Assembly: GCF_017168255.1 (NCBI RefSeq)
Contig: NZ_JABFAP010000001.1
Coordinates: 2,280,645-2,344,644 of the forward strand
From: Agrococcus sp. KRD186
Lineage (GTDB): Bacteria; Actinomycetota; Actinomycetes; Actinomycetales; Microbacteriaceae
DNA length: 64,000 nt
Direction of reading: 5' to 3'
Within the stretch, counting starts at the first letter, position 1, and each line of letters begins with the position of its first letter. The notes under the pieces are model-generated. The model was not told where the DNA came from, made no database searches, and was given only the letters and a program-made list of their open reading frames with translations. Below, piece by piece: positions 1 through 64,000 of this stretch. A program made the position numbers and the translations under genes.

Positions 1-12
1 GCGGGCGCTCGC

Positions 13-1650
13 TCAGACGAGCGCGTCGCGGCGGCGGAAGCGCACGGCGGCCGCGATCAGCAGGGCGGCAGCGATGCCGAGCAGCCACCAGGAGCCCGTC
101 CAGTCGGGGTCGGCGGCGAGCGGGTTCGCGACCCAGTGGAAGGGGCTGAGGTTCTGGAGCCACTCCCACGACTCCCCCAGCAGCGGCGCGAAGTCGCCGA
201 CCAGCATCAGGCCGATGAGCAGCACCCAGCCGAGCCAGGTCACCGTCGAGGGCAGGAATGCGACGATCGCCGCCGCGGCCGCGAGGTAGATCGCCACCAG
301 CGGCAGGTGCGTCGTTGCGATCGCCGCAAGCTGGCCCCAGCGGTCGTCGCCGTCCGCGGCGAGCGAGCCGGCGGCGACCAGCGTGAACCCCGCCAGCACC
401 GCGAGCGCGGTGAGCGCGCCGACGAACAGATGGCTGCCGAGCCAGCCGAGACGGCTGGCACCGGTGGCGAGCACGATCTCGCCGTGCGCGGCCTCCTCGT
501 GGCGCAGTCGCAGCACGCCCTGCATCGCGGCCGCGCAGGCGATCACGCCCACGATGCCCGCGAGCGCCGTCATGAACATCGCCTCGGCGTCGCCGCCGCT
601 CTCAGCACCGAGCTGCCCGACGATCGCGCGCAGCTGCTCGACCTCCTCGAGCGCCGACGCCACGACCGGTGCGAGCCTGCCGACGAGCACCCCCAGCACC
701 ACCCCGACGATCGCCCAGCCGAGCACCGAGCCGCGCAGCAGGCGAGCGGTCAGCCCCAGCGGCGCGCCCGCGGGGCTCCAGCCCAGCAGGACGCTGCCGG
801 TGCCGCGGCCGAAGCGCTCCGGCAGCAGTGATCCGCCCAGCTCGTGCCGCGACTCGAGTGCGACCACGAGCGAGAGCAGCACGAGCACCGCGGCGACGAA
901 CAGCAGCAGCGGGGTGGCGTCAGGCTCCCACGGCGCGTCGGCGTAGGGATGCGTCTGGGCACCCCAGCCGATCGGCGAGAGCCAGACCGGCCAGGCCGCC
1001 TCGACCCGCGTGAGATCCGCGCTCGGCTCGCCCAGCGCATCCCCGATCCCCCGTACGAAGAACCACAGACCGACGACGATCGCGGCAGCGCCGTTCGCCG
1101 CGCGCGAGGTCGGAAAGATGCGGCCGGCCAGCAGGCCGACCAGCATGCCGACCGCGCCGACACCCGCGAGCGCCCCCGCAAGCAGCAGCGAGCCGACCGG
1201 CTCGAGCCCGAGTGGCAGCGAGACGGCGAGGATCGCGGCGCACAGGACCGCGAGCTGCACGGCGCCCGCGAGCAGCGTGGAGCCCAGCGGCGCCCAGCGG
1301 CCGACGGCGGTGCCGCGCACCAGCTCGGCGCGGCCGGCGTCCTCGTCGCCGCGCGAGTGCCGCACGGCGAAGAACGTCATCATGAAGCCGGCCATCACGG
1401 CCAGGAAGGCGTAGGTGGAGACGAACATCACGGCGCCGAGGCCGATGCCGGCGGGTGCGCCCCGCAGCAGCAGCAGCGCCGGCTGCGCCGACAGCACAGT
1501 CACCAGCGCGCGGCGAGCCTCCTCGTCGAAGGCCGCGCCGAGCCCGCCCAGCACCGCCGCCCACAGCCCCGCGATCGCGACCACCCACAGCAGCAGCACG
1601 AGCCGGTCGCGGCGCAGCGCCGCGAGCAGCAGCAGCCCGGTGCCGGTCAT
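13..1650 (-). CDS. ABC-2 type exporter permease (tandem-duplicated membrane protein)
   Basis: Membrane component of an ABC exporter, 545 residues with about twelve hydrophobic segments in two similar halves separated near residue 270-290. This is the layout of tetronasin/polyketide-type exporter permeases. I chose ATG at 1650 because MTGTGLLLLAALRRDRL begins the first membrane region. The reading frame continues upstream to 1815, but that stretch is only Arg/Pro/Ser-rich antisense-like sequence. The start lies 7 bases after the stop of the ATPase gene upstream, so the two form one transcript and one transporter. The substrate is unknown; family members export antibiotics or lipids. The class is clear, the substrate is not. 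Confidence 0.85.
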   Translation of the reverse strand: MTGTGLLLLAALRRDRLVLLLWVVAIAGLWAAVLGGLGAAFDEEARRALVTVLSAQPALLLLRGAPAGIGLGAVMFVSTYAFLAVMAGFMMTFFAVRHSRGDEDAGRAELVRGTAVGRWAPLGSTLLAGAVQLAVLCAAILAVSLPLGLEPVGSLLLAGALAGVGAVGMLVGLLAGRIFPTSRAANGAAAIVVGLWFFVRGIGDALGEPSADLTRVEAAWPVWLSPIGWGAQTHPYADAPWEPDATPLLLFVAAVLVLLSLVVALESRHELGGSLLPERFGRGTGSVLLGWSPAGAPLGLTARLLRGSVLGWAIVGVVLGVLVGRLAPVVASALEEVEQLRAIVGQLGAESGGDAEAMFMTALAGIVGVIACAAAMQGVLRLRHEEAAHGEIVLATGASRLGWLGSHLFVGALTALAVLAGFTLVAAGSLAADGDDRWGQLAAIATTHLPLVAIYLAAAAAIVAFLPSTVTWLGWVLLIGLMLVGDFAPLLGESWEWLQNLSPFHWVANPLAADPDWTGSWWLLGIAAALLIAAAVRFRRRDALV

Positions 1651-1657
1651 CGCCCGC

Positions 1658-2833
1658 TCACCGCTCGTGGCGACCGCGATGCGGCGGCGCGGGCGGCCCG
1701 GGCGGCGCCGGCCGCGCGGGCGGCTCGGGCGGCGCCGGCGGCGCGGGCGGCTCGAGCGGCTCGGGCAGCTCAGGCAGCTCGGGCGGCGCGGGCGGCCCGG
1801 GCGGCAGCCGGCCATCCGAGCCGATCGTGCCGGTCATCTCCTCCGGCTCCGCACCCGACCGTGCGCCGGTCTGCCCGGCGTCGGTCGACGCATCCGTCAG
1901 CACGACATCGGCGTGGTGCTCGCCCTTCGCGCGCTCGCCGCGGGCGGTCTCGACCCGCCGCTGGTCTCCGTAGTGGCGCAGGAAGAGCTCCTCGAGGCTA
2001 GGCGGCGTGAGCGTGACCGCCTGCGCCTCTCGCTCGCCCAGCCAGCGCAGCACGGCGGGCACGTGCTCGCCCGCGACCGAGCCGCGCACGTGCTCGCCGA
2101 CCACCTGCACGTCGGTCAGCGGCAGCCCCTCGGGCGCCGGCCCGCGGTACGCGACGACGGTGTGCTGCAGGTGGCGCAGTTCGTCGAGCGTGCCCGTCTC
2201 GACGATGCGCCCGTCGCGGATGATCGAGACCGTCGAGCAGAGCCGCTCGACCTCGCTCAGGATGTGGCTCGAGAGCAGCACCGTGGCGCCGCGCTCGGTG
2301 GTGCGGCGGATCTCTGCCTGGAAGACGCTCTCCATCAGCGGGTCGAGTCCGCTCGTCGGCTCGTCGAGGATGTACAGGTCGGCCTCGCTCGCGAACGCGG
2401 CGATGAGCGCCACCTTCTGCCGGTTGCCCTTCGAGTAGGTCTTCGCCCTGCGGCGCGGGTCGAAGTCGAACGCGTCGATGAGGCGTTGAGGGTCGGATGC
2501 GGGTGCCCGATGCCCGCGCAGGCGCGTGATCGTGTCGATCGCCTCGCCGCCGGTGAGCCCGGGCCAGAGGGTCACGTCACCGGGCACGTAGGCGACGCGG
2601 CGGTGGATGGCGACCGCGCCGCGCCAGGGATCCATGCCCAGCACGCTCGCCTCGCCGCCGCTCGCGCGCAGCATGCCCAGCAGCACCCGGATGGTGGTCG
2701 ACTTGCCGGCGCCGTTCGGCCCCAGGAAGCCGTGCACGTCGCCGCGCGCCACGGTGAGATCCAGCTGGTCGAGCGCCTGCACCCTGCCGAACCGCTTGTC
2801 GAGACCGCGGGTCTCGATGACCGTCTCCGCCAT
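1658..2833 (-). CDS. ABC exporter ATP-binding protein with Pro-rich C-terminal tail
   Basis: ATPase that powers the permease encoded just downstream. Walker A GPNGAGKST is at about residues 38-46, the signature region is YSKGNRQ (about 133-139), and Walker B plus D-loop is ILDEPTSGLDP (about 155-165). The signature reads SKGNRQ rather than LSGGQ, a variant typical of DrrA/CcmA-like exporters. I chose ATG at 2833 because MAETVIETRGLDKRFG starts the nucleotide-binding domain. Total length is 391 residues. The last ~45 residues are a low-complexity Pro/Glu/Ala tail not found in most relatives, encoded by the repeat at about 1679-1806. Confidence 0.9.
   Translation of the reverse strand: MAETVIETRGLDKRFGRVQALDQLDLTVARGDVHGFLGPNGAGKSTTIRVLLGMLRASGGEASVLGMDPWRGAVAIHRRVAYVPGDVTLWPGLTGGEAIDTITRLRGHRAPASDPQRLIDAFDFDPRRRAKTYSKGNRQKVALIAAFASEADLYILDEPTSGLDPLMESVFQAEIRRTTERGATVLLSSHILSEVERLCSTVSIIRDGRIVETGTLDELRHLQHTVVAYRGPAPEGLPLTDVQVVGEHVRGSVAGEHVPAVLRWLGEREAQAVTLTPPSLEELFLRHYGDQRRVETARGERAKGEHHADVVLTDASTDAGQTGARSGAEPEEMTGTIGSDGRLPPGPPAPPELPELPEPLEPPAPPAPPEPPARPAPPGPPAPPHRGRHER
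1679..1806. repeat. GC-rich low-complexity tract encoding a Pro-rich tail
   Basis: A run of short GGCGGC/GGCTCG-like units. On the minus strand it encodes the PPAPPEPP-type tail of the ATPase. Read on the plus strand it would give Gly/Ser-rich sequence. Slippage between units is the likely origin, so the tail length may vary between strains. Confidence 0.7.
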
Positions 2834-2870
2834 GGCGCCGACGGTACTCCTCGGCAGGCCGCCCGCAGCG

Positions 2871-3215
2871 TCAGGGCAGGTGGTGCGGCGGCTGGTCGTG
2901 GAGGAGGTGCTCGGCGTGCTGCAGCGCGTTCGTGACCAGCAGCGCCACGTGCTCATCGGGCTGGCTGTAGTGCACCGAGCTGCCCTCTCGGCGCGCGACC
3001 ACGAGGCCGCTCGCGCGCAGCTTCGCGAGGTGCTGCGAGACGGCCGGCACCGGCCGCTCGAGGCTCGCGGCGATCGCGCTGACCGGCAGCTCGGTGCCGT
3101 CGAGCATCGCGAGGATCGCCAGCCGCGTGGGGTCTGCGAGCAGCTTCAGCACGTCGACGGCGGCGCTCACCTCGCCCTGGCTCGGCGGGCGCGATGACCC
3201 CTCTGGATGGCTCAT
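2871..3215 (-). CDS. ArsR-family winged-helix transcriptional repressor
   Basis: A 114-residue ArsR/SmtB-type regulator. The winged helix-turn-helix covers about residues 18-90: LLADPTRLAILAMLDG leads into helix 1, and VPAVSQHLAKLRASGLV is the recognition region. It lacks the cysteines that metal-sensing ArsR proteins carry around the recognition helix, so it probably responds to an organic ligand or acts through dimer state. Its ATG overlaps the TGA of the MFS gene upstream by 4 bases, giving translational coupling and strongly suggesting it controls that transporter. A candidate operator lies upstream of the MFS gene at 4511-4528. Confidence 0.9.
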   Translation of the reverse strand: MSHPEGSSRPPSQGEVSAAVDVLKLLADPTRLAILAMLDGTELPVSAIAASLERPVPAVSQHLAKLRASGLVVARREGSSVHYSQPDEHVALLVTNALQHAEHLLHDQPPHHLP

Positions 3216-4492
3216 GGCTGCATCGTGTCAGACCGCGAGCCCTCGGGAGCCGATGCCGGCCACAGCCGCCAGGCGACCACCGTCGCCACCAGCGCGACGG
3301 CAGCGAGCGCGAGCGCCGTGCCCGGCAGGCCGATGAAGCCGAGCCAGCCGGCCAGCGGATACGTCAGCAGCCAACACGCGTGCGAGAGTGAGAACTGCGC
3401 AGCGAACGCGGGCGCGAGGTCGCTGGCCGGCACGCCGCGGCGGATCAGCCGGCCCACCGGCGTCTCGACCGCTCCCCAGCCGATGCCCACCAGCAGCCAC
3501 AGCACGGCGATCGCCACGGTGCCGACGACGACGCCTCCTGGTAGCCCGCCGATCGCGACGCCGTCGAGCACCGCGGGCAGCGTCACGGCACTCGCCGCGA
3601 GCCCCGTCACGACCACCAGCAGCACCGCACCGCCGAGCATCACGCGCCGCTCGGCTACCCGCTTGAGCAGCACCGGCAGCGCGAGCGCCGCCGCCATCGA
3701 ACCCGCGCCGTTCGCCGCCAGCAGCAGCGCTACCGCCCCGTCGCCGAGGCCGAACGAGGTCTTCGCGATCACGACCGTCTGCACCAGCACGAAGGCACCA
3801 GCCGCGGCGACGACCAGGTTGAGCGCCAGGATCGGGCGCAGCGTGGGCGTTCGCACGAACAGCCGCATGCCGTGGCGGGCGCGGTCGCTGAAGAACATCT
3901 CCGGCGCATCCGGCTCCACGCGACGGCCCGGCACGGCGGTTGCGAGCACCAGCAGCGCCGAACCCGCGAAACCGGCAGCGGTGCCGAAGAAGAGGGCGCT
4001 CGCCGGCACGAGCAGCAGCAGCACTGCGGCGAGCACGGGCGAGAGCACGGCCTCGAGGTCGTAGGCCAGGCGCGAGAGCGAGAGTGCCGCCGTGTAGTCC
4101 TCCTCGTCCTCCAGCACATCGGGGATGACCGACTGGAAGGTGGGCGTGAAGGTCGCAGACGCAGCCTGCAGCACGAAGATCAGCACATAGATCTGCCAGA
4201 CCTCGCCGACGAACGGCAGGCTCGCAGCGACCAGCAGCCGCACCACGTCGGAGCCCACCATCACGGCCCGGCGGGGCAGCCGCGCGAGCGCGGCCGCGGC
4301 CAACGGCGCGACGAACACGTACGCGACCATCTTGATCGCGAAGACGGTGCCGAGCACTCCCGCCGCGTTGGCGGGCTCGAGCTGGTACGCGAGCAGGCCG
4401 AGCGCGACCGTTGCGAGGCCGGTGCCAGCGAGCGCCACCGCCTGCGCGAGGAAGAGGCGCCGGTAGGCAGGATGGGCGAGAGCACGGCGCAT
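3212..4492 (-). CDS. MFS transporter (probable drug/metabolite exporter)
   Basis: A 426-residue major facilitator protein with about 12 membrane segments; N-terminal MRRALAHPAYRRLFLAQAVALAGTG is typical of the DHA3-like exporter group. The frame stays open to 4639, but the first recognisable family sequence begins at the ATG at 4492, so that start was used. It is the first gene of a two-gene operon with the coupled ArsR repressor. A probable role is efflux of a compound sensed by the repressor; the compound cannot be deduced. Confidence 0.85.
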   Translation of the reverse strand: MRRALAHPAYRRLFLAQAVALAGTGLATVALGLLAYQLEPANAAGVLGTVFAIKMVAYVFVAPLAAAALARLPRRAVMVGSDVVRLLVAASLPFVGEVWQIYVLIFVLQAASATFTPTFQSVIPDVLEDEEDYTAALSLSRLAYDLEAVLSPVLAAVLLLLVPASALFFGTAAGFAGSALLVLATAVPGRRVEPDAPEMFFSDRARHGMRLFVRTPTLRPILALNLVVAAAGAFVLVQTVVIAKTSFGLGDGAVALLLAANGAGSMAAALALPVLLKRVAERRVMLGGAVLLVVVTGLAASAVTLPAVLDGVAIGGLPGGVVVGTVAIAVLWLLVGIGWGAVETPVGRLIRRGVPASDLAPAFAAQFSLSHACWLLTYPLAGWLGFIGLPGTALALAAVALVATVVAWRLWPASAPEGSRSDTMQP

Positions 4493-4510
4493 GCCCCCAT
4501 CATCTGCGCG

Positions 4511-4528
4511 CTTGCGTAGTTGCGCAAG
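4511..4528. promoter_or_regulatory. Candidate ArsR operator
   Basis: Inverted repeat CTTGCG (4511-4516) and CGCAAG (4523-4528) with 6 bases between, overlapping the perfect 8-base palindrome TTGCGCAA (4520-4527). A further half-site-like TTCGCAA follows at 4529-4535. It lies 19 bases upstream of the MFS start at 4492 and fits the size of ArsR-family sites. Binding is inferred, not shown. Confidence 0.5.
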
Positions 4529-4554
4529 TTCGCAATTCGCACGACCAGCGGCCA

Positions 4555-4643
4555 AGATGTGCACACGGCCGCGCGGGGCACGGCCGAGTTGCCGCCTGGC
4601 GCCGGCGGCGGCCCGCGACAGCACCGCGCGCGCGTGCACATCT
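4555..4643. repeat. 10-bp inverted repeat flanking a GC-rich spacer
   Basis: AGATGTGCAC (4555-4564) is matched exactly by GTGCACATCT (4634-4643). It sits in the 178-bp divergent gap between two MFS genes. It could be a regulatory site pair or a transcript stem; no function can be assigned. Confidence 0.4.
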
Positions 4644-4670
4644 CAGCCCGCGGCACGGCAGAATGGGCCG

Positions 4671-5858
4671 GTGCCCACACTGACTGCCTGGCGGAACGCC
4701 GTCTTCGCGACCTTCTTCGCGATGGGCTTCGGCTTCGCCAGCTGGATGGCCCGCGTGCCCTACGTGCGCGACCGGCTCGACATCTCGACGGGCGAGATGG
4801 GTCTGATCCTGCTGGGCATCTCGATCGGCTCGGTGACCGGCCTGCTGCTGGCGAGCCACATCATCCACGCGCTGGGCACCCGCGTGGTGGCCTCGTTCGG
4901 GATGATCGTGGTGTCCTCGGGGCTCGCGATCGCCGGCTGGGCCGTCGACGCCGACCTCATCTGGCTGGTGATCGGCGGCTTCATCCTGGGCGGCAGCGTC
5001 ACCGGCATGACCGACGTCGCCATGAACATCTCCGGCGCCGCCAACGAGCGAGCGGCGGCCAAGCCGATCATGCCGATCTTCCACGCCTTGTTCTCGCTCG
5101 GCACCGTCGCCGGCGCCGGCTTGGGCGGTCTGTGCGAGCTGCTCGGCATCGGCCTCGGCTGGCAGGCCACCGGCATCGCGGTCGTCACGACCGGCCTCGG
5201 CCTGGTGGTCTATCGCCACCTGCCGGACGACGTGCAGGCGGAGGATGACGAGCCGGTGACGCTGCGGGAGCGCCTGGCCGTCTGGAAGGACCCGCGCACG
5301 ATCCTGCTGGGCCTGCTGGTGCTGGGCATGTCGCTCACCGAGGGCAGCGCCAACGACTGGCTGGCGCTCACCATGGTCGACGGCCACGGCTTCTCGAACG
5401 AGGGCGGCGCCTTCATGCTCGCGCTGTTCCTCACCGCCATGACGCTCGGCCGGCTGCTGGGCGTGAAGCTGCTCGAGCGCTTCGGCCGCGTGCCGGTGCT
5501 GCGCGCCACCGCCGCCACCGCCGCGATCGGCCTGCTGCTGGTGATCTTCGCCGAGCCCACCCCGCTCGTCATCGCCGGCGTGGTCCTCTGGGGCGTCGGC
5601 GCGAGCCTCGGCTTCCCCGTCGGCATGAGCGCCGCATCCGACGAACCGCGCCTGGCCGCGGCGCGCGTCGGCACCGTCTCGGCGATCGGCTACATCGCCT
5701 TCCTCGCCGGTCCGCCGCTGCTCGGCCTGCTCGGCGACCTCGTCGGCATGCGCCTGGCGCTGCTGGTCGTGCTCGTGTTCGTGCTGCTCTCGCTGCTCAC
5801 CAGCCACGTCGCGCGCGAGCGCGGCACCGCCACATCCCCCATCAAGAAGGTCGCATGA
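4671..5858 (+). CDS. MFS transporter (YbjJ/FucP-like)
   Basis: A 395-residue major facilitator protein with twelve predicted membrane segments. It starts VPTLTAWRNAVFATFFAMGF from GTG at 4671; the frame is open further upstream, but that part lacks family character. The pattern resembles the YbjJ/fucose-permease-like group. It is divergent from the ArsR-controlled MFS gene and has no coupled partner of its own. The substrate is unknown. Confidence 0.85.
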   Translation: MPTLTAWRNAVFATFFAMGFGFASWMARVPYVRDRLDISTGEMGLILLGISIGSVTGLLLASHIIHALGTRVVASFGMIVVSSGLAIAGWAVDADLIWLVIGGFILGGSVTGMTDVAMNISGAANERAAAKPIMPIFHALFSLGTVAGAGLGGLCELLGIGLGWQATGIAVVTTGLGLVVYRHLPDDVQAEDDEPVTLRERLAVWKDPRTILLGLLVLGMSLTEGSANDWLALTMVDGHGFSNEGGAFMLALFLTAMTLGRLLGVKLLERFGRVPVLRATAATAAIGLLLVIFAEPTPLVIAGVVLWGVGASLGFPVGMSAASDEPRLAAARVGTVSAIGYIAFLAGPPLLGLLGDLVGMRLALLVVLVFVLLSLLTSHVARERGTATSPIKKVA

Positions 5859-5885
5859 GGATCGAGGCTTGTGTTTCGACCCGTG

Positions 5886-5903
5886 ACGAATTGGCCAATT
5901 CGT
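5886..5903. promoter_or_regulatory. Perfect 18-bp palindromic operator of the antitoxin gene
   Basis: ACGAATTGGCCAATTCGT is a perfect palindrome ending 14 bases before the antitoxin ATG at 5918. A -10-like TAATAC directly adjoins it (5903-5908), so the site overlaps the core promoter. This is the usual arrangement for autorepression by a ribbon-helix-helix antitoxin. Confidence 0.65.
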
Positions 5904-5917
5904 AATACGACAGGTAC

Positions 5918-6178
5918 ATGAAGCGCACGATGCAGGGCCACGAGGTCGACGAGCCGAAGGTCGACGAGTGGGTGGCTGAGGCCGAGGCTGGGTACGACGT
6001 CGACACACTGCGCACTCGGTGGGGACGCGCTCCACGTGGGTCCTCTGCCGCGCAGGTGGTCCCCGTCCGACTGACCGAAGCTGAGCTCGCTGCGGTCATG
6101 GCCCGAGCCGAGCGCGACGGCCTGAATCGTTCCGAAGCCATCCGCGCGGCGCTCGACGCCTGGGCTCACGCCGCGTGA
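5918..6178 (+). CDS. Ribbon-helix-helix antitoxin-like protein
   Basis: An 86-residue protein. The C-terminal half VVPVRLTEAELAAVMARAERDGLNRSEAIRAALDAW is a CopG/ribbon-helix-helix DNA-binding domain; the N-terminal half is acidic and probably wraps a toxin. The transcript is probably nearly leaderless, since the -10-like element lies only 10 bases upstream. Its TGA overlaps a GTG that begins a decayed toxin frame, so it may now be an orphan antitoxin. The palindrome upstream suggests it still represses its own promoter. Confidence 0.75.
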   Translation: MKRTMQGHEVDEPKVDEWVAEAEAGYDVDTLRTRWGRAPRGSSAAQVVPVRLTEAELAAVMARAERDGLNRSEAIRAALDAWAHAA

Positions 6179-6345
6179 TCGTCCGGCCGTCGGCTCGCAA
6201 GCACGGCACCGACGACCGGGACAGCACCGCGACGGCGAGTTCACCGCTCGTTTCCGGGCCACTCGATGATGAGAATCCGCAGCGTCAGCTGCGACGCATC
6301 CGGGCTGACACGATCGTTCGGTCCCGGCTGGTCCGATCGATAGCA
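6175..6345 (+). pseudogene. Remnant of a toxin gene partnered with the RHH antitoxin
   Basis: GTG at 6175 overlaps the antitoxin stop. The translation starts VIVRPSARKHGTDD and later shows LDDENPQRQLR. From memory, these two segments resemble small actinobacterial toxins paired with this antitoxin type. The sequence between and after them does not continue as a coherent domain, and the frame then runs into nucS. I read it as a toxin gene lost by internal deletion and decay. An alternative is a chance frame, but the coupled GTG and the two motifs argue against that. Confidence 0.5.
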
Positions 6346-6352
6346 TGGATCA

Positions 6353-7048
6353 GTGAGGATCGTCGTCGCCCACTGCTCCGTCGACTACGCCGGGCGCCTC
6401 TCGGCGCACCTGCCGCTCGCGCCGCGCGTGCTGATGCTGAAGGCCGACGGGTCGATCCTGGTGCACAGCGACGGCGGCTCGTACAAGCCGCTCAACTGGA
6501 TGAGCCCGCCCGCGGTGCTCACCGCATCCGCACCCGATCAGGATCAGGCGGATGCCGGCATCACCGAGGTCTGGACGGTCACCCACCGGAAGACCGGCGA
6601 CTCGCTCATCGTGTCGGTGCACGAGGTGCTCTCGGACACCTCGCACGAGCTGGGCATCGACCCGGGGCTCGTGAAGGACGGTGTCGAGTCGCACCTGCAG
6701 GTGCTGCTGGCCGAGCAGATCGACCGGCTCGGCGATGGCTACGAGCTGTGGCGGCGGGAGTACATGACGCCGATCGGGCCGGTCGACATCCTCGCGCGTG
6801 ACTCGGCGGGCGCGACGGTGGCGGTGGAGATCAAGCGGCGCGGCGAGATCGACGGCGTCGAGCAGCTCACCCGCTACCTCGAGCTGCTCAACCGCGACCC
6901 GCGCATCGCGCCGGTGACGGGGGTGTTCGCGGCGCAGGAGATCAAGCCGCAGGCGCGCACGCTCGCTGAGGATCGCGGCATCCGCTGCGTGGTGCTCGAC
7001 TACGACGACATGCGCGGCATCGACTCGGGGCACACGCGGCTGTTCTGA
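6353..7048 (+). CDS. nucS: Mismatch-specific endonuclease NucS
   Basis: A 231-residue NucS/EndoMS protein, which cuts double-stranded DNA at mismatches and replaces MutS/MutL repair in many actinobacteria and archaea. The N-terminal dimerisation domain carries [24 protein letters not shown]. The C-terminal nuclease domain ends with [23 protein letters not shown], where the Asp and Glu-x-Lys are the metal-binding catalytic residues. The start is GTG at 6353, since [16 protein letters not shown] matches the family N-terminus. It acts with the sliding clamp at replication forks. Confidence 0.95.
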
Positions 7049-7108
7049 GCCGTCGGGGCAGCTGGCCTCGACAGGGGCGGCCTGCGCCGGCCGCCTCGAC
7101 CAGCGGGC

Positions 7109-7936
7109 TCACTCGTCGTCGCGGGAGGGCCAGCCCTCCTCCTCGGCGTCGGTGAAGTCGCTCGTGTCGCCCGTGCGGTCGTCCACGGCCATGCCCGGCG
7201 GGGCCGCCTGATCGACCGACTGGTCGGCGCCGGGAGCGGCCTCGGCGTCTGCCCTCACCCCCGGGGCCGTCGCGAAGGGGTCGATGCTGTCGCGCCAGGC
7301 GTTGCCGCGCTCGGGCACCGGATCCTCCCGCGATGCGTAGGGCTCGACCCGCTCGGGGGCGGAGGACGACGCGGCCGGCAGCTGGTCCTCGCGCGATGCG
7401 TAGGGCTCCACCTGCTCGGGCGAAGACGTCGAGCGCTGCGGCAGCTGATCCTCGCGCGACGCGTAGGGCTCCACTCGGTCGGGCGCCTGCGCCCCGCTCT
7501 GCGGCAGCGCGTCCTCCCGCGAGGCGTACGGCTCCACATGATCGCGCCAGTCGCCACCAGAGGCGATGCCGCCGAAATCCTCGTCGACGAACGGCGACGC
7601 ATCCGCCCCCTCGTCGCTCCGGCCACCGCCGGGCTGTGCCTCATCGGTCATCGTGACCACCCCTCTCGAAGGCTGCGGGTTGCTGAAGGCGACCGCGAAC
7701 GGATGCTCGGTGGTCGCAGGCGGGTCAGGGCGCTCGAGCGCGACCCCGGTCGCGTCGGTGCGCGTGCCGCACGCGGGGCACTGCAGGGCCGCGACGCGGC
7801 CGTCGGGGTCGACATCGACGACGCAGCCGCCGATCACGACGTCGCCCGCCTCGGTGACGTCGGCCAGGGTGCCGTAGCCCCACACGATCTCGCGCAGGGC
7901 TGTGCCGCACGTCGGGCATGCCAACTGCTTCGCCAT
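7109..7936 (-). CDS. Zinc-ribbon protein with four VEPYASRED repeats
   Basis: An uncharacterised 275-residue protein. The N-terminal ~60 residues form a zinc ribbon with CPTCG (about 7-11) and CPACG (about 53-57), plus a third Cys in VIGGC. A Ser/Gly/Asp-rich region follows with four copies of VEPYASRED at exact 21-residue (63-bp) spacing, at about 7333, 7396, 7459 and 7522, and a degenerate fifth, IDPFATAPG. The tail is acidic. A second ATG (MTDEAQ) at 7651 has a good GAGAGGGG ribosome site and no stop separates it from the ribbon. The repeat part may therefore also be made alone, or two genes may have fused. Function unknown. Confidence 0.7.
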   Translation of the reverse strand: MAKQLACPTCGTALREIVWGYGTLADVTEAGDVVIGGCVVDVDPDGRVAALQCPACGTRTDATGVALERPDPPATTEHPFAVAFSNPQPSRGVVTMTDEAQPGGGRSDEGADASPFVDEDFGGIASGGDWRDHVEPYASREDALPQSGAQAPDRVEPYASREDQLPQRSTSSPEQVEPYASREDQLPAASSSAPERVEPYASREDPVPERGNAWRDSIDPFATAPGVRADAEAAPGADQSVDQAAPPGMAVDDRTGDTSDFTDAEEEGWPSRDDE

Positions 7937-8157
7937 ATCGCCACGGTAAACCGGATGCGGCGTCGCGACCAGGGGTCGAATCGGCGGGCGGAACGGGGCT
8001 GGGCCCGCGGCATGGACCTCTTCCGGATCGCGGGACCCGCCAGAGCAGGTCCTGCGATCTCGCAGGGGTCCAGCGCGCGCGGCCGCGCGAGGCGCTGCGG
8101 CCAGGCGGCGGCCGCGCGAGCCGGCGGGCAGGCGGCGGCCGCGCGGAGCCGCTGCCG
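7937..8157. other. Gene-free 221-bp gap with direct repeat
   Basis: No coding sequence is seen. It holds two copies of the 17-base CAGGCGGCGGCCGCGCG (8102-8118 and 8129-8145) and several GC-rich self-complementary stretches just after the hemL stop. These could weakly terminate the zinc-ribbon gene's upstream neighbour hemL, but no U-tract is present. Confidence 0.5.
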
Positions 8158-9462
8158 TCAGTCGGCGGAGGCTCGAGCCGCCGCGCGCGCCGCGGCCGGC
8201 AGCGCCTCGACGATGCGCGCGAGGGGCTCGTCGCCGTGCGCGGCGGTGACGAACCACGCCTCGAACACGCTCGGCGGCAGGCTCACGCCCGCGTCGAGCA
8301 TGGCGTGGAAGAACGGCGGGTAGCGGAAGGCGTCCTGCGCCCGCACCTCGTCGAAGCTCGTCGGCGCACCCTCGCGGAAGGCCACCGAGAAGAGGCTGCC
8401 GACCCGGGTGATCGCGTGCGGCACGCCTTCGGTGCGGAGCGCATCCGTCAATGCCGCCGTGATGACGTCGGCGGCCGTGTCGAGCCGCTCGTAGACGCTG
8501 TCGGTGGTCAGGCGCAGGGTGGCGAGGCCGGCCGCCACGGCGAGCGGATTGCCCGAGAGCGTGCCCGCTTGGTAGACCGGGCCGGTCGGGGCGAGCTGCT
8601 GCATGAGCTCGGCGCGCCCGCCGAGCGCCGCGAGCGGCATGCCGCCGCCGATGACCTTGCCGAAGGTGACGAGGTCGGGTGCCTCGTCGCCCGTCCACTC
8701 CTCGAGCCCCCACATGCCGGCGCGGTGCACGCGGAAGCCGGTGAGCACCTCGTCGCTGATCAGCAGGGCGCCGTGCGCGTGCGCGGTGCGGGCGAGGAAG
8801 CCGTTGAAGTCGCCGTCGGGCTCGACGACGCCCATGTTGGCCGGTGCCGCCTCGACGATCACCGCCGCGATCTCGGCGCCGCGCTCGGCGAAGACCGCCT
8901 CGACGGCGTCGCGGTCGTTGTAGGGGATGACGAGCGTCGTCGCCGCGACCGCAGCCGGCACGCCGGCGGAGCCGGGCAGGGCGAGCGTCGCCAGCCCCGA
9001 GCCCGCCGCGGCCAGCAGCCCGTCGGAGTGGCCGTGGTAGTGGCCGTCGAACTTGACCAGCAGGTCGCGGCCGGTGGCGCCGCGGGCGAGGCGGATGGCC
9101 GTCATGGTCGCCTCGGTGCCGGTGGAGACCAGCCGCAGCTGCTCGACCGGGCCCACGCGGCGCTCGACCTCCTCGGCCAGCAGCGCCTCGCCGGGCGTGG
9201 AGGCGCCGAACGAGAGGCCGCGGCCGGCGGCATCCTGCACCGCCTCCACCACCTCCGGGTGCGCGTGGCCGAGGATGGCGGGGCCCCAGCTGGCGACCAG
9301 GTCGACGAGCTCGCGGCCCTCGGCATCCGTCACGTAGGCGCCCTTGGCGCGGATCAGGAACGAGGGCGTGCCGCCGACCGAGCCGAAGGCGCGCACGGGG
9401 CTCGAGACGCCACCGGGGATGGCCAGCTTGGCGCGCTCGAAGAGCTCGGCGTTGGTGCTCAT
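8158..9462 (-). CDS. hemL: Glutamate-1-semialdehyde 2,1-aminomutase
   Basis: A PLP enzyme converting glutamate-1-semialdehyde to 5-aminolevulinate, the second step after HemA. It has 434 residues, the usual family length. Recognisable elements are [19 protein letters not shown] at the N-terminus, [16 protein letters not shown] (phosphate contact), and the PLP lysine in [18 protein letters not shown] near residue 265. The start ATG at 9462 overlaps the hemB stop by 4 bases, so the pair is coupled. The open frame extending far upstream is a shadow of hemB. Confidence 0.97.
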
Positions 9463-10454
9463 GAACGTGCTCCGATCCCCCGTGTCTGCAACCACTCGGC
9501 CTGCTCGACCGCCCAGTACGTCAGCACCGTGTCGGCGCCGGCCCGGATGATGCTCGTGATGCTCTCGGTGACGAGCCGGTCGCGGTCGATCCAGCCGCGC
9601 TCGGCGGCCGCCTCGACCATCGCGTACTCGCCGCTCACCTGGTAGGCCCACACAGGCACGTCGGATGCGGCGGCCACGTCGGCGAGCACGTCGAGATAGA
9701 GGCTGGCCGGCTTCACCATCACGATGTCGGCGCCCTCGGCGAGATCGAGCAACGCCTCGCGCAGCCCCTCGCGACGGTTGGCCGGATCCTGCTGGTAGGT
9801 CTTGCGGTCGCCCGTCAGGCTCGAGTCGACGGCCTCGCGGAAGGGGCCGTAGAGGGCGGAGGCGTACTTGGCGCTGTAGCCGAGGATGGCGGTGCCCTGG
9901 TGGCCGGCCGCGTCGAGGGCTGCCCGCACGTGGTCGACCTGGCCGTCCATCATGCCGCTGAGGCCGAGCAGCTGGCTGCCGGCCTCGGCCTGCGCGATCG
10001 CCATGTCGGCGTAGCGCTCGAGCGTGGCGTCGTTGTCGACCGAGCCGTCGCCGTGCAGCACGCCGCAGTGGCCGTGGTCGGTGAACTCGTCCAGGCACAG
10101 GTCGGTCTGCACCACGGTCGCGTCGCCGAAGCGCTCGGCCAGGAAGGCGGTGGCCCGATTGAGGATGCCGTCGGGGTCGGTCGCGCCGGAACCCACCGCA
10201 TCCTTCTGCTGGGGCACGCCGAAGAGCATGATGCCGCCGACGCCTGCCGCGATCGCGCGCTCGACCTCGCGGGCGGCCGAGTCGAGCGTGTGCTGCACCT
10301 GGCCGGGCATCGAGGAGATCGGGCGAGGCTCGCTCAGGCCCTCGGCGACGAACATCGGCAGCACCAGCTGCGCGGGGTGGATGCGGGTCTCGGCGACGAG
10401 GCGGCGCATGGGAGCGCTCTGCCGCAGCCGGCGGGGGCGAAGGGTGGGTGACAT
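9459..10454 (-). CDS. hemB: Delta-aminolevulinic acid dehydratase (porphobilinogen synthase)
   Basis: Condenses two 5-aminolevulinates to porphobilinogen; 331 residues. Family segments are [36 protein letters not shown] (first active-site Lys) and [11 protein letters not shown] (Schiff-base Lys). The metal-site segment reads [13 protein letters not shown]: the outer cysteines are present, but the middle ligand of the three-Cys zinc site is Asp. ATG 10454 was chosen because [19 protein letters not shown] is the family N-terminus. It is divergent from the CNNM genes. Confidence 0.96.
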
Positions 10455-10628
10455 CGCCCTCCAGGGTACTCTCGCGCGGACCGCCGCGGAGGTGCCCGGG
10501 TTCTCGTCCGGCCTGCGGGGGACGGCCGCACGGCACTGCTCGACAGGGTCTCGACAGATTTCCTCCGTATGCTTGCGGGGACGTTCATCCGACCCACGAG
10601 AGAGCACCACCCGTGAGCCACCATCGCG

Positions 10629-10680
10629 CCTCCGCAGACCAGGAGGGTCGATCACCCGTCCCCCTCGATCTTCGAGGGGG
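10629..10680 (+). promoter_or_regulatory. CNNM operon leader with hairpin over the ribosome-binding site
   Basis: A perfect 9-bp stem, CCCCCTCGA (10660-10668) with TCGAGGGGG (10672-10680) and a 3-base loop, contains the only good Shine-Dalgarno sequence (GAGGGGG), 9 bases before the ATG at 10690. Upstream are a second stem, CCTCC (10629-10633)/GGAGG (10642-10646), and an overlapping option, GGGT (10645-10648)/ACCC (10654-10657). GAGGG at 10643-10647 can also pair with CCCTC at 10662-10666 and so open the sequestering stem. This looks like translational control, possibly by metal, but it does not match a riboswitch class I know. Confidence 0.55.
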
Positions 10681-10689
10681 TGACATTCG

Positions 10690-12075
10690 ATGCTCGAGGC
10701 AGTGCTGACGCTCCTCATCGGCATCCTGGTGACGCTGGCGATCATCGCCGCGTGCGGCTTCTTCGTCGCGCAGGAGTTCGCCTACATGTCGGTCGACCGC
10801 TCGCGCATCGCGGCGCAGGCGGCGAAGGGCGATGTCCAGGCGAAGCGCGTGCTCGCGATCACGAAGCGCACCTCCTTCATGCTCTCGGGCGCACAGCTGG
10901 GCATCACGGTGACAGGCCTGCTCATCGGCTACGTCGCGGAGCCGCTCATCGGCCGGTCGATCGGCACGCTGCTGGGCGGTGCGGGCATCGACCCGGCGGC
11001 CTCGGTGCTCATCGGCACGATCGGCGCGCTGCTGCTGGCGACCGTCGTGACGATGATCTTCGGGGAGCTGTACCCGAAGAACCTCGCGATCGCCAACCCC
11101 GAGCCGCTTGCGCGGGCCCTGGCGATGCCGACGCGCATCTACCTGCTCGCATTCGGATGGCTCATCGCCGTGTTCGACCTGGCGGCGAACGCGCTGCTGC
11201 GGCTGCTGCGCATCGAGCCGCTCGAGGACGTCGACGAGAGCGCCACCGCGCGCGACCTCGAGGCGATCATCGAGGAGTCCCGCGCCAGCGGCGACCTGCC
11301 CGATGACCTGTCGATGATCATCGACCGCATCCTCGACTTCCCGCAGCGCGACGTCGAGCACGCCATGGTGCCCCGCTCGCGCGTCGACTCCATCTCGCCC
11401 GACACGACCGTGGGAGAGGTACGGGCGATGATGGCGACGGCGCACACCCGGTACCCGGTGATCGGCGACGAGGACTCGCCGGTCGGGGTCGTCGAGCTCA
11501 TCGATCTGCTCCGCGGCACCCACGACGATCACGCACCCGTGTCGACGGTCATGCGCGAGGCCGTCGTGCTGCCGACCGCGATGCCGCTGCCGGTCGCGCT
11601 CGAGCGCATGCGCGGCACGCGCAACGAGATGGCGTGCGTCGTCGACGAGTACGGCAACTTCGACGGCATCCTCACGGTCGAGGACCTCACCGAGGAGGTC
11701 ATCGGCGAGATCTCCGACGAGCACGACCTCGAGGTCGAGGAGGTCCTGAACGTCGGCGCCGACCACTGGACGCTGCCGGGAGACGTGCATCTCGACGAGG
11801 TCGAGCGCCTGATCGGCCACGATCTGCCGCGTGACGACGTCGAGACGATCGCCGGCCTCATCGTCAGCGAGCACGGCGACCTGATGCCCGTGGGCGCCGT
11901 CGTGCGCATCGACCTGCCGGAGCGGACGTCGGAGACCGTGCAGGGCCTGCGCATCCAGCGCTGGCTCGACGTCGAGGTCACCGCGGTCGAGCGCCACGTG
12001 CCGTCGCAGCTGATCGTGCGACTCCGGGAGATCGACTTGGATGCGGTCGATGCGGCCGCGGAGGCGGACCGATGA
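10690..12075 (+). CDS. CNNM/CorC-type membrane protein with CBS pair
   Basis: A 461-residue HlyC/CorC-family protein, a group linked to magnesium or cobalt transport and export. The N-terminal CNNM domain (DUF21, about residues 1-195) has four membrane segments, including GFFVAQEFAYMSVDRSRI and the family GELYPKNLAIANPE. Next come a CBS pair (about 215-340, with MVPRSRVDSISPD and VVDEYGNFDGILTVEDLTEEV) and a C-terminal CorC/HlyC transporter-associated domain. It is the first gene of a coupled pair and sits behind a hairpin that hides its ribosome site. Confidence 0.92.
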   Translation: MLEAVLTLLIGILVTLAIIAACGFFVAQEFAYMSVDRSRIAAQAAKGDVQAKRVLAITKRTSFMLSGAQLGITVTGLLIGYVAEPLIGRSIGTLLGGAGIDPAASVLIGTIGALLLATVVTMIFGELYPKNLAIANPEPLARALAMPTRIYLLAFGWLIAVFDLAANALLRLLRIEPLEDVDESATARDLEAIIEESRASGDLPDDLSMIIDRILDFPQRDVEHAMVPRSRVDSISPDTTVGEVRAMMATAHTRYPVIGDEDSPVGVVELIDLLRGTHDDHAPVSTVMREAVVLPTAMPLPVALERMRGTRNEMACVVDEYGNFDGILTVEDLTEEVIGEISDEHDLEVEEVLNVGADHWTLPGDVHLDEVERLIGHDLPRDDVETIAGLIVSEHGDLMPVGAVVRIDLPERTSETVQGLRIQRWLDVEVTAVERHVPSQLIVRLREIDLDAVDAAAEADR

Positions 12076-13100
12076 GCTGGTGGATGGTCACGATCATCAC
12101 GGTGGTGCTGATCCTGGCGAGCGCGTTCTTCGTCATCGTCGAGTTCGCGCTGCTCGCGGCGCGTCGGCACCGGCTCGAAGCGGAGGCCGATCGCAGCGCC
12201 TCGGCCCGAGCAGCGCTGCGCGGGATGAACGAGCTCACCGTGATGCTCGCGTTCGCACAGCTCGGCATCACGGTCTGCACGTTCCTGCTCGGCGCCGTGA
12301 CGAAGCCCGCGATCGACTACGCGCTCTCACCCGTGCTCGAGCAGTGGGGGCTGCCGTACGTGCTGGCCGACGTCACCGCGTTCATGCTCGCGCTCATCGT
12401 CGTCACCTTCCTGCACCTCGTCATCGGCGAGATGGCGCCGAAGTCGTGGGCGATCGCGCACCCTGAGACCGCGGCGAAGGCCACCGGGCTCGCGGCGCGC
12501 GGCATGACGTGGCCGCTGCGTCCCTTCCTGCTGTGGATCAACCACCTCGCCAACCAGCTGGTCAAGGCCTCCGGTGTCGAACCGGTCGAGAAGGCGGCAG
12601 CGGGCGGGCAGGATGCCGACACGATCCGCCAGCTGGTCGCGCACTCCAGCGCTGCTGGCGTGCTGGAGGAGCAGTTCTCCGAGCCCATCGCCCGGGCGAT
12701 CGCGCTCGGCACGCTCACGGTGGGAGACATCGTCCGCACCGACCGGGTCCCCACCTCGGTGCCGGTCTCCGCCACGGCCGCCGACGTGCAGGCCGCAGCA
12801 TCCGCGTCCGGCCACCTGCGCATCCTCGTCGGCACCGGCGCCGACAGCCGCGTCGCGCACGTGCGCGACACCCTGACGGTGCACCCCGAGACTCCGGCGA
12901 CGGAGATCGCCCGGGATGCGGTCGTGGTGGGTCCGCGCACCTCCGCGTACGACGCGCTCGCACGGATGCGCCACGGGCGCGTGCAGCTTGCGACCGTCGT
13001 CGACGACGGCCGACTGCTCGGCGTGGTCTCGCTCCACGACCTCCTGCGGGAGATGCTCCCGGGCTCGAGCGACCCGACGATGACGACGACCGCCGTGTAG
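12072..13100 (+). CDS. Second CNNM/CBS membrane protein
   Basis: A 342-residue partner of the gene before it; its ATG overlaps the preceding TGA by 4 bases. The CNNM domain spans about residues 1-175, with SAFFVIVEFALLAARRHRLE and VIGEMAPKSWAIAHPE. A shorter, diverged CBS pair follows and ends with VVDDGRLLGVVSLHDLLREML. It lacks the C-terminal CorC domain of its neighbour. Tandem long and short CNNM proteins are common in actinobacteria and may work as a heterodimer. Confidence 0.9.
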   Translation: MSWWMVTIITVVLILASAFFVIVEFALLAARRHRLEAEADRSASARAALRGMNELTVMLAFAQLGITVCTFLLGAVTKPAIDYALSPVLEQWGLPYVLADVTAFMLALIVVTFLHLVIGEMAPKSWAIAHPETAAKATGLAARGMTWPLRPFLLWINHLANQLVKASGVEPVEKAAAGGQDADTIRQLVAHSSAAGVLEEQFSEPIARAIALGTLTVGDIVRTDRVPTSVPVSATAADVQAAASASGHLRILVGTGADSRVAHVRDTLTVHPETPATEIARDAVVVGPRTSAYDALARMRHGRVQLATVVDDGRLLGVVSLHDLLREMLPGSSDPTMTTTAV

Positions 13101-13130
13101 TCCGGACGGGGTGCCTGCGCGAGGCCGGGC

Positions 13131-14144
13131 TCAAGCGAGCTCGGCCTCGATCGCGTCGCGCAGCACGCCCATGACCGGCCAGCCGCCCTCGGAGCTGTTG
13201 CCGAGCACGCTCAGCGTGGTCTGCGACTCGGGGAGGTGCCAGGAGCAGAACGAGGCACCGGCGTCGTAGCCCTCGAGCATGAGCACCGGGAGCGTCTCGT
13301 GCAGGAACAGGCCCATGCCGGATCGCTGTTCCTCGTCCGGCACGTCGTGCCGCGGGCGCGCCATCTGCTCGAAGGTCTCCCGCGTCACGATGCGGCCGTC
13401 CACGAGCGCGAGCCAGAAGCGGTGCAGGTCGGCGGCGGTCGTGAACGCACCGCCGTCGCCGTTGCCGAGCAGCGGCAGGTGCAGCGTGTTGGCGAGGTCG
13501 CCCTCCTCGTGCAGGTAGCCCAGCGCGGCGTCGCCCGGCAGCGCGTTGAGCGGCAGGAAGCCGGTCTGCGACAGGCCGGCCGGATCGAGCACGAGGCGCT
13601 GCACCGCCTGGTGGTAGGTCTCGCCGGTCACACGCTCGAGCACGACCGCGAGCACCAGGTAGGCGCCGTTGTTGTAGGCGAAGCGCTCACCCGGCGCGGA
13701 GGCCTGCGGAAAGCCCTCGAGCATCGGCAGGAACGCCTCGGCGGTCGTGAGCGTGTGCACCGGCACCGGCAGCACGAAGTCGTCGACCTCCCAGTCGGCC
13801 TCCTCGTCGAGGTAATCACCGATGCCCGAGGTGTGGTCGAGCAGCTGCTCGAGCGTGACGGCATCGTCGATGAGCGGCAGGTCGGCGCCGAGCAGCTCGC
13901 GCACCGGCTGGTTGAGGCGCAGCTCGCCCTGCTCGACGAGCCGCAGGATCGCGAGCGCCGTGAACGCCTTGCTGCCGCTCGCGATGCCGATGCGGGTGTC
14001 GGCGCGCATCGGTGCACCGAGCGCGCGGTGGCGGAAGCCCTCGCAGCGCTCGAGCGTGCGCTCGCCCGCCACGTCGATCGTCGCGACGCCGGTGAAGGCA
14101 TCCTCTGCGATCGCATCGTCGAGGGATCGTGGATCGATGTGCAT
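13131..14144 (-). CDS. Serine beta-lactamase-like hydrolase (class C/EstB type)
   Basis: A 337-residue member of the beta-lactamase/D-aminopeptidase fold. The nucleophile motif SxxK is in ASGSKAFTALAILRLVEQG, and the second motif YxN appears as FAYNNGAYLVLAVVLE. No signal peptide is present, so it is probably cytoplasmic. ATG 14144 (MHIDPRSL) has GGAGG 5 bases upstream; an upstream in-frame TTG would lie on that ribosome site and is less likely. It stands alone, convergent with the CNNM operon. Such proteins are usually esterases or peptidases rather than true resistance enzymes. Confidence 0.88.
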   Translation of the reverse strand: MHIDPRSLDDAIAEDAFTGVATIDVAGERTLERCEGFRHRALGAPMRADTRIGIASGSKAFTALAILRLVEQGELRLNQPVRELLGADLPLIDDAVTLEQLLDHTSGIGDYLDEEADWEVDDFVLPVPVHTLTTAEAFLPMLEGFPQASAPGERFAYNNGAYLVLAVVLERVTGETYHQAVQRLVLDPAGLSQTGFLPLNALPGDAALGYLHEEGDLANTLHLPLLGNGDGGAFTTAADLHRFWLALVDGRIVTRETFEQMARPRHDVPDEEQRSGMGLFLHETLPVLMLEGYDAGASFCSWHLPESQTTLSVLGNSSEGGWPVMGVLRDAIEAELA

Positions 14145-14254
14145 CTCGGCCTCCAAGCTGGTCGTGCGTCGCGATGCTACGGCAGGCGCGGGCGCCGCGG
14201 CTGGATCCGGCCCGGCGGTCGGCCGGCCGCCCTGCCCCGATCGTCCACCGGCGA

Positions 14255-14668
14255 TCAGGCCGGGCGGTCCGTCAGCCGCCCCGACTCGATCGTCCAGCGG
14301 CGCGTGATGCCGAGCCGCTCGAGGAACGCCGCATCGTGGCTCGACACGATGAGCGCCCCTCGTAGGCCGCGAACGCCTCGACCAGTCGGTCGAGCGAGTC
14401 GAGGTCGAGCGAGTTGGTCGGCTTGTCGAGCAGCAGCAGCTGCGGCGCCGGGTCGGCCAGCAGCAGCCGCGCGAGCGCGAGCCGGAATCGCTCGCCGCCC
14501 GAGAGCTCCCCCACGCGCTGCCCGGCTCGAGCCCCGCTGAAGAGGAATCGCGCGAGCTGGGCCCGCACCTCCTGCGGCGTGCGCCCGGGGCGCGGCCTCC
14601 CGCACCACGTCGACGAGCATGGCCTCGTCGTCGGTGAAGCGGATGCGCTGCGACAGCATCGCCGTCTC
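14255..14668 (-). pseudogene. C-terminal fragment of a split ABC-F ATPase
   Basis: The 3' part of an ABC-F gene whose 5' part lies 21 kb away at 35700-36212. Pieced together across two frames it reads LSQRIRFTDDEA, VREAAP, RAQLARFLFSG, ELSGGERFRLALARLLL, QLLLLDKPTNSLDLDS, then ALIVSSHDAAFLERLG. Frameshifts fall at about 14583-14590 and 14357-14360. The catalytic Glu of Walker B is Lys (LDKPTN instead of LDEPTN). Coding similarity stops exactly at 14668, where the inverted-repeat element begins. About 200 codons of the middle of the gene are missing from both fragments. Confidence 0.85.
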
Positions 14669-14823
14669 CTAGGTGCGTGGGTCAGTAATGGAGTCGAGAC
14701 AAGAATGCTGCATCGCTACCGCGGCTAAGCGCGGTTCATGCACGAAAACGGGTCGCAACACAGGCATCTCAAGCGCGGTTCAAGATTCCTGCGCGCGCGT
14801 CGAATACTGACCCACGCACCTAG
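14669..14823. mobile_element. 155-bp MITE-like element with perfect 19-bp terminal inverted repeats
   Basis: CTAGGTGCGTGGGTCAGTA (14669-14687) is the exact inverse complement of 14805-14823. The 117-bp interior has no credible gene and contains AAGCGCGGTTCA twice as a direct repeat. The outermost CTAG at each end could be a 4-bp target duplication, but CTAG is its own complement and the call is ambiguous. It lies exactly at the break in the ABC-F gene. It is probably a non-autonomous relative of an insertion sequence. Confidence 0.75.
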
Positions 14824-14848
14824 ACGCGGTGCGTCACCTCGGCGACTG

Positions 14849-15594
14849 ATGCTCTCAGAAGGCACGATCAGCGGCATCGTCGCCGAGCTCGCCGCCGCCG
14901 AGCGCGACCGCACGGTCGTCCCGCTCCTCACCGCGCGCCACCCCGGCATGACCGTCGAGGACGCGTACACCGTGCAGCGCGCATGGCGCGCGGCGGACAT
15001 TGCGGCCGGCCGTCGTGGGCCGGAACATCGGGCTCACGAGCAAGGTCATGCAGCAGGCCACCGGCATCACCGAGCCCGATTACGGCGCGATCTTCGCCCG
15101 ACATGGTCCACGAGAACGGCTCAGTGATCGAGCACTCCCGATTCTCGTGCGCATCGAAGTCGAGTTCGCCTTCGTGCTACGCGAGTCGCTCGGGGCCCCG
15201 ACGTGACCATCTTCGACGTGCTGCGCGCAACCGAGTACATGGTGCCGGCGCTTGATATCTCTCCAGCCGCATCGAACTCGAGGGCGGACCATCGTCGACA
15301 CCATCAGCGACAATGCGGCGATGGGCGGCATGGTCTTACGGCGGTACGCCGTTCGTCCCCGAGTATGTCGACCTCAGGTGGGTCAGCGCGCTGCTCTACC
15401 GCAACGAGACGATCGAGGAGCCCGGCGTCGCCGCGGCCGTGCTGAACCACCCTGCCACGGACGTTGCGTGGCTCGCGAAGAAGCTTCGGTGACGCGCTCG
15501 AGGCGGGCGCGCTCATCCTCGCGGGGTCCTTCACGCTACCGATGTGGGTCGAGCCGCGCGACGTCGTGACCGCGGACTTCCGCCTGACGGTTAC
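14849..15594 (+). pseudogene. hpaH: Decayed 2-oxo-hept-3-ene-1,7-dioate hydratase (hpaH)
   Basis: At least five frameshifts break a gene whose pieces read in order as an HpaH-type hydratase: LTARHPGMTVEDAYTVQRAW, VVGRNIGLTSKVMQQATGI, DMVHENGSVIEHSRFS, RIEVEFAFVLRESL, VTIFDVLRATEYMVPAL, RTIVDTISDNAAMGGMV, EYVDLRWVSALLYRNETIE, and GDALEAGALILAGSFTLPMW. HpaH acts in meta-cleavage of homoprotocatechuate (4-hydroxyphenylacetate breakdown). No intact copy is in the window. The decay level shows it has been non-functional for a long time. Confidence 0.85.
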
Positions 15595-15981
15595 CTCGCC
15601 CTCGCCGACGACTTCACAAGCCTCTTCGTGCAGATCAAGACCGCCGAGGCCGTCGAGCACGCCCGAGAGATCGCATAGATCGATGGTGTGGACGGTGTCT
15701 TCAACGGCCCGAGCGATCTTGCGGCGTCGATGGGTCTGCTAAGTCAGCAGTCGCACCCTCAAGTGATGGCCGCGGTTCGGCGAGCGATCTCGGCTGCGCG
15801 GGCGGCAGGAGAGCCGGCAGGCGTGAACGCCTTCGATCCAACCGTGGCCCGCGAGTACGTCGCCGCCGGCGCCAGCTTAGTGCTGGTCGCGGCCGACGTG
15901 TCGGTGCTGGCGCGCGCCGCCGAGGGCATCGCCGGTCTGTGGGCCGATGGCGCGGCCGCCGGCGGGCGGGCGTCCGACTAA
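15595..15981 (+). pseudogene. hpaI: C-terminal remnant of an HpcH/HpaI aldolase
   Basis: Directly after the hpaH remnant the sequence reads LADDFTSLFVQIKTAEAVEHAREIA, an in-frame TAG (15676-15678), then IDGVDGVFNGPSDLAASMG and a C-terminal half ending at 15981. This matches the second half of 4-hydroxy-2-oxoheptanedioate aldolase, the step after HpaH. The N-terminal half is deleted. The two remnants together mark a lost aromatic pathway. Confidence 0.8.
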
Positions 15982-16011
15982 GAGCAGAGCGTCGTGAACG
16001 AGGCGACTGCG

Positions 16012-16896
16012 TCAGCCCAGAAATCGCGGTTCGGCGATCCCCGATGCGGCGACGTCGACCGTGAAGACGTCGCCGGCGCGCGGCTCGCCGGCCAGCTGCG
16101 TATCCGTGCGACCGAAACGAGCGGTCGTGATAAACAGCGTGGACAGGTCGGGCCCCCCGAAGGCCGGGCAGGTCGGGTTGCCGACCGCCACTTCGACGAT
16201 CGCGTCGAGTGCTCCGTCCGGCGTGAACCGGACGACGGCGCCGCTACCCCACCGCGCGTTCCACAGACAGCCGTCGGCGTCGACCGTCGAGCCGTCGGGC
16301 AGGCCGGGATACTCCGTGCCGTCCGAGATCAGCACCGGGTCGTGGGGAACACCCTCATCGATGTCGTACGCGTAGGCGACGATCCGCCCCGTGGGCATGT
16401 CGGTGAAGTACATGCGCGTGCCGTCCGGGCTGAACGCGATGCTATTCGCGCAGGCGATGCCGTCGAGGATGCGAACGACCGCGCCGTCCGCGTCGAGCCG
16501 GTAGACGGCCGAGACCGCGCGCTGGTCGGCGGCCTCGTCCATGCCGCCGCAGACGAAGCGGCCCTGGCGGTCGACGCGGCCGTCGTTCAGGCGGGTCGTC
16601 GGCAGCTCGGGCTCGACCTCCGCGATGCGGCGCTCGATCTCGCCATCCTCGCCGAGCAGCGCAAATCCGCTCGCGAACGCCGCTACGTGGCCGCCTCCGG
16701 CGCGCAGACCGATGGCGCCGATGCGCTCGGGCAGCGTCGCCGTGATGAGCCCCGTTTCGCTGCCCCAGCGCTGCAACCGCGCGGCGTGGATGTCGACCCA
16801 CGACAGCTCGGAGCGCTCGGCATCCCAGACGACGCTCTCACCCAAGCCGTCGCCGCTGCCGACGACCGGCTCAGCCGTATAGCGCGCGGCGCCCAT
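16012..16896 (-). CDS. SMP-30/gluconolactonase-family lactonase
   Basis: A 294-residue six-bladed propeller enzyme of the SMP-30/regucalcin/gluconolactonase family. The metal-ligand Glu is in GLGESVVWD, the Asn and Asp sites lie in ANSIAFSPDGTRMYFTD, and the last blade carries NPTCPAFGGPDLSTLFITTAR. It hydrolyses sugar lactones to aldonic acids and probably acts on the product of the two dehydrogenases encoded upstream. Its ATG shares one base with the SDR stop (TGATG), so it is the coupled last gene of the operon. Confidence 0.9.
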   Translation of the reverse strand: MGAARYTAEPVVGSGDGLGESVVWDAERSELSWVDIHAARLQRWGSETGLITATLPERIGAIGLRAGGGHVAAFASGFALLGEDGEIERRIAEVEPELPTTRLNDGRVDRQGRFVCGGMDEAADQRAVSAVYRLDADGAVVRILDGIACANSIAFSPDGTRMYFTDMPTGRIVAYAYDIDEGVPHDPVLISDGTEYPGLPDGSTVDADGCLWNARWGSGAVVRFTPDGALDAIVEVAVGNPTCPAFGGPDLSTLFITTARFGRTDTQLAGEPRAGDVFTVDVAASGIAEPRFLG

Positions 16897-17669
16897 CAGT
16901 GCATGACCAGACCCGCGGTGACGTTGATCGCCTGCCCAGTCATCGCGCTGCTGGCCGGGCCGGCAAGGAACTGGACGACGGCCGCGACCTCGTCGGCGGT
17001 GACGAAGCGACCCAGGGGCGCTTCGCTCTCCCAGCGCTCGCGCATGCCTTCGAGCGACACACCCTCGGCTCCCGCGTGGCGCCGCATGACGTCCTCGATG
17101 CGGTCGCCTTCGACGGGCCCCGGGCAGACTGCGTTGACGCGCACGCCGCGATCGGCGAGCTCGAGTGCGAGCGTCTGCGTGAGTCCGACGAGCGCCCACT
17201 TGCTCGCGACGTAGTCACCGCGATAGGGCAGGCCGCGCTTGCCGACGTTGCTGGAGAGATTCACGATCGCCGCTCCGTCGCCGTTCAGCAGCGGGATCAC
17301 CTCGCGCGTGACCAGCATCGTGCCCGTGAGGTTGATGCGAAGAGTCTGCTCCCAGCCGCTGAGCGGCATGTCCTCGACCTGGTGGTAGTGGCCGTTCATG
17401 CCCGCGTTGTTCACGAGCACATCGATTCGGCCGTCGAGCAGTCGCCCGGCCTGGGCGACCGCGTCACGGACGCTCGGTTCGGAGGAGACATCGCACCGCA
17501 CCTGATCTACCGTGGCGCCCCCTGCCTCGATGAGCTGGATCGTGTCCGCTGCGTCCTGGATGTCCGCGATCACGACGTGAGCGCCCTCTGAGGCGAAGGT
17601 GCGGGCGATCGCCCGGCCGACCCCCGCGGCGGCGCCGGTGACGAGGACATTCCGGCGTGCACGCGTCAT
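16896..17669 (-). CDS. SDR-family oxidoreductase
   Basis: A 257-residue classical short-chain dehydrogenase. It has the cofactor motif VTGAAAGVGRAIA (TGxxxGxG), NNAG near residue 88, and the catalytic Ser...Tyr-x-x-x-Lys as NLSSNVG...YVASKWA. An acidic Asp after strand 2 (VVIADIQD) suggests NAD preference. Its ATG overlaps the stop of the Zn-dehydrogenase gene by 4 bases, and it is followed by the lactonase, so oxidation of a sugar or sugar alcohol within the island's pathway is the likely role. Confidence 0.9.
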   Translation of the reverse strand: MTRARRNVLVTGAAAGVGRAIARTFASEGAHVVIADIQDAADTIQLIEAGGATVDQVRCDVSSEPSVRDAVAQAGRLLDGRIDVLVNNAGMNGHYHQVEDMPLSGWEQTLRINLTGTMLVTREVIPLLNGDGAAIVNLSSNVGKRGLPYRGDYVASKWALVGLTQTLALELADRGVRVNAVCPGPVEGDRIEDVMRRHAGAEGVSLEGMRERWESEAPLGRFVTADEVAAVVQFLAGPASSAMTGQAINVTAGLVMH

Positions 17670-18742
17670 GCTGTGGCCTCCGCTTCGCCCGACGTCTGCC
17701 CCATCGTGATCACGATCTTTCCGCTCGCCGCGCCGTCCGCCACCGCGAACGCCGCCGCTGCATCGTCGATGTCGTACACGTCCGTCACGAGCGCACCGAG
17801 GTCGACGTTCCGCTCCGACACGTACGACAGCACCCCCGCGAGTTCGTCGAGGCCGAAGACCCAGGATCCGATCACGGTCAGCTGCTTGTGGATGACCTGC
17901 TCGCTGACGTCGACGTCGACGTTGCCGCCCTCGCCGACGAAGGCCAAACGGCCGAGGACCGCCATGGCATCCAGCAGGTCGTGGCGGGCACGGCCGTTGC
18001 CCGACGCATCCAGACCGACCGACGCGCCGCCGCCGCTCCACTCGCGGATCGCGGCAACCGCATCGCCCTCGGCCGGGCTCAGCACGAGGTCGGCACCGGC
18101 CTGCTCGGCGAGCTCGCGCCGCTCGGCCGACATGTCGACCGCGGCGACCCGTGCACCGAAGTCCCTGGCGAACGCCACAGCGGCGAGACCGACCGGGCCG
18201 AGACCGTAGACGACCACGGTGTCGAGGCTCGTGACCGCGAGCTTGCGAAGGGCGTTGTAGGCGGTGCCCGCACCGCACGCGCAATAGGCGGCGACCGTCA
18301 TCGAAAGGTCGTCGGGCACGCGGATGACGTCTCTCGCCCTCGCGACCATCGTCTCGGCGAAGGCGCCGTCGATGTCGAAGCCGTACGTGCGCTTGCCCTC
18401 GCAGTGCATGGGCAGGTCGCGCGTGCACCACGAACAGTGCCCGCAGCCGGAGATGTGGTGAACGATGACGCGGTCGCCGACCGAGAGGCCGACGACGCCG
18501 TCGCCGACCGCCACGATCGTGCCCGCCGGTTCGTGGCCGGGCACCGCGTCGGGATTGATCGTGACGCCGAGCCGCGGCTTGCCACGCTCCTCCGACGGCA
18601 CACGGTACAGATAGTGCAGATCGCTGCCGCACACTCCGGCGGCCTCGATCCGCACCGTGACCTCGTCACGGCCCGCGGGTCGCTCCGGAGCCGTGATCAC
18701 TTCGACCCGCCGATCGCCGGGGAAGAACAGACGCTTGGACAT
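17666..18742 (-). CDS. Zinc-dependent medium-chain dehydrogenase
   Basis: A 358-residue MDR-family alcohol dehydrogenase. Catalytic zinc ligands are the Cys in AAGVCGSDLHYLY and the His/Glu in PGHEPAG. The structural zinc site is the four-Cys lobe GCGHCSWCTRDLPMHC. The Rossmann motif is VVYGLGPVGLAAVAFA. It resembles sorbitol, threonine and L-idonate 5-dehydrogenases, so it probably oxidises a sugar, polyol or sugar acid. The gene follows the ABC importer genes across a strong hairpin and is coupled to the SDR gene. Confidence 0.9.
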   Translation of the reverse strand: MSKRLFFPGDRRVEVITAPERPAGRDEVTVRIEAAGVCGSDLHYLYRVPSEERGKPRLGVTINPDAVPGHEPAGTIVAVGDGVVGLSVGDRVIVHHISGCGHCSWCTRDLPMHCEGKRTYGFDIDGAFAETMVARARDVIRVPDDLSMTVAAYCACGAGTAYNALRKLAVTSLDTVVVYGLGPVGLAAVAFARDFGARVAAVDMSAERRELAEQAGADLVLSPAEGDAVAAIREWSGGGASVGLDASGNGRARHDLLDAMAVLGRLAFVGEGGNVDVDVSEQVIHKQLTVIGSWVFGLDELAGVLSYVSERNVDLGALVTDVYDIDDAAAAFAVADGAASGKIVITMGQTSGEAEATA

Positions 18743-18765
18743 GATGCCTTTCGAGAGGTGTGAGA

Positions 18766-18797
18766 GCCCGGGGCACGGCGAACGCCGCGCCCCGGGC
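18766..18797 (-). terminator. Strong hairpin between binding-protein and dehydrogenase genes
   Basis: GCCCGGGGC (18766-18774) pairs with GCCCCGGGC (18789-18797); CGGCG/CGCCG inside continues the stem after one mismatch. There is no T-run. It follows the binding-protein stop and may act as a partial terminator or a 3'-end stabiliser that keeps binding-protein mRNA above the level of the enzymes downstream. Confidence 0.6.
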
Positions 18798-18808
18798 GAT
18801 TGCTTCGC

Positions 18809-19852
18809 CTACTCCGCCGTGAGGCCGTACTGCTCGAGCACCGCCTCCAGCGTGGTCTTGCGGGCGGTTTCGACGTCGTCGACGTAGGACCCGACGTTCT
18901 CGGTGTCGACGAGCTGGGTGTCGAGGATGACCTCGGACTCCGCGTCGCCGTCGGTCGCGAGCAGGTACGCGAGCGCGATGGCGGTCGCACCCATCTCGTA
19001 CGGCACCTGGTCGATCGTGAAGCCCATCACGCCGTCCTGAATGCCGGTGAACGCGTCGGGGGTCCCGTCGAAGCCGCCGAGCAGCACCTGGCCGGCGAGA
19101 CCCTGCGACTTCAACGCCTCGAGCGCGCCGAGTGCCATGCTGTCGTTCGCCGCCCAGATGGCGTCGAGGTCGGGGTTCGCCTGCAGGATGTTCTCTGCGA
19201 CGGTCTGCCCTTCCTCGCGCGAGAGGTTCGCGATCTGCGAGGCCACGACCTCGACACCGGGGTTCGCCTCAAGCCCGGCGGTGAAGCCGTCCTGTCGCTG
19301 CTGGATGATGTCGCGCCCGGGCGTCCCCTCGAGCACCGCGACGGTGCCGCCGTCGGGCAGGGCGGCGGCGACCCACTCGCCGGCGAGCTCGCCGCCCTGC
19401 TGGTTGTCGGCGACGACCGATGCATCCACATCGGTCGTGACATTGATGCCGTCGGTCACGACGGGGATGCCCTGATTGCGGGCCTCGTCGATCGCGCCGT
19501 TGATGGCGTCGGTGCTCGTTGGGTCGATCTGGATCACGTCGGGTCGCTGCGCGATCAGGTTCTCGATCGACGCGATCTGCGACGACGGCTCGTAGGGGCT
19601 GCTGGCGGGGTTGGTAACCAGGCGCAGCTCGGCACCGAGCGCGTCGGCCATGTCCTGCGCACCGTCTGCGAAGGCCGCATACCAGGGGTTGTCAAGCGTT
19701 GGCAGGCTCTGGCCGATAACGATCGTGTCCTCGTCGCCGCCCTCGCCGCCGCCCTCGCTGCCGCCCGCTGCGCCCGAGCAACCGGTCAGGACCAGTGCGG
19801 TGGAAGCCGCGGCGGCGATTAGGGCGGCGGTGCGTCGGGTACGTCCGTGCAT
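18809..19852 (-). CDS. RbsB-like sugar ABC transporter binding lipoprotein
   Basis: A 347-residue type-1 periplasmic binding protein (Peripla_BP_4). A lipoprotein signal ends in LVLTGC at about residue 25, followed by a Gly/Ser/Glu-rich linker (GAAGGSEGGGEGGDED) to the membrane anchor. The binding domain starts at TIVIGQSLPTLDNPWYAAF. ATG 19852 has AAGGAG 6 bases upstream. An in-frame start at 19876 would put that site inside the gene. It binds the pathway's unknown sugar for the permease and ATPase encoded upstream. Confidence 0.92.
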   Translation of the reverse strand: MHGRTRRTAALIAAAASTALVLTGCSGAAGGSEGGGEGGDEDTIVIGQSLPTLDNPWYAAFADGAQDMADALGAELRLVTNPASSPYEPSSQIASIENLIAQRPDVIQIDPTSTDAINGAIDEARNQGIPVVTDGINVTTDVDASVVADNQQGGELAGEWVAAALPDGGTVAVLEGTPGRDIIQQRQDGFTAGLEANPGVEVVASQIANLSREEGQTVAENILQANPDLDAIWAANDSMALGALEALKSQGLAGQVLLGGFDGTPDAFTGIQDGVMGFTIDQVPYEMGATAIALAYLLATDGDAESEVILDTQLVDTENVGSYVDDVETARKTTLEAVLEQYGLTAE

Positions 19853-19868
19853 GGGAACTCCTTCGTTC

Positions 19869-20873
19869 TTAGTCATTGGTTCTCCTGTTTCTCCAGTCGA
19901 GTCCGACTGCGAGCAAGATCAACCCGCCGACGAACAGGCCCTGGAAGTAGGGCGAGACGTTCAGCAGATTGAGACCGTTGTTGATGACGGTGATCAGCAG
20001 CGCACCGGCGATCGAGCCCCAGACCGAGCCGCGACCACCGCTGAGGCTCGTGCCACCGATGACGACGGCAGCGATCACGATCAGCTCGATGCCGGCACCG
20101 GCGGTCGGCTGGCCGGAGTTCTGACGAGCCGTGAGCACGACGCCCGCGATCCCGCCGAGCACGCCGAGCAGCGCGTACATCGTGATCTTCCAGCGGGGCG
20201 TGCGCACTCCGGAGAGGAATGCCGCCTTCTCGTTGCCGCCGATCGCGAACGCGTAGCGGCCGATCAGGGTGCGCCGGAGCAGCAGAGCGCAGATCGCCAC
20301 GACCAGGAACGCGATGATGACGGGGGTAGGGATCGGACCGATGAAGCCCTGGCCGAGATACGTGAACGCCTCGGGGAGGCCCGAGATCGGCAGGCCTTGC
20401 GTGTAAGCGAGCGCGAGACTCGATCCGATCGTCATGGTTCCGAGCGTGGCGATGAACGCCGGGATCTTAAAGACCGCGACCGCGACACCATTGACCAGGC
20501 CGAAGACCAGGCCGATCGCGAGCGCGATGAGGATGGCTGTCCAGACCGGCGTGCCGCCCTGCATCATGCCCGCCGCGATGACGCCGGTCAGCGCGACCAC
20601 CGACCCGACCGAGAGGTCGATGCCGCCCGCGATGATCACGAACGTCATGCCGGCCGCAAGGATCGCCGTGACCGCGCTCTGCCTGAGGATGTTGATGACG
20701 TTGTACTCGGTGAAGAACGCGTCCGTCAGCGCGCTGAAGATCACGCACACCAGCACGAGGCCGACGAGGGACTGCGACTTCGACAGGATGCCGAGCACGC
20801 GCTCTCGGCGCTCGAGCGCCGAGACGGCGGGCTTGGTGTTGTCGCCGGTGGCGACTTCGGTGTTAGAAAGCAT
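19869..20873 (-). CDS. RbsC-like sugar ABC transporter permease
   Basis: A 334-residue BPD_transp_2 permease with 8-10 membrane segments and the family motif MTFVIIAGGIDLSVGSVVALTGVIAAG. Its ATG overlaps the end of the ATPase gene by 11 bases, and the binding-protein gene follows 16 bases later. Together the three genes form one CUT2-type importer of a pentose, hexose or related compound. Confidence 0.92.
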   Translation of the reverse strand: MLSNTEVATGDNTKPAVSALERRERVLGILSKSQSLVGLVLVCVIFSALTDAFFTEYNVINILRQSAVTAILAAGMTFVIIAGGIDLSVGSVVALTGVIAAGMMQGGTPVWTAILIALAIGLVFGLVNGVAVAVFKIPAFIATLGTMTIGSSLALAYTQGLPISGLPEAFTYLGQGFIGPIPTPVIIAFLVVAICALLLRRTLIGRYAFAIGGNEKAAFLSGVRTPRWKITMYALLGVLGGIAGVVLTARQNSGQPTAGAGIELIVIAAVVIGGTSLSGGRGSVWGSIAGALLITVINNGLNLLNVSPYFQGLFVGGLILLAVGLDWRNRRTND

Positions 20874-22359
20874 GTTCCATGACCTCGTCTTCCGTCAGGC
20901 CGGTGTTGTTGAGAACTGTTGAGACGCGCCCCTCGCGCATGACGAGGATGCGGTCGGCAAGCGCGATCAGCTCCTCGGTCTCGGACGAGATCACGATCAC
21001 CGCGGCGCCCTTTGCGGCCGCGTCGCGGATCATGCGCCAGATGCCCGACCGAGCACCCACGTCGACACCCTTCGAGGGCTCGTCGAAAATCAGCACCTTG
21101 TACTCGTCGAGCAGCCAGCGGCCGATGAGCACCTTCTGCTGGTTGCCGCCGCTGAGATAGGTCGTCGCCTTGTCGATCGTGCGCGGGCGCACGTCGAACG
21201 AGTCGACGCACTCGGTGGCCATGGCCTTCGCGGCCTTGCGCCGGACCCAGGTCGCGACCGAGAGCTTCGCGAGATGCGGCAGCACCACGTTGTCTTCGAT
21301 ACTCGAGCCGAGCAGGAGCCCCTGCGTCTTGCGATCCTCGGGCACGAGCACGAGCCCGGCGCGTATGGCCGCGTTCGGCGTGCGCGGCCGGAAGCGCGCG
21401 CCGTCGAGCGAGACCGATCCAGTGACACCGCGCTCCAGGCCTACGAGCGCACGAACGGTCTCGGTACGGCCGGCGCCGACAAGCCCCGCCATCCCGAGGA
21501 TCTCACCCGGGCGTACGTCGAAACTGATATCAGTGACCTTCCCTCGCACGGAGAGCTCGCTCACGCTAAGCATGGGTGGGCCGGTGAATCGTTCGCCGTG
21601 GTCCGACTCGATCTCTCGCTTCTCGGCCTCGAGCTCACGACCGAGCATCGCCGACACGACCTCGTCGCGCGTGGTCTCAGCCGGTACGCGGGTGCTGAGC
21701 ACCCTACCGTCGCGCATGATGCTGATCCGGTCCGAGATGCGGAAGACCTCGTCAAGCTTGTGGCTGATGTAGATGACCGCGATGCCGCGCGCGGTGAGGC
21801 GCCGGATCGACTCGTGCAGGCGTTCGATCTCTGCCGACGAGAGTGCCGCCGTCGGCTCGTCCATGATGATCAGCCGAGCGTTGGTGGCGAGCGCCTTGGC
21901 GATCTCGACGAGCTGACGTTCAGCCGTCGTCAGATCGGCGACGACGGTCGTCGGCTTGGCCCGTGATCCGATCTCGGCGAGCGCGGCGGCTGCGCCCGAG
22001 CGGATGCTCCGGGCGTGCTCGAAGAGAGCCGTCTCGGGCTCGCGGCCGAGGAAGATGTTGCTCGCACAGTCGAGGTGCGGAATCAGGTTCAGCTCCTGGT
22101 AGACGGTGCTGATGCCGGCTCGCACGGCGGAGCCGGGGTCCTTGAAGTCGGCCGGCGCTCCCTCGAACGCGACCGAACCGGCGTCCGCCTTGTGCACGCC
22201 CGCCACGATCTTGGTGAGCGTGGACTTGCCGGCGCCGTTCTCGCCGAGAAGCGCGTGCACCTCACCGGCGCGCACGTCGAAGTCGACGCCCCGCAACACG
22301 CTGTTGCCGCCGAAGCTCTTGGTCACTCCCCGCACCTCGAGGAGGGGTGGTGTGGTCAT
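20863..22359 (-). CDS. RbsA-like sugar ABC transporter ATPase (two domains)
   Basis: A 498-residue CUT2-family ATPase with two nucleotide-binding domains. The first has Walker A GENGAGKST, signature TTAERQLVEIAKAL and Walker B IIMDEPTAALS. The second has the degenerate Walker A region GLVGAGRTE, signature LSGGNQQKVLIGRWL and FDEPSKGVDVGA. These are the normal features of RbsA/XylG/MglA. It is the first gene of the six-gene operon that runs to the lactonase, behind a well-formed promoter at 22428-22456. Confidence 0.93.
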   Translation of the reverse strand: MTTPPLLEVRGVTKSFGGNSVLRGVDFDVRAGEVHALLGENGAGKSTLTKIVAGVHKADAGSVAFEGAPADFKDPGSAVRAGISTVYQELNLIPHLDCASNIFLGREPETALFEHARSIRSGAAAALAEIGSRAKPTTVVADLTTAERQLVEIAKALATNARLIIMDEPTAALSSAEIERLHESIRRLTARGIAVIYISHKLDEVFRISDRISIMRDGRVLSTRVPAETTRDEVVSAMLGRELEAEKREIESDHGERFTGPPMLSVSELSVRGKVTDISFDVRPGEILGMAGLVGAGRTETVRALVGLERGVTGSVSLDGARFRPRTPNAAIRAGLVLVPEDRKTQGLLLGSSIEDNVVLPHLAKLSVATWVRRKAAKAMATECVDSFDVRPRTIDKATTYLSGGNQQKVLIGRWLLDEYKVLIFDEPSKGVDVGARSGIWRMIRDAAAKGAAVIVISSETEELIALADRILVMREGRVSTVLNNTGLTEDEVMEHAF

Positions 22360-22419
22360 GCGACTGGGCCTCCGTTGATCCCATCAAACGCGTCTCTGCG
22401 GTCGCGCTCTCCATTGAAT

Positions 22420-22456
22420 GTAGGATCAAACTAGAACCTACTCCGCCAAATGTCAA
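22420..22456 (-). promoter_or_regulatory. Promoter and candidate operator of the sugar-uptake operon
   Basis: On the minus strand TTGACA (22451-22456) is followed 17 bases later by TAGTTT (22428-22433), about 70 bases before the ATPase ATG. An inverted repeat GTAGG (22420-22424)/CCTAC (22437-22441) lies over the -10 region, suitable for a repressor. The divergent aldolase gene starts at 22517, so one regulator could control both directions. Confidence 0.6.
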
Positions 22457-22516
22457 AAGACTCAGCGGACTTGCGTTCGTGATAGATAGGCTTCATCCTA
22501 TGTTTGGGAGGTAGTG

Positions 22517-23167
22517 ATGCCGCTTGACAGCGCCGCTCGGGTCTTCGAAGACCTCGAGCGCCATCGAATCGTTCCGGTCGTGTCGATTGAGAACGAAGCA
22601 CACCTCGACGCGCTCGCCGGGGGCCTGGCCCTGGCGGGGCTGCCCATCGTCGAGATCACCCTGCGGAGCGCGTATGCGCACCGCGCGATCGCCCGAGCGT
22701 CGTCGACGCACGCCCTGCGCGTGGGGGCCGGATCGGTGCTGACGGTCGACGACGCGAAAGCCACCGCCGACGCGGGTGCGTCTTTCATCGTCTCACCGGG
22801 CCTGCACAGCGGCGTCGTGGATTGGTGCCTCGACAATGGGATGCCGGTGTTGCCGGGCGTGGCGACCGCGACCGAAGTGCTCGCCGCTCGCGAGATGGGC
22901 CTGCGAACGCTGAAGTTCTTTCCTGCCTCGGTGATAGGCGGCGCAGCGTGGCTCGCCGCGATCGCCGGCCCAATCCCCGATATGCGTTTCGTCGCCACCG
23001 GCGGCATCGACGCCGCCAGCGCTCCTGGTTTCCTCGCGCGACCCAACCTGCTTGCCGTCGGCGGCAGCTGGTTCCTGCCGAAGGGTGCGTCCTCGCGCGA
23101 CCCGGAGGCCACCGCCACAGGAGTTCGCGACGCCCTCGCCGCGCTGACGAATCCTTTGACGCGATGA
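22517..23167 (+). CDS. eda: KDPG/KHG-family aldolase
   Basis: A 216-residue 2-keto-3-deoxy-6-phosphogluconate aldolase-type class I enzyme. The catalytic Glu is in LPIVEITLRS, the phosphate loop is near VLPGVATATEV, and the Schiff-base Lys is in LRTLKFFPASVIGG. It splits a 2-keto-3-deoxy sugar acid phosphate to pyruvate and a triose phosphate. ATG 22517 has GGGAGG 5 bases upstream; a GTG 3 bases earlier is also in frame. It is coupled (ATGA) to the kinase that would supply its substrate. Confidence 0.92.
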   Translation: MPLDSAARVFEDLERHRIVPVVSIENEAHLDALAGGLALAGLPIVEITLRSAYAHRAIARASSTHALRVGAGSVLTVDDAKATADAGASFIVSPGLHSGVVDWCLDNGMPVLPGVATATEVLAAREMGLRTLKFFPASVIGGAAWLAAIAGPIPDMRFVATGGIDAASAPGFLARPNLLAVGGSWFLPKGASSRDPEATATGVRDALAALTNPLTR

Positions 23168-24255
23168 GCGGCGTGCTCACCGACACGCGCGCAGGACACG
23201 AGTTCGATCTCGTCTCGCTGGGCGAGGTGCTGCTGCGACTCGACCCGGGCGAGGGGCGCATTCGCGATGCCCGAACGTTCGAAGCGCACGTCGGCGGCGG
23301 CGAGTTTAACGTCGCCTTCGCGGTCAGCAACTGCTTCGAGCTGCGCACGGGCGTGGTCACGGCACTCGCAGACAACGAGGTCGGCGCGCTGATGAGCTCG
23401 CTCATCCGACAGGGCGGCGTCGACACCTCCCTCATTCAGCGGCGTGACGACGGCGGTACGGGGATCGGCGCCAGGAACGGCCTGAACTTCACGGAACGCG
23501 GCTTCGGTGTGCGCCCGGCATACGGCGTCTCGGACCGCGCATTCAGCGCGGCGGCGAGGCTGGCGCCGGGCGAGGTGGATTGGGATGACCTGTTCCGACG
23601 TCGCGGGGTGCGCTGGTTCCACACCGGCGGCGTGTTCACCGCGCTCTCCCCGTCGTCAGCCGCACTGACGCTGGAAGCGGTGCGGGCTGCCAAGTCGCAC
23701 GGGGTGACGGTGTCGTATGACGTCAATTTCCGGCCGAGTCTCTGGCGCGCCCTCGCAGACCCTGCAGACCATGCAGCGACCACGCGGGAGATCTTCCGGT
23801 ACGTCGACGTGCTCATCAGCAACGAGCCGGAGTACCTGCTCAGCGTCGGCGAGACCGTCGTCGATGCATCCGACGCTCAGGCCGAGCGCTTCCTCCGCAT
23901 GGTCGAACGCGCACGCAAGGATTTCCCTAACATCGCGCTCATGGCGGCGACGCAACGCACCATGCGCTCGGCGTCCGTAAACGATTGGGGCGCGATCGCG
24001 TGGTCCGACCGCACCGGCGTCGTGCACTCATCGGTACGTGAACGCCTCGACATCCTCGACCGGGTAGGCGCGGGCGACTCATTCGTCGCCGGCCTCGCGT
24101 ACGGCCTGCTCACGGGGGCCGAGCTGTCATGGGCGCTCGAGCTGGGCGTCGCACACGGCGCGCTTGTGATGACCACGCCCGGGGACACGTCCAGCGCACG
24201 GCGAACCGAAGTGGAGGCGCTCGCTGCCGGTAGCGGCATCAGGGCCGTACGGTAA
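23164..24255 (+). CDS. PfkB-family kinase, probable 2-keto-3-deoxygluconate kinase
   Basis: A 363-residue ribokinase-family enzyme. The substrate motif is VGGGEFNVAFAVSNCF near the N-terminus, and the catalytic signature DRVGAGDSFVAGLAYGLL lies near the C-terminus. Its ATG overlaps the aldolase stop by 4 bases, so it most likely phosphorylates 2-keto-3-deoxygluconate (or the galacto form) for that aldolase. It is longer than average KdgK (~310 residues), mainly through inserts in the middle. Other sugar-acid substrates remain possible. Confidence 0.88.
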   Translation: MSGVLTDTRAGHEFDLVSLGEVLLRLDPGEGRIRDARTFEAHVGGGEFNVAFAVSNCFELRTGVVTALADNEVGALMSSLIRQGGVDTSLIQRRDDGGTGIGARNGLNFTERGFGVRPAYGVSDRAFSAAARLAPGEVDWDDLFRRRGVRWFHTGGVFTALSPSSAALTLEAVRAAKSHGVTVSYDVNFRPSLWRALADPADHAATTREIFRYVDVLISNEPEYLLSVGETVVDASDAQAERFLRMVERARKDFPNIALMAATQRTMRSASVNDWGAIAWSDRTGVVHSSVRERLDILDRVGAGDSFVAGLAYGLLTGAELSWALELGVAHGALVMTTPGDTSSARRTEVEALAAGSGIRAVR

Positions 24256-24286
24256 TGCCAGGCACGAGGAGGGAAGGGAACGTCCG

Positions 24287-24991
24287 ATGAGACAGAATCT
24301 CTCGCAGTCGGTCGCCGCTCAACTCCTCGCGTCCGTGAGCTCGGGGGAATTCGCGGTCGGCGACAAACTGCCGACCGAACGCGAGCTCATGGTTCGGTAC
24401 GGGGTCGGTCGCAACACGATCCGTGAAGCCGTCCAATCACTCGTCGCACAGTCGATCTTCGACGTACGGCCCGGCCGCGGCACGACGGTGTTGGGCGTCG
24501 ACGGCAGGCGGGCGATCGAGCGCGAACACCTCGAAAGATTACTCACCGACACGGCGGTGGACGACCTGTACGAGTTCCGGATGCTGCTCGAGACCGAGGC
24601 AGCCGCACGCGCGGCCGAGCGCGCCGGTCCACAGGAGCGCGCCGAGGTCGCAGCGGCTCTGCGTCGATACGAAGAAGCCGCCGAGGCCGGTGTCGACGCG
24701 TACCGCCGAGACGTGGAGTTCCACGCCGCCGTAGCCAAGGCCTCGATGAACTCCGCCTACTCCGCAGCCCTGGCCGCGGTGTCCAACACGCTCGTCGCGG
24801 TACGTCGCGCGACCGACACGGTGCCCGGCGCAGTCCAGCGCGCCAGCATCGAGCACCAGGCGATCGCCGAGTTCATCCTCGAGCGCAATTCCGAAGGCGC
24901 TCGCGCGGCAATGGTGGTGCACATCGAGACGGCTCGTCGCACTCTCGCGGTCGCCCGCGCCGCGCAGCGCCACGGCGATTCTGCCCTCTGA
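24287..24991 (+). CDS. GntR/FCD-family regulator 1
   Basis: A 234-residue regulator. The N-terminal winged helix has LPTERELMVRYGVGRNTIREAVQSL; the C-terminal FCD effector domain has LYEFRMLLETEAAARAAERAG and the metal-ligand helix FHAAVAKASMNSAYSAAL. FCD regulators of this type usually bind sugar acids such as gluconate or KDG. It is the third gene of the aldolase-kinase operon and lies just upstream of the palindrome at 25034-25053, its most likely target. Confidence 0.9.
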   Translation: MRQNLSQSVAAQLLASVSSGEFAVGDKLPTERELMVRYGVGRNTIREAVQSLVAQSIFDVRPGRGTTVLGVDGRRAIEREHLERLLTDTAVDDLYEFRMLLETEAAARAAERAGPQERAEVAAALRRYEEAAEAGVDAYRRDVEFHAAVAKASMNSAYSAALAAVSNTLVAVRRATDTVPGAVQRASIEHQAIAEFILERNSEGARAAMVVHIETARRTLAVARAAQRHGDSAL

Positions 24992-25005
24992 CGTCTCGAG
25001 TGCGA

Positions 25006-25053
25006 TTGACCGCGGTGACGTACCTGTGCTTATGTAGAAAACCAGTTTTCTAC
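25006..25053 (+). promoter_or_regulatory. Promoter with 9+2+9 palindrome for dehydratase operon
   Basis: TTGACC (25006-25011) is a -35 candidate and TATGTA (25031-25036) a -10 candidate, with longer-than-ideal spacing. GTAGAAAAC (25034-25042) is perfectly inverted by GTTTTCTAC (25045-25053) and overlaps the -10/start region. The arrangement is that of a repressor site, probably for the FCD regulator encoded just upstream. Confidence 0.65.
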
Positions 25054-25076
25054 CTTCTTTACGAGAGGCAATCCGC

Positions 25077-26183
25077 ATGAGCACCATCGCGAGTGTCGAG
25101 ACCGACTTCTACCGCGTCGACCTCCCAATCACCCTGACTGACTCGACCCACGGCCTCATCCCGCACTTCGAACTCGTCATCGTGCGAGTCACCGACAGCG
25201 ACGGCGCCGTCGGCACGGGCTACACCTACACCGTGAACTCCGGCGCCGGAGCAATCGCGGTGCTCATCGACGAGTACCTCGTGCCGGCCGTCATCGGGCT
25301 CGATGTGGATCTCACCGAACTCTCGTGGACGCGCATGTGGTGGGCCACGCACTACGCCGGGCGCGGCGGACACGCCACCTCGGCGATCTCGGCCATCGAC
25401 ATCGCGCTCTGGGACCTCCGAGCACGCCGCGACCGCAGCCCGCTCTGGCGCTATTTCGGCGGATACGACCCGAAGGTCCCGGTGTACGCGGGCGGTGTGG
25501 ATCTGCAGTTCTCCCTGCCCGAGCTGCTCGAGCAGGCTGACCGCTTCCAAGCCGAGGGGTTCCGCGCGATCAAGATGAAGGTCGGCCGCGCGCGCCTCCG
25601 TGAGGACATCGAGCGTGTGGCGGCGATGCGCGAGCACCTCGGCGACGACTTCCCGCTCATGGTCGACGCGAACATGCAGTGGTCCGCGGACGAGTCGGTC
25701 CGCGCCGCGCGGTCGTTCGCCGAGTTCGGGCTCGTTTGGCTCGAGGAACCCACGATCCCCGACGACATCCCGGGTCACCTCCGCGTCCTCCGCGACGGCG
25801 GGCTGCCCCTCGCGACCGGCGAGAACCTCCACACTCTGCACGAGTTCCGCGCATTCATCACCGCGGGTGCGGTCACCTTCCCCGAGCCCGACGTCTGCAA
25901 CGTCGGCGGCATGACCGTCTTCCGCAAGGTTGCGGCGCTCGCCGAAGCGCACAACCTGCCCGTGACGTCCCATGGCGCGCACGACCTGACGGTGCATCTG
26001 CTCGCCGCTGCCCCCAACCGCAGCTACATGGAGGCGCACGGATTCGGCCTCGAACGATTCCTGCGCGACCCTCTCGTCATCGAAGACGGCTTCGCGATCG
26101 CCCCGGAGCGCGACGGACATGGGCTCGAGTTCGACTACGAGGCCCTACGCCCGTCGCGAATCAGCGCACGCACCTCCGCGTGA
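25077..26183 (+). CDS. Enolase-superfamily acid-sugar dehydratase 1
   Basis: A 368-residue protein of the mandelate racemase subgroup. Visible catalytic elements are the Lys-x-Lys motif in FRAIKMKVGRARLRED, three metal ligands in LMVDANMQW, WLEEPTIP and ATGENLHT, and the general base pair Asp (EPDVCNVGG) and His (TSHGAHDL). Members dehydrate aldonic or aldaric acids to 2-keto-3-deoxy acids, which fits the kinase and aldolase next door. The exact sugar acid cannot be told. It is the first gene of the operon behind the palindromic promoter. Confidence 0.9.
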   Translation: MSTIASVETDFYRVDLPITLTDSTHGLIPHFELVIVRVTDSDGAVGTGYTYTVNSGAGAIAVLIDEYLVPAVIGLDVDLTELSWTRMWWATHYAGRGGHATSAISAIDIALWDLRARRDRSPLWRYFGGYDPKVPVYAGGVDLQFSLPELLEQADRFQAEGFRAIKMKVGRARLREDIERVAAMREHLGDDFPLMVDANMQWSADESVRAARSFAEFGLVWLEEPTIPDDIPGHLRVLRDGGLPLATGENLHTLHEFRAFITAGAVTFPEPDVCNVGGMTVFRKVAALAEAHNLPVTSHGAHDLTVHLLAAAPNRSYMEAHGFGLERFLRDPLVIEDGFAIAPERDGHGLEFDYEALRPSRISARTSA

Positions 26184-26221
26184 GCCATCCGCTTCTCCCA
26201 TCTCACTGAAAGGACACCCGC

Positions 26222-27706
26222 ATGACCTCGGAGCACTCTGATTCCTGGACGCTGCTGAGCGGCCCGCTGGGGCCGGACGTGGGCGGCAGCCGCCGCCCGG
26301 GCGAATCCGCACGACCGGTCGAGAACCCAGCCGACCTCGAGATCATCGCGACCGTGGGCGACGCGACGGCCGACGTCGCGGACGAAGCGGTCGCGGTGGC
26401 CCGCGCCGCGCAGCCGGCGTGGGGGCGGAAGACCATGGCGGAGCGCTCCGACGTCCTGCGCGGCGTGATCGCCGAGGTCGAGCGCCACAGCGAAGAGCTC
26501 GCGGCGATCGTAGTCGCTGAACAGGGCAAGACGATCACCGAAGCCCGCGGCGAGATCGCCGGCGTCCGGAGCTTCTTCGACTTCGCGGCGTCGCGCCACC
26601 GGTATCGCGACCTGGGCGAGGTCATCGCCCCGACCGCCGATCGGCGCATGCTCACTGTGACCGAGGAACCGCTCGGCGTCGTGGCCGCGATCACGCCCTG
26701 GAACTTCCCGGCCGCGATCTTCGCCCGCAAGGTGGCGCCGGCGCTCATGGCCGGCAACGCGATCGTGCTGAAGCCCAGCGAGATCACCCCGCTGTCGGCG
26801 CTGGCCCTCACCGAGTTGTGCCACCGCGCCGGAGTGCCGGTCGGCATCGTCAACGTCGTGCCCGGCGACGGACTCACCGTCGGCGACCGGCTGGCGAAGC
26901 ACCCCGGCGTCGACCTCGTCACGATGACGGGTTCGACCCGCGCCGGGAAGCAGGTGCTCCAGGCCGCGTCAACCTCACTGACTCCCGTATCACTCGAACT
27001 CGGCGGCAAAGCGCCGTTCATTGTGTTCGCGGACGCCGATCTGGACGCCGCCGTCGATGAGGCGGTGACCGCGCGCTTCCAGAACTGCGGGCAGGTCTGC
27101 ACCTGCAATGAGCGCACCTTCGTGCACGCGTCCATCGCCCACGTCTTCGAAGCCAAGCTGCGCGCCCGTGTCGACGCACTCGTCGTCGGCGACCCGCGTT
27201 CCGAGCACTCGCAGATGGGGCCGAAGGTCTCCGCGGCAGAGCTGGAGAAGGTCGACGCGCTCGTGCAATCTGCGATCGACGCGGGAGCCCGGGTCGCGAC
27301 GGGCGGGGCACGGCTCCCTTCCGCGGGCGACGGACATTGGTACGCCCCGACCGTGCTCACGGACGTGCGGGACGACATGGACATCATGACCCGCGAGATC
27401 TTCGGTCCGGTCCTCCCGGTGACGACGTTCGACAGATACGACGAGGTAATCGCGCGTGCGAACGCGAGCGCGTTCGGCCTGACCTCCTACGTCTTCACGA
27501 CCGACTTCGCCACGGCGATGAACGCCACCCGGGATCTTGAATTCGGCGAGGTCTACGTCAACCGCACAGGCCCGGAGGAGGTCCAAGGCTTCCACACGGG
27601 GTGGAAGGAATCCGGCATGGGCGGCGAAGACGGCGAGCACGGCTACCGGCGGTACGTCCGCAGCCGCACCACCTACCTCGACTTCACGCGGCGGGTCGAG
27701 GACTGA
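26222..27706 (+). CDS. NAD(P)-dependent aldehyde dehydrogenase, AldA-like
   Basis: A 494-residue ALDH. It has the oxyanion Asn in ITPWNFPAAIFARK, the general-base Glu in VSLELGGKAPFIVF, and the nucleophile Cys in FQNCGQVCTCNERTF. The C-terminal segment GEVYVNRTGPEEVQGFHTGWKESGMGG closely follows E. coli AldA (lactaldehyde/glycolaldehyde dehydrogenase) and gamma-aminobutyraldehyde relatives. It probably oxidises an aldehyde made or taken in by the island's pathway, for example lactaldehyde from a 6-deoxy sugar. Substrate uncertain. Confidence 0.88.
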   Translation: MTSEHSDSWTLLSGPLGPDVGGSRRPGESARPVENPADLEIIATVGDATADVADEAVAVARAAQPAWGRKTMAERSDVLRGVIAEVERHSEELAAIVVAEQGKTITEARGEIAGVRSFFDFAASRHRYRDLGEVIAPTADRRMLTVTEEPLGVVAAITPWNFPAAIFARKVAPALMAGNAIVLKPSEITPLSALALTELCHRAGVPVGIVNVVPGDGLTVGDRLAKHPGVDLVTMTGSTRAGKQVLQAASTSLTPVSLELGGKAPFIVFADADLDAAVDEAVTARFQNCGQVCTCNERTFVHASIAHVFEAKLRARVDALVVGDPRSEHSQMGPKVSAAELEKVDALVQSAIDAGARVATGGARLPSAGDGHWYAPTVLTDVRDDMDIMTREIFGPVLPVTTFDRYDEVIARANASAFGLTSYVFTTDFATAMNATRDLEFGEVYVNRTGPEEVQGFHTGWKESGMGGEDGEHGYRRYVRSRTTYLDFTRRVED

Positions 27707-27710
27707 GCCC

Positions 27711-29972
27711 ATGTCGAGTCGGCATGCAGACGGCACACCGCTGGTGAGTCTGGACCCGTACCGGGCCCAGATCCTCGCCCGCGTCGCCGACCGGATCCTC
27801 CCGCCGTTCGACGGGCACCCCGGCGCGACGGAAGCCGGCGTCGTCACGTATATCGATCGCGCGTTGGGCGGTCACGACCACGAGCAGCTCGACGAGTACC
27901 GACTCGGCCTCGATCATCTCGCCCGGGCGGCTTCGGAGCTGTTCGACTGCGAGATCGTCGCAGCGAGCGACGATCAGATCGATGAGCTCATCGAACGGCT
28001 CGAGCGCAACGAACTGCCCGGGCAGATCCACCCGCCCCAACGCCGGTTCTTCGCGCGCCTGCGCGCCCATGTCCAGGAGGGCATGTTCGCCGATCCCGTT
28101 CACGGCGGTAACGCCGGAACGGCCGGCTGGCGATTCCTCGGGCACCCGGGTGTGTGGCTCGACCACAGCGCCGAGGAGAACCTCTCGAGCGAGCCCGTCG
28201 ATCGGGGCGGCGAGATCCGCACGGCCGCCGACGCGGGCTACCGGATGACCGCTGTGCCCGCCCCAGCCCAGATCCCGGGCTTCGACCCGCAGGCCGGAGC
28301 TCGACCGCCCGCCGATGACGCCGACGTGGTGATCGTGGGCATGGGCGCGATGGGCGGCATGGTCGCGCCCCTCCTCACCGCAGCGGGTCTGCGCGTGGTC
28401 GGGTTCGAAGCCGGCGGGTGGCGCCAACGTCGCGATTACCGGCCGGACGAGCTCGAGGCCGCGTACTACGCGCGAGCCGGCATGGGCGCAAAGTTCACGT
28501 CCGAATCTCCGCGCTGGCGTCGCAACGACGGCGACCCCACCCAGCCCATGACCTACTCCCTCGGACGCATGATGAACGGCGTCGGCGGGACGATCGTGCA
28601 CTGGGGCGGCGCCCTGCGGCGGTTCCATCCGCACCAGCTCCGGTTCCTCAGCCACGTCGTCGACCGGTACGGCGAGGATGCGCTGCCTGACGGCTCGACC
28701 CTCGTCGACTGGCCCCTCTCGTACAGCGATCTCGAGCCGTACTACGAAATCGCCGAACACCTGGCGGGGGTCGCGGGCAACACCGACAATCCGTTCGTCC
28801 CGCGGCGCAGCGACTATCCAATGCCGCCGCTGCGACCGTTCCGGAAGGGACAGCTGTTCGCCGACGCGACCTCGCGCCTGCGCTACCACCCGTATCCGAC
28901 GCCGGCCTGTGTCAACAGCGAGCCGTACAACGGGCTTCCGAGCCTGCGCTATCACGCTTGGGCGGCGGCGTTCGGCGCGTTCGACGACGAACGCTGGAAT
29001 CCCGGGCTCACCTCCGTGCCCGAAGCGCTCGAGTCGGGCTTGCTCGACCTGCGCACGCAGTGCCGGGTCATCCGAGTGCTCACCGACGCCGACGGCGTGA
29101 CCGGCGTGGAATACGTCGATGCTCGAGGCGACGTGCAGGTGCAACGCGCTCGGACGGTGATCCTCAGCAGTTACACCTTCGAGAACCTCCGCCTCATGTT
29201 CCTGTCCGCGGATGATCGTCACCGCGCGGGCCTGGGGAACTCCGGCGGACAGCTCGGCCGGCACTTCATGGTCAAGCAGTGGGGCGACGTCTACGGCATC
29301 GTCCCGGGCGCAACTTTCAACGCGCACACCGGCCCGGCATCTCAGATGGTCACGATGGACGACCTCACCGCCGAATCGTTCGACTCCAGCGCCGGCGGCT
29401 TCATCGGCGGCGCAAGTCTCAGCATGGAGAATCAGGTGCTGCCGTTGCAGATCGCCAGGGACCCGCTCCCCGACGATGTGCGGCCCTGGGGCCGCCCGTA
29501 CCAGGAGCATCTCCGCCGTTGGCAGGACATCACCGCGGTCCGGATCCAGCCCGAAACACTTCCCTACGCCTCCGACTTCGTCGATCTCGATCCCGTCCAC
29601 CGGGACCGTTCGGGGCTCGGACTGCCCGTCCTGCGGGTCACGACGGACATGCGCGCCAACGAGCACCGGCTGCGCGACTTCATGGACGAACGCGCCCGCG
29701 ACATCCTCAGGGAGATGGGCGCGACGAAGACCTGGTCGAGCGGACGCCTGACCGGGGTCGGGTCCAGTCACGATCTGGGCGGTGCGCGCATGGGCGAGGA
29801 TCCGCGTACGAGCGTGGTCAGCCCCGACCTCGAAGTGCACGACACGACCGGGTTGTTCGTGCTGAGCGGCGCGACGTTCCCGACCTGCCCCGGGGTGAAT
29901 CCGCACCTGACGATGATGGCCCTGGGTTTGCGCGCGATGGAGCGTCTCACGGCACGGATCGGAGGCAGCTGA
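27711..29972 (+). CDS. GMC oxidoreductase fused to gluconate-dehydrogenase subunit-3 domain
   Basis: A 753-residue fusion. Residues ~10-150 match the small subunit 3 of membrane gluconate 2-dehydrogenase (ARVADRILPPFDGHPG; EGMFADPVHGGNAGTAGWRFLG). From about residue 200 it is a GMC flavoprotein with the FAD motif VVIVGMGAMGGMVAP, and C-terminal active-site His residues in SSHDLGGARMG and GVNPHLTMMALGLR. In classical enzymes these are separate exported subunits with a cytochrome partner. Here no Tat signal and no cytochrome gene is present, so it may act in the cytoplasm with another acceptor. ATG 27711 follows the ALDH stop by 4 bases. Confidence 0.9.
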   Translation: MSSRHADGTPLVSLDPYRAQILARVADRILPPFDGHPGATEAGVVTYIDRALGGHDHEQLDEYRLGLDHLARAASELFDCEIVAASDDQIDELIERLERNELPGQIHPPQRRFFARLRAHVQEGMFADPVHGGNAGTAGWRFLGHPGVWLDHSAEENLSSEPVDRGGEIRTAADAGYRMTAVPAPAQIPGFDPQAGARPPADDADVVIVGMGAMGGMVAPLLTAAGLRVVGFEAGGWRQRRDYRPDELEAAYYARAGMGAKFTSESPRWRRNDGDPTQPMTYSLGRMMNGVGGTIVHWGGALRRFHPHQLRFLSHVVDRYGEDALPDGSTLVDWPLSYSDLEPYYEIAEHLAGVAGNTDNPFVPRRSDYPMPPLRPFRKGQLFADATSRLRYHPYPTPACVNSEPYNGLPSLRYHAWAAAFGAFDDERWNPGLTSVPEALESGLLDLRTQCRVIRVLTDADGVTGVEYVDARGDVQVQRARTVILSSYTFENLRLMFLSADDRHRAGLGNSGGQLGRHFMVKQWGDVYGIVPGATFNAHTGPASQMVTMDDLTAESFDSSAGGFIGGASLSMENQVLPLQIARDPLPDDVRPWGRPYQEHLRRWQDITAVRIQPETLPYASDFVDLDPVHRDRSGLGLPVLRVTTDMRANEHRLRDFMDERARDILREMGATKTWSSGRLTGVGSSHDLGGARMGEDPRTSVVSPDLEVHDTTGLFVLSGATFPTCPGVNPHLTMMALGLRAMERLTARIGGS

Positions 29973-30012
29973 GCCGTGCACGCAGCGGCGGCGTGGCGAG
30001 TACGGTGGAACA

Positions 30013-31044
30013 ATGACGCGGACAGACGGCGATCGCACACGGGCGCGGCTCGTCGACGTCGCCGCGCACGCCGGCGTGACCAAGTCGGTCGTGAGCCGTG
30101 TCCTTAACGGCGACCGGACGCTCGCCATCCGCCCCGAGACCCGAGAGCGCGTCCTCGCTGCGATCGAGGAGCTCAACTACCGGCCGAGCGCGGCCGCCAG
30201 GGCGATCAACGGTGCGGGCGCGAAAGCGATCGCGTTCGTCACACCGAACCTCACCAATCCCGGCATGGCGATGATCAACCGCGGCGCTTGGGAAACGGCC
30301 ACCGCGAGCGGGTACGTCGTACTCATCGTCGAGGCGGCCGAGACGGTCGCCGCGGCCGACATGTTCGCCGAGCTGGTGCTCGCCGGACGCGTCGACGGCC
30401 TTCTGCTCGGGACCCCTCAGCCGCAGACGGGACTCGTCGACCTCCTCGACGCCCACCGCGTGCCGTTCTTGTACGTGAACCGCGCGGCGGCCGGCTCCGG
30501 ACGCAACGTCAGCCTCGACAATGCGGCGACCAGCCGCGCGGCGGTTGAACACCTCAGCGCCCTGGGGCATACCCGCATCGCGCACATCGCCGGACCCCGT
30601 GGCGTCTCGACCGCGGACGAACGAGCGGCCGGGTTCGTCTCGGCCATGGAGGCGCTGCCCTCCGGGACCGCAGGACCGGTCTTGCACGCGGAGTTCTCCG
30701 AACGCGACGGAGCCGAAGCCGCCCGCCGCCTGCTCGGGCAGCACCCGGACGTCACTGCCATCTATCTCGGGACTCTGATGCAGACGCTCGGCGCACTCGA
30801 CACACTCCGTCAGCTCGGTGTCGACGTTCCCAGCCGGATGTCGGTCATCACCGCAGACGACTTCCCGGTCGCCGCCTACCTCGATCCGCCGCTCACGACG
30901 ATCGAGCTCCCGCTCAGAGAGCTCGGGGCGCGTGCAGCCAGCGAACTGATCGCCCAGCTCAGCGGCGGCCGGCCGCGCGATGTCATGGTCGACTCGACGC
31001 CGGTCGTGCGAGTGCGCGCGTCGACGGCCGCGCCCCGCGCCTGA
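30013..31044 (+). CDS. LacI-family regulator 1
   Basis: A 343-residue LacI/GalR repressor. The helix-turn-helix and hinge are LVDVAAHAGVTKSVVSRVLNG and NYRPSAAARAI; the rest is a periplasmic-binding-like effector domain. It follows the GMC gene by 40 bases in the same direction. A LacI-style palindrome CGCTTAAGCG lies inside the gntP promoter at 33258-33267, a likely target. Confidence 0.9.
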   Translation: MTRTDGDRTRARLVDVAAHAGVTKSVVSRVLNGDRTLAIRPETRERVLAAIEELNYRPSAAARAINGAGAKAIAFVTPNLTNPGMAMINRGAWETATASGYVVLIVEAAETVAAADMFAELVLAGRVDGLLLGTPQPQTGLVDLLDAHRVPFLYVNRAAAGSGRNVSLDNAATSRAAVEHLSALGHTRIAHIAGPRGVSTADERAAGFVSAMEALPSGTAGPVLHAEFSERDGAEAARRLLGQHPDVTAIYLGTLMQTLGALDTLRQLGVDVPSRMSVITADDFPVAAYLDPPLTTIELPLRELGARAASELIAQLSGGRPRDVMVDSTPVVRVRASTAAPRA

Positions 31045-31087
31045 CGGTGTGTCGCACCGCAGGAGACCTGCGCGCACGCTGGCTACG

Positions 31088-31789
31088 ATGAAGCGCATGG
31101 GAACCGATCAGCCTCGCGCGCGCGTGTCTGACTCGGCAGCCGAGGAGCTCCGGCGACGAATCATGCGTGGCGACTACGAGGTCGGTGTCCGGCTGCCCTC
31201 CGAGCAGGAGCTCGCGAGACAACTGGGCGTAGGCCGAAGCTCGATGCGCGAAGCGGTACGCACACTGCAGACCGCCGGGTACCTGCGAAGCACACAGGGT
31301 GTCGGAGTCTTCGTCGTCCGTCGCGAGCCGCGCGCCTTCGGCATGGACCAGTCGCTCATGGGCGGGTACACCATGAGTGATTTGTTCGAAGCTCGCGTTG
31401 CCATCGAGTCCACCGCGGCTGCTCTCGCGGCGCGCCGGCTGACTGACCACCACCGGGAGTTGCTCGAGTCGATCATCGCGTCCGCGTCGGACCCGGAGAT
31501 AGACGCGATGAGCTTCGTCGCTCTGGACGCGCGACTGCACCGTCAGGTCGCCGAGGCCAGTGGCAATCCACTGCTGCTGCACATGTGGGAGGGTCTCTCC
31601 GCGCAGTTCGAGGAGTACTCGACCAAGGTCATCTGCATGCCGGGCCGCCAGCACCGCGCGCACGAAGACCACCGCTCGATCGTCGAAGCGATCCTCGCCG
31701 GCTGCGCGGATCTGGCCGCCGAGCGCGCCCGTGAGCATGTGTTCGCGGTGCAACGAGAACTGCGGGCCGGCGCCACCACGGAGAACTGA
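31088..31789 (+). CDS. GntR/FCD-family regulator 2
   Basis: A 233-residue regulator with winged helix LPSEQELARQLGVGRSSMREAVRTLQ and FCD domain MSDLFEARVAIESTAAALAARRL...LHRQVAEASGNPLL. Its winged helix is the usual length, but it differs enough from regulator 1 to be a separate family member rather than a recent duplicate. Starts at 31088 or 31097 are both possible; neither has a strong ribosome site. It lies beside the broken gntP gene. Confidence 0.85.
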   Translation: MKRMGTDQPRARVSDSAAEELRRRIMRGDYEVGVRLPSEQELARQLGVGRSSMREAVRTLQTAGYLRSTQGVGVFVVRREPRAFGMDQSLMGGYTMSDLFEARVAIESTAAALAARRLTDHHRELLESIIASASDPEIDAMSFVALDARLHRQVAEASGNPLLLHMWEGLSAQFEEYSTKVICMPGRQHRAHEDHRSIVEAILAGCADLAAERAREHVFAVQRELRAGATTEN

Positions 31790-31811
31790 AGGCGCCGACG
31801 TGCCTCGCGGC

Positions 31812-33157
31812 TCAGACCAAGATGTCGGCCAGGAGCACGAACGCCAAGACCACCAAGGCGAGCATCGACTGGGCGAGCGTATAGGTCTTCAGCGTGCCCC
31901 GGGTGGGCAGCCCGCACAGACTCCGGAGCATCCAGAACACGTTGTCACTGAACTGGCCGCCGAAGCAGCCACCAGCCCCGCGGCGAGCACGACGAGAATC
32001 GGAGAGAGACCGAGATCGGCGATGAGGGGAGCGATGATGCCGATGGCCGTCAGGCCGGCGACCGTCTGACCGCCGATCGCCATCCGAAACACCGCCGCGA
32101 TGCCCCAGACCGTCACGAGCGGAAGCGCCGGGTTCGCATCGAGCAGATCGGCGAGCACCTCCTGCATGCCCGTTCCGACGATAATCGCGCCGAGCGAACC
32201 GGCGGCAGCGGTGACGACGAGGATCGTCCCCACGGTCTCGAGCCCGGTTCACCTGCTTCTCCTCAGCCGCCAAGGCCTTTCGGACGACGATGATCACGAG
32301 TGCGGTCAGCGTACCCGCCAGCAGGGCGATCACAGGGCTTCCCAGGAACTCGACGATTGGGACCTCAGCCCCCAATGCCGTGGTCATGCTCGACGTGACG
32401 ATCAGCTCAAGGACGACGATGATCGGCGCGAGAGTCACGAGCAGCGAGGGAAGCCGACCGCCGGTGTCGCCGTCGTCCTCGGCAACCCGGGAACGGCTTC
32501 ATCCGCGATGTCCTCGTCGAGCGTCGTCTTCCAGCATCCCCCGCGCTCGATCAGCAGGAGATACGCGAACGTCGTCACCATGACCGCTGGGATCGCGGCG
32601 AGCAACCCTGGCAGCAGCATCTCCCCGGCGGTCAACTCGAGCATGCCGATGTAGACGAGCATCGCCGGCCCCGGGATCACGAGCGCGCTTCCAGCGGCGA
32701 GGCCCATGGCCACAGGCCCTACGAGGGACGCCACCGGTCGACCGGTGCGACGTGCGGCGGTGCGCGCGATCGGAGCCACCAGCGCCAGCAGCACGTCGCA
32801 GTCGATCGAAGGCGTGACCGTGGAGAGCGTCAGACTGAATGCGTTTGGCGAACCCTTGGAGCCGGACAGCTTCACGATACTGCCGGCGATGCGTTCCACG
32901 GCCCCGTACACTGACATCAGCGTGCCCATGACGATGCCCAGGCTGATCAGGAGGCCGAGCTCGGCCACCAGCGCACCGAAGCCCTGGTTCACCCCGTGGA
33001 CCACGTCGGCGAACGACATTCCCGAAGCGAGCCCCAGCACGATCGTGCCGCAGAGCAACGCGATGGCCGGGTTCACGCGAAGCCAGACGATGGCTCGCCC
33101 GATTGCGAGGCATACGAGGATGAAGAGCGCGGTCAGCCCAGCTGCTGACTGTGTCAC
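31812..33157 (-). pseudogene. Frameshifted GntP-type gluconate permease
   Basis: The full length of a GntP-family permease (~448 codons) is present, but the frame changes near 32440-32480, again near 32240 and again near 31965. Intact pieces include SFADVVHGVNQGFGALVAELG, SIDCDVLLALVAPIARTA, GTILVVTAAAGSLGAIIVG and the C-terminal FSDNVFWMLRSLC. The likely start is GTG at 33157, behind a good promoter. Three shifts in 500 bases suggest decay; sequencing error should be excluded. When intact it would import gluconate-like acids. Confidence 0.8.
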
Positions 33158-33245
33158 CGCTTTCGACTCGGGCCAGCGCCGGACGACGCACCGGATTCGC
33201 GGGAAATGCCCCGCGTCAACGGCACGACTCCTCAGACAACTTGAC

Positions 33246-33274
33246 ACAGTATGCAACCGCTTAAGCGCTGTCAA
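33246..33274 (-). promoter_or_regulatory. gntP promoter containing a LacI-type operator
   Basis: On the minus strand TTGACA (33269-33274) and TACTGT (33246-33251) are separated by exactly 17 bases. The spacer holds the perfect palindrome CGCTTAAGCG (33258-33267), placed to block RNA polymerase. TTGACA also occurs on the plus strand at 33241-33246, making an outer inverted pair, so the divergent dehydratase gene could share control. Confidence 0.65.
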
Positions 33275-33377
33275 TCCGAGAGGAAGAACCTGAGGATCGA
33301 GCCTGTATGTGGCACCGGCAACCACTCCTCTGAGGACCTGTTACAGTTTCCCTGCACCTGCAGCGAAAGGCATCCCT

Positions 33378-34571
33378 ATGAAGATTGCGCGCGTCGAGAC
33401 CTTCATCCTGAAGGCCCCCCTCGGGTCTGACACGTTCTTCTCCTCTCAGGCAGCGTTTCCTGAGCGCACCAGTCTCTTGGTTCGGCTGACGACCACCGAT
33501 GGCATCACCGGATGGGGCGAAGGCGGTCAGTACGGCCCGGCGGAACCCGTAAAGTCATGCGTCGACGACGTCCTCGCCGCCCAGCTCCTCGCGATGCCCG
33601 ACGCGTCGCCCGGAGTGGTCTGGGAGACGCTCTACTCGCGCACTCGCGACTTCGGCCAGAAGGGTACCTACGTCGAGGCGCTCAGCGCGATCGACATCGC
33701 CCTCTGGGACATCCTCGGCAAGTCGCTCGGGGCGCCCGTCTCAGCGCTGATCGGCGGACGATTCCGCGACAGCGTCAAAGCGTACGGGACGGGGGGCTAC
33801 TACTCCTCGACTGAATTCGACGCCGATCGCGACCTGCCGGCACTGGCGGAAACCGTATCGCGGTACGCCTCTGACGGCTTCGGCATGCTGAAGCTCAAGG
33901 TTGGGCTCCTGGCGGTCGCGCAAGATGCCCGACGCATCGCGACGGTCCGCGAAACGCTCGGCGACGATTTCGCCCTCCTCGCCGACGCGAACCACGCCTA
34001 CAGCGCCAGCACCGCGGTGGCGATCGGCCGCGAGCTCGAGGCCAATGGCTTCCTGTTCTTCGAGGAGCCGGTGCCGCCGGAGGACCGCGAGGGATACGCC
34101 CGGGTCCGCTCCCGTTTGGACATCGCGATCGCCGGCGGCGAGGCGGAATACACCCGCTACGGCTTCCGCGACTTCATCGAGGCTGGCTGCGTCGACATCC
34201 TTCAGCCCGACATCTGCGTGTGCGGGGGCATCTCCGAAGTACAGAGGATCGCGACGCTCGCCTCGACGCGCAATATGCGCGTCATCCCACACGTCTGGGG
34301 ATCGGGCATCGCCCTGGCCGCCGCATTGCAGGTGTGCAGCACCCTGCCCCTGACGCCGTACACACACGTGCCGGTGCCGCTACAGAACGAACCGGTCATC
34401 GAGTTCGACCGAACCCGCAACCCGCTCCGCGACGAACTGCTCACCGAAGGGTTCGCACTTGAGGACGGACGTGTCCGCGTGCCCGACTCGCCCGGACTCG
34501 GTGTGAACGTCGACCTGTCGGTCGTCGAGCACTACCGCGTGGACGCCGGTGCACCAGCGTCGGCGATGTGA
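33378..34571 (+). CDS. Enolase-superfamily acid-sugar dehydratase 2
   Basis: A 397-residue mandelate-racemase-subgroup enzyme, not closely similar to dehydratase 1. Catalytic parts are the Lys-x-Lys in FGMLKLKVGLLA, metal ligands in LLADANHAY, FFEEPVPP and IAGGEAEYT, and the Asp/His dyad LQPDICVCGGIS and IPHVWGSGI. The C-terminal PLQNEPVIEFDRTRNPLRDEL is typical of galactonate/altronate-type dehydratases. ATG 33378 has AAAGG upstream. It is divergent from gntP, so import and dehydration of one acid may once have been paired. Confidence 0.9.
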   Translation: MKIARVETFILKAPLGSDTFFSSQAAFPERTSLLVRLTTTDGITGWGEGGQYGPAEPVKSCVDDVLAAQLLAMPDASPGVVWETLYSRTRDFGQKGTYVEALSAIDIALWDILGKSLGAPVSALIGGRFRDSVKAYGTGGYYSSTEFDADRDLPALAETVSRYASDGFGMLKLKVGLLAVAQDARRIATVRETLGDDFALLADANHAYSASTAVAIGRELEANGFLFFEEPVPPEDREGYARVRSRLDIAIAGGEAEYTRYGFRDFIEAGCVDILQPDICVCGGISEVQRIATLASTRNMRVIPHVWGSGIALAAALQVCSTLPLTPYTHVPVPLQNEPVIEFDRTRNPLRDELLTEGFALEDGRVRVPDSPGLGVNVDLSVVEHYRVDAGAPASAM

Positions 34572-35130
34572 CGTCTGGCGACGCAGAGTCCTGTCAGAGA
34601 CAGCTCACAGCTCAGTTCTCAGGAAGATCGTGCGCAATTGCCAGTGAATTCCAGCGCATCACGACTCGCTGGACTTAGCGGATCCACGTGACCCCTCAAG
34701 ACGTGAGCCATAGTGCTGCCCGCTTCGCTGCCACTCGGGGACTTCCGCTTCTCGGCGCTTGAAACTACTAGATCTCGCTCGCTATCGCTCGCGAGCCGAC
34801 GGCGATGTGTCAATATAACGACGGTTTCTGGGTGGGTCCAGATCACTCAATCTTCGTGCGTTGTTTTGGCACGAGAATTGGTACGAGTGACAGGGACCTA
34901 ATCGGCCGATAGAGCCCTGAACGCGAGCGTCCAGTACTCGACATCGGCTACGCGGCAGAATCCGGCCCGATACGCATCGCCGACATGGTGAAGCCTGCGA
35001 ACAGCGTGTCCGTGCTGCTGGGCGAAGAGCGGCATGGCCTATGGCAGCCCGCCCGATATTGCCTTGCCGATCGCCGGCGAAAGTCGACTTACCAGGAGAA
35101 ACTCGCAGACGGGTCTGCCGACTCCAAGTA
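34572..35130. other. 559-bp lower-GC stretch without a recognisable gene
   Basis: Base composition is visibly lower in G+C than elsewhere, with runs such as GTGTCAATATAACGACGG. Short frames exist on both strands, but none reads as a protein; a plus-strand piece from 34985 is briefly protein-like and then breaks down. It is probably debris near the right edge of the island. No terminal repeat matching the left element was found here. Confidence 0.6.
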
Positions 35131-35523
35131 TCAAACGGGAGAGCGTGTCCATACTCGATTGCCGAGCCCGAGTTCGAGCTGTGCCAGCTCCAGCTGAGTC
35201 GGCCACCGACGACCATCAACCCAGCTCTGCATCTCCGTCGCGGGAATGCCGGTGCGCGGGCCGACCTCATCGACACCTAAGTCGTCCACCGCCGTCTTTA
35301 CACGCAACACAACTAGACGAACCCTCTCCGCTTCCTCAGTGAAGCAGTTTTCATTCGGCCAGTCGTTGCTCGTGATCGAGGGAGGCACACGCCCTGTCCA
35401 CCGTTCGATCAGGAAGTCCGCGAGACCATTCGCAGAAATCACCATCCGGTCGCATTCAGCGTCCCACGCAGCATCGCGTCGCGGCCAGAGCGAGACGCCC
35501 AGTCCATCCTCAAGGCTTGCCAA
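35131..35523 (-). CDS. Hypothetical protein, possibly a gene fragment
   Basis: A 130-residue frame that reads like real protein, for example NGLADFLIERWTGRVPPSITSND and VRLVVLRVKTAVDDLGVDEVGPRTGIPATEMQSWVDG. The last third could be a small helix-turn-helix. There is no clear ribosome site and I do not recognise a family. It lies in the decayed right edge of the island, so truncation is possible. Confidence 0.4.
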   Translation of the reverse strand: MASLEDGLGVSLWPRRDAAWDAECDRMVISANGLADFLIERWTGRVPPSITSNDWPNENCFTEEAERVRLVVLRVKTAVDDLGVDEVGPRTGIPATEMQSWVDGRRWPTQLELAQLELGLGNRVWTRSPV

Positions 35524-35699
35524 ATCGACAGCAGCCGTCTACAACTACACCCGGCCAGCGTGAAGTGATATGCCGCAAGGGGGCACCGTCGGACGGCGAA
35601 CCGATCGAGTGTGATCGCCTCATACAAGCGGAACACAGATGGATGTCACGTATGCGTACTGCGAGAACTGATCTTCGGCGTGAACGACATCGCCACCCT

Positions 35700-36212
35700 C
35701 TACGCGATGTCGGCGCGCTGCAGGCGGATGGCGGCCAGGCCGACCAGCACGGCCTCGCCGCCGGAGAGGGCCGCGATCGGCCTGCGCAGCAGCTCGGCCC
35801 CGCGGGTGCGCTCGAGCGCCGGCAGCCCGAGCGCCGCGAACTCGGCGAGCGCCTCGGACTCGATGCCCCAGCGGTCGCCGACCTGGTCGAAGCGCTCGGG
35901 CGCGACGTCGCCCGACTCGATCGCCTCGATCGCGCCGAGGAGCCCTGCGATGCCGAGCGCATCCGCCACCGTGCCCGAGCCGAGCGCGAGCTCCTGCGGC
36001 AGCGTCGCGACGGTGCCGTGCAGCTGCACCTCGCCGGAGGCAGGGGTGAGCTCGCCCGCGATCAGCCGCAGGAGCGTGGACTTGCCGGCGCCATTGCGGC
36101 CGACCAGGCCGGTGCGGCCGTGGCCGAGCGCACCGGAGACGCCGTCGAGCACCGGGGTGCCGTCGGGCCAGGAGAAGTGGACGCGCGTGAGCGCGATGGC
36201 GGGATGTGCCAA
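35700..36212 (-). pseudogene. N-terminal fragment of the split ABC-F ATPase
   Basis: 170 intact codons of the first ATPase domain, with Walker A LVGRNGAGKST, GELTPASGEVQLHG and signature LSGGEAVLVGLAAIRLQRADIA. The protein breaks off exactly where LLDEPTN should follow; a TAG stop (35700-35702) comes from foreign DNA. TTG at 36212 is the start, with GGAGG 7 bases upstream. The C-terminal part is at 14255-14668. ABC-F proteins protect ribosomes from antibiotics or rescue stalled ribosomes; this one must be inactive. Confidence 0.85.
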
Positions 36213-36237
36213 GAGAGATCCTCCGAGAGCGTGGGGT

Positions 36238-36282
36238 GCGCTGACGGATCGATCGACCGTGCGTGTGCGGTCGGGTCAGCGC
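36238..36282 (-). promoter_or_regulatory. Attenuator-like stem structure upstream of the ABC-F gene
   Basis: Outer 8-bp stem GCGCTGAC (36238-36245)/GTCAGCGC (36275-36282) encloses inner stem CGACCG (36254-36259)/CGGTCG (36268-36273). It sits between the leader peptide gene and the ABC-F start. The leader stop codon falls in the outer stem, so a ribosome on the leader would change the folding. This matches ribosome-mediated attenuation known for ABC-F resistance genes. Confidence 0.5.
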
Positions 36283-36311
36283 GGGGTCGCGGCTCCCTGG
36301 ATCTCGGTCAT
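36276..36311 (-). CDS. Putative 11-residue leader peptide of the ABC-F gene
   Basis: ATG at 36311 encodes MTEIQGAATPR followed by TGA, ending inside the outer stem at 36275-36282. A longer version from ATG 36326 is in frame. The ribosome site is weak (GAGAAGAG upstream). Position and size fit an antibiotic-sensing uORF; expression is inferred. Confidence 0.45.
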   Translation of the reverse strand: MTEIQGAATPR

Positions 36312-36419
36312 CTCGGCTCTTCTCATGCGGAGGACGCGGGCACTGACACCACTCGCGATTGCGCAGGAGACGCTACGCGACGCGCGCGCGGGAGGCAAGG
36401 GCAGATGTTGTCGGGCCAC

Positions 36420-36500
36420 GGATGCGTCGGGCCTGCGGGTGCGTCGGGCTTGCGGATGCGTCGGGCCTGCGGATGCGTCGCGTCTGCGGATGCGTCAGCG
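36420..36500. repeat. 17-bp tandem repeat, four full copies plus a partial one
   Basis: Units at 36420-36436, 36437-36453, 36454-36470, 36471-36487 and partial 36488-36500, consensus GGATGCGTCGGGCCTGC. The last partial unit overlaps the methyltransferase stop codon at 36495-36497. It is built on the GGATGCG octamer common in this genome and probably grew by slippage. Confidence 0.8.
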
Positions 36501-37226
36501 TCGCGTCGCGCGCACGACCACGTCGTGCAGCAGTCGCGGCCGGCCCGCGCGATCGGGCACCTCGCGCTCGCGCTCCTGTGCGGTCTCGACGCTCCAACGA
36601 TCGGGATCGAGCAGCGCCGCCACGTCGCTCGCGCGGACCGTCGCCTCGATGGGGGACTGGGACTCCCGCGCGTGCTCCCCCGCACGCGCGCCCGGATGGG
36701 CGCCCGCATGCCCACCCGCGTGCTCGTCCGCATGCGCCCCGGTGCGCTCGCCCCCGGTCGCCGAGCCGTGGCTGTGGTCGTGCGCGTGCCCGCCGCCCCG
36801 CAGGTGACCGACGATCAGCAGCGTGCCGCCGGGCGCCACCCATTCGGCGATGCGCGCGTAGAAGTCGAGCTGCGGAATGTCGGGGTGCGCGTAGAAGGTC
36901 GTCACGAGGTCGAACGGCTCCGCCGGCTCCCAGCGCCCCAGGTCGGCCTCGAGCCAGGTGACGCTCGCGCCCTCGCGCGGGGCGCGTGCCCTGGCCCGCT
37001 CGAGCGCCTCGGCGGAGATGTCGGCGCCGGTGACCCGCCAGCCGCGGCGGGCGAGCGCGATGGCCTCGGCGCCCTCGCCGCAGCCGGCGTCGAGCGCGGT
37101 GCCCGGCTGCAGGGCGCCGAGCTCACTGGCGATGCTGGGGTGCGCCGGCACCTGCCGCTCTGCGCCGCCCGTACCAGTCTCGCGCCAGTGCTGCCGCCAG
37201 TAGTCGGCGTCGAAGTCGTGGCTCAC
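36495..37226 (-). CDS. SAM-dependent methyltransferase with His-rich insert
   Basis: A 243-residue class I methyltransferase. Motif I is ALDAGCGEGAEAIALARRGWRVTGADIS, and post-motif I/II is FDLVTTFYAHPDIPQLDFY. It resembles TehB/thiopurine-type enzymes. After GGTLLIVGHL comes a stretch with about ten histidines (GHAHDHSHGS...GAHADEHAGGHAGAHPGARAGEH) that breaks the C-terminal strand region and could bind metal ions. The core then resumes with VRASDVAALLDPDRW. Substrate unknown; a metal-linked role is possible. Confidence 0.85.
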   Translation of the reverse strand: MSHDFDADYWRQHWRETGTGGAERQVPAHPSIASELGALQPGTALDAGCGEGAEAIALARRGWRVTGADISAEALERARARAPREGASVTWLEADLGRWEPAEPFDLVTTFYAHPDIPQLDFYARIAEWVAPGGTLLIVGHLRGGGHAHDHSHGSATGGERTGAHADEHAGGHAGAHPGARAGEHARESQSPIEATVRASDVAALLDPDRWSVETAQEREREVPDRAGRPRLLHDVVVRATRR

Positions 37227-37235
37227 GGTGGCTCG

Positions 37236-37712
37236 TCAGCGCTGCGGCTCGGGCTCGGTCACGTCGGCGACCGTCGCCGAGAGGTGCTGCGTGAGCGCAT
37301 GCCCGTCGACCGTCGCGGCGACGCCGTGGTCGCCGGCGCCGATGGAGACGCGGCGGCCGAGCACCCGCTCGTCGGCGACGACCGGCAGCGGCTGCTTCGT
37401 GCCGAAGGGCGTGATGGTGCCGCGCCGGAAGCCGGTCACCTCGAAGGCCGCGTCGGCATCCGGCATCGACAGCCGGTTGACGCCCAGCAGCGCCCGCAGC
37501 TTCGGCCAGGAGATCGTGCGATCGCCCGGCACGAGCACCAGCAGATGATCGTCCTCGCCGCGCCGCACGACCATCGTCTTGATGATGTCGGCCGGCTCGA
37601 CGCCGCGGGCCTCCGCCGCCTCGGCGAGCGAGCGGACCATCCCGTGGCGCGTCACCTCGTGCTCGAGACCGGATGCGGCAAGCGCCTCGAGTGCGAGGTT
37701 CGTGTCAGCCAT
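37236..37712 (-). CDS. YbaK/ProX-type aminoacyl-tRNA deacylase
   Basis: A 158-residue single-domain editing protein. The conserved Lys is in ADIIKTMVVRRGEDDHLLVLVPGD, and the family GxxxP motif appears as RRGTITPFGTKQPLPVVADERV. Members hydrolyse mischarged tRNAs, usually Cys-tRNA(Pro) or Ala-tRNA(Pro). It sits 9 bases upstream of the methyltransferase gene in the same direction and follows hemD. Confidence 0.9.
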   Translation of the reverse strand: MADTNLALEALAASGLEHEVTRHGMVRSLAEAAEARGVEPADIIKTMVVRRGEDDHLLVLVPGDRTISWPKLRALLGVNRLSMPDADAAFEVTGFRRGTITPFGTKQPLPVVADERVLGRRVSIGAGDHGVAATVDGHALTQHLSATVADVTEPEPQR

Positions 37713-37735
37713 GCGCCCAGGCTACGCCGACGCGC

Positions 37736-38542
37736 TCAGGCCGCGCCGACGAGCGCGTCGACCAGGCCGGCGGCGCTCGGGTGCTTCGCGATGGCCGCCA
37801 CCTGCAGACCGCTGCGACCGCAGTCCTCGGCGGTCTGCTCGCCGATCGCGATGATCCGCGTGGCGGGCGCGAGGCCCAGCCGCGCGACCTGCTTCGCGAC
37901 CGATCCCGAGGTCACGAGCACCGCGTCGATCGGCGTCTCGGCGGGCTCGACCGCCGTCAGCACGCCCTCCGAGCCGTCCTGCCCGGCCGCCTGCATCTCC
38001 TCCTGCTGCCGCAGCGCATCCGCATCGATGACGGGCATCGCGCCCGTCTCGATCGCCTCGACGAGCTGGTCGGCAGAGTGGAACACCGGGCTCGTGCGGT
38101 AGGCGACGACCTCGCTCAGCTGCATGCCGTGCTGGCGCAGGCCGTCGGCGATCGTGGGCTTCGCGTCGAGCGCGTGCGGCCACAGCACTCGCCCCTCGCG
38201 GATGGGCCACTCGTCCACCAGGCCCGCTGCCGACTGCTTCGTGGGGATGAAGGCCACCGGCACGCCGCGCTCGCGCAGGGCGGCCGCGGTGACGTTGCCG
38301 ACCGCGGCGACCGACACCGACGCCGGCACCCGCGGCAGCACCCGCACGGTCGACTGGCTGGTGACGACGAGCCAGTCGAAGCGGCCGTCGGCGAGGTGGC
38401 CGAACATGGCCTGCAGCTGCTGCTGGTCCTCGGCCGGCTCGATCTGCACCAGCGGCAGGATGAGCGGCTCGAAGCCGGCCTCGGTGACGCGCCGGGCGAC
38501 GTCGTCGCCCCAGCTGCCGCCGCGGGGGATCAGGACGCGCAT
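37736..38542 (-). CDS. hemD: Uroporphyrinogen-III synthase
   Basis: A 268-residue HemD, closing and inverting ring D of hydroxymethylbilane. It is recognised by MRVLIPRGGSWGDDVARRVTEAGFEPLILPLVQIEP at the N-terminus, DWLVVTSQSTVRVLPR in the first half, and ITSGSVAKQ-like VLVTSGSVAKQVARL plus IIAIGEQTAEDCGRSG in the second. ATG 38542 has AAGGAG 6 bases upstream. It is now 1 kb from hemC, with a toxin-antitoxin pair between them. Confidence 0.9.
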   Translation of the reverse strand: MRVLIPRGGSWGDDVARRVTEAGFEPLILPLVQIEPAEDQQQLQAMFGHLADGRFDWLVVTSQSTVRVLPRVPASVSVAAVGNVTAAALRERGVPVAFIPTKQSAAGLVDEWPIREGRVLWPHALDAKPTIADGLRQHGMQLSEVVAYRTSPVFHSADQLVEAIETGAMPVIDADALRQQEEMQAAGQDGSEGVLTAVEPAETPIDAVLVTSGSVAKQVARLGLAPATRIIAIGEQTAEDCGRSGLQVAAIAKHPSAAGLVDALVGAA

Positions 38543-38676
38543 GGGTCTCCTTGCGGTGTTCGGTCGCTTTGCATCCAATCACCGACGGCGGATGCGTCGG
38601 GTCGCCGTTCGCGCGTGGCGCACGATCCGCGCGCCGCCGACGCGCGGTCGCGGCGCGAAGCCGAGCACCGACGCCG

Positions 38677-38883
38677 TCAGTCGCTCGATCGCTCGATCGC
38701 GTGCTCGCCCGCCTGGGGCACGGGCTCGCGACCGCGAGTGCCGAGGGAGAGAACCGCGAACGCGACCGCGACGATCGCGCACGTCACCGCAGCGATCGCG
38801 GATCGCTCGCCGCCCTGATCGAGCAGCACGAGACCGAGGCACAGCAGGCTGACGACGGCGAGGATCGTGGCGATGGACCGCAT
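38677..38883 (-). CDS. Small two-helix membrane protein
   Basis: 68 residues: two hydrophobic helices (ATILAVVSLLCLGLVLLDQ and IAAVTCAIVAVAFAVLSLG) and a polar tail. I do not recognise a family. It is transcribed toward hemD. Confidence 0.6.
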   Translation of the reverse strand: MRSIATILAVVSLLCLGLVLLDQGGERSAIAAVTCAIVAVAFAVLSLGTRGREPVPQAGEHAIERSSD

Positions 38884-38940
38884 AGCGCCAAGGTACCGGC
38901 CTCGTGTCCTGGTACCCCCCGATCGATGGGATCGCGCGTG

Positions 38941-39210
38941 TCAGAGCTCGTCGTAGATCGAGCTGCGGTGCCCGGCGGCGAGCACGAGGACGAGCAGCCG
39001 CGCGTCCTCGACCGTGTAGACCACGCGGTAGTCGCCGACGCGGATCCGGAGGTACCCGGTATAGCCGGTGAGCGCCTTCGCACTGGCGGGTCGGGGGTCG
39101 TCCTGCAGCAGTGCGAGCGCAGCGAGCAGGCGCGCCTGGGCGGTCCGATCGAGCTTGCGGAGTGCCTTGGCTGCGCGCTTGGAAAGCTCGACGCTGTAGC
39201 GCTCAGCCAA
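38941..39210 (-). CDS. RelE/ParE-family toxin
   Basis: An 89-residue RelE-type protein: YSVELSKRAAKALRKLDRTAQARLLAALALL at the N-terminus, GYTGYLRIRVGDYRVVYTVEDARLLVLVLAAGHRSSIYD at the core and C-terminus, with Arg and Tyr residues typical of mRNA interferases. The start is most likely TTG at 39210, 8 bases inside the end of the antitoxin gene, so the two are coupled. Family members cut mRNA on the ribosome. Confidence 0.88.
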   Translation of the reverse strand: MAERYSVELSKRAAKALRKLDRTAQARLLAALALLQDDPRPASAKALTGYTGYLRIRVGDYRVVYTVEDARLLVLVLAAGHRSSIYDEL

Positions 39211-39466
39211 GGTTGAAGCCGAGCTCGCGAGCGAGCTGCGCCAGTGGCACCGTCTCCTCGCCGGCCTCGATCGCGCGGGCGGCCTCGGACGCGGCTGCCG
39301 CGTCCTGCGCTTCTTCGAGCGCGGCGAGTGCACGACGGGAGAGCTCGACATCCATCACGACGACCGTCTCGCGGCCGTGCTCGGTGATCGTGATCGGCTG
39401 GCGCCGGGCGGCGTCGAGCGTCTGGGCCCAGCGCTGGCGGGCAGCAGTCGCGGGAATCGTGGTCAT
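39203..39466 (-). CDS. Phd/YefM-family antitoxin
   Basis: An 87-residue antitoxin: the N-terminal DNA-binding part MTTIPATAARQRWAQTLDAARRQPITITEHGRETVVVM is typical of Phd/YefM; the C-terminal Glu/Ala-rich tail would bind the toxin. ATG 39466 lies about 7 bases after a clear -10 element, so the mRNA is probably leaderless. An ATG at 39481 is in frame but overlaps the promoter. Confidence 0.88.
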   Translation of the reverse strand: MTTIPATAARQRWAQTLDAARRQPITITEHGRETVVVMDVELSRRALAALEEAQDAAAASEAARAIEAGEETVPLAQLARELGFNLG

Positions 39467-39472
39467 AGCGAA

Positions 39473-39501
39473 ATTGTACATTTGAGCATGAGTTGTGGCA
39501 A
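39473..39501 (-). promoter_or_regulatory. Promoter of the RelE/Phd pair
   Basis: On the minus strand TTGCCA (39496-39501), a 17-base spacer, then TACAAT (39473-39478). Transcription would start at or next to the ATG at 39466, predicting a leaderless transcript. Confidence 0.65.
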
Positions 39502-39536
39502 TGGCCGTCCGCTGCCCCGCCGCGCTCGAGCGCGCC

Positions 39537-40490
39537 TCAGCCGACGCTGCCGTGGATGAGGTCGGCCGCGCCGGCCTCCATCAGCTCGGAGACCGCGCGC
39601 CCGGCGACATCGTGCGCCGCCTCCGCGTACTCGGCAGCCGTGCGCTCGTCGAGCGTGTAGGCGTGGGATGCGGTGAGCCGCTTGGTGCCGTCGGTCGCGT
39701 ACGCGCTCGCCGTCAGGAAGAGCATCCCGTCGGCGACCTCCGCGTGCGCGCCCAGCGGCGCCGCGCAGCCGGCCTCGAGCCCCGCCAGCACATGCCGCTC
39801 GGCCTCGACCGCCGCGCGGGTGGCGGCGTGGTCGGTCTTCGCGACCGCCCTGCGGGCTACCGCGTCACCCGCGCGGATCTCGACGGCGAGCGCGCCCTGG
39901 CCGGGCGCGGTCGGGAAATCGATGAGCTCGAGCGTGTCGGTCGCCTTGCCGTCGAGGCCGAGGCGCTTGAGGCCCGCGAGCGCGAGCACCACCGCGTCGA
40001 GGTCGACGCCCTCGCCGGTCTCGGCATCGCCCAGCGCGCGGGCGATGCGCGTCGGCACGTTGCCGCGCAGGTCGACCACCTCGAGGTCGGGGCGCGCGGC
40101 GCGCAGCTGCGCCATGCGGCGCGGCGAGCCGGTGCCCACCTTCGCGCCCTCCGGCAGCTGCGCGAAGGTCAGCCGGTCGCGGGCGACGAGCGCGTCGCGC
40201 GCGTCCTCGCGCTTCGAGATCGCGGCGAGCTCGATGCCCTCGGCCGCGCCCGTCGGCAGATCCTTCAGCGAGTGGACGGCCACGTCGACGGTGCCGTCGA
40301 GCAGCGCGTCGCGCAGGGCGGAGACGAACACGCCGGTGCCGCCGATCTGCTGCAGCGAGGAGCGGTCGGTGTCGCCCTGCGTGGTGATCGGCACGAGCTC
40401 GACCTCACCCGCGAAGCGCTTCGCGAGCGCCGCGCACTGCGCCATCGCGAGCTCGGAGCCGCGTGTGCCGACCTTCAGCACGCCGCTCAC
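39537..40490 (-). CDS. hemC: Hydroxymethylbilane synthase (porphobilinogen deaminase)
   Basis: A 317-residue HemC, joining four porphobilinogens. N-terminal KVGTRGSELAMAQ; catalytic Asp in VAVHSLKDLPT; Arg-rich substrate sites in GTGSPRRMAQL and LRGNVPTRI; the dipyrromethane-cofactor Cys in GLEAGCAAPLGAHA. The start is GTG 40490, overlapping the cpfC stop by 4 bases. Last gene of the hemE-cgoX-chdC-cpfC-hemC run. Confidence 0.96.
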   Translation of the reverse strand: MSGVLKVGTRGSELAMAQCAALAKRFAGEVELVPITTQGDTDRSSLQQIGGTGVFVSALRDALLDGTVDVAVHSLKDLPTGAAEGIELAAISKREDARDALVARDRLTFAQLPEGAKVGTGSPRRMAQLRAARPDLEVVDLRGNVPTRIARALGDAETGEGVDLDAVVLALAGLKRLGLDGKATDTLELIDFPTAPGQGALAVEIRAGDAVARRAVAKTDHAATRAAVEAERHVLAGLEAGCAAPLGAHAEVADGMLFLTASAYATDGTKRLTASHAYTLDERTAAEYAEAAHDVAGRAVSELMEAGAADLIHGSVG

Positions 40491-41833
40491 GGCTGCAGCC
40501 CGGCGATCGCGGGGCGGAAGCCCAGGCGCGGGTTCTCGCAGCAGCCCGGCCGGCACACGTCGTACCAGGCGGGGATGGACGTGACGGCCTTCCGCTCGGC
40601 GGCCGGCCTGCCCTCGAGCCGCTCCTGCACGAGGTCGACGAGCGCGCCCACGTACTGCGCATCGACGCCCGGCGTGGGCGCGCGCCGCACCCACAGCCCG
40701 GCCTCGGTGGCCGTCTCGATGGCCTCCTCGTCGAGATCCCACATGACCTCCATGTGGTCGCTCACGAAGCCGAGCGGCACGATCACCACGGCTTTGCGCC
40801 CCTGCAGCTCGCCGATCGCGTCGTTGATGTCGGGCTCGAGCCATGGCTGCGAGGCGGGCCCTGAGCGCGACTGGTAGACGAGCTGCCAGGCGAGGCCGGG
40901 TGCCGCCTCGGCCATCACGTGCTCGGCGGCAGCGAGGTGCTGGCCCTCGTAGCCGCCGCCGGGCCCCCACTGGTGCAGATCGGGCGCGCCCGAGCGCTCG
41001 GCGTCAGCGGTGGGGATGGAGTGGGTGGCGAAGAGCACCTCGATGTCGGCATCCGCGAAACCGGCAGCCCGTGCCTCGTCGACGGATGCGCGCACACCGT
41101 CGACGAAGGGAGCCAGGAACCCGGGGTGGTTGAAGAACTGGCGGACCTTGTCGATCTGGATCGTGCCCTGCAATCCCGTCGCCTCCAGCGCATCCGCCCA
41201 GTCCTCGCGGTACTGCCGGCATGACGAGTAGGAGGAGTAGGCGGAGGTGGGGATGGCGAGCAGCGTCGTGGCGCCGGCGTCGGCGGCCTGCTGCAGCGCC
41301 TCGTCGAGGTAGGGCGCCCAGTTGCGGTTGCCCCAGTAGACCGGCAGGTCGACGCCCGCCGCGGCGAGCGCGCCCTCGAGGGCGGCCTTCAAGTCGCGGT
41401 TCTGCTGGTTGATCGGGCTGACGCCGCCGAAGTGGCGGTAGTGGGTGGAGACCTCCTCGAGGCGCTCGTCGGGGATGCCGCGGCCGCGGGTGACGTTGCG
41501 CAGGAAGGGGATGACGTCGTCCTGCCCCTCCGGGCCGCCGAAGCCCGACAGCAGGATGCCGTCGTAGGCGACCGGCTCCTCCACGTGCTCGGGGCCGGCC
41601 TGCGCGGCGGGGGTCGCGCTCGGCACGGCCGCGCCGGGCTCGAGGTGCACGCCGGTGGCCGAAGCGGGCTTGGTCTCGCGGCGGGCCTGCTCGGCCTGCT
41701 GCTCCTGCGCCTGCTGCTGCTCGACCTGCAGCTGCAGCGGCTGCGCCTGCCCGCCCTGCGCCTGCGCCTGCGCACCGCCGCAGCATCCGCCGCCGCAGCA
41801 TCCGCCCGACTGCTCCATCTGGGTCTCGCTCAC
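40487..41833 (-). CDS. cpfC: Coproporphyrin ferrochelatase with extended N-terminus
   Basis: Inserts iron into coproporphyrin III. 448 residues; the core starts near residue 88 (AYDGILLSGFGGPEG). The metal-site His is in FATHSIPTADAE, and Glu in PLGFVSDHMEVMWDLD. Cysteines SSCRQYREDW and VCRPGCCENPR provide the [2Fe-2S] ligands of actinobacterial enzymes. The ~85-residue N-terminal extension (four Cys in CCGGGCCGG, then a Gln-rich stretch) is unusual. GTG 41833 overlaps the chdC stop; a start near the core has no ribosome site I can see, so the extension looks genuine. Confidence 0.92.
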   Translation of the reverse strand: MSETQMEQSGGCCGGGCCGGAQAQAQGGQAQPLQLQVEQQQAQEQQAEQARRETKPASATGVHLEPGAAVPSATPAAQAGPEHVEEPVAYDGILLSGFGGPEGQDDVIPFLRNVTRGRGIPDERLEEVSTHYRHFGGVSPINQQNRDLKAALEGALAAAGVDLPVYWGNRNWAPYLDEALQQAADAGATTLLAIPTSAYSSYSSCRQYREDWADALEATGLQGTIQIDKVRQFFNHPGFLAPFVDGVRASVDEARAAGFADADIEVLFATHSIPTADAERSGAPDLHQWGPGGGYEGQHLAAAEHVMAEAAPGLAWQLVYQSRSGPASQPWLEPDINDAIGELQGRKAVVIVPLGFVSDHMEVMWDLDEEAIETATEAGLWVRRAPTPGVDAQYVGALVDLVQERLEGRPAAERKAVTSIPAWYDVCRPGCCENPRLGFRPAIAGLQP

Positions 41834-42522
41834 GCGAGCACCTCCTCGATCTCGTCGGCGCCGATGCGGCGGCCGGTGAAGAAGGGGATCTCCTCGCGCA
41901 CGTGCATGCGGGCGTCGACCGCGCGCAGCTCGCGCATCATGTCGACCAGCTCGGTGAGCTCGTCGGACTCCAGTGGCAGGATCCACTCGTAGTCGCCCAG
42001 CGCGAACGCCGAGACGGTGTTGGCCACCACGCCCCGGTAGGCGGCGCCGGCACGGCCGTGCTCGGCCAGCATGCGGCTGCGCTCGGTCGGCTCCAGCAGG
42101 TACCAGTCGTAGGAGCGGTTGAAGGGGTAGACGGTCGCCCACGCCTTCGGCTCGACCCCGGTCAGGAAGCCGGGCACGTGGCGCTTGTTGAACTCCGCGT
42201 CGCGGTGCACGCCCATCGCTCCCCACACCTGCTCGGTGCCCGCGAGCTCGCGGGAGCGACGGATGCGACGCACGGCCGCCTGCAGCGCCTCGGGACGCGT
42301 GCTGCCACCGGGCGTGCCGTGCATCCAGACCAGGATGTCGGCGTCGGCGCGCATGCCGGAGATGTCGTAGATGCCGCGGGTGACCACGCCCTGCCCTGCG
42401 AGGGCGGCGAGCTCGTCGGCCAGCGCGGGGCGACCCGAGCCATGCGCAGCGTGCGCCTGGCCGCCGCGCTTGAACACTGCCCAGATGGTGAAGCCGTCGC
42501 CGATGGGCGTCTCGTCGCTCAT
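41830..42522 (-). CDS. chdC: Coproheme decarboxylase (HemQ)
   Basis: A 230-residue chlorite-dismutase-fold enzyme that makes heme b from coproheme in the last step of the coproporphyrin route. Visible parts are FTIWAVFKRGG, MRADADILVWMHG, GVEPKAWATVYPFNRSYDWYLL (catalytic Tyr region) and RSRMLAEHGRAG. Coupled by 4-base overlaps on both sides: to cgoX upstream and cpfC downstream. Confidence 0.96.
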   Translation of the reverse strand: MSDETPIGDGFTIWAVFKRGGQAHAAHGSGRPALADELAALAGQGVVTRGIYDISGMRADADILVWMHGTPGGSTRPEALQAAVRRIRRSRELAGTEQVWGAMGVHRDAEFNKRHVPGFLTGVEPKAWATVYPFNRSYDWYLLEPTERSRMLAEHGRAGAAYRGVVANTVSAFALGDYEWILPLESDELTELVDMMRELRAVDARMHVREEIPFFTGRRIGADEIEEVLA

Positions 42523-44228
42523 GTGTCTCCTCGCTTGTCTGCGTCCGCCGCGGCTGCGGCTGTGTCGTCGAGCGCCTCATCGGGCGCGATGTCTGCCGTC
42601 CAGGGGCTGCCGGGCTCGGCGAAGCGCTCGCGGCGGATCTCGAGCGCTGCCCTGCGGGCGTCGGGCACGACCTGCGCCAGGCCCGTGCCGGCGACCGCGG
42701 CGCCGACCACGAGCAGGTTCTCGTGCTCGGCCGCGGCATCCCGCAGCGCCTGCTGCCGCTGCCGGGCGCCGATGATGCTCGCGGGCTGGCCCTGCTGCCA
42801 GCGCACGCGGGCGCTCGCGAGCGGCTGGGGCAGCGCGGTGCCGAAGATGGCCCGGGCGTCCTCGAGCGCCAGCGCGGCGGCGGCGGCGGCGTCGAGCCCT
42901 GCCGTCGCGGGTGCGGCGGTGCCGGAGCCGTACGAGAGGCGCACGATCTCGCGGCCGCCCGCGGCCTCGCGCAGCCACGCCCACTTCGCGGTCGCGTGCG
43001 TCATCGCCTTCGCGCGCACCTGGGTGGCGTCGGCGGCCACCAGCACGCCGGTGCCGCGCGGATCGCCCTCGATCGCGCCGGCGGGGAAGACCAGGGTGAC
43101 GAGCTCGACGCTGACGCCTGGGGCAGTCGCAGCGGCCTGGTCTCGTGAGGCCAGCGGCTTCGCCGCGGGCTCCTCGACCGACGTGATGGTCGCCAGCAGG
43201 CGGCGCGCCTCGGCTTCGGGGAGCGCGACGACCAGCGACGACGCGGCGTGACTGCCGGCATCCGTCGTCACGAGCCACCCGGAGCCCGTCTCGGCCGCCG
43301 ACTGGACGCGCTCGCCCGTGCGGATCTCGGCGTGGTGCCCGCGCGCCCGCTCGGCGAGCCGCTCGGCGATGCGGTGGATGCCGCCGCGCAGGCCCTGCAC
43401 CGCGCTGCCCGGCTTGGCGCCGGTCGCGTCGGATCCGCCGGCGGCCGCGGCGCGCTCCTCGAGCACGAGCGCGACGCCGCCGGAGAGCGAGCCGGTGCGG
43501 GTGATGCCGCCGTTGAGGCCCGGCGCGACGACGGCGAGGTCGAGCTGCTCGGGATCGGCTGAGTAGACGCCGCCGGCGAGCGGCGCGACCAAGCGGTCGA
43601 GCACCTTCTGCCCCATGCGGCGGCGCACGAGCGGCCCGAGCGCGTCGTCGGTGCCGATGCGCAGCACCGGCATGAGGCGGTCGAGGTGGGCGCGCAGCGC
43701 GCCGCCCCAGCCGAGCGCGTCGATGACATCCTGCGCGAGCGGGGTCGAGGGGATGCCCAGCAGCGTGCGCTTCGGCAGCGGCACGGCGCGGTGCGATCCG
43801 CCGCTGCCGGGCAGCAGCAGCCAGGCGCCCGCGGGGTTCGGCTCGACGATGTCGTCGGCCATGCCCAGCTCGCCGATGAGCTCGGCGACGGCGCCGCCGC
43901 GCACGGCGAACGACTCGGCGCCCGCGTCGAGCGCCAGCGCATCCGACCCGGGGGCGGCCAGCGCGAGCTTCGCCGCCGTGCCGCCGGTTCGCTGCGCCGC
44001 CTCGAGCACCAGCACCCGGTAGCCGCGCGCCGCCAGGTCGTGGGCGATCGTCAGGCCCGCGATGCCGGCGCCCGCCACGATCGTGTCGTAGTGCACGGGC
44101 CCGTCGGGGGCCGACGCATCCGCCTGCACCGCACCGTCGGGCCGCACGGCGTCGCCGGCCGGCACCGCGTCGTCAGCCGGCACGGTGCCCTCCGCCATCG
44201 GTGCGCCGGTGGCCGCGTCGGCGCTCAC
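42519..44228 (-). CDS. cgoX: Coproporphyrinogen III oxidase (HemY type)
   Basis: A 569-residue FAD enzyme oxidising coproporphyrinogen III to coproporphyrin III. The FAD motif is YDTIVAGAGIAGLTIAHDLAARGYRVLVLEA; further family segments are LGPLVRRRMGQKVLDRLVAPLAGGVYSADP and the C-terminal NLLVVGAAVAGTGLAQVVPDARRAA. The first ~45 residues are an Ala/Asp/Gly-rich extension. The start overlaps the hemE stop by 4 bases. Confidence 0.93.
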   Translation of the reverse strand: MSADAATGAPMAEGTVPADDAVPAGDAVRPDGAVQADASAPDGPVHYDTIVAGAGIAGLTIAHDLAARGYRVLVLEAAQRTGGTAAKLALAAPGSDALALDAGAESFAVRGGAVAELIGELGMADDIVEPNPAGAWLLLPGSGGSHRAVPLPKRTLLGIPSTPLAQDVIDALGWGGALRAHLDRLMPVLRIGTDDALGPLVRRRMGQKVLDRLVAPLAGGVYSADPEQLDLAVVAPGLNGGITRTGSLSGGVALVLEERAAAAGGSDATGAKPGSAVQGLRGGIHRIAERLAERARGHHAEIRTGERVQSAAETGSGWLVTTDAGSHAASSLVVALPEAEARRLLATITSVEEPAAKPLASRDQAAATAPGVSVELVTLVFPAGAIEGDPRGTGVLVAADATQVRAKAMTHATAKWAWLREAAGGREIVRLSYGSGTAAPATAGLDAAAAAALALEDARAIFGTALPQPLASARVRWQQGQPASIIGARQRQQALRDAAAEHENLLVVGAAVAGTGLAQVVPDARRAALEIRRERFAEPGSPWTADIAPDEALDDTAAAAADADKRGDT

Positions 44229-45337
44229 CGCTCGTGCACCGCCTGCACGATGCGGGTCAGCACCGTCGGGTCAGCCGTCGGCGGCACGCCGTGGCCCAGG
44301 TTGAACACGTGCGCGCGGGCGACCGAGCCGGCCATCAGCACATGGTCGATGGCGGCCTCGATGATCTCCCACGGCGCGCCGAGCACCGCCGGGTCGAGGT
44401 TGCCCTGCACGCTCACGTCGGCGTCGATGCGCTCGAGCGCGACGTCGAGCGCCACCCGCCAGTCGACGCCCACCGCGTCGACGCCGAGGTGCATGGCGCT
44501 GTAGAGCTCGCCCGCGCCGACGCCGAAGTGCACGAGCGGCACGTGGCGGCCGGAGCCGTCAGCGAGGTCGCGCACGTGCTCGAGCGCCAGGCGCGAGGCC
44601 GGCGCCACGTGCTCCTGGTACTGATCGAGCGGCAGGGAGCCGGCCCACGAGTCGAACAGCTGGGCGGCGCTGGCGCCCTCGGCGACCTGCGCCCGCAGGA
44701 AGCGGCCGGTGACCTCGGCGGCCCAGCGGGTGAGGCGATCCCACGCCTCCGGGTACGAGCGCATGAGGGTGCGCGCCTCGAGGTGATCCTTCGAGGGGCG
44801 CCCGGCGACCAGGTACGCGGCGAGCGTGAACGGGGCGCCGGCGAAGCCGATCAGCGGCGTCGTGCCGTCGCCGATCTCGGTCAGGCCGGCGACCGTCTGC
44901 CGCACCGCCTCGCGCACCGGCTCGAGCGCGGCGTCGAGGACGGCCGGGTCGCTGGCGATCAGCCGCTCGACGTCGTCGGGCGTGCGGATGGGCTCGGCCA
45001 CCACGGGCCCGACGCCCGGCTCGATGCGCACGTCGACGCCCGCGAGCTTCAGCGGCACCATGATGTCGCTGAAGAAGATGGCCGCGTCGACGCCGTGGCG
45101 GCGCACCGGCTGCAGGGTGATCTCGCTCGCGAGCTCCGGCACCAGGCAGGTCTCGAGCATGTCGCGCGCGGGCGAGTCGGTGCGGGCGCGCAGCTCGCGG
45201 TACTCGGGCAGCGAGCGGCCCGCCTGTCGCATGAACCAGACGGGCGTGACGTCGGGGCGGTCGCCGCGATAGGCGCGCACCAGGCCGGAGGCGGCGGTGC
45301 GCGTGTTGAGCGGGTGGTCTTCACGGAGCGCAGGCAT
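44225..45337 (-). CDS. hemE: Uroporphyrinogen decarboxylase
   Basis: A 370-residue HemE, removing four carboxyls to give coproporphyrinogen III. Signature segments are PVWFMRQAGRSLPEYRELR at the N-terminus, GFAGAPFTLAAYLV, DSWAGSLPLDQYQ, and VFNLGHGVPP at the C-terminus. ATG 45337 (MPALRED) and ATG 45346 (MKAMPAL) are both possible; GGGAG lies closer than ideal to the latter. First gene of the coupled five-gene heme run. Confidence 0.95.
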   Translation of the reverse strand: MPALREDHPLNTRTAASGLVRAYRGDRPDVTPVWFMRQAGRSLPEYRELRARTDSPARDMLETCLVPELASEITLQPVRRHGVDAAIFFSDIMVPLKLAGVDVRIEPGVGPVVAEPIRTPDDVERLIASDPAVLDAALEPVREAVRQTVAGLTEIGDGTTPLIGFAGAPFTLAAYLVAGRPSKDHLEARTLMRSYPEAWDRLTRWAAEVTGRFLRAQVAEGASAAQLFDSWAGSLPLDQYQEHVAPASRLALEHVRDLADGSGRHVPLVHFGVGAGELYSAMHLGVDAVGVDWRVALDVALERIDADVSVQGNLDPAVLGAPWEIIEAAIDHVLMAGSVARAHVFNLGHGVPPTADPTVLTRIVQAVHER

Positions 45338-45409
45338 CGCCTTCATTCTCCCACCTTCGGCGCGCCGCGGCGGCCCCGCGTCGGACACCGCCGCGCGCTG
45401 CAGCCCGGC

Positions 45410-46231
45410 TCATGGTTGAGCGGCGGGTGCGCTCAGCGCCGCGTACACCGGACGCAGCGCATCGGCGAGAGGGCGCGAGCGCACCATGACATCCACCGGT
45501 GGCAGTTGATCCACCAGCAGCGCGCCACCCGAGTGGCTGCGCCGGAGGGGCACGGGCGAGGGCGAGACGAAGAAGATGTCGAGCACGTCCGTGAGCGGTG
45601 CTCCCACAGGTGCCCGATGCTCGCTCGTGGAGTCCGCCTGATGCATCCGCCCCAGCAGTTCCTCGCGCTCTCGTCCGCGCCAGGCGAGGATGCGGAACGG
45701 GTCGTCATCGAACCGTTCGGCCAGCAGATAGAACACCGCCGCGAGATGCTTGCAGGGCACCTCCCAGTCAGGGCAGGAGCAGTCCATGCTCAGCTCAGCC
45801 GCGCCGCGCGGGAAGAGCGAGAGCCCGACCGCGGCGAAGACGTCCTCGATGTCGGCGGGCATCTCCCCGGCCAGCAGGGAGGCCACGAACCAGGCGTTCC
45901 CGGCGAGCGCCTCCTCCACTGATGCCCACTCGGCCTTGCCGAACGCCGTGATGCCGATGCGCACCCGGTATGGCCTCGCGCGTGAGCCCTGCACGCTCGC
46001 GACGACGCTCCCGGCATCGATGTCGAGGGAGATCACCTGCCCGCGGCGGGCATAGTTGCGACCGCGCTGCAGGCGTCCCCCCACGCCCAGCCCCTCGAGC
46101 ACCTCGATGAATCGCCCGGACCACCAGCTGGTGCCGATGGCGCCCCGCACGCTCCTGGCTTTGACGCCGCCCTCGACACTGCGCGGGGTCGATGGCGGGA
46201 AGAACGGCGACTGATAGCTGCGTCTACTCAC
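45410..46231 (-). CDS. SWIM zinc-finger protein
   Basis: A 273-residue protein with the SWIM zinc motif CxCx(n)CxH as DCSCPDWEVPCKHLAAVFYLLAERFD near residue 150. The N-terminus FFPPSTPRSVEGGVKARS is typical of the YozS-like SWIM proteins found beside SNF2 ATPases. Its start overlaps the SNF2 gene end by 8 bases, so it probably forms a complex with that ATPase at nucleic acids. Confidence 0.9.
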   Translation of the reverse strand: MSRRSYQSPFFPPSTPRSVEGGVKARSVRGAIGTSWWSGRFIEVLEGLGVGGRLQRGRNYARRGQVISLDIDAGSVVASVQGSRARPYRVRIGITAFGKAEWASVEEALAGNAWFVASLLAGEMPADIEDVFAAVGLSLFPRGAAELSMDCSCPDWEVPCKHLAAVFYLLAERFDDDPFRILAWRGREREELLGRMHQADSTSEHRAPVGAPLTDVLDIFFVSPSPVPLRRSHSGGALLVDQLPPVDVMVRSRPLADALRPVYAALSAPAAQP

Positions 46232-49200
46232 CGACGGCCTCCTTCGACAGGGCGAACAGGTCGCGCAGGCTCGCGGTCGACAGCTCGGTGAGCCACCCCT
46301 CGCCGTCGCCGACCACCATGTTCGCCAACGCTCGCTTCTCCTCGATCATGGTGTCGATCCGCTCCTCCAGCGTGCCCCGGCAGATGAACTTGCGCACCTG
46401 CACACGTCGCTGCTGGCCGATCCTGAACGCCCGGTCGGTGGCCTGGTTCTCGACGGCGGGATTCCACCATCGATCGAGGTGGATGACGTGGTTGGCTGCC
46501 GTCAGGTTGAGTCCGGTGCCGCCGGCCTTCAGCGACAGCAGGAAGACGGATGGTCCGTCGTCGGACTGGAACTGGCGCACCAGTTCCGTGCGCTGCTGCC
46601 GGGACGTGCCGCCGTGCAGATACGCGACGTCGGTGTCGAGGCGCGCCGCGAGGTGGGGCATGAGCATCTCGGCGAACTCCGTGTACTGGGTGAAGCACAG
46701 CACTTTGTCGCCCTCCGCGAGGATCTCCTCCAGGATCTCCTCCAGCCGCATGACCTTGCCGCTGCGCCGCCCGATGGCGGATCGATCGTGCAGCAGCTGG
46801 GCCGGGTGGTTGCAGACCTGCTTGAGCTTCGCCATCGCGGCCAGCACGTTGCCGCGGCGCTCGATGCCGTCGGAGCCTTCGATCTTCTCCATCATGTCGT
46901 CGACGACCGACTGGTACAGCGATGCCTGCTCGCTCGTGAGCGTGTAGTACTGCTTGATCTCGATCTTCTCGGGCAGGTCGTCGATGACGGCGGGATCGGT
47001 CTTCACGCGACGCAGCAGGTAGGGCCGGGTGATCGCGCGCACCCGCCGGGCTGCCGTGTCATCGCCGTACCGCTCGATGGGGATCGCATACCGGGTGCGG
47101 AACTGCTCTGGCGAGCCCAGCATCCCGGGGTTCAGGAAGTCCATGATCGACCACAGCTCGCCGAGCCGGTTCTCCACCGGGGTGCCGGTCAAGGCGATGC
47201 GATGGTCGGCAGTCAGTCGCTTGACCGCCTTCGCCGCACGGGAGAGCCGATTCTTCACCGCCTGTGCCTCATCGAGGACGACGCGGTTCCAGGTGCGCGC
47301 CGCGAACTGCTCGACATCTCGGGTCAGCGTCGCGTACGTGGTGACCAGCATGTCGATGCCGTCCATGGCCGCATCGAAGTCCTCGCCGCGCATCCGGTCC
47401 GAACCGTGGTGCACCCGCATCCGCAGTCCGGGAGCGAATTTCGCGGCCTCGGCCTCCCAGTTGCCGATCAGCGACATCGGGCACACCAGCAGCGTCGGAC
47501 CAGCTCCCGGATGGGCCTGCCGGCGCACCGACTCCAGCGCCAGCAGCTGCACCGTCTTGCCGAGCCCCATGTCGTCGGCCAGGCAGCCACCGAGGCCGAG
47601 ATCGGCGAGGAAGCTCAGCCACGACAGTCCGCGCTCCTGGTAGGGGCGGAGCGTCGCCCTGAAGTCCTCCGGCAGGGAGACGCGCTGGACGATGGCATCC
47701 GCCGAACCCTCCAGCAGCGCACCGAGCCAACCCTCGGCGCTGACTTCGGCGACGGGGAGGGGCAGGCCGAGGTCGTCGGGATGCGCGGCGGCCAAGGCCA
47801 GCACCTCCGCGACGGTGCCGCGTCCCTCCGCTTCGCGCTGAAGGAAGTCGATGCCCCGGCGCAGCTGCTCGGTGTTGACCGCCACCCACTGGCCGCGCAG
47901 CCGCACCAGCGGCGCCTTCGCCTCGGCGAGAGCCGCGATCTCCTCCTCGGTGAGGGAGTGCTCGCCGACGGCGAGGCTCCACTCGAAGTCGCACAGCTGC
48001 TCGCGACCGAACGCGGTCGCCTTGCCTGTGTCATCGCCCATCGGGGTGGACGCCGACAGCCGCAGCCCGAGCCTCGCCCGCTGCCCCCACCAGGAGGGCA
48101 GCATGACCCCGAACCCCGCCTCGTCCAGGGCGGGCGCTGCCTCGTCAAGGAACGCGAATGCGGCTTCTGCGTCGAGGTCGAGGCCTGTCGGGCGCGCCTG
48201 GCGCATCCCCGATTCCAGGCCGCGGTAGACACGTGCAGCCTTGCCCAGCTCACTCAGCAGCACTTCCTGCGGACGCCCGAGCCAGCGCGCGAGCGCACCG
48301 TCATCCCGCCAGACCTGCTCGGCGGGGACCACCAGGCTCGGGTCTGCCGAGGACTGCAGCAAGAACTCCAGCCGCCATGGGTGGGCGCCGGGAGCGGTGC
48401 CCTGGGCGGGTGCAGCATCGACGTCTCCGGTCTCGCCGTCGGGATCGGGACCGGAAGCCTCGGTGAGCCTGAAGGTGGCGCGCGCCGGAGCACCGGCTTC
48501 CCGCGCGTAGCCTGCCCAGGGCAGGAGCGACTGCTCGAGCCCGGCGAGTTCCGGGGCAGACATGCGGATGCGCGGGTCCGGCGTTCGGAGTGCCTCCAGC
48601 CACGCTTCTGCCGCGCGCGGCTGGAGCGGCTTGCGCCCGCGACGCGGCGGCAGCATCGCCAGGTCGACCGGCAGACGGTGCCGAACCGCGGCGTCGGTCA
48701 GGGTGTCGAGTGCCACCGCGATCAGTGCGCCAGCGTCCTGCGCGCCAGGTGCGGCCCGGAATGCGGGCGGTGTGGCCGCGATCAGATCGCCGAACGCGAG
48801 TGCATCCGCCCCGCGGAGCACCGCGCGCCATCGGGCCTCGGCCGAAGGAGCACCCTCGGTGCCGGAGGCCCAGACGATCTCCGGGAGCACCCGGCCGCGC
48901 TCGGCAAGCTCGGCGGCGAATCGCGCCAGTTCGCCGAGGAACCGCGCCGAGGGTGCGATGCGCGCGTCGCCCACGTCGGTCAGCGCATCGTCCACGGACT
49001 CCTCAGCGTCCATGTCCTCTGCTGCATCCGGGAAGCGGTCGGGGAAGAGCGCCGAGGCGAGCGCCGTGCCGCCCTGTGCAGCGGAGTCCGGGTCGGCCAT
49101 GGCCGTCAGCCCCGCCGGTGCCAGCCAGAGGACGGGCACCGTCCACGGCAGCAGGGAAGGATCGCTGGAGCGCTCCGGCCGCGGAACCGTTCGCACGAGT

Positions 49201-49454
49201 TCTGGCGAGTCCAATGGCGAGCGCCGCAACGACGGCAGCAGCAGTGCGGTGCTACCGGCTTCGCCGGGCTGCAGCGCGGCCAGCGCATCTGCCGGGGCCG
49301 CGAAGGGATGAGGCCGAGCCGTCCTGAGCGACTGGCTGGGACTCATCACGGTCTGCTCGGAGTCCTCGGCCCACAGGCCGGGGCCGTCGTCGAGCGACCA
49401 GAACGTGTGGAGCACCAGCAAGCGCGTTGCCTTTCGCGATCGATTGTTCAGCAC
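46224..49454 (-). CDS. SNF2-family DNA-dependent ATPase/helicase
   Basis: A 1076-residue HepA-like SNF2 protein. A long N-terminal region (~550 residues) with the bacterial SNF2-associated domain precedes the motor: motif I CLADDMGLGKTVQLLALESV, motif II VVLDEAQAVKN (DEAQ, not DEAH), motif III ALTGTPVENRLGELWSIMDFL. The second lobe has CFTQYTEFAEML, LHGGTSRQQRTELVRQFQ and LDRWWNPAVENQATDRAFRIGQ. It probably moves along DNA or clears stalled polymerase. The neighbouring coupled SWIM protein is its likely partner. Confidence 0.94.
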   Translation of the reverse strand: MLNNRSRKATRLLVLHTFWSLDDGPGLWAEDSEQTVMSPSQSLRTARPHPFAAPADALAALQPGEAGSTALLLPSLRRSPLDSPELVRTVPRPERSSDPSLLPWTVPVLWLAPAGLTAMADPDSAAQGGTALASALFPDRFPDAAEDMDAEESVDDALTDVGDARIAPSARFLGELARFAAELAERGRVLPEIVWASGTEGAPSAEARWRAVLRGADALAFGDLIAATPPAFRAAPGAQDAGALIAVALDTLTDAAVRHRLPVDLAMLPPRRGRKPLQPRAAEAWLEALRTPDPRIRMSAPELAGLEQSLLPWAGYAREAGAPARATFRLTEASGPDPDGETGDVDAAPAQGTAPGAHPWRLEFLLQSSADPSLVVPAEQVWRDDGALARWLGRPQEVLLSELGKAARVYRGLESGMRQARPTGLDLDAEAAFAFLDEAAPALDEAGFGVMLPSWWGQRARLGLRLSASTPMGDDTGKATAFGREQLCDFEWSLAVGEHSLTEEEIAALAEAKAPLVRLRGQWVAVNTEQLRRGIDFLQREAEGRGTVAEVLALAAAHPDDLGLPLPVAEVSAEGWLGALLEGSADAIVQRVSLPEDFRATLRPYQERGLSWLSFLADLGLGGCLADDMGLGKTVQLLALESVRRQAHPGAGPTLLVCPMSLIGNWEAEAAKFAPGLRMRVHHGSDRMRGEDFDAAMDGIDMLVTTYATLTRDVEQFAARTWNRVVLDEAQAVKNRLSRAAKAVKRLTADHRIALTGTPVENRLGELWSIMDFLNPGMLGSPEQFRTRYAIPIERYGDDTAARRVRAITRPYLLRRVKTDPAVIDDLPEKIEIKQYYTLTSEQASLYQSVVDDMMEKIEGSDGIERRGNVLAAMAKLKQVCNHPAQLLHDRSAIGRRSGKVMRLEEILEEILAEGDKVLCFTQYTEFAEMLMPHLAARLDTDVAYLHGGTSRQQRTELVRQFQSDDGPSVFLLSLKAGGTGLNLTAANHVIHLDRWWNPAVENQATDRAFRIGQQRRVQVRKFICRGTLEERIDTMIEEKRALANMVVGDGEGWLTELSTASLRDLFALSKEAVGE

Positions 49455-49553
49455 TGAGCAACGCTACCGATCGGCGATGGGCACGGCGCGTCCGGCGCAC
49501 GAGCAGCGGTGAGGAGCCAGCGTCGCAGTCAGTGGGGAGCACACTACCCAAGG

Positions 49554-49883
49554 TCAGTCGCCACAGTCGACCGCAACGGCGAGCGCGGAGCAGATCTGTC
49601 GCATCCGCGCATCGGCCAGTCGACCGATGCGCTCGACGAGGACCGCGACGGACACGCTCTCCGCCGAGTCCAGGTTGACCACTGAACGCAGCGGAATCGG
49701 ATCCTCACCAGGCTCGAGACCCACCTCGCTGACCAGGCCGCGGATCGTCGTGGTGCATGGCGCGACAAGCGCGCGTCGGTGTCTTGGGATCACCGCGTCG
49801 CGCGAGAGCACGACCACGGGGCGACGGCCGACCTCCGGCATCTCGCACCACCACACCTCGCCTCGCGCGGGCAGCACGGTCAT
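49554..49883 (-). CDS. MazF/PemK-type toxin
   Basis: A 109-residue toxin: [29 protein letters not shown] at the N-terminus, [17 protein letters not shown] with the catalytic Arg/Thr region, and [25 protein letters not shown]. Family members cut mRNA at short sequences. ATG 49883 overlaps the antitoxin stop by 4 bases; the open frame to 49925 runs into the antitoxin gene. Confidence 0.92.
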
Positions 49884-50116
49884 GACCGTGCCGCGGCTTC
49901 GCGGAACGACGCCAGATCGCCCCACGCGTCCGGCGCATCGAGTGGGTGCTCGTCGTACGCGGCGTAGCTGGCGTCGATCTCGCTTGAGCGGTGGCGCGTC
50001 AGCAAGGCTCGCAGCGCCTCTTCGATCATCGAAGCATCGGATGCGTTCGACCGCAGCGCTCGAGCGGCCCGGAGAAGGTCGGCGTCCACCGTCGTGCTCA
50101 CTCGTGCTCTCACCAT
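49880..50116 (-). CDS. MazE-type (ribbon-helix-helix) antitoxin
   Basis: A 78-residue protein: [38 protein letters not shown] is a ribbon-helix-helix domain; the tail ([24 protein letters not shown]) would thread into the toxin. The pair is coupled by ATGA. Tandem 15-bp repeats begin 23 bases upstream. Confidence 0.88.
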
Positions 50117-50139
50117 GCCACGATTATGCCACGACCTCG

Positions 50140-50184
50140 CACTGCGAGGCGGTGCACTGCGAGGCGGTGCACTGCGAGGCGGTG
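50140..50184. repeat. Three perfect 15-bp tandem repeats between mazE and hemA
   Basis: CACTGCGAGGCGGTG is repeated exactly three times (50140-50154, 50155-50169, 50170-50184), with a decayed fourth start (CACCGCGG). It lies in the divergent promoter region, 40 bases before the hemA start. It may bind a regulator such as the antitoxin, or be plain slippage. Confidence 0.8.
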
Positions 50185-50224
50185 CACCGCGGGGGCCGGT
50201 CGGGAGACGCGGTACGCTGAGTCA

Positions 50225-51676
50225 GTGCTGATCTGCCTCACGGCGAGTCACAAGAACGCCGACTTCACCGCCCTCGAGGCACTGTCGACGGCTGACGCGG
50301 CGCAGCTGCCCATCGCGTTCGCCGCCCATCCGGCAGTCGACGGCGCGGTCGTCGTCTCCACCTGCAACCGCTTCGAGGTCTACCTCGACGTGCAGGCCGA
50401 CGAGCACTCGGCGGCGGGCATCGCGCAGACCGCCGCGGCGGATGCCCTCGGCTTCCACCACCCGGAGTCGCTCGAGCCGCTCACCGAAGCGCGTGCCGCC
50501 GAGCACCTGTTCGCGGTCGCCGCCGGGCTCGAGTCGGTCGTCGTCGGCGAGGGCGAGATCGCCGGTCAGGTGCGGCGCGCGCTCTCCGCCGCGCAGGAGG
50601 CCGGCACCACCAGCGCGCACCTCGAGCGCCTGTTCCAGCGCGCCTCCGAGACGCAGCGCGGCATCAAGAACCGCACCGGCCTGGGGGAGGCGGGCCGCTC
50701 GATCGTGCGGCTCGGGCTCGATCTGGCGAGCGCTCGCATCGACATCGCCGACGCCCGCGTGCTGCTGGTGGGCACCGGCCGCTTCGCGGGCGTCTCGCTC
50801 GCCGAGCTGCGCCGCCGCGGCGCCCGGCACATCGAGGTGTGGAGCCCCTCCGGCCGCGGCAACGGCTTCGCCCGCAGCCACGCGATCGGCCATGTCGACG
50901 GCCGCGATGCCGCGCTGGCCGCCGCGAGCGCCGACATCATCGTCGCCTGCACGAGCGCCGAGGGGTTCGTCGTCGACGCCGCCCTGCTGCGCGCCGGCCG
51001 CCAGCAGCTGGCCGCCACCCACGCCTTCCCGGGCTCGGAGCCCGAGGCCTCCGGCGCGATCGGCTGCCCGGTGCACCTGGGCGCGCAGGGCGAGGCCGCG
51101 CCGAGCGCCGCTGCCGCGCCGGCACCGGGTCTGTCTGCACCGGGTCTGTCCGCACCGGCGCTCTCTGCACCGGCCGGCTGCCCCATGCACGCAGCCATCA
51201 CTGACGAGCCGCGCTGCCCCGTCGAGCACGGCCGCTCGGCGCAGCTGGTCGTCGACATGGGGATGCCGCGCAACGTCGACCCCGACGTGACGACCGTGCA
51301 CGGCGTCGAGGTGCTCGACCTGGAGACCATCCGCCTGCACGCCCCGCTCGAGCACCTCACCGCCACCTCCGACGCGCGCGATCTGGTGCGCAAGGCCGCG
51401 CTGCGCTTCGAGCGCGGCACCGCCGAGCGGCAGGTCGGGCCGGCCATCGCCGCGCTGCGCGAGCACGTGCAGGAGGCCATGGAGGCCGAGCTCGAGCGCA
51501 TCGGCAAGCGCGGCACCGAGGATGAGCGCCGGCTCGCCGAGCAGGCGCTGCGCCACTTCGCCGGCGTGCTGCTGCACAAGCCGACCGTGCGCGCCCGCGA
51601 GCTGGCCGCCGAGGGCCGTCACGACGACTTCCTGTCGGCGATCGACGCGCTGTACGGCATCGACCGCCCGGCGTGA
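50225..51676 (+). CDS. hemA: Glutamyl-tRNA reductase with Cys-Pro-rich insert
   Basis: First committed step of heme synthesis: reduces Glu-tRNA to glutamate-1-semialdehyde. 483 residues. The catalytic Cys47 is in VVVSTCNRFEVYLD; ESVVVGEGEIAGQVRRAL and the NADPH fold VLLVGTGRFAGVSLAELRRRGA follow. Between about residues 270 and 335, before the conserved VVDMGMPRNVDP, lies an extra ~60-residue insert holding GCPVH (Cys281), GCPMH (Cys319) and RCPVEH (Cys331) plus GLSAP repeats. Cys-Pro motifs are typical heme-regulatory sites, suggesting feedback by heme. The start is GTG 50225. Confidence 0.94.
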   Translation: MLICLTASHKNADFTALEALSTADAAQLPIAFAAHPAVDGAVVVSTCNRFEVYLDVQADEHSAAGIAQTAAADALGFHHPESLEPLTEARAAEHLFAVAAGLESVVVGEGEIAGQVRRALSAAQEAGTTSAHLERLFQRASETQRGIKNRTGLGEAGRSIVRLGLDLASARIDIADARVLLVGTGRFAGVSLAELRRRGARHIEVWSPSGRGNGFARSHAIGHVDGRDAALAAASADIIVACTSAEGFVVDAALLRAGRQQLAATHAFPGSEPEASGAIGCPVHLGAQGEAAPSAAAAPAPGLSAPGLSAPALSAPAGCPMHAAITDEPRCPVEHGRSAQLVVDMGMPRNVDPDVTTVHGVEVLDLETIRLHAPLEHLTATSDARDLVRKAALRFERGTAERQVGPAIAALREHVQEAMEAELERIGKRGTEDERRLAEQALRHFAGVLLHKPTVRARELAAEGRHDDFLSAIDALYGIDRPA

Positions 51677-53088
51677 CAGACCCGCAGCTCGAGTCCGGCG
51701 GCGAGCCCACCACCGGCGCGCACGGGATCCTGCCGCCCACCCCGCTGGATGCCGGCGACGGCCCCGGCAAGAAGCGCCGCTTCGTCGACCTGGCGCCGCT
51801 GCGCGCCTCCCCGGCGTTCGCGCGCCTCTGGATCGGCAACGCCATCAGCGGCATCGGCGCGCAGATGACCATCGTCGCGGTCGGCCTGCAGGTCTTCGAC
51901 ATGACCGCGAGCACGATGATGGTCGCGCTCGTGGGCGGCGTCGCGCTGCTGCCGATGGTGGTCGCGGGCCTGTGGGGCGGCATGCTCGCCGACGCCTTCG
52001 ACCGGCGGCTGGTGCTGATGCTCTCGAGCCTCACCGGCTGGCTGGCGGTGCTGGGGCTGTTCGCGCTCTCCAACTGGGATGCCGCGCTCATCGCCGACGG
52101 CCAGCGCGCCGAGGTGTGGCCGTTCTACGTGCTGACGACGATCAACACCGTCGCCGCCACCATCTCGGGCGCCACCCGCAGCGCCGTCACCCCGCGCATC
52201 CTCCCCGCACACCTCATCTCGCGCGCCGCCGCCCTCAACGGCATCGCGATGGGCGTGATGCTCACGGTCGGCCCGGCCGCCGCTGGCGTGCTGGTGGCGA
52301 CCATCGGCCTGCCGATCACCTTCGCGGTCGACGCGGTGCTGTTCACGGCCGGCTTCCTCGGCATCGTCGGGCTGCCGAAGCTGCCGCCGCTGGGCACGGT
52401 CGCGCGCCCCGGCCTGGCCTCCCTGCTCGACGGGGTGGCCTTCATGCGGCAGGCGCCCAACATCCGCATGTCGTTCATCGTCGACATCGTCGCCATGACC
52501 TTCGGCCGCCCCTTCGCGCTGCTGCCGGCGGTCGGCGCGGTCGCGATCGGCGGCGGCCCCGTCACCGTCGGCGTGCTCACCGCCGCGGCTGCGATGGGCA
52601 CGCTGCTCGCGAGCCTGTTCTCGGGCCCGGTCGCGCACGTGCACCGGCACGGCCTGGCGGTCTCGCGCGCGATCACCGTCTACGGCGGCTTCGTCGCCCT
52701 GCTGGGCCTGGTCATCCTGGCGATGACCCTCGGATGGGGCGGGCCGGTCGGCGAGGACTGGTCGCAGGTGTCGTGGGTGGCGCTGGGCGTCGCGTGCCTC
52801 GCCTTCGCCGGCATGGGCGCGAGCGACGAGATCAGCGCGATCTTCCGCTCCACCATGATGCTCACGGCCGCGCCCGACGATATGCGCGGCCGCACCCAGG
52901 GCCTGTTCATGGTGGTCGTCGCCGGCGGCCCGCGCATCGGCGACCTCTACGCGGGCGCCGCCGCCACCCTCATCGCGCTCTGGGCGCCGCCGCTGTTCGG
53001 CGGCCTGATCATCATCGTGCTGATCGCGGTGCTCACGCGCGCGCAGCGCACCTTCCTCGACTACGACGCGCGCACGCCGACGCCATAG
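51673..53088 (+). CDS. MFS exporter (EntS-like) coupled to hemA
   Basis: A 471-residue major facilitator of the enterobactin-exporter-like group: RFVDLAPLRASPAFARLWIGNAISGIGAQMTIVAVGLQVFDMT at the N-terminus, with a ~40-residue polar leader. GTG 51673 overlaps the hemA stop by 4 bases. It may export a porphyrin, heme or siderophore, or only be co-expressed. Direct evidence for the substrate is lacking. Confidence 0.85.
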   Translation: MTDPQLESGGEPTTGAHGILPPTPLDAGDGPGKKRRFVDLAPLRASPAFARLWIGNAISGIGAQMTIVAVGLQVFDMTASTMMVALVGGVALLPMVVAGLWGGMLADAFDRRLVLMLSSLTGWLAVLGLFALSNWDAALIADGQRAEVWPFYVLTTINTVAATISGATRSAVTPRILPAHLISRAAALNGIAMGVMLTVGPAAAGVLVATIGLPITFAVDAVLFTAGFLGIVGLPKLPPLGTVARPGLASLLDGVAFMRQAPNIRMSFIVDIVAMTFGRPFALLPAVGAVAIGGGPVTVGVLTAAAAMGTLLASLFSGPVAHVHRHGLAVSRAITVYGGFVALLGLVILAMTLGWGGPVGEDWSQVSWVALGVACLAFAGMGASDEISAIFRSTMMLTAAPDDMRGRTQGLFMVVVAGGPRIGDLYAGAAATLIALWAPPLFGGLIIIVLIAVLTRAQRTFLDYDARTPTP

Positions 53089-53139
53089 CGGCATGCACAC
53101 CTTGCTGAGAGCGGGCCACGCCGGGGCTTGAGGTTCCTG

Positions 53140-53158
53140 TGAGGCAAGGCTTACCCCG
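53140..53158. promoter_or_regulatory. Possible DtxR/IdeR iron box
   Basis: TGAGGCAAGGCTTACCCCG matches about 14 of 19 positions of the actinobacterial IdeR/DtxR consensus, with the central AGGCT intact. It lies between the MFS exporter and the debranching-like gene. It could be chance; the gene downstream is not an obvious iron target. Confidence 0.25.
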
Positions 53159-53226
53159 TCCTGCGTGGGCCTCGCGGGTCGCCAGCTAGCGTGATGGACG
53201 TCTCGATCAGCGATGGGAGTGCAGCT

Positions 53227-55275
53227 ATGCACGACGAGCCTCGGAGGAACGGCAGCCGTCCGTCGCTCCCCCACACCGAGCTCGTCTCGCTCGCGGCCCC
53301 CACGCAGGCATGGTCGGCGGACGACGGCACCATGCCCGGCGGCTCGCACGGCGTCTTCCACGGCGACTGGCGCTACGTGCGGGGCATCGAGCTGCTGCTC
53401 GACCGCTCGCCCACCGCGCACATCTCCACCGCCGATGAGCCCGGCCGCACCGTCTTCCGCGCCGTCACCGTCGATCCCGGGACGAGCCGGCCCATCCCCC
53501 GCGTCTCGGTCGAGCGGATGCGTGAGATCAGCCCGGGCGGGATGGTCGAGCGGGTGACGCTCATCAACGGCCGCGACGAGCCGATCGATACGCTGCTCGA
53601 GCTCGTGTGCGAGGTCGAGCTCGCACCGATGTCGACGGTGCGCGCCGGGGAGCCCGGGCCCGTCGCGATCGAGCTGCGGCTCGAGGGCGAGCAGGCGGTC
53701 GCGACCGACGGCATCCGCACGCTGCGCGCCAGCAGCCGCGGCGGCGAGGTGCGCATCGAGGACGGCCGGGTGGTCGTGTCGCAGCGCGTGCACGTGGTGC
53801 CCGACGACTGGGCCGGCATCACCCTCGAGCTCGCCATCGTCGACCCGACGCTGCCCGTGCACGGCGCCACCTGCGACGAGCCCTGCGACGAGCCGGAGCC
53901 GAGCGGGCGCCCCGCCCTGGACCGCTGGACGGATCGCGCGATGGGCGACCTCGAGCGGCTGCTGCTCGATGCCGGCCACGGGGCCTTCCCCGCCGCCGGC
54001 GCGCCCTGGCACATGACGATGGTCGCGCGCGACGCGCTGATCGCCTGCCGGCTGCTGCTGCCGCTCGGCACGCAGCTCGCCGAGGGCACGCTGCGCACGC
54101 TCGCGGCCCGGCAGGGCGTGCAGTTCGACGCCAGCACGGGCGAGGAGCCCGGGCGGATGCTGCACGAGATGCGGCAGGGCGTGACGGATGCGCTGCGGCC
54201 CGGCGTCGAGGCCCCGCCGGTCTACGCTGGCTCGCTCGATCCCACACCGCTGTGGATCGTGCTGCTGCACGACGCCTGGCGGGCCGGCCTGCCGATCGAG
54301 GCGGTGCGCGAGCTGCGCACCGCGCTGCACGCGGCACTGTTCTGGCTGCGCGCGCACACCGGCGACGGCTTCCTGCGGTGCCCGGAGGAAGCCGGGCTCG
54401 GGCTCTCGGGCAAGGGCTGGCGCGAGCAGCCAGAGGGGCTGCGCCTGAGCGCGGCGCACGGGTCGCGCGAGGCCGGGCTGGTGGGCACCGGCATGGCGAC
54501 GGCGCAGGCGCAGGGGCTCGCGTGCCGTGCGGCGGTCGCGGGCGCGGCACTGCTGGACGCGCTGGGCGACGACGGCAGCGGCTGGCTGGCGTGGGCCGAG
54601 CAGCTGCGCACGCGGTTCCGCGAGCAGTTCTGGGTCGAGCGGCGCGGCATGCGCTTCCCCGCCATGGCGCTCGACGCCGACGGCCACCCGGATGACACCC
54701 TGGTGAGCGACATCGGCCAGCTCATCGGCACGACGCTGCTCAGCCGCGTCGAGGAGGCCGAAGTGGCGCGGCTGCTGCTCGACGAGCGGCTCTCCTCCGG
54801 CTTCGGGCTGCGCACGATGGCGAGCGACGCCGAGCGCTACTGGCCGCTCGCGCACTACTGCGGCGCGGTGTGGCCGCACGACACGGCGATCGCCATCGAG
54901 GGGCTGCTGCGCTCCGGCTTCGTCGCCGACGCGCGCGCACTCGCTGAGCAGCTGGAGCGGGCGGCGGATGCGTTCGGCGGCCGGATGCCGGAGGTCTACG
55001 GCGGATTCGGCCTCGACGAGACGCCCACGCCGATCCCCTACCCGGGTGCCTGCAGCCCGCAGGCCTGGAGCGCCGCATCCGTCGTGCCGGTCTCGATGGC
55101 GCTGCGCGCCGCCGCCGAGGCCGAGCTGCCGAAGGATGCCGAGCGGCTGATCGTGGCGGTGCCGCCGAGCGCGCCCGAGCCGATGGAGATCAACGCGCAC
55201 ACGCCGAGCACGCGCCCCCGCGGGCGGGCGCACCTGCACCTGGTGACGAGCGCGCCCGCGCCGCAGGGGATCTAG
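53227..55275 (+). CDS. Glycogen debranching-like enzyme (GH-type, GDE C-terminal fold)
   Basis: A 682-residue protein. The N-terminal beta domain (HGVFHGDWRYVRGIELLLD...) is a glycogen-debranching-enzyme N-terminal domain. The C-terminal (alpha/alpha)6 barrel has WHMTMVARDALIACRLLLPLG, LDPTPLWIVLLHDAWR and SERYWPLAHYCGAVWPHDTAIAIEGLL-like segments of amylo-alpha-1,6-glucosidases. ATG 53227 has GGGAG 7 bases upstream; in-frame starts at 53191/53194 lack one. It probably trims branched or short glucans. It is convergent with the MalG-type gene with no spacer. Confidence 0.85.
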   Translation: MHDEPRRNGSRPSLPHTELVSLAAPTQAWSADDGTMPGGSHGVFHGDWRYVRGIELLLDRSPTAHISTADEPGRTVFRAVTVDPGTSRPIPRVSVERMREISPGGMVERVTLINGRDEPIDTLLELVCEVELAPMSTVRAGEPGPVAIELRLEGEQAVATDGIRTLRASSRGGEVRIEDGRVVVSQRVHVVPDDWAGITLELAIVDPTLPVHGATCDEPCDEPEPSGRPALDRWTDRAMGDLERLLLDAGHGAFPAAGAPWHMTMVARDALIACRLLLPLGTQLAEGTLRTLAARQGVQFDASTGEEPGRMLHEMRQGVTDALRPGVEAPPVYAGSLDPTPLWIVLLHDAWRAGLPIEAVRELRTALHAALFWLRAHTGDGFLRCPEEAGLGLSGKGWREQPEGLRLSAAHGSREAGLVGTGMATAQAQGLACRAAVAGAALLDALGDDGSGWLAWAEQLRTRFREQFWVERRGMRFPAMALDADGHPDDTLVSDIGQLIGTTLLSRVEEAEVARLLLDERLSSGFGLRTMASDAERYWPLAHYCGAVWPHDTAIAIEGLLRSGFVADARALAEQLERAADAFGGRMPEVYGGFGLDETPTPIPYPGACSPQAWSAASVVPVSMALRAAAEAELPKDAERLIVAVPPSAPEPMEINAHTPSTRPRGRAHLHLVTSAPAPQGI

Positions 55276-56250
55276 CTAGCCCTTCGCCGAGCCCGCCAGC
55301 AGCCCGCGCACGAAGTAGCGCTGCAGCCCGAAGAACACGATCAGCGGCACGATGAGCGACACGAACGCACCGGCGGTGAGCCTCGCCCAGTTCTCGCCGC
55401 GCGAACCCGCGAGCTCTGCCAGCCGCTGCGTGAGCGGCGCCGTATCTGGTGTGCCAGAGGAGAACACGAGCGCCACCAGCAGATCGTTCCAGACCCAGAG
55501 GAACTGGAAGATGCCGAAGGAGGCGATCGCCGGCATCGCCAGCGGCAGGATGATGCGGAAGAAGATCTGCCCGTGCCCGGCGCCGTCGACGCGGGCGGCC
55601 TCGATGATGTCGCCCGGGATCTGCGAGATGAAGTTGTGCAGCAGGAAGATCGCCAGCGGCAGGCCGAAGATCGTGTGCGCGATCCAGACCGGCATGAACT
55701 GCTTGTCGCTGATGAACGGCACCACCTCGTGCAGCGCGTTCTGGAACGGCTGCACGAAGGTCACGAACAGCTGCAGCAGCGGGATGAGCGCCATCTGCAG
55801 CGGCACGATCTGCAGCGCGAAGACGATCACGAACAGCGTCGACGAGCCGCGGAACTTCACCCATGCGAAGGCGTAGGCAGCGAGCGCGGCCAGCACCAGC
55901 GGGAAGATCGAGCCCGGGATGGCGATCATGAGCGAGTTCACGAAGTACTCGCCCAGCTGCGGCGAGGTCGACGAGCCCGAGAAGAGCACCTCGGTGTAGT
56001 TGTCGAGCGTCAGCTCGGGGTCCGAGAAGAACGTCCACCACCCCGTCGAGGCGATCGAGTCCGCCGGGCGGAACGACGACAGCAGCAGGCCGAAGGTCGG
56101 GATCGTCCAGAGCACCGCGATCAGCAGCGCGGCGATCGTCGCCCACGGGCTGGTCAGCCGCCGCTTCACGCGGTCGGCCCGCGTCGTGACGGCGGGTGCC
56201 GCCTTGTCGGGCGTGATCTCAGGGTCTGGGGTCACTGCGACTTGACTCAT
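55276..56250 (-). CDS. MalG-type maltodextrin ABC permease
   Basis: A 324-residue CUT1 permease with six membrane segments and the ATPase-coupling EAA motif EAARVDGAGHGQIFFRIILPLAMPA. A polar N-terminal ~35 residues precedes the first helix. The start overlaps the MalF gene end by 4 bases. No ATPase gene is in the cluster, so a shared MsiK-like ATPase elsewhere is expected. Confidence 0.92.
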   Translation of the reverse strand: MSQVAVTPDPEITPDKAAPAVTTRADRVKRRLTSPWATIAALLIAVLWTIPTFGLLLSSFRPADSIASTGWWTFFSDPELTLDNYTEVLFSGSSTSPQLGEYFVNSLMIAIPGSIFPLVLAALAAYAFAWVKFRGSSTLFVIVFALQIVPLQMALIPLLQLFVTFVQPFQNALHEVVPFISDKQFMPVWIAHTIFGLPLAIFLLHNFISQIPGDIIEAARVDGAGHGQIFFRIILPLAMPAIASFGIFQFLWVWNDLLVALVFSSGTPDTAPLTQRLAELAGSRGENWARLTAGAFVSLIVPLIVFFGLQRYFVRGLLAGSAKG

Positions 56251-57803
56251 CGGATCGCCTTCTGCTGGTTCAGGACGCGGATGTTGTAGACCACGATCGG
56301 CAGCACCATGATGAACAGGATCAGGGCCAGTGCGGCGCCGCGGCCGGGCTCGCCGGAGCGGAAGGCCTGCGTGTACATCTCATTGGCGACGACGGATGTG
56401 TCGAAGTTGCCGGCGGTCATGGTGCGCACGATGTCGAACACCTTGAGCGTCGCGATCGAGATGGTCGTGACGACCACCACGATCGAGGTGCGGATGCCGG
56501 GCACGGTCACGTTGCGGAACCGCTGCCACGGGTTGGCGCCGTCGATCTCGGCAGCCTCGAGCTGCTCGGTCGGCACGCCCTTGATGGCCGCCGAGAGCAC
56601 CACCATCGCGAACCCGGTCTGGATCCAGATCATCACGATGATCAGGGCGAGCGTGTTCCACGGGCTGTTCTGCAGGATCTGCTGCGGCTCGCCGCCGACC
56701 AGCACGATCAGCTGGTTGACGAGGCCGATCTGATCCTGCGCCGGCCCGCGGTAGGCGTACATGAAGTTCCAGATGATGGAGGCGCCCACGAACGAGATCG
56801 CCATCGGCATGAACACGAGCATCTTGTACACGCGCTCGCCGCGGCTCTTGTCGATGAAGACCGCGTAGGCCAGGCCGACCGCGGTCGACAGCAGCGGCAC
56901 CAGGATCACCCAGGCGATCGTGTTCCCGAGCGTGATCAGCGCCTCGCGCTGCGTGAACATCCAGACGAAGTTGTCGAGGCCGATGAACGCGCCGGTGCGG
57001 TCGGTGAAGGCCAGCAGCGTCGTGCGCAGCGCCGGGTAGATGAGGCCGACCGTCAGCAGCACGCCCGCCGGCACGAGGAAGACCAGCATGGGCTTCGAGT
57101 CCTCGTCGCGATCGGCGAGGTAGCCGAGCAGGCCGACGACGCTCAGCGCGAGCGCGCCCGCCCACGGCCAGACGCCGATCGGCTGCTCGCGCCCTTGCTC
57201 GAGCACGAGCGCGATGACGACCACCGCGACGGCGGCCAGCAGCCAGGCGAGCAGACGCACCTGACGACGGATGCGGTGGGGTGCGAAGGCGAGCGCGGCC
57301 GTCACCAGCAGCACGGCCGCGACGGGCCAGCCGACGATGTTCGCCGCCAGGGTAAGCGCGGGCGTCACCCACTCGAGCGCCTCGATGCTCTCCGCCATGG
57401 AGGCGACGATGGCGACGGCGATGGCCGCGACCGCGCCGATCGTGCGCAGCACCGCGGAGCGCACCGGGGGCGAGGCCGGCTGCAGCAGGCGGTCGAGCAG
57501 CCACTGCAGCACCACCAGGGCGATGCCGGCGACCGCGAAGATGATGAGAGCGTTCGTCAGCCCCTGGGTCATCCACGACACCGTGCCGTAGAGCAGCCGG
57601 CCGAGCAGCGCCAGCAGCACCAGCACGCCGATGATGATCAGGCGCGGGCGCAGCCCCTGCATGATCGCGCCGCGCCATCCTTCCGGGCGCGGCTTGTCCT
57701 CGGGTCGGTCGAGGAAGGCCAGCAGCAGCGCCATCACGACGCCGAACGCGGCCAGCCCGACGACGCCCTGCAGCAGCTTGCCGAGCAGATCCATCGTGGT
57801 CAT
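56247..57803 (-). CDS. MalF-type maltodextrin ABC permease with extra N-terminal helices
   Basis: A 518-residue CUT1 permease. The standard six-helix domain occupies about residues 240-518, with EAA motif EAAEIDGANPWQRFRNVTVPGIR. The first ~230 residues add about six extra hydrophobic helices, longer than the E. coli MalF extension. It pairs with MalG and with the binding protein encoded upstream. Confidence 0.92.
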   Translation of the reverse strand: MTTMDLLGKLLQGVVGLAAFGVVMALLLAFLDRPEDKPRPEGWRGAIMQGLRPRLIIIGVLVLLALLGRLLYGTVSWMTQGLTNALIIFAVAGIALVVLQWLLDRLLQPASPPVRSAVLRTIGAVAAIAVAIVASMAESIEALEWVTPALTLAANIVGWPVAAVLLVTAALAFAPHRIRRQVRLLAWLLAAVAVVVIALVLEQGREQPIGVWPWAGALALSVVGLLGYLADRDEDSKPMLVFLVPAGVLLTVGLIYPALRTTLLAFTDRTGAFIGLDNFVWMFTQREALITLGNTIAWVILVPLLSTAVGLAYAVFIDKSRGERVYKMLVFMPMAISFVGASIIWNFMYAYRGPAQDQIGLVNQLIVLVGGEPQQILQNSPWNTLALIIVMIWIQTGFAMVVLSAAIKGVPTEQLEAAEIDGANPWQRFRNVTVPGIRTSIVVVVTTISIATLKVFDIVRTMTAGNFDTSVVANEMYTQAFRSGEPGRGAALALILFIMVLPIVVYNIRVLNQQKAIR

Positions 57804-57818
57804 GCGTCACCTCCGGTG

Positions 57819-57862
57819 GATGCCTGATGTGGGGGCCGCGTACGGCCCCCACATCAGGCATC
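57819..57862 (-). terminator. Perfect 20-bp hairpin between binding-protein and malF genes
   Basis: Arms 57819-57838 and 57843-57862 are exact inverse complements with a 4-base CGTA loop. It begins 10 bases after the binding-protein stop and ends 16 bases before malF. Lacking a T-run, it probably stabilises the binding-protein mRNA end and lowers permease expression, as in other binding-protein operons. Confidence 0.8.
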
Positions 57863-57871
57863 AGCGAACTG

Positions 57872-59230
57872 TTACGGCCAGCTGGACTCGACCTCGCTGA
57901 GCACCGTCTCGGTGTCGGCCCCCGAGATCCAATCGACCATCGCCGTCCAGAACGTCCCCGCGCCGACGGCGCCGGGCATCAGGTCGGAGCCGTCGAACCG
58001 GAAGGTGGTGTTCGGGTCCTGCAGCGTCTCCGCAGCCGACACCAACAGCGGGCTCGAGGCGTTCGCCGGGTCCAGCCCGTTGTTCGCCGAGAGCACGCCG
58101 CCGAGGGCGACGCGGCTGTTGGCCCACTCCGCGCTCGAGAGGAACGTCTGCACCGCCACGACCGCCTCGTCGTCGCTGAAGGCGCCGACGAACTCGCCGC
58201 CACCGGTGACGGCGGGCGCGCCCGCCTCGGTGCCGGGCAGGATGAAGGCCCACACGTCGCCGTCCTCGGCGACCGTCGTGCCCTCCGGGAACAGACCCTC
58301 GTAGAACGACGCCTGGTGGTGCATCGCGCACTCGCCCTCGGTGACGGGCCAGCCGGCCTCGCCGAAGTCCTGCGTCGCGATGGTGGAGACGTCGCCGAAC
58401 CCGCCGTTGACGTAGTCAGGGTTCTTGATCAGGTCGCCGACGCGGTTCATCGCATCGACGATCGCCGGGTCGTCGAACGGGATCTCGTTCGAGATCCACT
58501 GGTCATAGACCTCCGGGCCCGCGGTGCGCAGCACGTAGTCCTCCACCCAGTCGGTGCCCGGCCAGCCGGTCGCCTCACCCGAGCCGAAGCCGACGCACCA
58601 GGGCATCATGGTGTCGGAGCCGGCGATGGTCGCGGTCAGCTCGTCGAGCTCGTCGAGCGTGGTCGGCACCTCCCAGCCATTCTCCTCCCAGACCGAGGGC
58701 GAGTACCAGACGTAGCCCTTGATGCTGGCCATCAGCGGCGCAGCGAGGAACTCGCCGTCCACCGTGCCGTAGTTCTGCCAGTCCTCGCTCCAGAACTCCT
58801 GCGCGTTCGCGGCCACCGACTCGGGCGCCGGCAGGATGGCGCCGGTGCCGGCGACGGACGCCAGCAGACCCGGCTGCGGGAAGATCGCGAGGTCGGGCGG
58901 GTTGCCGCCCTGGACGCGGACGTTGATCTGGGCCTCGAACTCGCCGGAGCCCTCGTAGACCACGTCGATGCCGGTGCAGTCCTCGAACTCGGCCCACGAC
59001 TCGTTGAGGCGATCGGCCTCGACGTCGAGGATGGTGCCGTACAGGTCGACCTCCTCACCGTCGAAGGTGCCGTAGTCGGCGTAGGCCTCGCAGCCCGCGG
59101 CCGCGGGGGCCTCGGAGCCGCCCGGCGCGGCAGAGGGGTCGGCCGGTGCGTCGCCGACGCAGCCCGTGAGGGCGAGCGCTGCGACACCCGCGATGCCCAG
59201 CGGCATCGCGATCCTGCGTGCGTGCTTCAC
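57872..59230 (-). CDS. MalE-type sugar-binding lipoprotein
   Basis: A 452-residue CUT1 binding protein. Lipobox LALTGC puts the lipid Cys at residue 24, followed by an Ala/Pro/Gly-rich linker. The mature domain has FEDCTGIDVVYEGSGEFEAQINVRVQGGNPPDLAIFPQPG and later GYVWYSPSVWEENGWEVPTTLDEL. The start is GTG 59230, with AAGGAG 6 bases upstream. Probable ligand: maltose, maltodextrin or trehalose, judging by the neighbours. Confidence 0.93.
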   Translation of the reverse strand: MKHARRIAMPLGIAGVAALALTGCVGDAPADPSAAPGGSEAPAAAGCEAYADYGTFDGEEVDLYGTILDVEADRLNESWAEFEDCTGIDVVYEGSGEFEAQINVRVQGGNPPDLAIFPQPGLLASVAGTGAILPAPESVAANAQEFWSEDWQNYGTVDGEFLAAPLMASIKGYVWYSPSVWEENGWEVPTTLDELDELTATIAGSDTMMPWCVGFGSGEATGWPGTDWVEDYVLRTAGPEVYDQWISNEIPFDDPAIVDAMNRVGDLIKNPDYVNGGFGDVSTIATQDFGEAGWPVTEGECAMHHQASFYEGLFPEGTTVAEDGDVWAFILPGTEAGAPAVTGGGEFVGAFSDDEAVVAVQTFLSSAEWANSRVALGGVLSANNGLDPANASSPLLVSAAETLQDPNTTFRFDGSDLMPGAVGAGTFWTAMVDWISGADTETVLSEVESSWP

Positions 59231-59303
59231 GTGAACTCCTTCGCTCAGTGCATTGGGCACGTGCCGCAGGCGTGGCGCACAGCGTCGTGCCGAACTCGAA
59301 ACC

Positions 59304-59315
59304 GGAACCGGTTCC
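59304..59315. promoter_or_regulatory. LacI-type operator O1 of the maltodextrin operon
   Basis: GGAACCGGTTCC, a perfect 12-bp palindrome, 74 bases before the binding-protein start. An identical second copy lies 126 bp away. Confidence 0.75.
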
Positions 59316-59429
59316 ATTGCCAGTGACGCTAGCGCACCGGACGCCGGTTTGCCATCGGGCATCAGGTTGCGATTGTGCAACGATCGCAGCACGGGAGTCT
59401 TGGCGGCGAGACCGCGAGGGCCTACGCTC

Positions 59430-59441
59430 GGAACCGGTTCC
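59430..59441. promoter_or_regulatory. LacI-type operator O2 near the regulator gene
   Basis: A second exact GGAACCGGTTCC, 48 bases before the LacI start. The centre-to-centre distance to O1 is 126 bp, a whole number of helical turns, which would favour a DNA loop. Confidence 0.75.
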
Positions 59442-59489
59442 AACGATGGACCGGCGGCGCACCCGCCCATCCCGGCGCGAGGAGGCACG

Positions 59490-60518
59490 ATGCCACGGCT
59501 CGACGATGTCGCCCGCGCCGCCGGCGTCTCGAAGGCGACCGCGTCCCGCGCGCTCTCCGGCGCCGACGGTGTCTCGCCCGCCACCAGGGCGAAGGTGCAG
59601 CGCGTCGCCGACGAGCTCGGCTTCCGCGCCTCCGGCGCCGCCCGCCGGCTCGCGACCGGCCTCACCCGCACGATCGGCGTGCTCACCCCATCGGTCGACC
59701 GCTGGTACTTCGGCAGCGTGCTGCACGGCATCGCGCACGCCGCTGACAGCCACGAGCACGACGTGCTGCTCTACGACCTGGGCGCCTTCGGCCACGGCGG
59801 CCACGAGAAGTTCGAGCGCTTCATGCGCCGCGGCGAGGTCGACGGCCTCGTCACCATCACCTGGAGCCTGGTCGGGGGCGACCTCACCAGGCTGGCCGAG
59901 CTCAGCATCCCGGTCGCGACCGTCGGCGAGCCGACCCCCCACACGCGCTCGTTCTGCCTCGACGACGATGCCGCCGGCAGGCAGGCGACCGAGCACCTGG
60001 TGCGGCTCGGCCACACCGACCTGCTGCACCTCGCGAGCCAGACCGAGGTGCAGCCCTTCGACGCCTCGTCCTCCGACCGCCGCAAGCGCGCCTTCGAGGC
60101 CGTCTCGGCCGAGCACGGGCTGCGGATGCGTCCGGTGCGCACCGTGCCGACCACCCTGGAGGGCGCGCACGCCGTCGCGCTCCACTTCCTCGACCGGCCC
60201 GATCGCCCGACCGGCATCGTCGCCGGCACCGACGAGGTGGCGCTCGGCGTCATGCTCGCGGCGCACCAGCTCGGCATCCGCGTGCCGGAGGAGCTGAGCG
60301 TCGTCGGCGTCGACGACGTGCCCAGCGCCGCGCCCTTCGGCCTCACCACCATCCGGCAGGATCCAGCCCAGCACGGCGAGGACGTCGTCGCCTGGATCAT
60401 GGGTGCGATGCGCTCGCGCGGGCGGCGCGGGGGCGATGCGAGCCAGCCCGACCGCAGCCACACCGGCTACGCGCCAGAGCTCGTGGTGCGCGCCTCGACC
60501 GCCCCGCCGCGCCCGTGA
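59490..60518 (+). CDS. LacI-family regulator 2 (maltodextrin/trehalose)
   Basis: A 342-residue LacI repressor: RLDDVARAAGVSKATASRALSGADGVSPATRAKVQRVADELGFRASGAARRL contains the helix-turn-helix and hinge. ATG 59490 has GAGGAGG 6 bases upstream. It is divergent from the malEFG operon, with two identical operators in the 259-bp gap, so it almost certainly controls that operon and itself. It precedes treS in the same direction. Confidence 0.93.
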   Translation: MPRLDDVARAAGVSKATASRALSGADGVSPATRAKVQRVADELGFRASGAARRLATGLTRTIGVLTPSVDRWYFGSVLHGIAHAADSHEHDVLLYDLGAFGHGGHEKFERFMRRGEVDGLVTITWSLVGGDLTRLAELSIPVATVGEPTPHTRSFCLDDDAAGRQATEHLVRLGHTDLLHLASQTEVQPFDASSSDRRKRAFEAVSAEHGLRMRPVRTVPTTLEGAHAVALHFLDRPDRPTGIVAGTDEVALGVMLAAHQLGIRVPEELSVVGVDDVPSAAPFGLTTIRQDPAQHGEDVVAWIMGAMRSRGRRGGDASQPDRSHTGYAPELVVRASTAPPRP

Positions 60519-60588
60519 CCCGCCCGCCCGGTAGCGTGGCCGGACGGTCGACGCGACCCATCGCATCCGCCCCCGTCAAGGAGCGCAC

Positions 60589-62307
60589 GTGAGCTTCACC
60601 TCGCCCATCCCGATGCAGCCCTCGCATGCCCCCGGGCTGTCGCTCGACCGCGACTGGCACCGCAAGAGCGTGTTCTACGAGGTGATGGTGCGCTCGTTCG
60701 TCGACGGGAACGGCGATGGCTTCGGCGACTTCGACGGCCTCACCTCGAAGCTCGACTACCTGCAGTGGCTGGGCGTCGACGGCATCTGGGTGCCGCCGTT
60801 CTACCAGTCGCCGCTGCGCGACGGCGGCTACGACGTGAGCGACTTCACCGGCGTGCTGCCCGAGTACGGCACGCTCGACGACTTCCGCCACTTCGTGGCC
60901 GAGGCGCACGCGCGCAACATGCGCGTCATGATCGACCTGCCGATCAACCACACCAGCGACCAGCACCCCTGGTTCCTCGCCTCCCGCGAGGATCCGGAGG
61001 GCCCCTACGGCGACTTCTACGTGTGGCGCGATGACGACACGGGCTACCCGAACGTGCGCATCATCTTCGTCGACACGGAGGAGTCGAACTGGGCCTTCGA
61101 CGCGGTGCGCCGGCAGTTCTACTGGCACCGCTTCTTCTCGCACCAGCCCGATCTCAACTACGAGAATCCAGCCGTGCACGGGGCGATCGAGACAGTGCTG
61201 CGCTTCTGGCTCGACATGGGCGTCGACGCGATCCGGCTGGACGCCATCCCCTATCTGTACGAGTCGGAGGACGGCAACGGCGAATCGGAGCCCGCCACCC
61301 ACGCCTACATCCGCACGCTGCGCCGCATCGTCGACGACGAGTATCCGGGACGGGTGCTGATCGCCGAGGCGAACCAGTGGCCGGCCGAGACCGCCGCCTA
61401 CTTCGGCTCCGCCGAGCAGCCCGAGTGCCACGTGGCCTTCGACTTCCCGACCATGCCGCGCATCTTCTACTCGCTGCGCGCGCAGAACGCGCTCGAGCTC
61501 AAGCGCATCCTCGCCGAGCAGGTGGATGTGCCGCCGGGCGCGACCTGGGGCGTGTTCCTGCGCAACCACGACGAGCTCACGCTCGAGATGGTGAGCGAGG
61601 AGTACCGGCAGGCGATGTACGGCTGGTACGCGTACGACCCGCGGATGCGCTCGAACGTCGGCATCCGCCGCCGGCTCGCGTCGCTGCTCGACAACTCGCG
61701 CGCCGAGCTCGAGCTCGCCAATGCGCTGCTGCTGTCGCTGCCCGGCTCGCCCTTCCTGTACTACGGCGACGAGATCGGGATGGGCGACAACATCTGGCTC
61801 GACGACCGGGACGCCTCGCGCACGCCGATGCAGTGGACGCCCGACCGCAACGCCGGCTTCTCCAGCGCCGACCCCGGCAAGCTCTACCTGCCGGTGGTGC
61901 AGTCGCTGGTCTACAACTACGCATCGGTCAACGTCGAGTCGCAGATGGCGCAGGCCTCGAGCCTGCTCAACTGGATGCGCTCGGTGCTGCACGCGCGCCG
62001 CCAGCACCCGGTGTTCGGGCTCGGTGACATCACCGTGCTCGACACCGACAACGACGCGGTGCTCGCATTCGTGCGCTCCTACGAGGGCGACGGCAGCTAC
62101 GGCGGCGCGCGGGCCGAGCAGGTGCTCTGCGTGTTCTCCTTCAGCCACAACCCCGTGCACGTGACGCTCGACGCGCCGCAGTTCGCCGGATCGCGCCTGC
62201 ACGACCTGTTCGGCGGCGGAGAGTTCCCCACCATCGCTGCGGACGGCCGCTTCTCGCTCACTTTCGGCACGCAGTCGTTCTACTGGCTGGGGATGACCCC
62301 GCAGTAG
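60589..62307 (+). CDS. treS: Trehalose synthase (GH13)
   Basis: A 572-residue GH13 enzyme interconverting maltose and trehalose. N-terminal DRDWHRKSVFYEVMVRSFVDGNGDGFGDFDGL; the nucleophile Asp in MGVDAIRLDAIPYLYE; acid/base Glu in VLIAEANQWPAE; and the transition-state pair in VFLRNHDELTLEMV. The length and the long insert between strands 3 and 4 are typical of TreS rather than alpha-amylase. GTG 60589 follows AAGGAG by 5 bases. Confidence 0.94.
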   Translation: MSFTSPIPMQPSHAPGLSLDRDWHRKSVFYEVMVRSFVDGNGDGFGDFDGLTSKLDYLQWLGVDGIWVPPFYQSPLRDGGYDVSDFTGVLPEYGTLDDFRHFVAEAHARNMRVMIDLPINHTSDQHPWFLASREDPEGPYGDFYVWRDDDTGYPNVRIIFVDTEESNWAFDAVRRQFYWHRFFSHQPDLNYENPAVHGAIETVLRFWLDMGVDAIRLDAIPYLYESEDGNGESEPATHAYIRTLRRIVDDEYPGRVLIAEANQWPAETAAYFGSAEQPECHVAFDFPTMPRIFYSLRAQNALELKRILAEQVDVPPGATWGVFLRNHDELTLEMVSEEYRQAMYGWYAYDPRMRSNVGIRRRLASLLDNSRAELELANALLLSLPGSPFLYYGDEIGMGDNIWLDDRDASRTPMQWTPDRNAGFSSADPGKLYLPVVQSLVYNYASVNVESQMAQASSLLNWMRSVLHARRQHPVFGLGDITVLDTDNDAVLAFVRSYEGDGSYGGARAEQVLCVFSFSHNPVHVTLDAPQFAGSRLHDLFGGGEFPTIAADGRFSLTFGTQSFYWLGMTPQ

Positions 62308-62340
62308 GGCCGGGGGCTCGAGAGGTGGCACACTGGCGCG

Positions 62341-63588
62341 GTGGAACTCGCCATTCTCGTCATCGTCGTCATCGTCGCGCTCGCCTTCGACTTCACCAAC
62401 GGCTTCCACGACACCGCCAACGCCATGGCGCCGTCGGTCGCCACGGGCGCCCTGAAGCCGAAGCCGGCGGTGGCGCTGTCGGCGTCCCTCAACCTGGTCG
62501 GCGCCTTCCTCTCGATCGAGGTCGCGCGCACCGTCGGCAGCGGGATCGTCGACCTCACGGGCGTCGACGGCGAGCAGCTCATGCTCATCGTGCTGTGCGG
62601 CCTGACCGGCGCCATCGTGTGGAACGTGCTGACGTGGCTGTTCGGCCTGCCCTCCTCCTCCAGCCATGCGCTCTTCGGCGGCCTGATCGGCGCCACCATC
62701 GCCGCGCTCGGCATCACCGGCGTGCTGTGGGGCGGCGTGAGCCAGAAGATCCTCATCCCGGCGCTGTTCGCGCCCGTGATCGCGGGCTTCGTGGCGTTCG
62801 TCGGCACCTGGCTCGTGCACCGCGTGACCCGCAACATCGGCGAGCGCGCCGAGCAGCGCAGCTTCCGCTGGGGCCAGATCGGCGCGGCATCGCTCATGTC
62901 GCTCGCGCACGGCACGAACGACGCGCAGAAGACGATGGGCGTCATCTTCCTCGCGCTGGTCGCGCACGGCACGCTCGACCCGGATGCGGACATGCCGCTG
63001 TGGGTGCGCGTGGCCTGCGCCGTCGCGATCGCGGCCGGCACCTACATGGGCGGCTGGCGCGTCATCCGCACGCTCGGCAAGGGCATCGTCGACATCTCCC
63101 CGCGCCAGGGCATGTCGGCCGACTTCTCCAGCGCATCCATCATCCTCACCTCCAGCCACCTGGGCCTGCCGCTGTCGACCACGCACGTCGCGAGCGGCTC
63201 GGTGATCGGCTCGGGCCTCGCGCGCGACGACGTGAACGTGCGATGGTCGGTCGCGCGGCGCATGCTGGTCGCCTGGATCATCACGCTGCCGGCCGCCGGG
63301 GCGGTGGGCGCGGTCTGCCTGCTGATCACCAACATCTTCGACCACTTCTGGGGCGCCGTCGTCGTCACCACCATCCTGATCGTCGCGTGCACGATCATGT
63401 GGCTGCGCTCGCGGCTGAGCCCCGTCGGGCACCACAACGTGACCGACGAGTGGGAGCAGCCGAAGGGCGAGCGCAAGCGTGAGATCGACCGCGAGCTGAG
63501 CGCCGTCGCATCCGGCATCGCCCCCGTCTCGCGCCCCCGCAAGCGCAAGCGGCAGCGCGGCAAGAACAGCCCGCAGCGAGGCATGTGA
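62341..63588 (+). CDS. pitA: PiT-family inorganic phosphate transporter
   Basis: A 415-residue phosphate:H+ symporter. Signature repeats are GFHDTANAMAPSVATGAL near residue 20 and HGTNDAQKTMGVIFLAL near residue 195, plus TTHVASGSVIGSGLA near the C-terminal half. It ends with a Lys/Arg-rich cytoplasmic tail (RPRKRKRQRGKN). GTG 62341 begins the first membrane helix. Confidence 0.94.
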   Translation: MELAILVIVVIVALAFDFTNGFHDTANAMAPSVATGALKPKPAVALSASLNLVGAFLSIEVARTVGSGIVDLTGVDGEQLMLIVLCGLTGAIVWNVLTWLFGLPSSSSHALFGGLIGATIAALGITGVLWGGVSQKILIPALFAPVIAGFVAFVGTWLVHRVTRNIGERAEQRSFRWGQIGAASLMSLAHGTNDAQKTMGVIFLALVAHGTLDPDADMPLWVRVACAVAIAAGTYMGGWRVIRTLGKGIVDISPRQGMSADFSSASIILTSSHLGLPLSTTHVASGSVIGSGLARDDVNVRWSVARRMLVAWIITLPAAGAVGAVCLLITNIFDHFWGAVVVTTILIVACTIMWLRSRLSPVGHHNVTDEWEQPKGERKREIDRELSAVASGIAPVSRPRKRKRQRGKNSPQRGM

Positions 63589-63812
63589 TGTTCGATCTCG
63601 GAGTGCTGCTGGTGGCCGTCGCCTCGGTGCTGGGCGTGGGCGTGCTGCTGGGCGCCGGCATCCCGCTGATCTACGCGCTCGGCATCCGCGCGCAGGAGAG
63701 CCGCCGGCCGAGCTCGAACGCCGTCAGCGCGGCGCTCATGATCGTGTGCGTGCTGCTGGCGCTCGGCGGCATCGTCGTGATCATCTTCGGCGACGCCATC
63801 TTCGTCGGCTGA
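63588..63812 (+). CDS. Small membrane protein coupled to pitA
   Basis: 74 residues with two hydrophobic helices (LGVLLVAVASVLGVGVLLGAG; AALMIVCVLLALGGIVVIIFG). ATG 63588 shares one base with the pitA stop (TGATG), so it is translationally coupled and may assist the transporter. I do not recognise a named family. Confidence 0.8.
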   Translation: MFDLGVLLVAVASVLGVGVLLGAGIPLIYALGIRAQESRRPSSNAVSAALMIVCVLLALGGIVVIIFGDAIFVG

Positions 63813-63813
63813 C

Positions 63814-64000
63814 TCAGCGCGCCCGCACCACCACGGTGCGGCCCGCCTTGTCGTGGAACGCCTGCTTCCGCTGATCCCACATCGGCCAGAGGTGGTCGGC
63901 GATCGAGAACATGCTCGCGAGCATGCCCAGCAGCGCCAGGCCACTGACCACGTTAGGGCCGAACTGCACCAGCCAGCGCAGGCCGGCGCCCTTCAGGTCG
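63814..64000 (-). CDS. RDD-family membrane protein, C-terminal part (runs off the window)
   Basis: Only the last ~61 residues are in view: DLKGAGLRWLVQFGPNVVSGLALLGMLASMF...HLWPMWDQRKQAFHDKAGRTVVVRAR then TGA. The D-x-x-R-Q-x-x-H-D-K-x-A segment is typical of the last helix end of RDD proteins. The start lies beyond 64000. It converges on the pitA operon. Confidence 0.8.
   Translation of the reverse strand, partial: DLKGAGLRWLVQFGPNVVSGLALLGMLASMFSIADHLWPMWDQRKQAFHDKAGRTVVVRAR

Follow-up and report, generated by a model that had tools for sequence, protein, structure and literature searches.

Catabolism of 3,6-anhydro-L-galactose (L-AHG), an agar sugar, has been described in Streptomyces coelicolor, where SCO3486 is the dehydrogenase, SCO3480 has published 3,6-anhydrogalactonate cycloisomerase activity, and agarases are also present (PMC9706016, available portions). 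The route of Aquimarina sp. ERC-38 uses six enzyme classes (AHG dehydrogenase, cycloisomerase, two dehydrogenases, KDG kinase and KDPG aldolase), with four of the genes in an agar locus that also holds agarases and the remaining two outside it, according to the accessible text of PMC10163077. For the D-anhydrogalactose of carrageenan, Zobellia galactanivorans has dauABCD, comprising a dehydrogenase, cycloisomerase, kinase and aldolase (PMC5698469, in the sections available).

Genomic islands within protein genes are generally known as sporadic blocks of differing composition with an empty site in relatives. The locus described here shares these features and differs in that no integrase was found in the searched frames, terminal repeats are absent and the target gene is partly deleted. 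It lies in the window, the whole stretch of 64,000 nucleotides from Agrococcus sp. KRD186 that was analysed, and carries all six enzyme classes of L-AHG catabolism together with an ABC importer. Unlike in Aquimarina, as far as that source goes, all six lie within 11 kb (16896-27706); unlike the S. coelicolor genes in the portions cited, those for the aldehyde dehydrogenase and the cycloisomerase candidate are adjacent, and no agarase was seen among the searched island genes. Taken together, insertion into an ABC-F gene and an L-AHG-type catabolic cargo are our best explanation of the locus, with a probability of roughly 0.7. The kind of event is ordinary and the interest lies in the cargo and the repeated target; literature searches listed no title dealing with the island or with its target gene.

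The divided ABC-F gene

The following features define the insertion site.

13131..14156, minus strand: left neighbour, beta-lactamase-family serine hydrolase (Pfam PF00144; same neighbour in relatives)
14255..14668, minus strand: C-terminal ABC-F fragment with two frameshifts and Glu to Lys in LLLLDEPTN (match to G001 protein)
14669..14823, no strand assigned: 155-bp element inside the ABC-F fragment, 24-nt inverted ends (arms 92% complementary), no open gene assigned
14822..14846, minus strand: ABC-F sequence resuming behind the element, 25 bp, overlapping its last 2 bases (relatives' syntenic DNA)
35703..36212, minus strand: N-terminal ABC-F fragment, 170 codons (match to G001 protein; relatives)
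36495..37226, minus strand: right neighbour, methyltransferase (domain search; adjoins ABC-F in G001 too)
37236..37712, minus strand: right neighbour serving for synteny, which we take to be YbaK-like (synteny comparison)

An earlier note, made from the letters alone, had proposed that an insert of about 21 kb splits an ABC-F gene, and comparison with relatives, the check it had asked for, bears this out. The two ABC-F ends are separated by about 21 kb in the window versus 710 bp within one gene in G001, the nearest relative. A full gene stands between the same two neighbours, with no island, in 8 of the 23 other genus genomes (fetched loci); in 15 of the 23 the ABC-F alignment continues unbroken at least to residue 580, with 8 of these showing the gene between those for the hydrolase and YbaK in the fetched locus. 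ABC-F rows below 45% identity were left out of the synteny reading, and pieces shorter than 120 bp out of the locus comparison. Both window pieces match a single G001 protein, at residues 32-201 (N) and from 447 onward (C), which rules out an origin from two ABC-F families. As the note had read it, the N piece (minus strand, 35700-36212) runs for 170 codons to RADIA, where a stop follows; in most loci its homology to relatives starts at 35703 or 35704. The C piece runs from 14668 downward (ETAMLSQRI) in two reading frames, and comparison with G001 confirmed both frameshifts and the Walker-B change of Glu to Lys (LLLLDKPTN versus LLLLDEPTN).

Two of the note's measurements had to be revised. 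It had placed the left border exactly at 14668, but ABC-F sequence resumes behind the 155-bp element: 22 of the 25 bases at 14822-14846 match the syntenic position of G004, G009, G010, G013 and G015, which moves the border to about 14847. The inferred deletion stands, its size does not: the missing middle is about 237 codons rather than about 200, the 736-bp spacing of the BLAST ends in G001 shrinking to 710 bp if one includes the 25 bp behind the element. We are nearly certain, from these alignments, that a ~20.9-kb catabolic island (14847-35702) was inserted, with deletion, in a native ABC-F gene, where it occupies the place of those 710 bp. Within the genus, among the matches listed (12 candidate stretches scored per genome), the island occurs as a block in 1 of 24 genomes, that of the window; the best match elsewhere reached 181 bits versus 33,493 bits in its own genome. 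With empty sites in close relatives, sporadic distribution and a composition unlike the host, this is a clear example of an accessory catabolic module taking the place of part of a native gene. The island frames searched include no recombinase, and the longest word that the sequences near both island ends have in common is 10 bp, at chance level (10 or more in 25 of 200 random pairs).

A misjoin that brought two ABC-F pieces to the island ends could be imagined, the genome being in 25 contigs. We consider this hardly credible, given that the flanks on either side are collinear, up to the break points, with G001 and further relatives, that the missing ABC-F piece is short and internal, that the N piece was found in one copy only, and that GC3 differs between island and flanks throughout. 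Another account would have the island never entering this lineage: the hydrolase gene and C piece, with or without the island, would have come by homologous recombination from another genus member. We judge it unlikely, despite a best tree that puts the N piece with G001 (100/100) and the C piece elsewhere, and despite window-G001 identities of 82-91% in the hydrolase gene and 87-88% in the C piece versus 92-94% in the N piece and 97-100% over most of 8101-10200. A window-G001 clade for the C piece was not rejected (p 0.20), and changes since the window-G001 split, polarised with a few relatives, numbered 37 on the window lineage to 18 on that of G001 in both pieces together, compared with 24 to 34 in the hydrolase gene (Fisher p 0.008). 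Such an excess in the ABC-F pieces is the pattern expected from decay after insertion into the native gene, the reading we prefer. The note's view that the stub decayed is supported in part: two frameshifts, the Lys substitution and the element speak for it, but its private substitutions (12) equal those of the intact gene of G021 (12). Differences of the C piece from G001 by codon position (13, 8, 26) are much like those of intact relatives, as an imported flank would also predict, and the substitution evidence is mixed.

The note had also called the target a ribosome-protection gene. Its ABC-F membership is clear, the G001 orthologue having two ABC domains and YheS, EttA and Uup as top solved chains; for the ribosome-protection family NF000355, however, that orthologue scores 281.5 bits against a curated cutoff of 380, and the window N piece 53.8. 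The gene is evidently dispensable, since it was undetected in 5 of 23 relatives (3 of the 5 have incomplete assemblies), one other carries it split and one more in shortened form.

The 155-bp element is a further insertion, in the C-terminal stub. It resembles a MITE in being short, with inverted ends and no gene. It does not occur in several copies: it was found once in its own genome, in none of 23 genus genomes and in none of the plasmids searched, and its end sequence in 0 of 298 other family genomes.

Island genes and probable substrate

The island carries the following features.

14850..15583, plus strand: hpaH-like pseudogene, presumably of 2-oxohepta-3-enedioate hydratase type (77% DNA identity to G049 with 10 gap openings; only 34% in one frame)
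15586..15981, plus strand: hpaI pseudogene, C-terminal part only (PF03328 in one frame)
16012..16902, minus strand: SMP-30/gluconolactonase (PF08450)
16896..17684, minus strand: short-chain dehydrogenase, SDR (PF13561)
17666..18742, minus strand: zinc-type medium-chain dehydrogenase, MDR (PF08240, PF00107)
18809..19876, minus strand: sugar ABC importer, substrate-binding protein (PF13407)
19869..20873, minus strand: sugar ABC importer, permease (PF02653)
20863..22359, minus strand: sugar ABC importer, ATPase (PF00005 twice; NCBIfam sugar-importer models, below cutoffs)
22514..23167, plus strand: KDPG/KHG aldolase (PF01081; TIGR01182 above cutoff)
23161..24255, plus strand: KDG kinase-like PfkB kinase (PF00294; best solved structure 2afb, 2-keto-3-deoxygluconate kinase, 1.4e-42)
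24287..24991, plus strand: GntR/FCD regulator (domain search)
25077..26183, plus strand: MR1, enolase-superfamily, probable 3,6-anhydrogalactonate cycloisomerase (2ovl 2.4e-152, 5xd7 5.4e-92)
26222..27706, plus strand: aldehyde dehydrogenase (ALDH), probable anhydrogalactose dehydrogenase (best solved structure 6j75, 1.3e-125)
27711..29972, plus strand: GMC oxidoreductase fused to a gluconate 2-dehydrogenase subunit 3 domain (PF13618, PF05199)
30013..31044, plus strand: LacI regulator (domain search)
31097..31789, plus strand: GntR/FCD regulator (domain search)
31812..33325, minus strand: GntP permease pseudogene, pieces alternating between two frames (PF02447; frames of pieces)
33378..34571, plus strand: MR2, second enolase-superfamily enzyme, near DauB and galactarolactone cycloisomerase (5olc 3.5e-93, 4ggb 6e-93)
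34572..35702, no strand assigned: GC-poor right end (9 frames tested, none above a Pfam cutoff)

The self-contained sugar-acid pathway that the note saw between the ABC-F pieces holds for the core. The left 1.1 kb is debris of broken hpaH and hpaI genes (aromatic catabolism), the first 114 residues of hpaI having no match, and the last 1.1 kb is without a Pfam family; together with GntP, these account for the several pseudogenes it had noticed.

We lean towards L-AHG or a close sugar as what the island core feeds on. On the observed enzyme classes, with substrate and step order reconstructed, the ABC importer would take up the sugar, ALDH would convert L-AHG to 3,6-anhydrogalactonate, MR1 this to 2-keto-3-deoxy-L-galactonate, MDR and then SDR this to 2-keto-3-deoxygluconate, and the KDG kinase and KDPG aldolase, both present, would yield pyruvate and glyceraldehyde 3-phosphate. 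MR1 aligns without gaps over 357 residues with 2ovl, probably SCO3480 itself, and retains 7 of 8 listed active-site positions, with Leu at the mapped place of Glu-307; by these residues and its proximity to 2ovl and 5xd7 it is a predicted cycloisomerase. ALDH has Asn161, Glu259 and Cys293, at the same numbers as in the S. coelicolor dehydrogenase in the available part of PMC9706016, and its nearest structure, within a broad enzyme family, is 6j75, listed as 3,6-anhydro-alpha-L-galactose dehydrogenase in the accessible text of PMC10163077. The best solved structures for MDR and SDR are general dehydrogenases, so that two of the six steps are assigned by enzyme class and gene neighbourhood. The NCBIfam equivalog cutoff was reached by none of MR1, MR2 and ALDH, and SMP-30, GMC and MR2 go beyond the needs of the route.

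The same insertion might instead carry a cargo for ordinary acids derived from galactose (D-galactonate, galactarate, galactarolactone); MR1 and MR2 would then be dehydratases, or would act as galactarolactone cycloisomerase after the SMP-30 lactonase. We rate this serious competitor slightly below even odds. The lactonase is there, and MR2 is as near the galactarolactone cycloisomerase 4ggb as DauB, 5olc (identities from the available sections of PMC5698469). The best NCBIfam model of MR1 is talarate/galactarate dehydratase, at 250.9 bits and below its cutoff of 500; by structure, however, MR1 is far nearer 2ovl and 5xd7 than talarate/galactarate dehydratase 2pp0 (2.3e-57), and the nearest structure to ALDH is the anhydrogalactose enzyme. 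All four dauABCD classes are likewise found in the island and DauB is the best structure for MR2; unlike the Z. galactanivorans system, as far as PMC5698469 is available, MR2 lies equally near another enzyme and no carrageenan enzymes were seen in the island.

Among the island genes searched, none was recognised as a glycoside hydrolase. If L-AHG is the substrate, the island would be a compact set of six enzymes for degrading a red-algal sugar, with no agarases included, suggesting scavenging of sugar freed by others.

Composition and origin

A foreign origin of the island is very probable. GC3 is 0.80-0.90 in 15 island genes and does not overlap the 0.91-0.96 of 7 neighbouring genes, which include the ABC-F piece. 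Lower GC had been noted at both edges; it is evident at the right (0.635-0.656 over 33001-36000) but not at the left (0.712 and 0.677 over 14001-16000).

Searches of family, class and order genomes and of plasmids found no donor. DNA comparison with 298 other family genomes, scoring 1-2 stretches in each, produced partial matches only; the best of those listed was to the hpaH part, at 77%. For the GMC enzyme, a threshold of 1e-60 gave 33-38% matches in 20 of 397 other family genomes, and one of 1e-120 gave none in 393 other class genomes; its best plasmid match is from Arthrobacter (49%), where the gene context differs. For the right end (34572-35702), only 33-44 bp stretches were found, in 5 of 98 other genomes, and searches of phages and plasmids with its 135-residue frame gave no match. 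MR1 has 61-64% matches in 3 of 395 other order genomes, one of which carries LacI, SDR and MDR nearby at 29-49%, with the remainder of the cassette absent.

A second split in the genus

In G011 the ABC-F gene is also split, with 886 bp missing relative to G015 and metal-transport genes adjoining one half. A truncated serine-recombinase domain adjoins its C-terminal ABC-F piece, and for this reason the gene may hold an attachment site; the recombinase fragment gave one match in the window, outside the island (E 0.49). That accessory DNA lands in this gene repeatedly within the genus, with the window island perhaps a relic that has lost its recombinase, is a speculative and rather doubtful extension. 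The two splits are independent and the missing parts overlap (residues ~202-437 in the window and ~117-413 in G011, G001 numbering), the same gene having been cut again in another species, where it is accompanied by a different gene set.

An ABC-F gene is interrupted by a catabolic island

The window lies on contig C1 of a 3.1-Mb genome assembled in 25 contigs, and it carries an ABC-F gene in two pieces on either side of a sugar-catabolism island:

35703-36212, minus strand: N-terminal ABC-F piece, open frame, top orthologue in the nearest relative, G001 (92%)
From 14668 downward, minus strand: C-terminal ABC-F piece, matches this G001 orthologue, starting at residue 447

The C-terminal piece runs in two frames, with two frameshifts relative to the G001 protein and a Glu to Lys change within LLLLDEPTN. 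BLAST alignment of the window with G001 stops at 14667 and restarts at 35703, at ends that lie 736 bp apart in G001. The locus is a genuine insertion with partial loss of the target gene, an event of an ordinary kind; what is worth following up is what the island carries and the recurrence of a single target gene.

We compared the locus across 23 other genomes of the genus. A single-piece ABC-F alignment reached at least residue 580 in 15 (G001, G002, G004, G007, G008, G009, G010, G013, G014, G015, G016, G017, G020, G021 and G023), and the fetched loci placed a full gene between the hydrolase and YbaK genes in 8/23 (G001, G004, G009, G010, G013, G015, G017, G023). In G018 a single frame of 542 codons matches less strongly towards the C-terminus, and the gene is split in G011. 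At 1e-30, ABC-F was undetected in five genomes (G005, G006, G012, G019, G022), of which the G012, G019 and G022 assemblies are 65-86% complete; in G006 the locus sits on a 2.67-Mb contig with its flanks ~140 bp apart and ABC-F missing between them. The island as a block was found in none of the 23 at the sensitivity used, the matches listed being dispersed stretches with a best score of 181 bits versus 33,493 for the window itself. The G003 match stops at residue 448, and there the shortened ABC-F and the adjoining hydrolase share a single 864-codon frame (locus L118, 7557-10148).

The left border lies behind an element in the ABC-F stub

Next to the C-terminal piece is an inverted-repeat unit present once in its own genome and flanked by CTAG:

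14669-14823: 155-bp element, 24-nt inverted ends, 92% complementary

Positions 14822-14846 matched the ABC-F continuation at 22/25 bases in G004, G009, G010, G013 and G015, at the position predicted from adjacent sequence, and at 18-19 bases at the expected position in G001, G016 and G021; in the remaining relatives' loci the best match was located elsewhere. As a control, 1/60 random island 25-mers scored at least 22 when placed freely in five relatives' loci, whereas the position of the tested segment was preset. Because the ABC-F continuation is found behind it, the element lies inside the ABC-F stub and the island starts near 14847. The G001 sequence missing from the window amounts to 710 bp, with 14822-14846 included in the count. 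The element was absent from the 23 other genus genomes, its end sequence was found in 0/298 other family genomes, and plasmids yielded no relative.

Island contents and predicted function

14850-15981: hpaH and hpaI remnants, island left end
Right of these, minus strand: SMP-30 lactonase, short-chain (SDR) and medium-chain (MDR) dehydrogenases, sugar ABC importer
After the importer, plus strand: KDPG aldolase, KDG kinase-like protein, GntR, enolase-superfamily enzyme MR1, aldehyde dehydrogenase (ALDH), fused GMC oxidoreductase, LacI, GntR
After the second GntR: GntP permease, broken
After the permease: MR2, a further enolase-superfamily enzyme

No gene was assignable in the final 1.1 kb after MR2. 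Among the matches listed, the hpaH/hpaI remnants were 77% identical in DNA to G049, from the same family, and ~68-76% to other family genomes; HpaI residues 1-114 had no match in the remnant. GC3 was 0.80-0.90 in 15 open island genes versus 0.91-0.96 in seven neighbour genes (ABC-F piece counted), with separate ranges.

MR1 aligned without gaps to PDB 2ovl over 357 residues (E 2.4e-152). The start of the 2ovl chain, MSL then IERVRTD, agrees with SCO3480 as cloned in PMC9706016, from which we infer that 2ovl is SCO3480; according to that paper, SCO3480 converts 3,6-anhydro-L-galactonate to 2-keto-3-deoxygalactonate. MR1 keeps seven of the eight active-site residues listed for SCO3480 at mapped positions and has Leu at that of the eighth, stated as Glu-307, which we suspect is a misprint for a conserved Glu ten residues further on. 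Its second-best structure, 5xd7, was deposited as 3,6-anhydro-alpha-L-galactonate cycloisomerase. The top structure for ALDH, 6j75, is listed as 3,6-anhydro-alpha-L-galactose dehydrogenase in PMC10163077, and all six 3,6-anhydro-L-galactose enzyme classes of that paper were found inside 16896-27706. MR2 was closest to DauB and galactarolactone cycloisomerase. The top structures for MDR and SDR were general dehydrogenases, and their roles in the route are placed by class and neighbourhood alone. Given these structure matches, with MDR and SDR assigned by class and neighbourhood, the predicted cargo substrate is an anhydrogalactose with a probability of roughly 0.55, and ordinary galactose-derived acids are a serious, if lesser, candidate.

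A second split of the same gene

G011, another species, is close to G015, with the C part and hydrolase nearly identical in trees and 96% identity across two 5-kb stretches, and is without 886 bp of the ABC-F region found in G015. Its N part lies on contig C25 (locus L195, 4713-5067 onward; contig end 148,290), beyond which the stretch examined holds P-type metal ATPase, DUF305 and phosphoketolase genes. Its C part is on contig C6 (locus L196, 4565-6123); next comes a truncated serine-recombinase domain, detected as a fragment of a resolvase domain (E 3.6e-8), and then an rve transposase, where the contig ends. Since the two contigs are unjoined, rearrangement is a possible alternative to insertion.

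History of the pieces and flanks

The N piece groups with G001 (support 100/100), and the C piece stands apart from G001 in the best tree, a joint clade not being rejected (p 0.20). The N piece is 92-94% identical to G001 and the C piece 87-88%; the hydrolase reaches 82-91%, and most of the methyltransferase 77-86%. N-piece differences fall at 14 first, 0 second and 20 third codon positions, versus 8 second-position differences in the C piece (Fisher p 0.018). Polarised with a few relatives, changes fell on the window lineage rather than on G001 by 37 to 18 in the two pieces combined, and the hydrolase gave 24 to 34 (p 0.008); for the C piece alone p was 0.08, and its private changes showed no excess. 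This pattern could stem either from rapid change once the lineages had split or from exchange of the left flank.

Most of 8101-10200 is 97-100% identical to G001, and 37503-38403 is 99-100% identical; both values are well over the mostly 90-97% further out and perhaps reflect recent exchange or strong constraint. Left of the hydrolase, two adjoining genes at 10690-13100, CBS-domain membrane proteins by eye, had no DNA match within the G001 locus. A short tandem array with a 17-nt unit occupies 36402-36486, close to the end of the methyltransferase gene.
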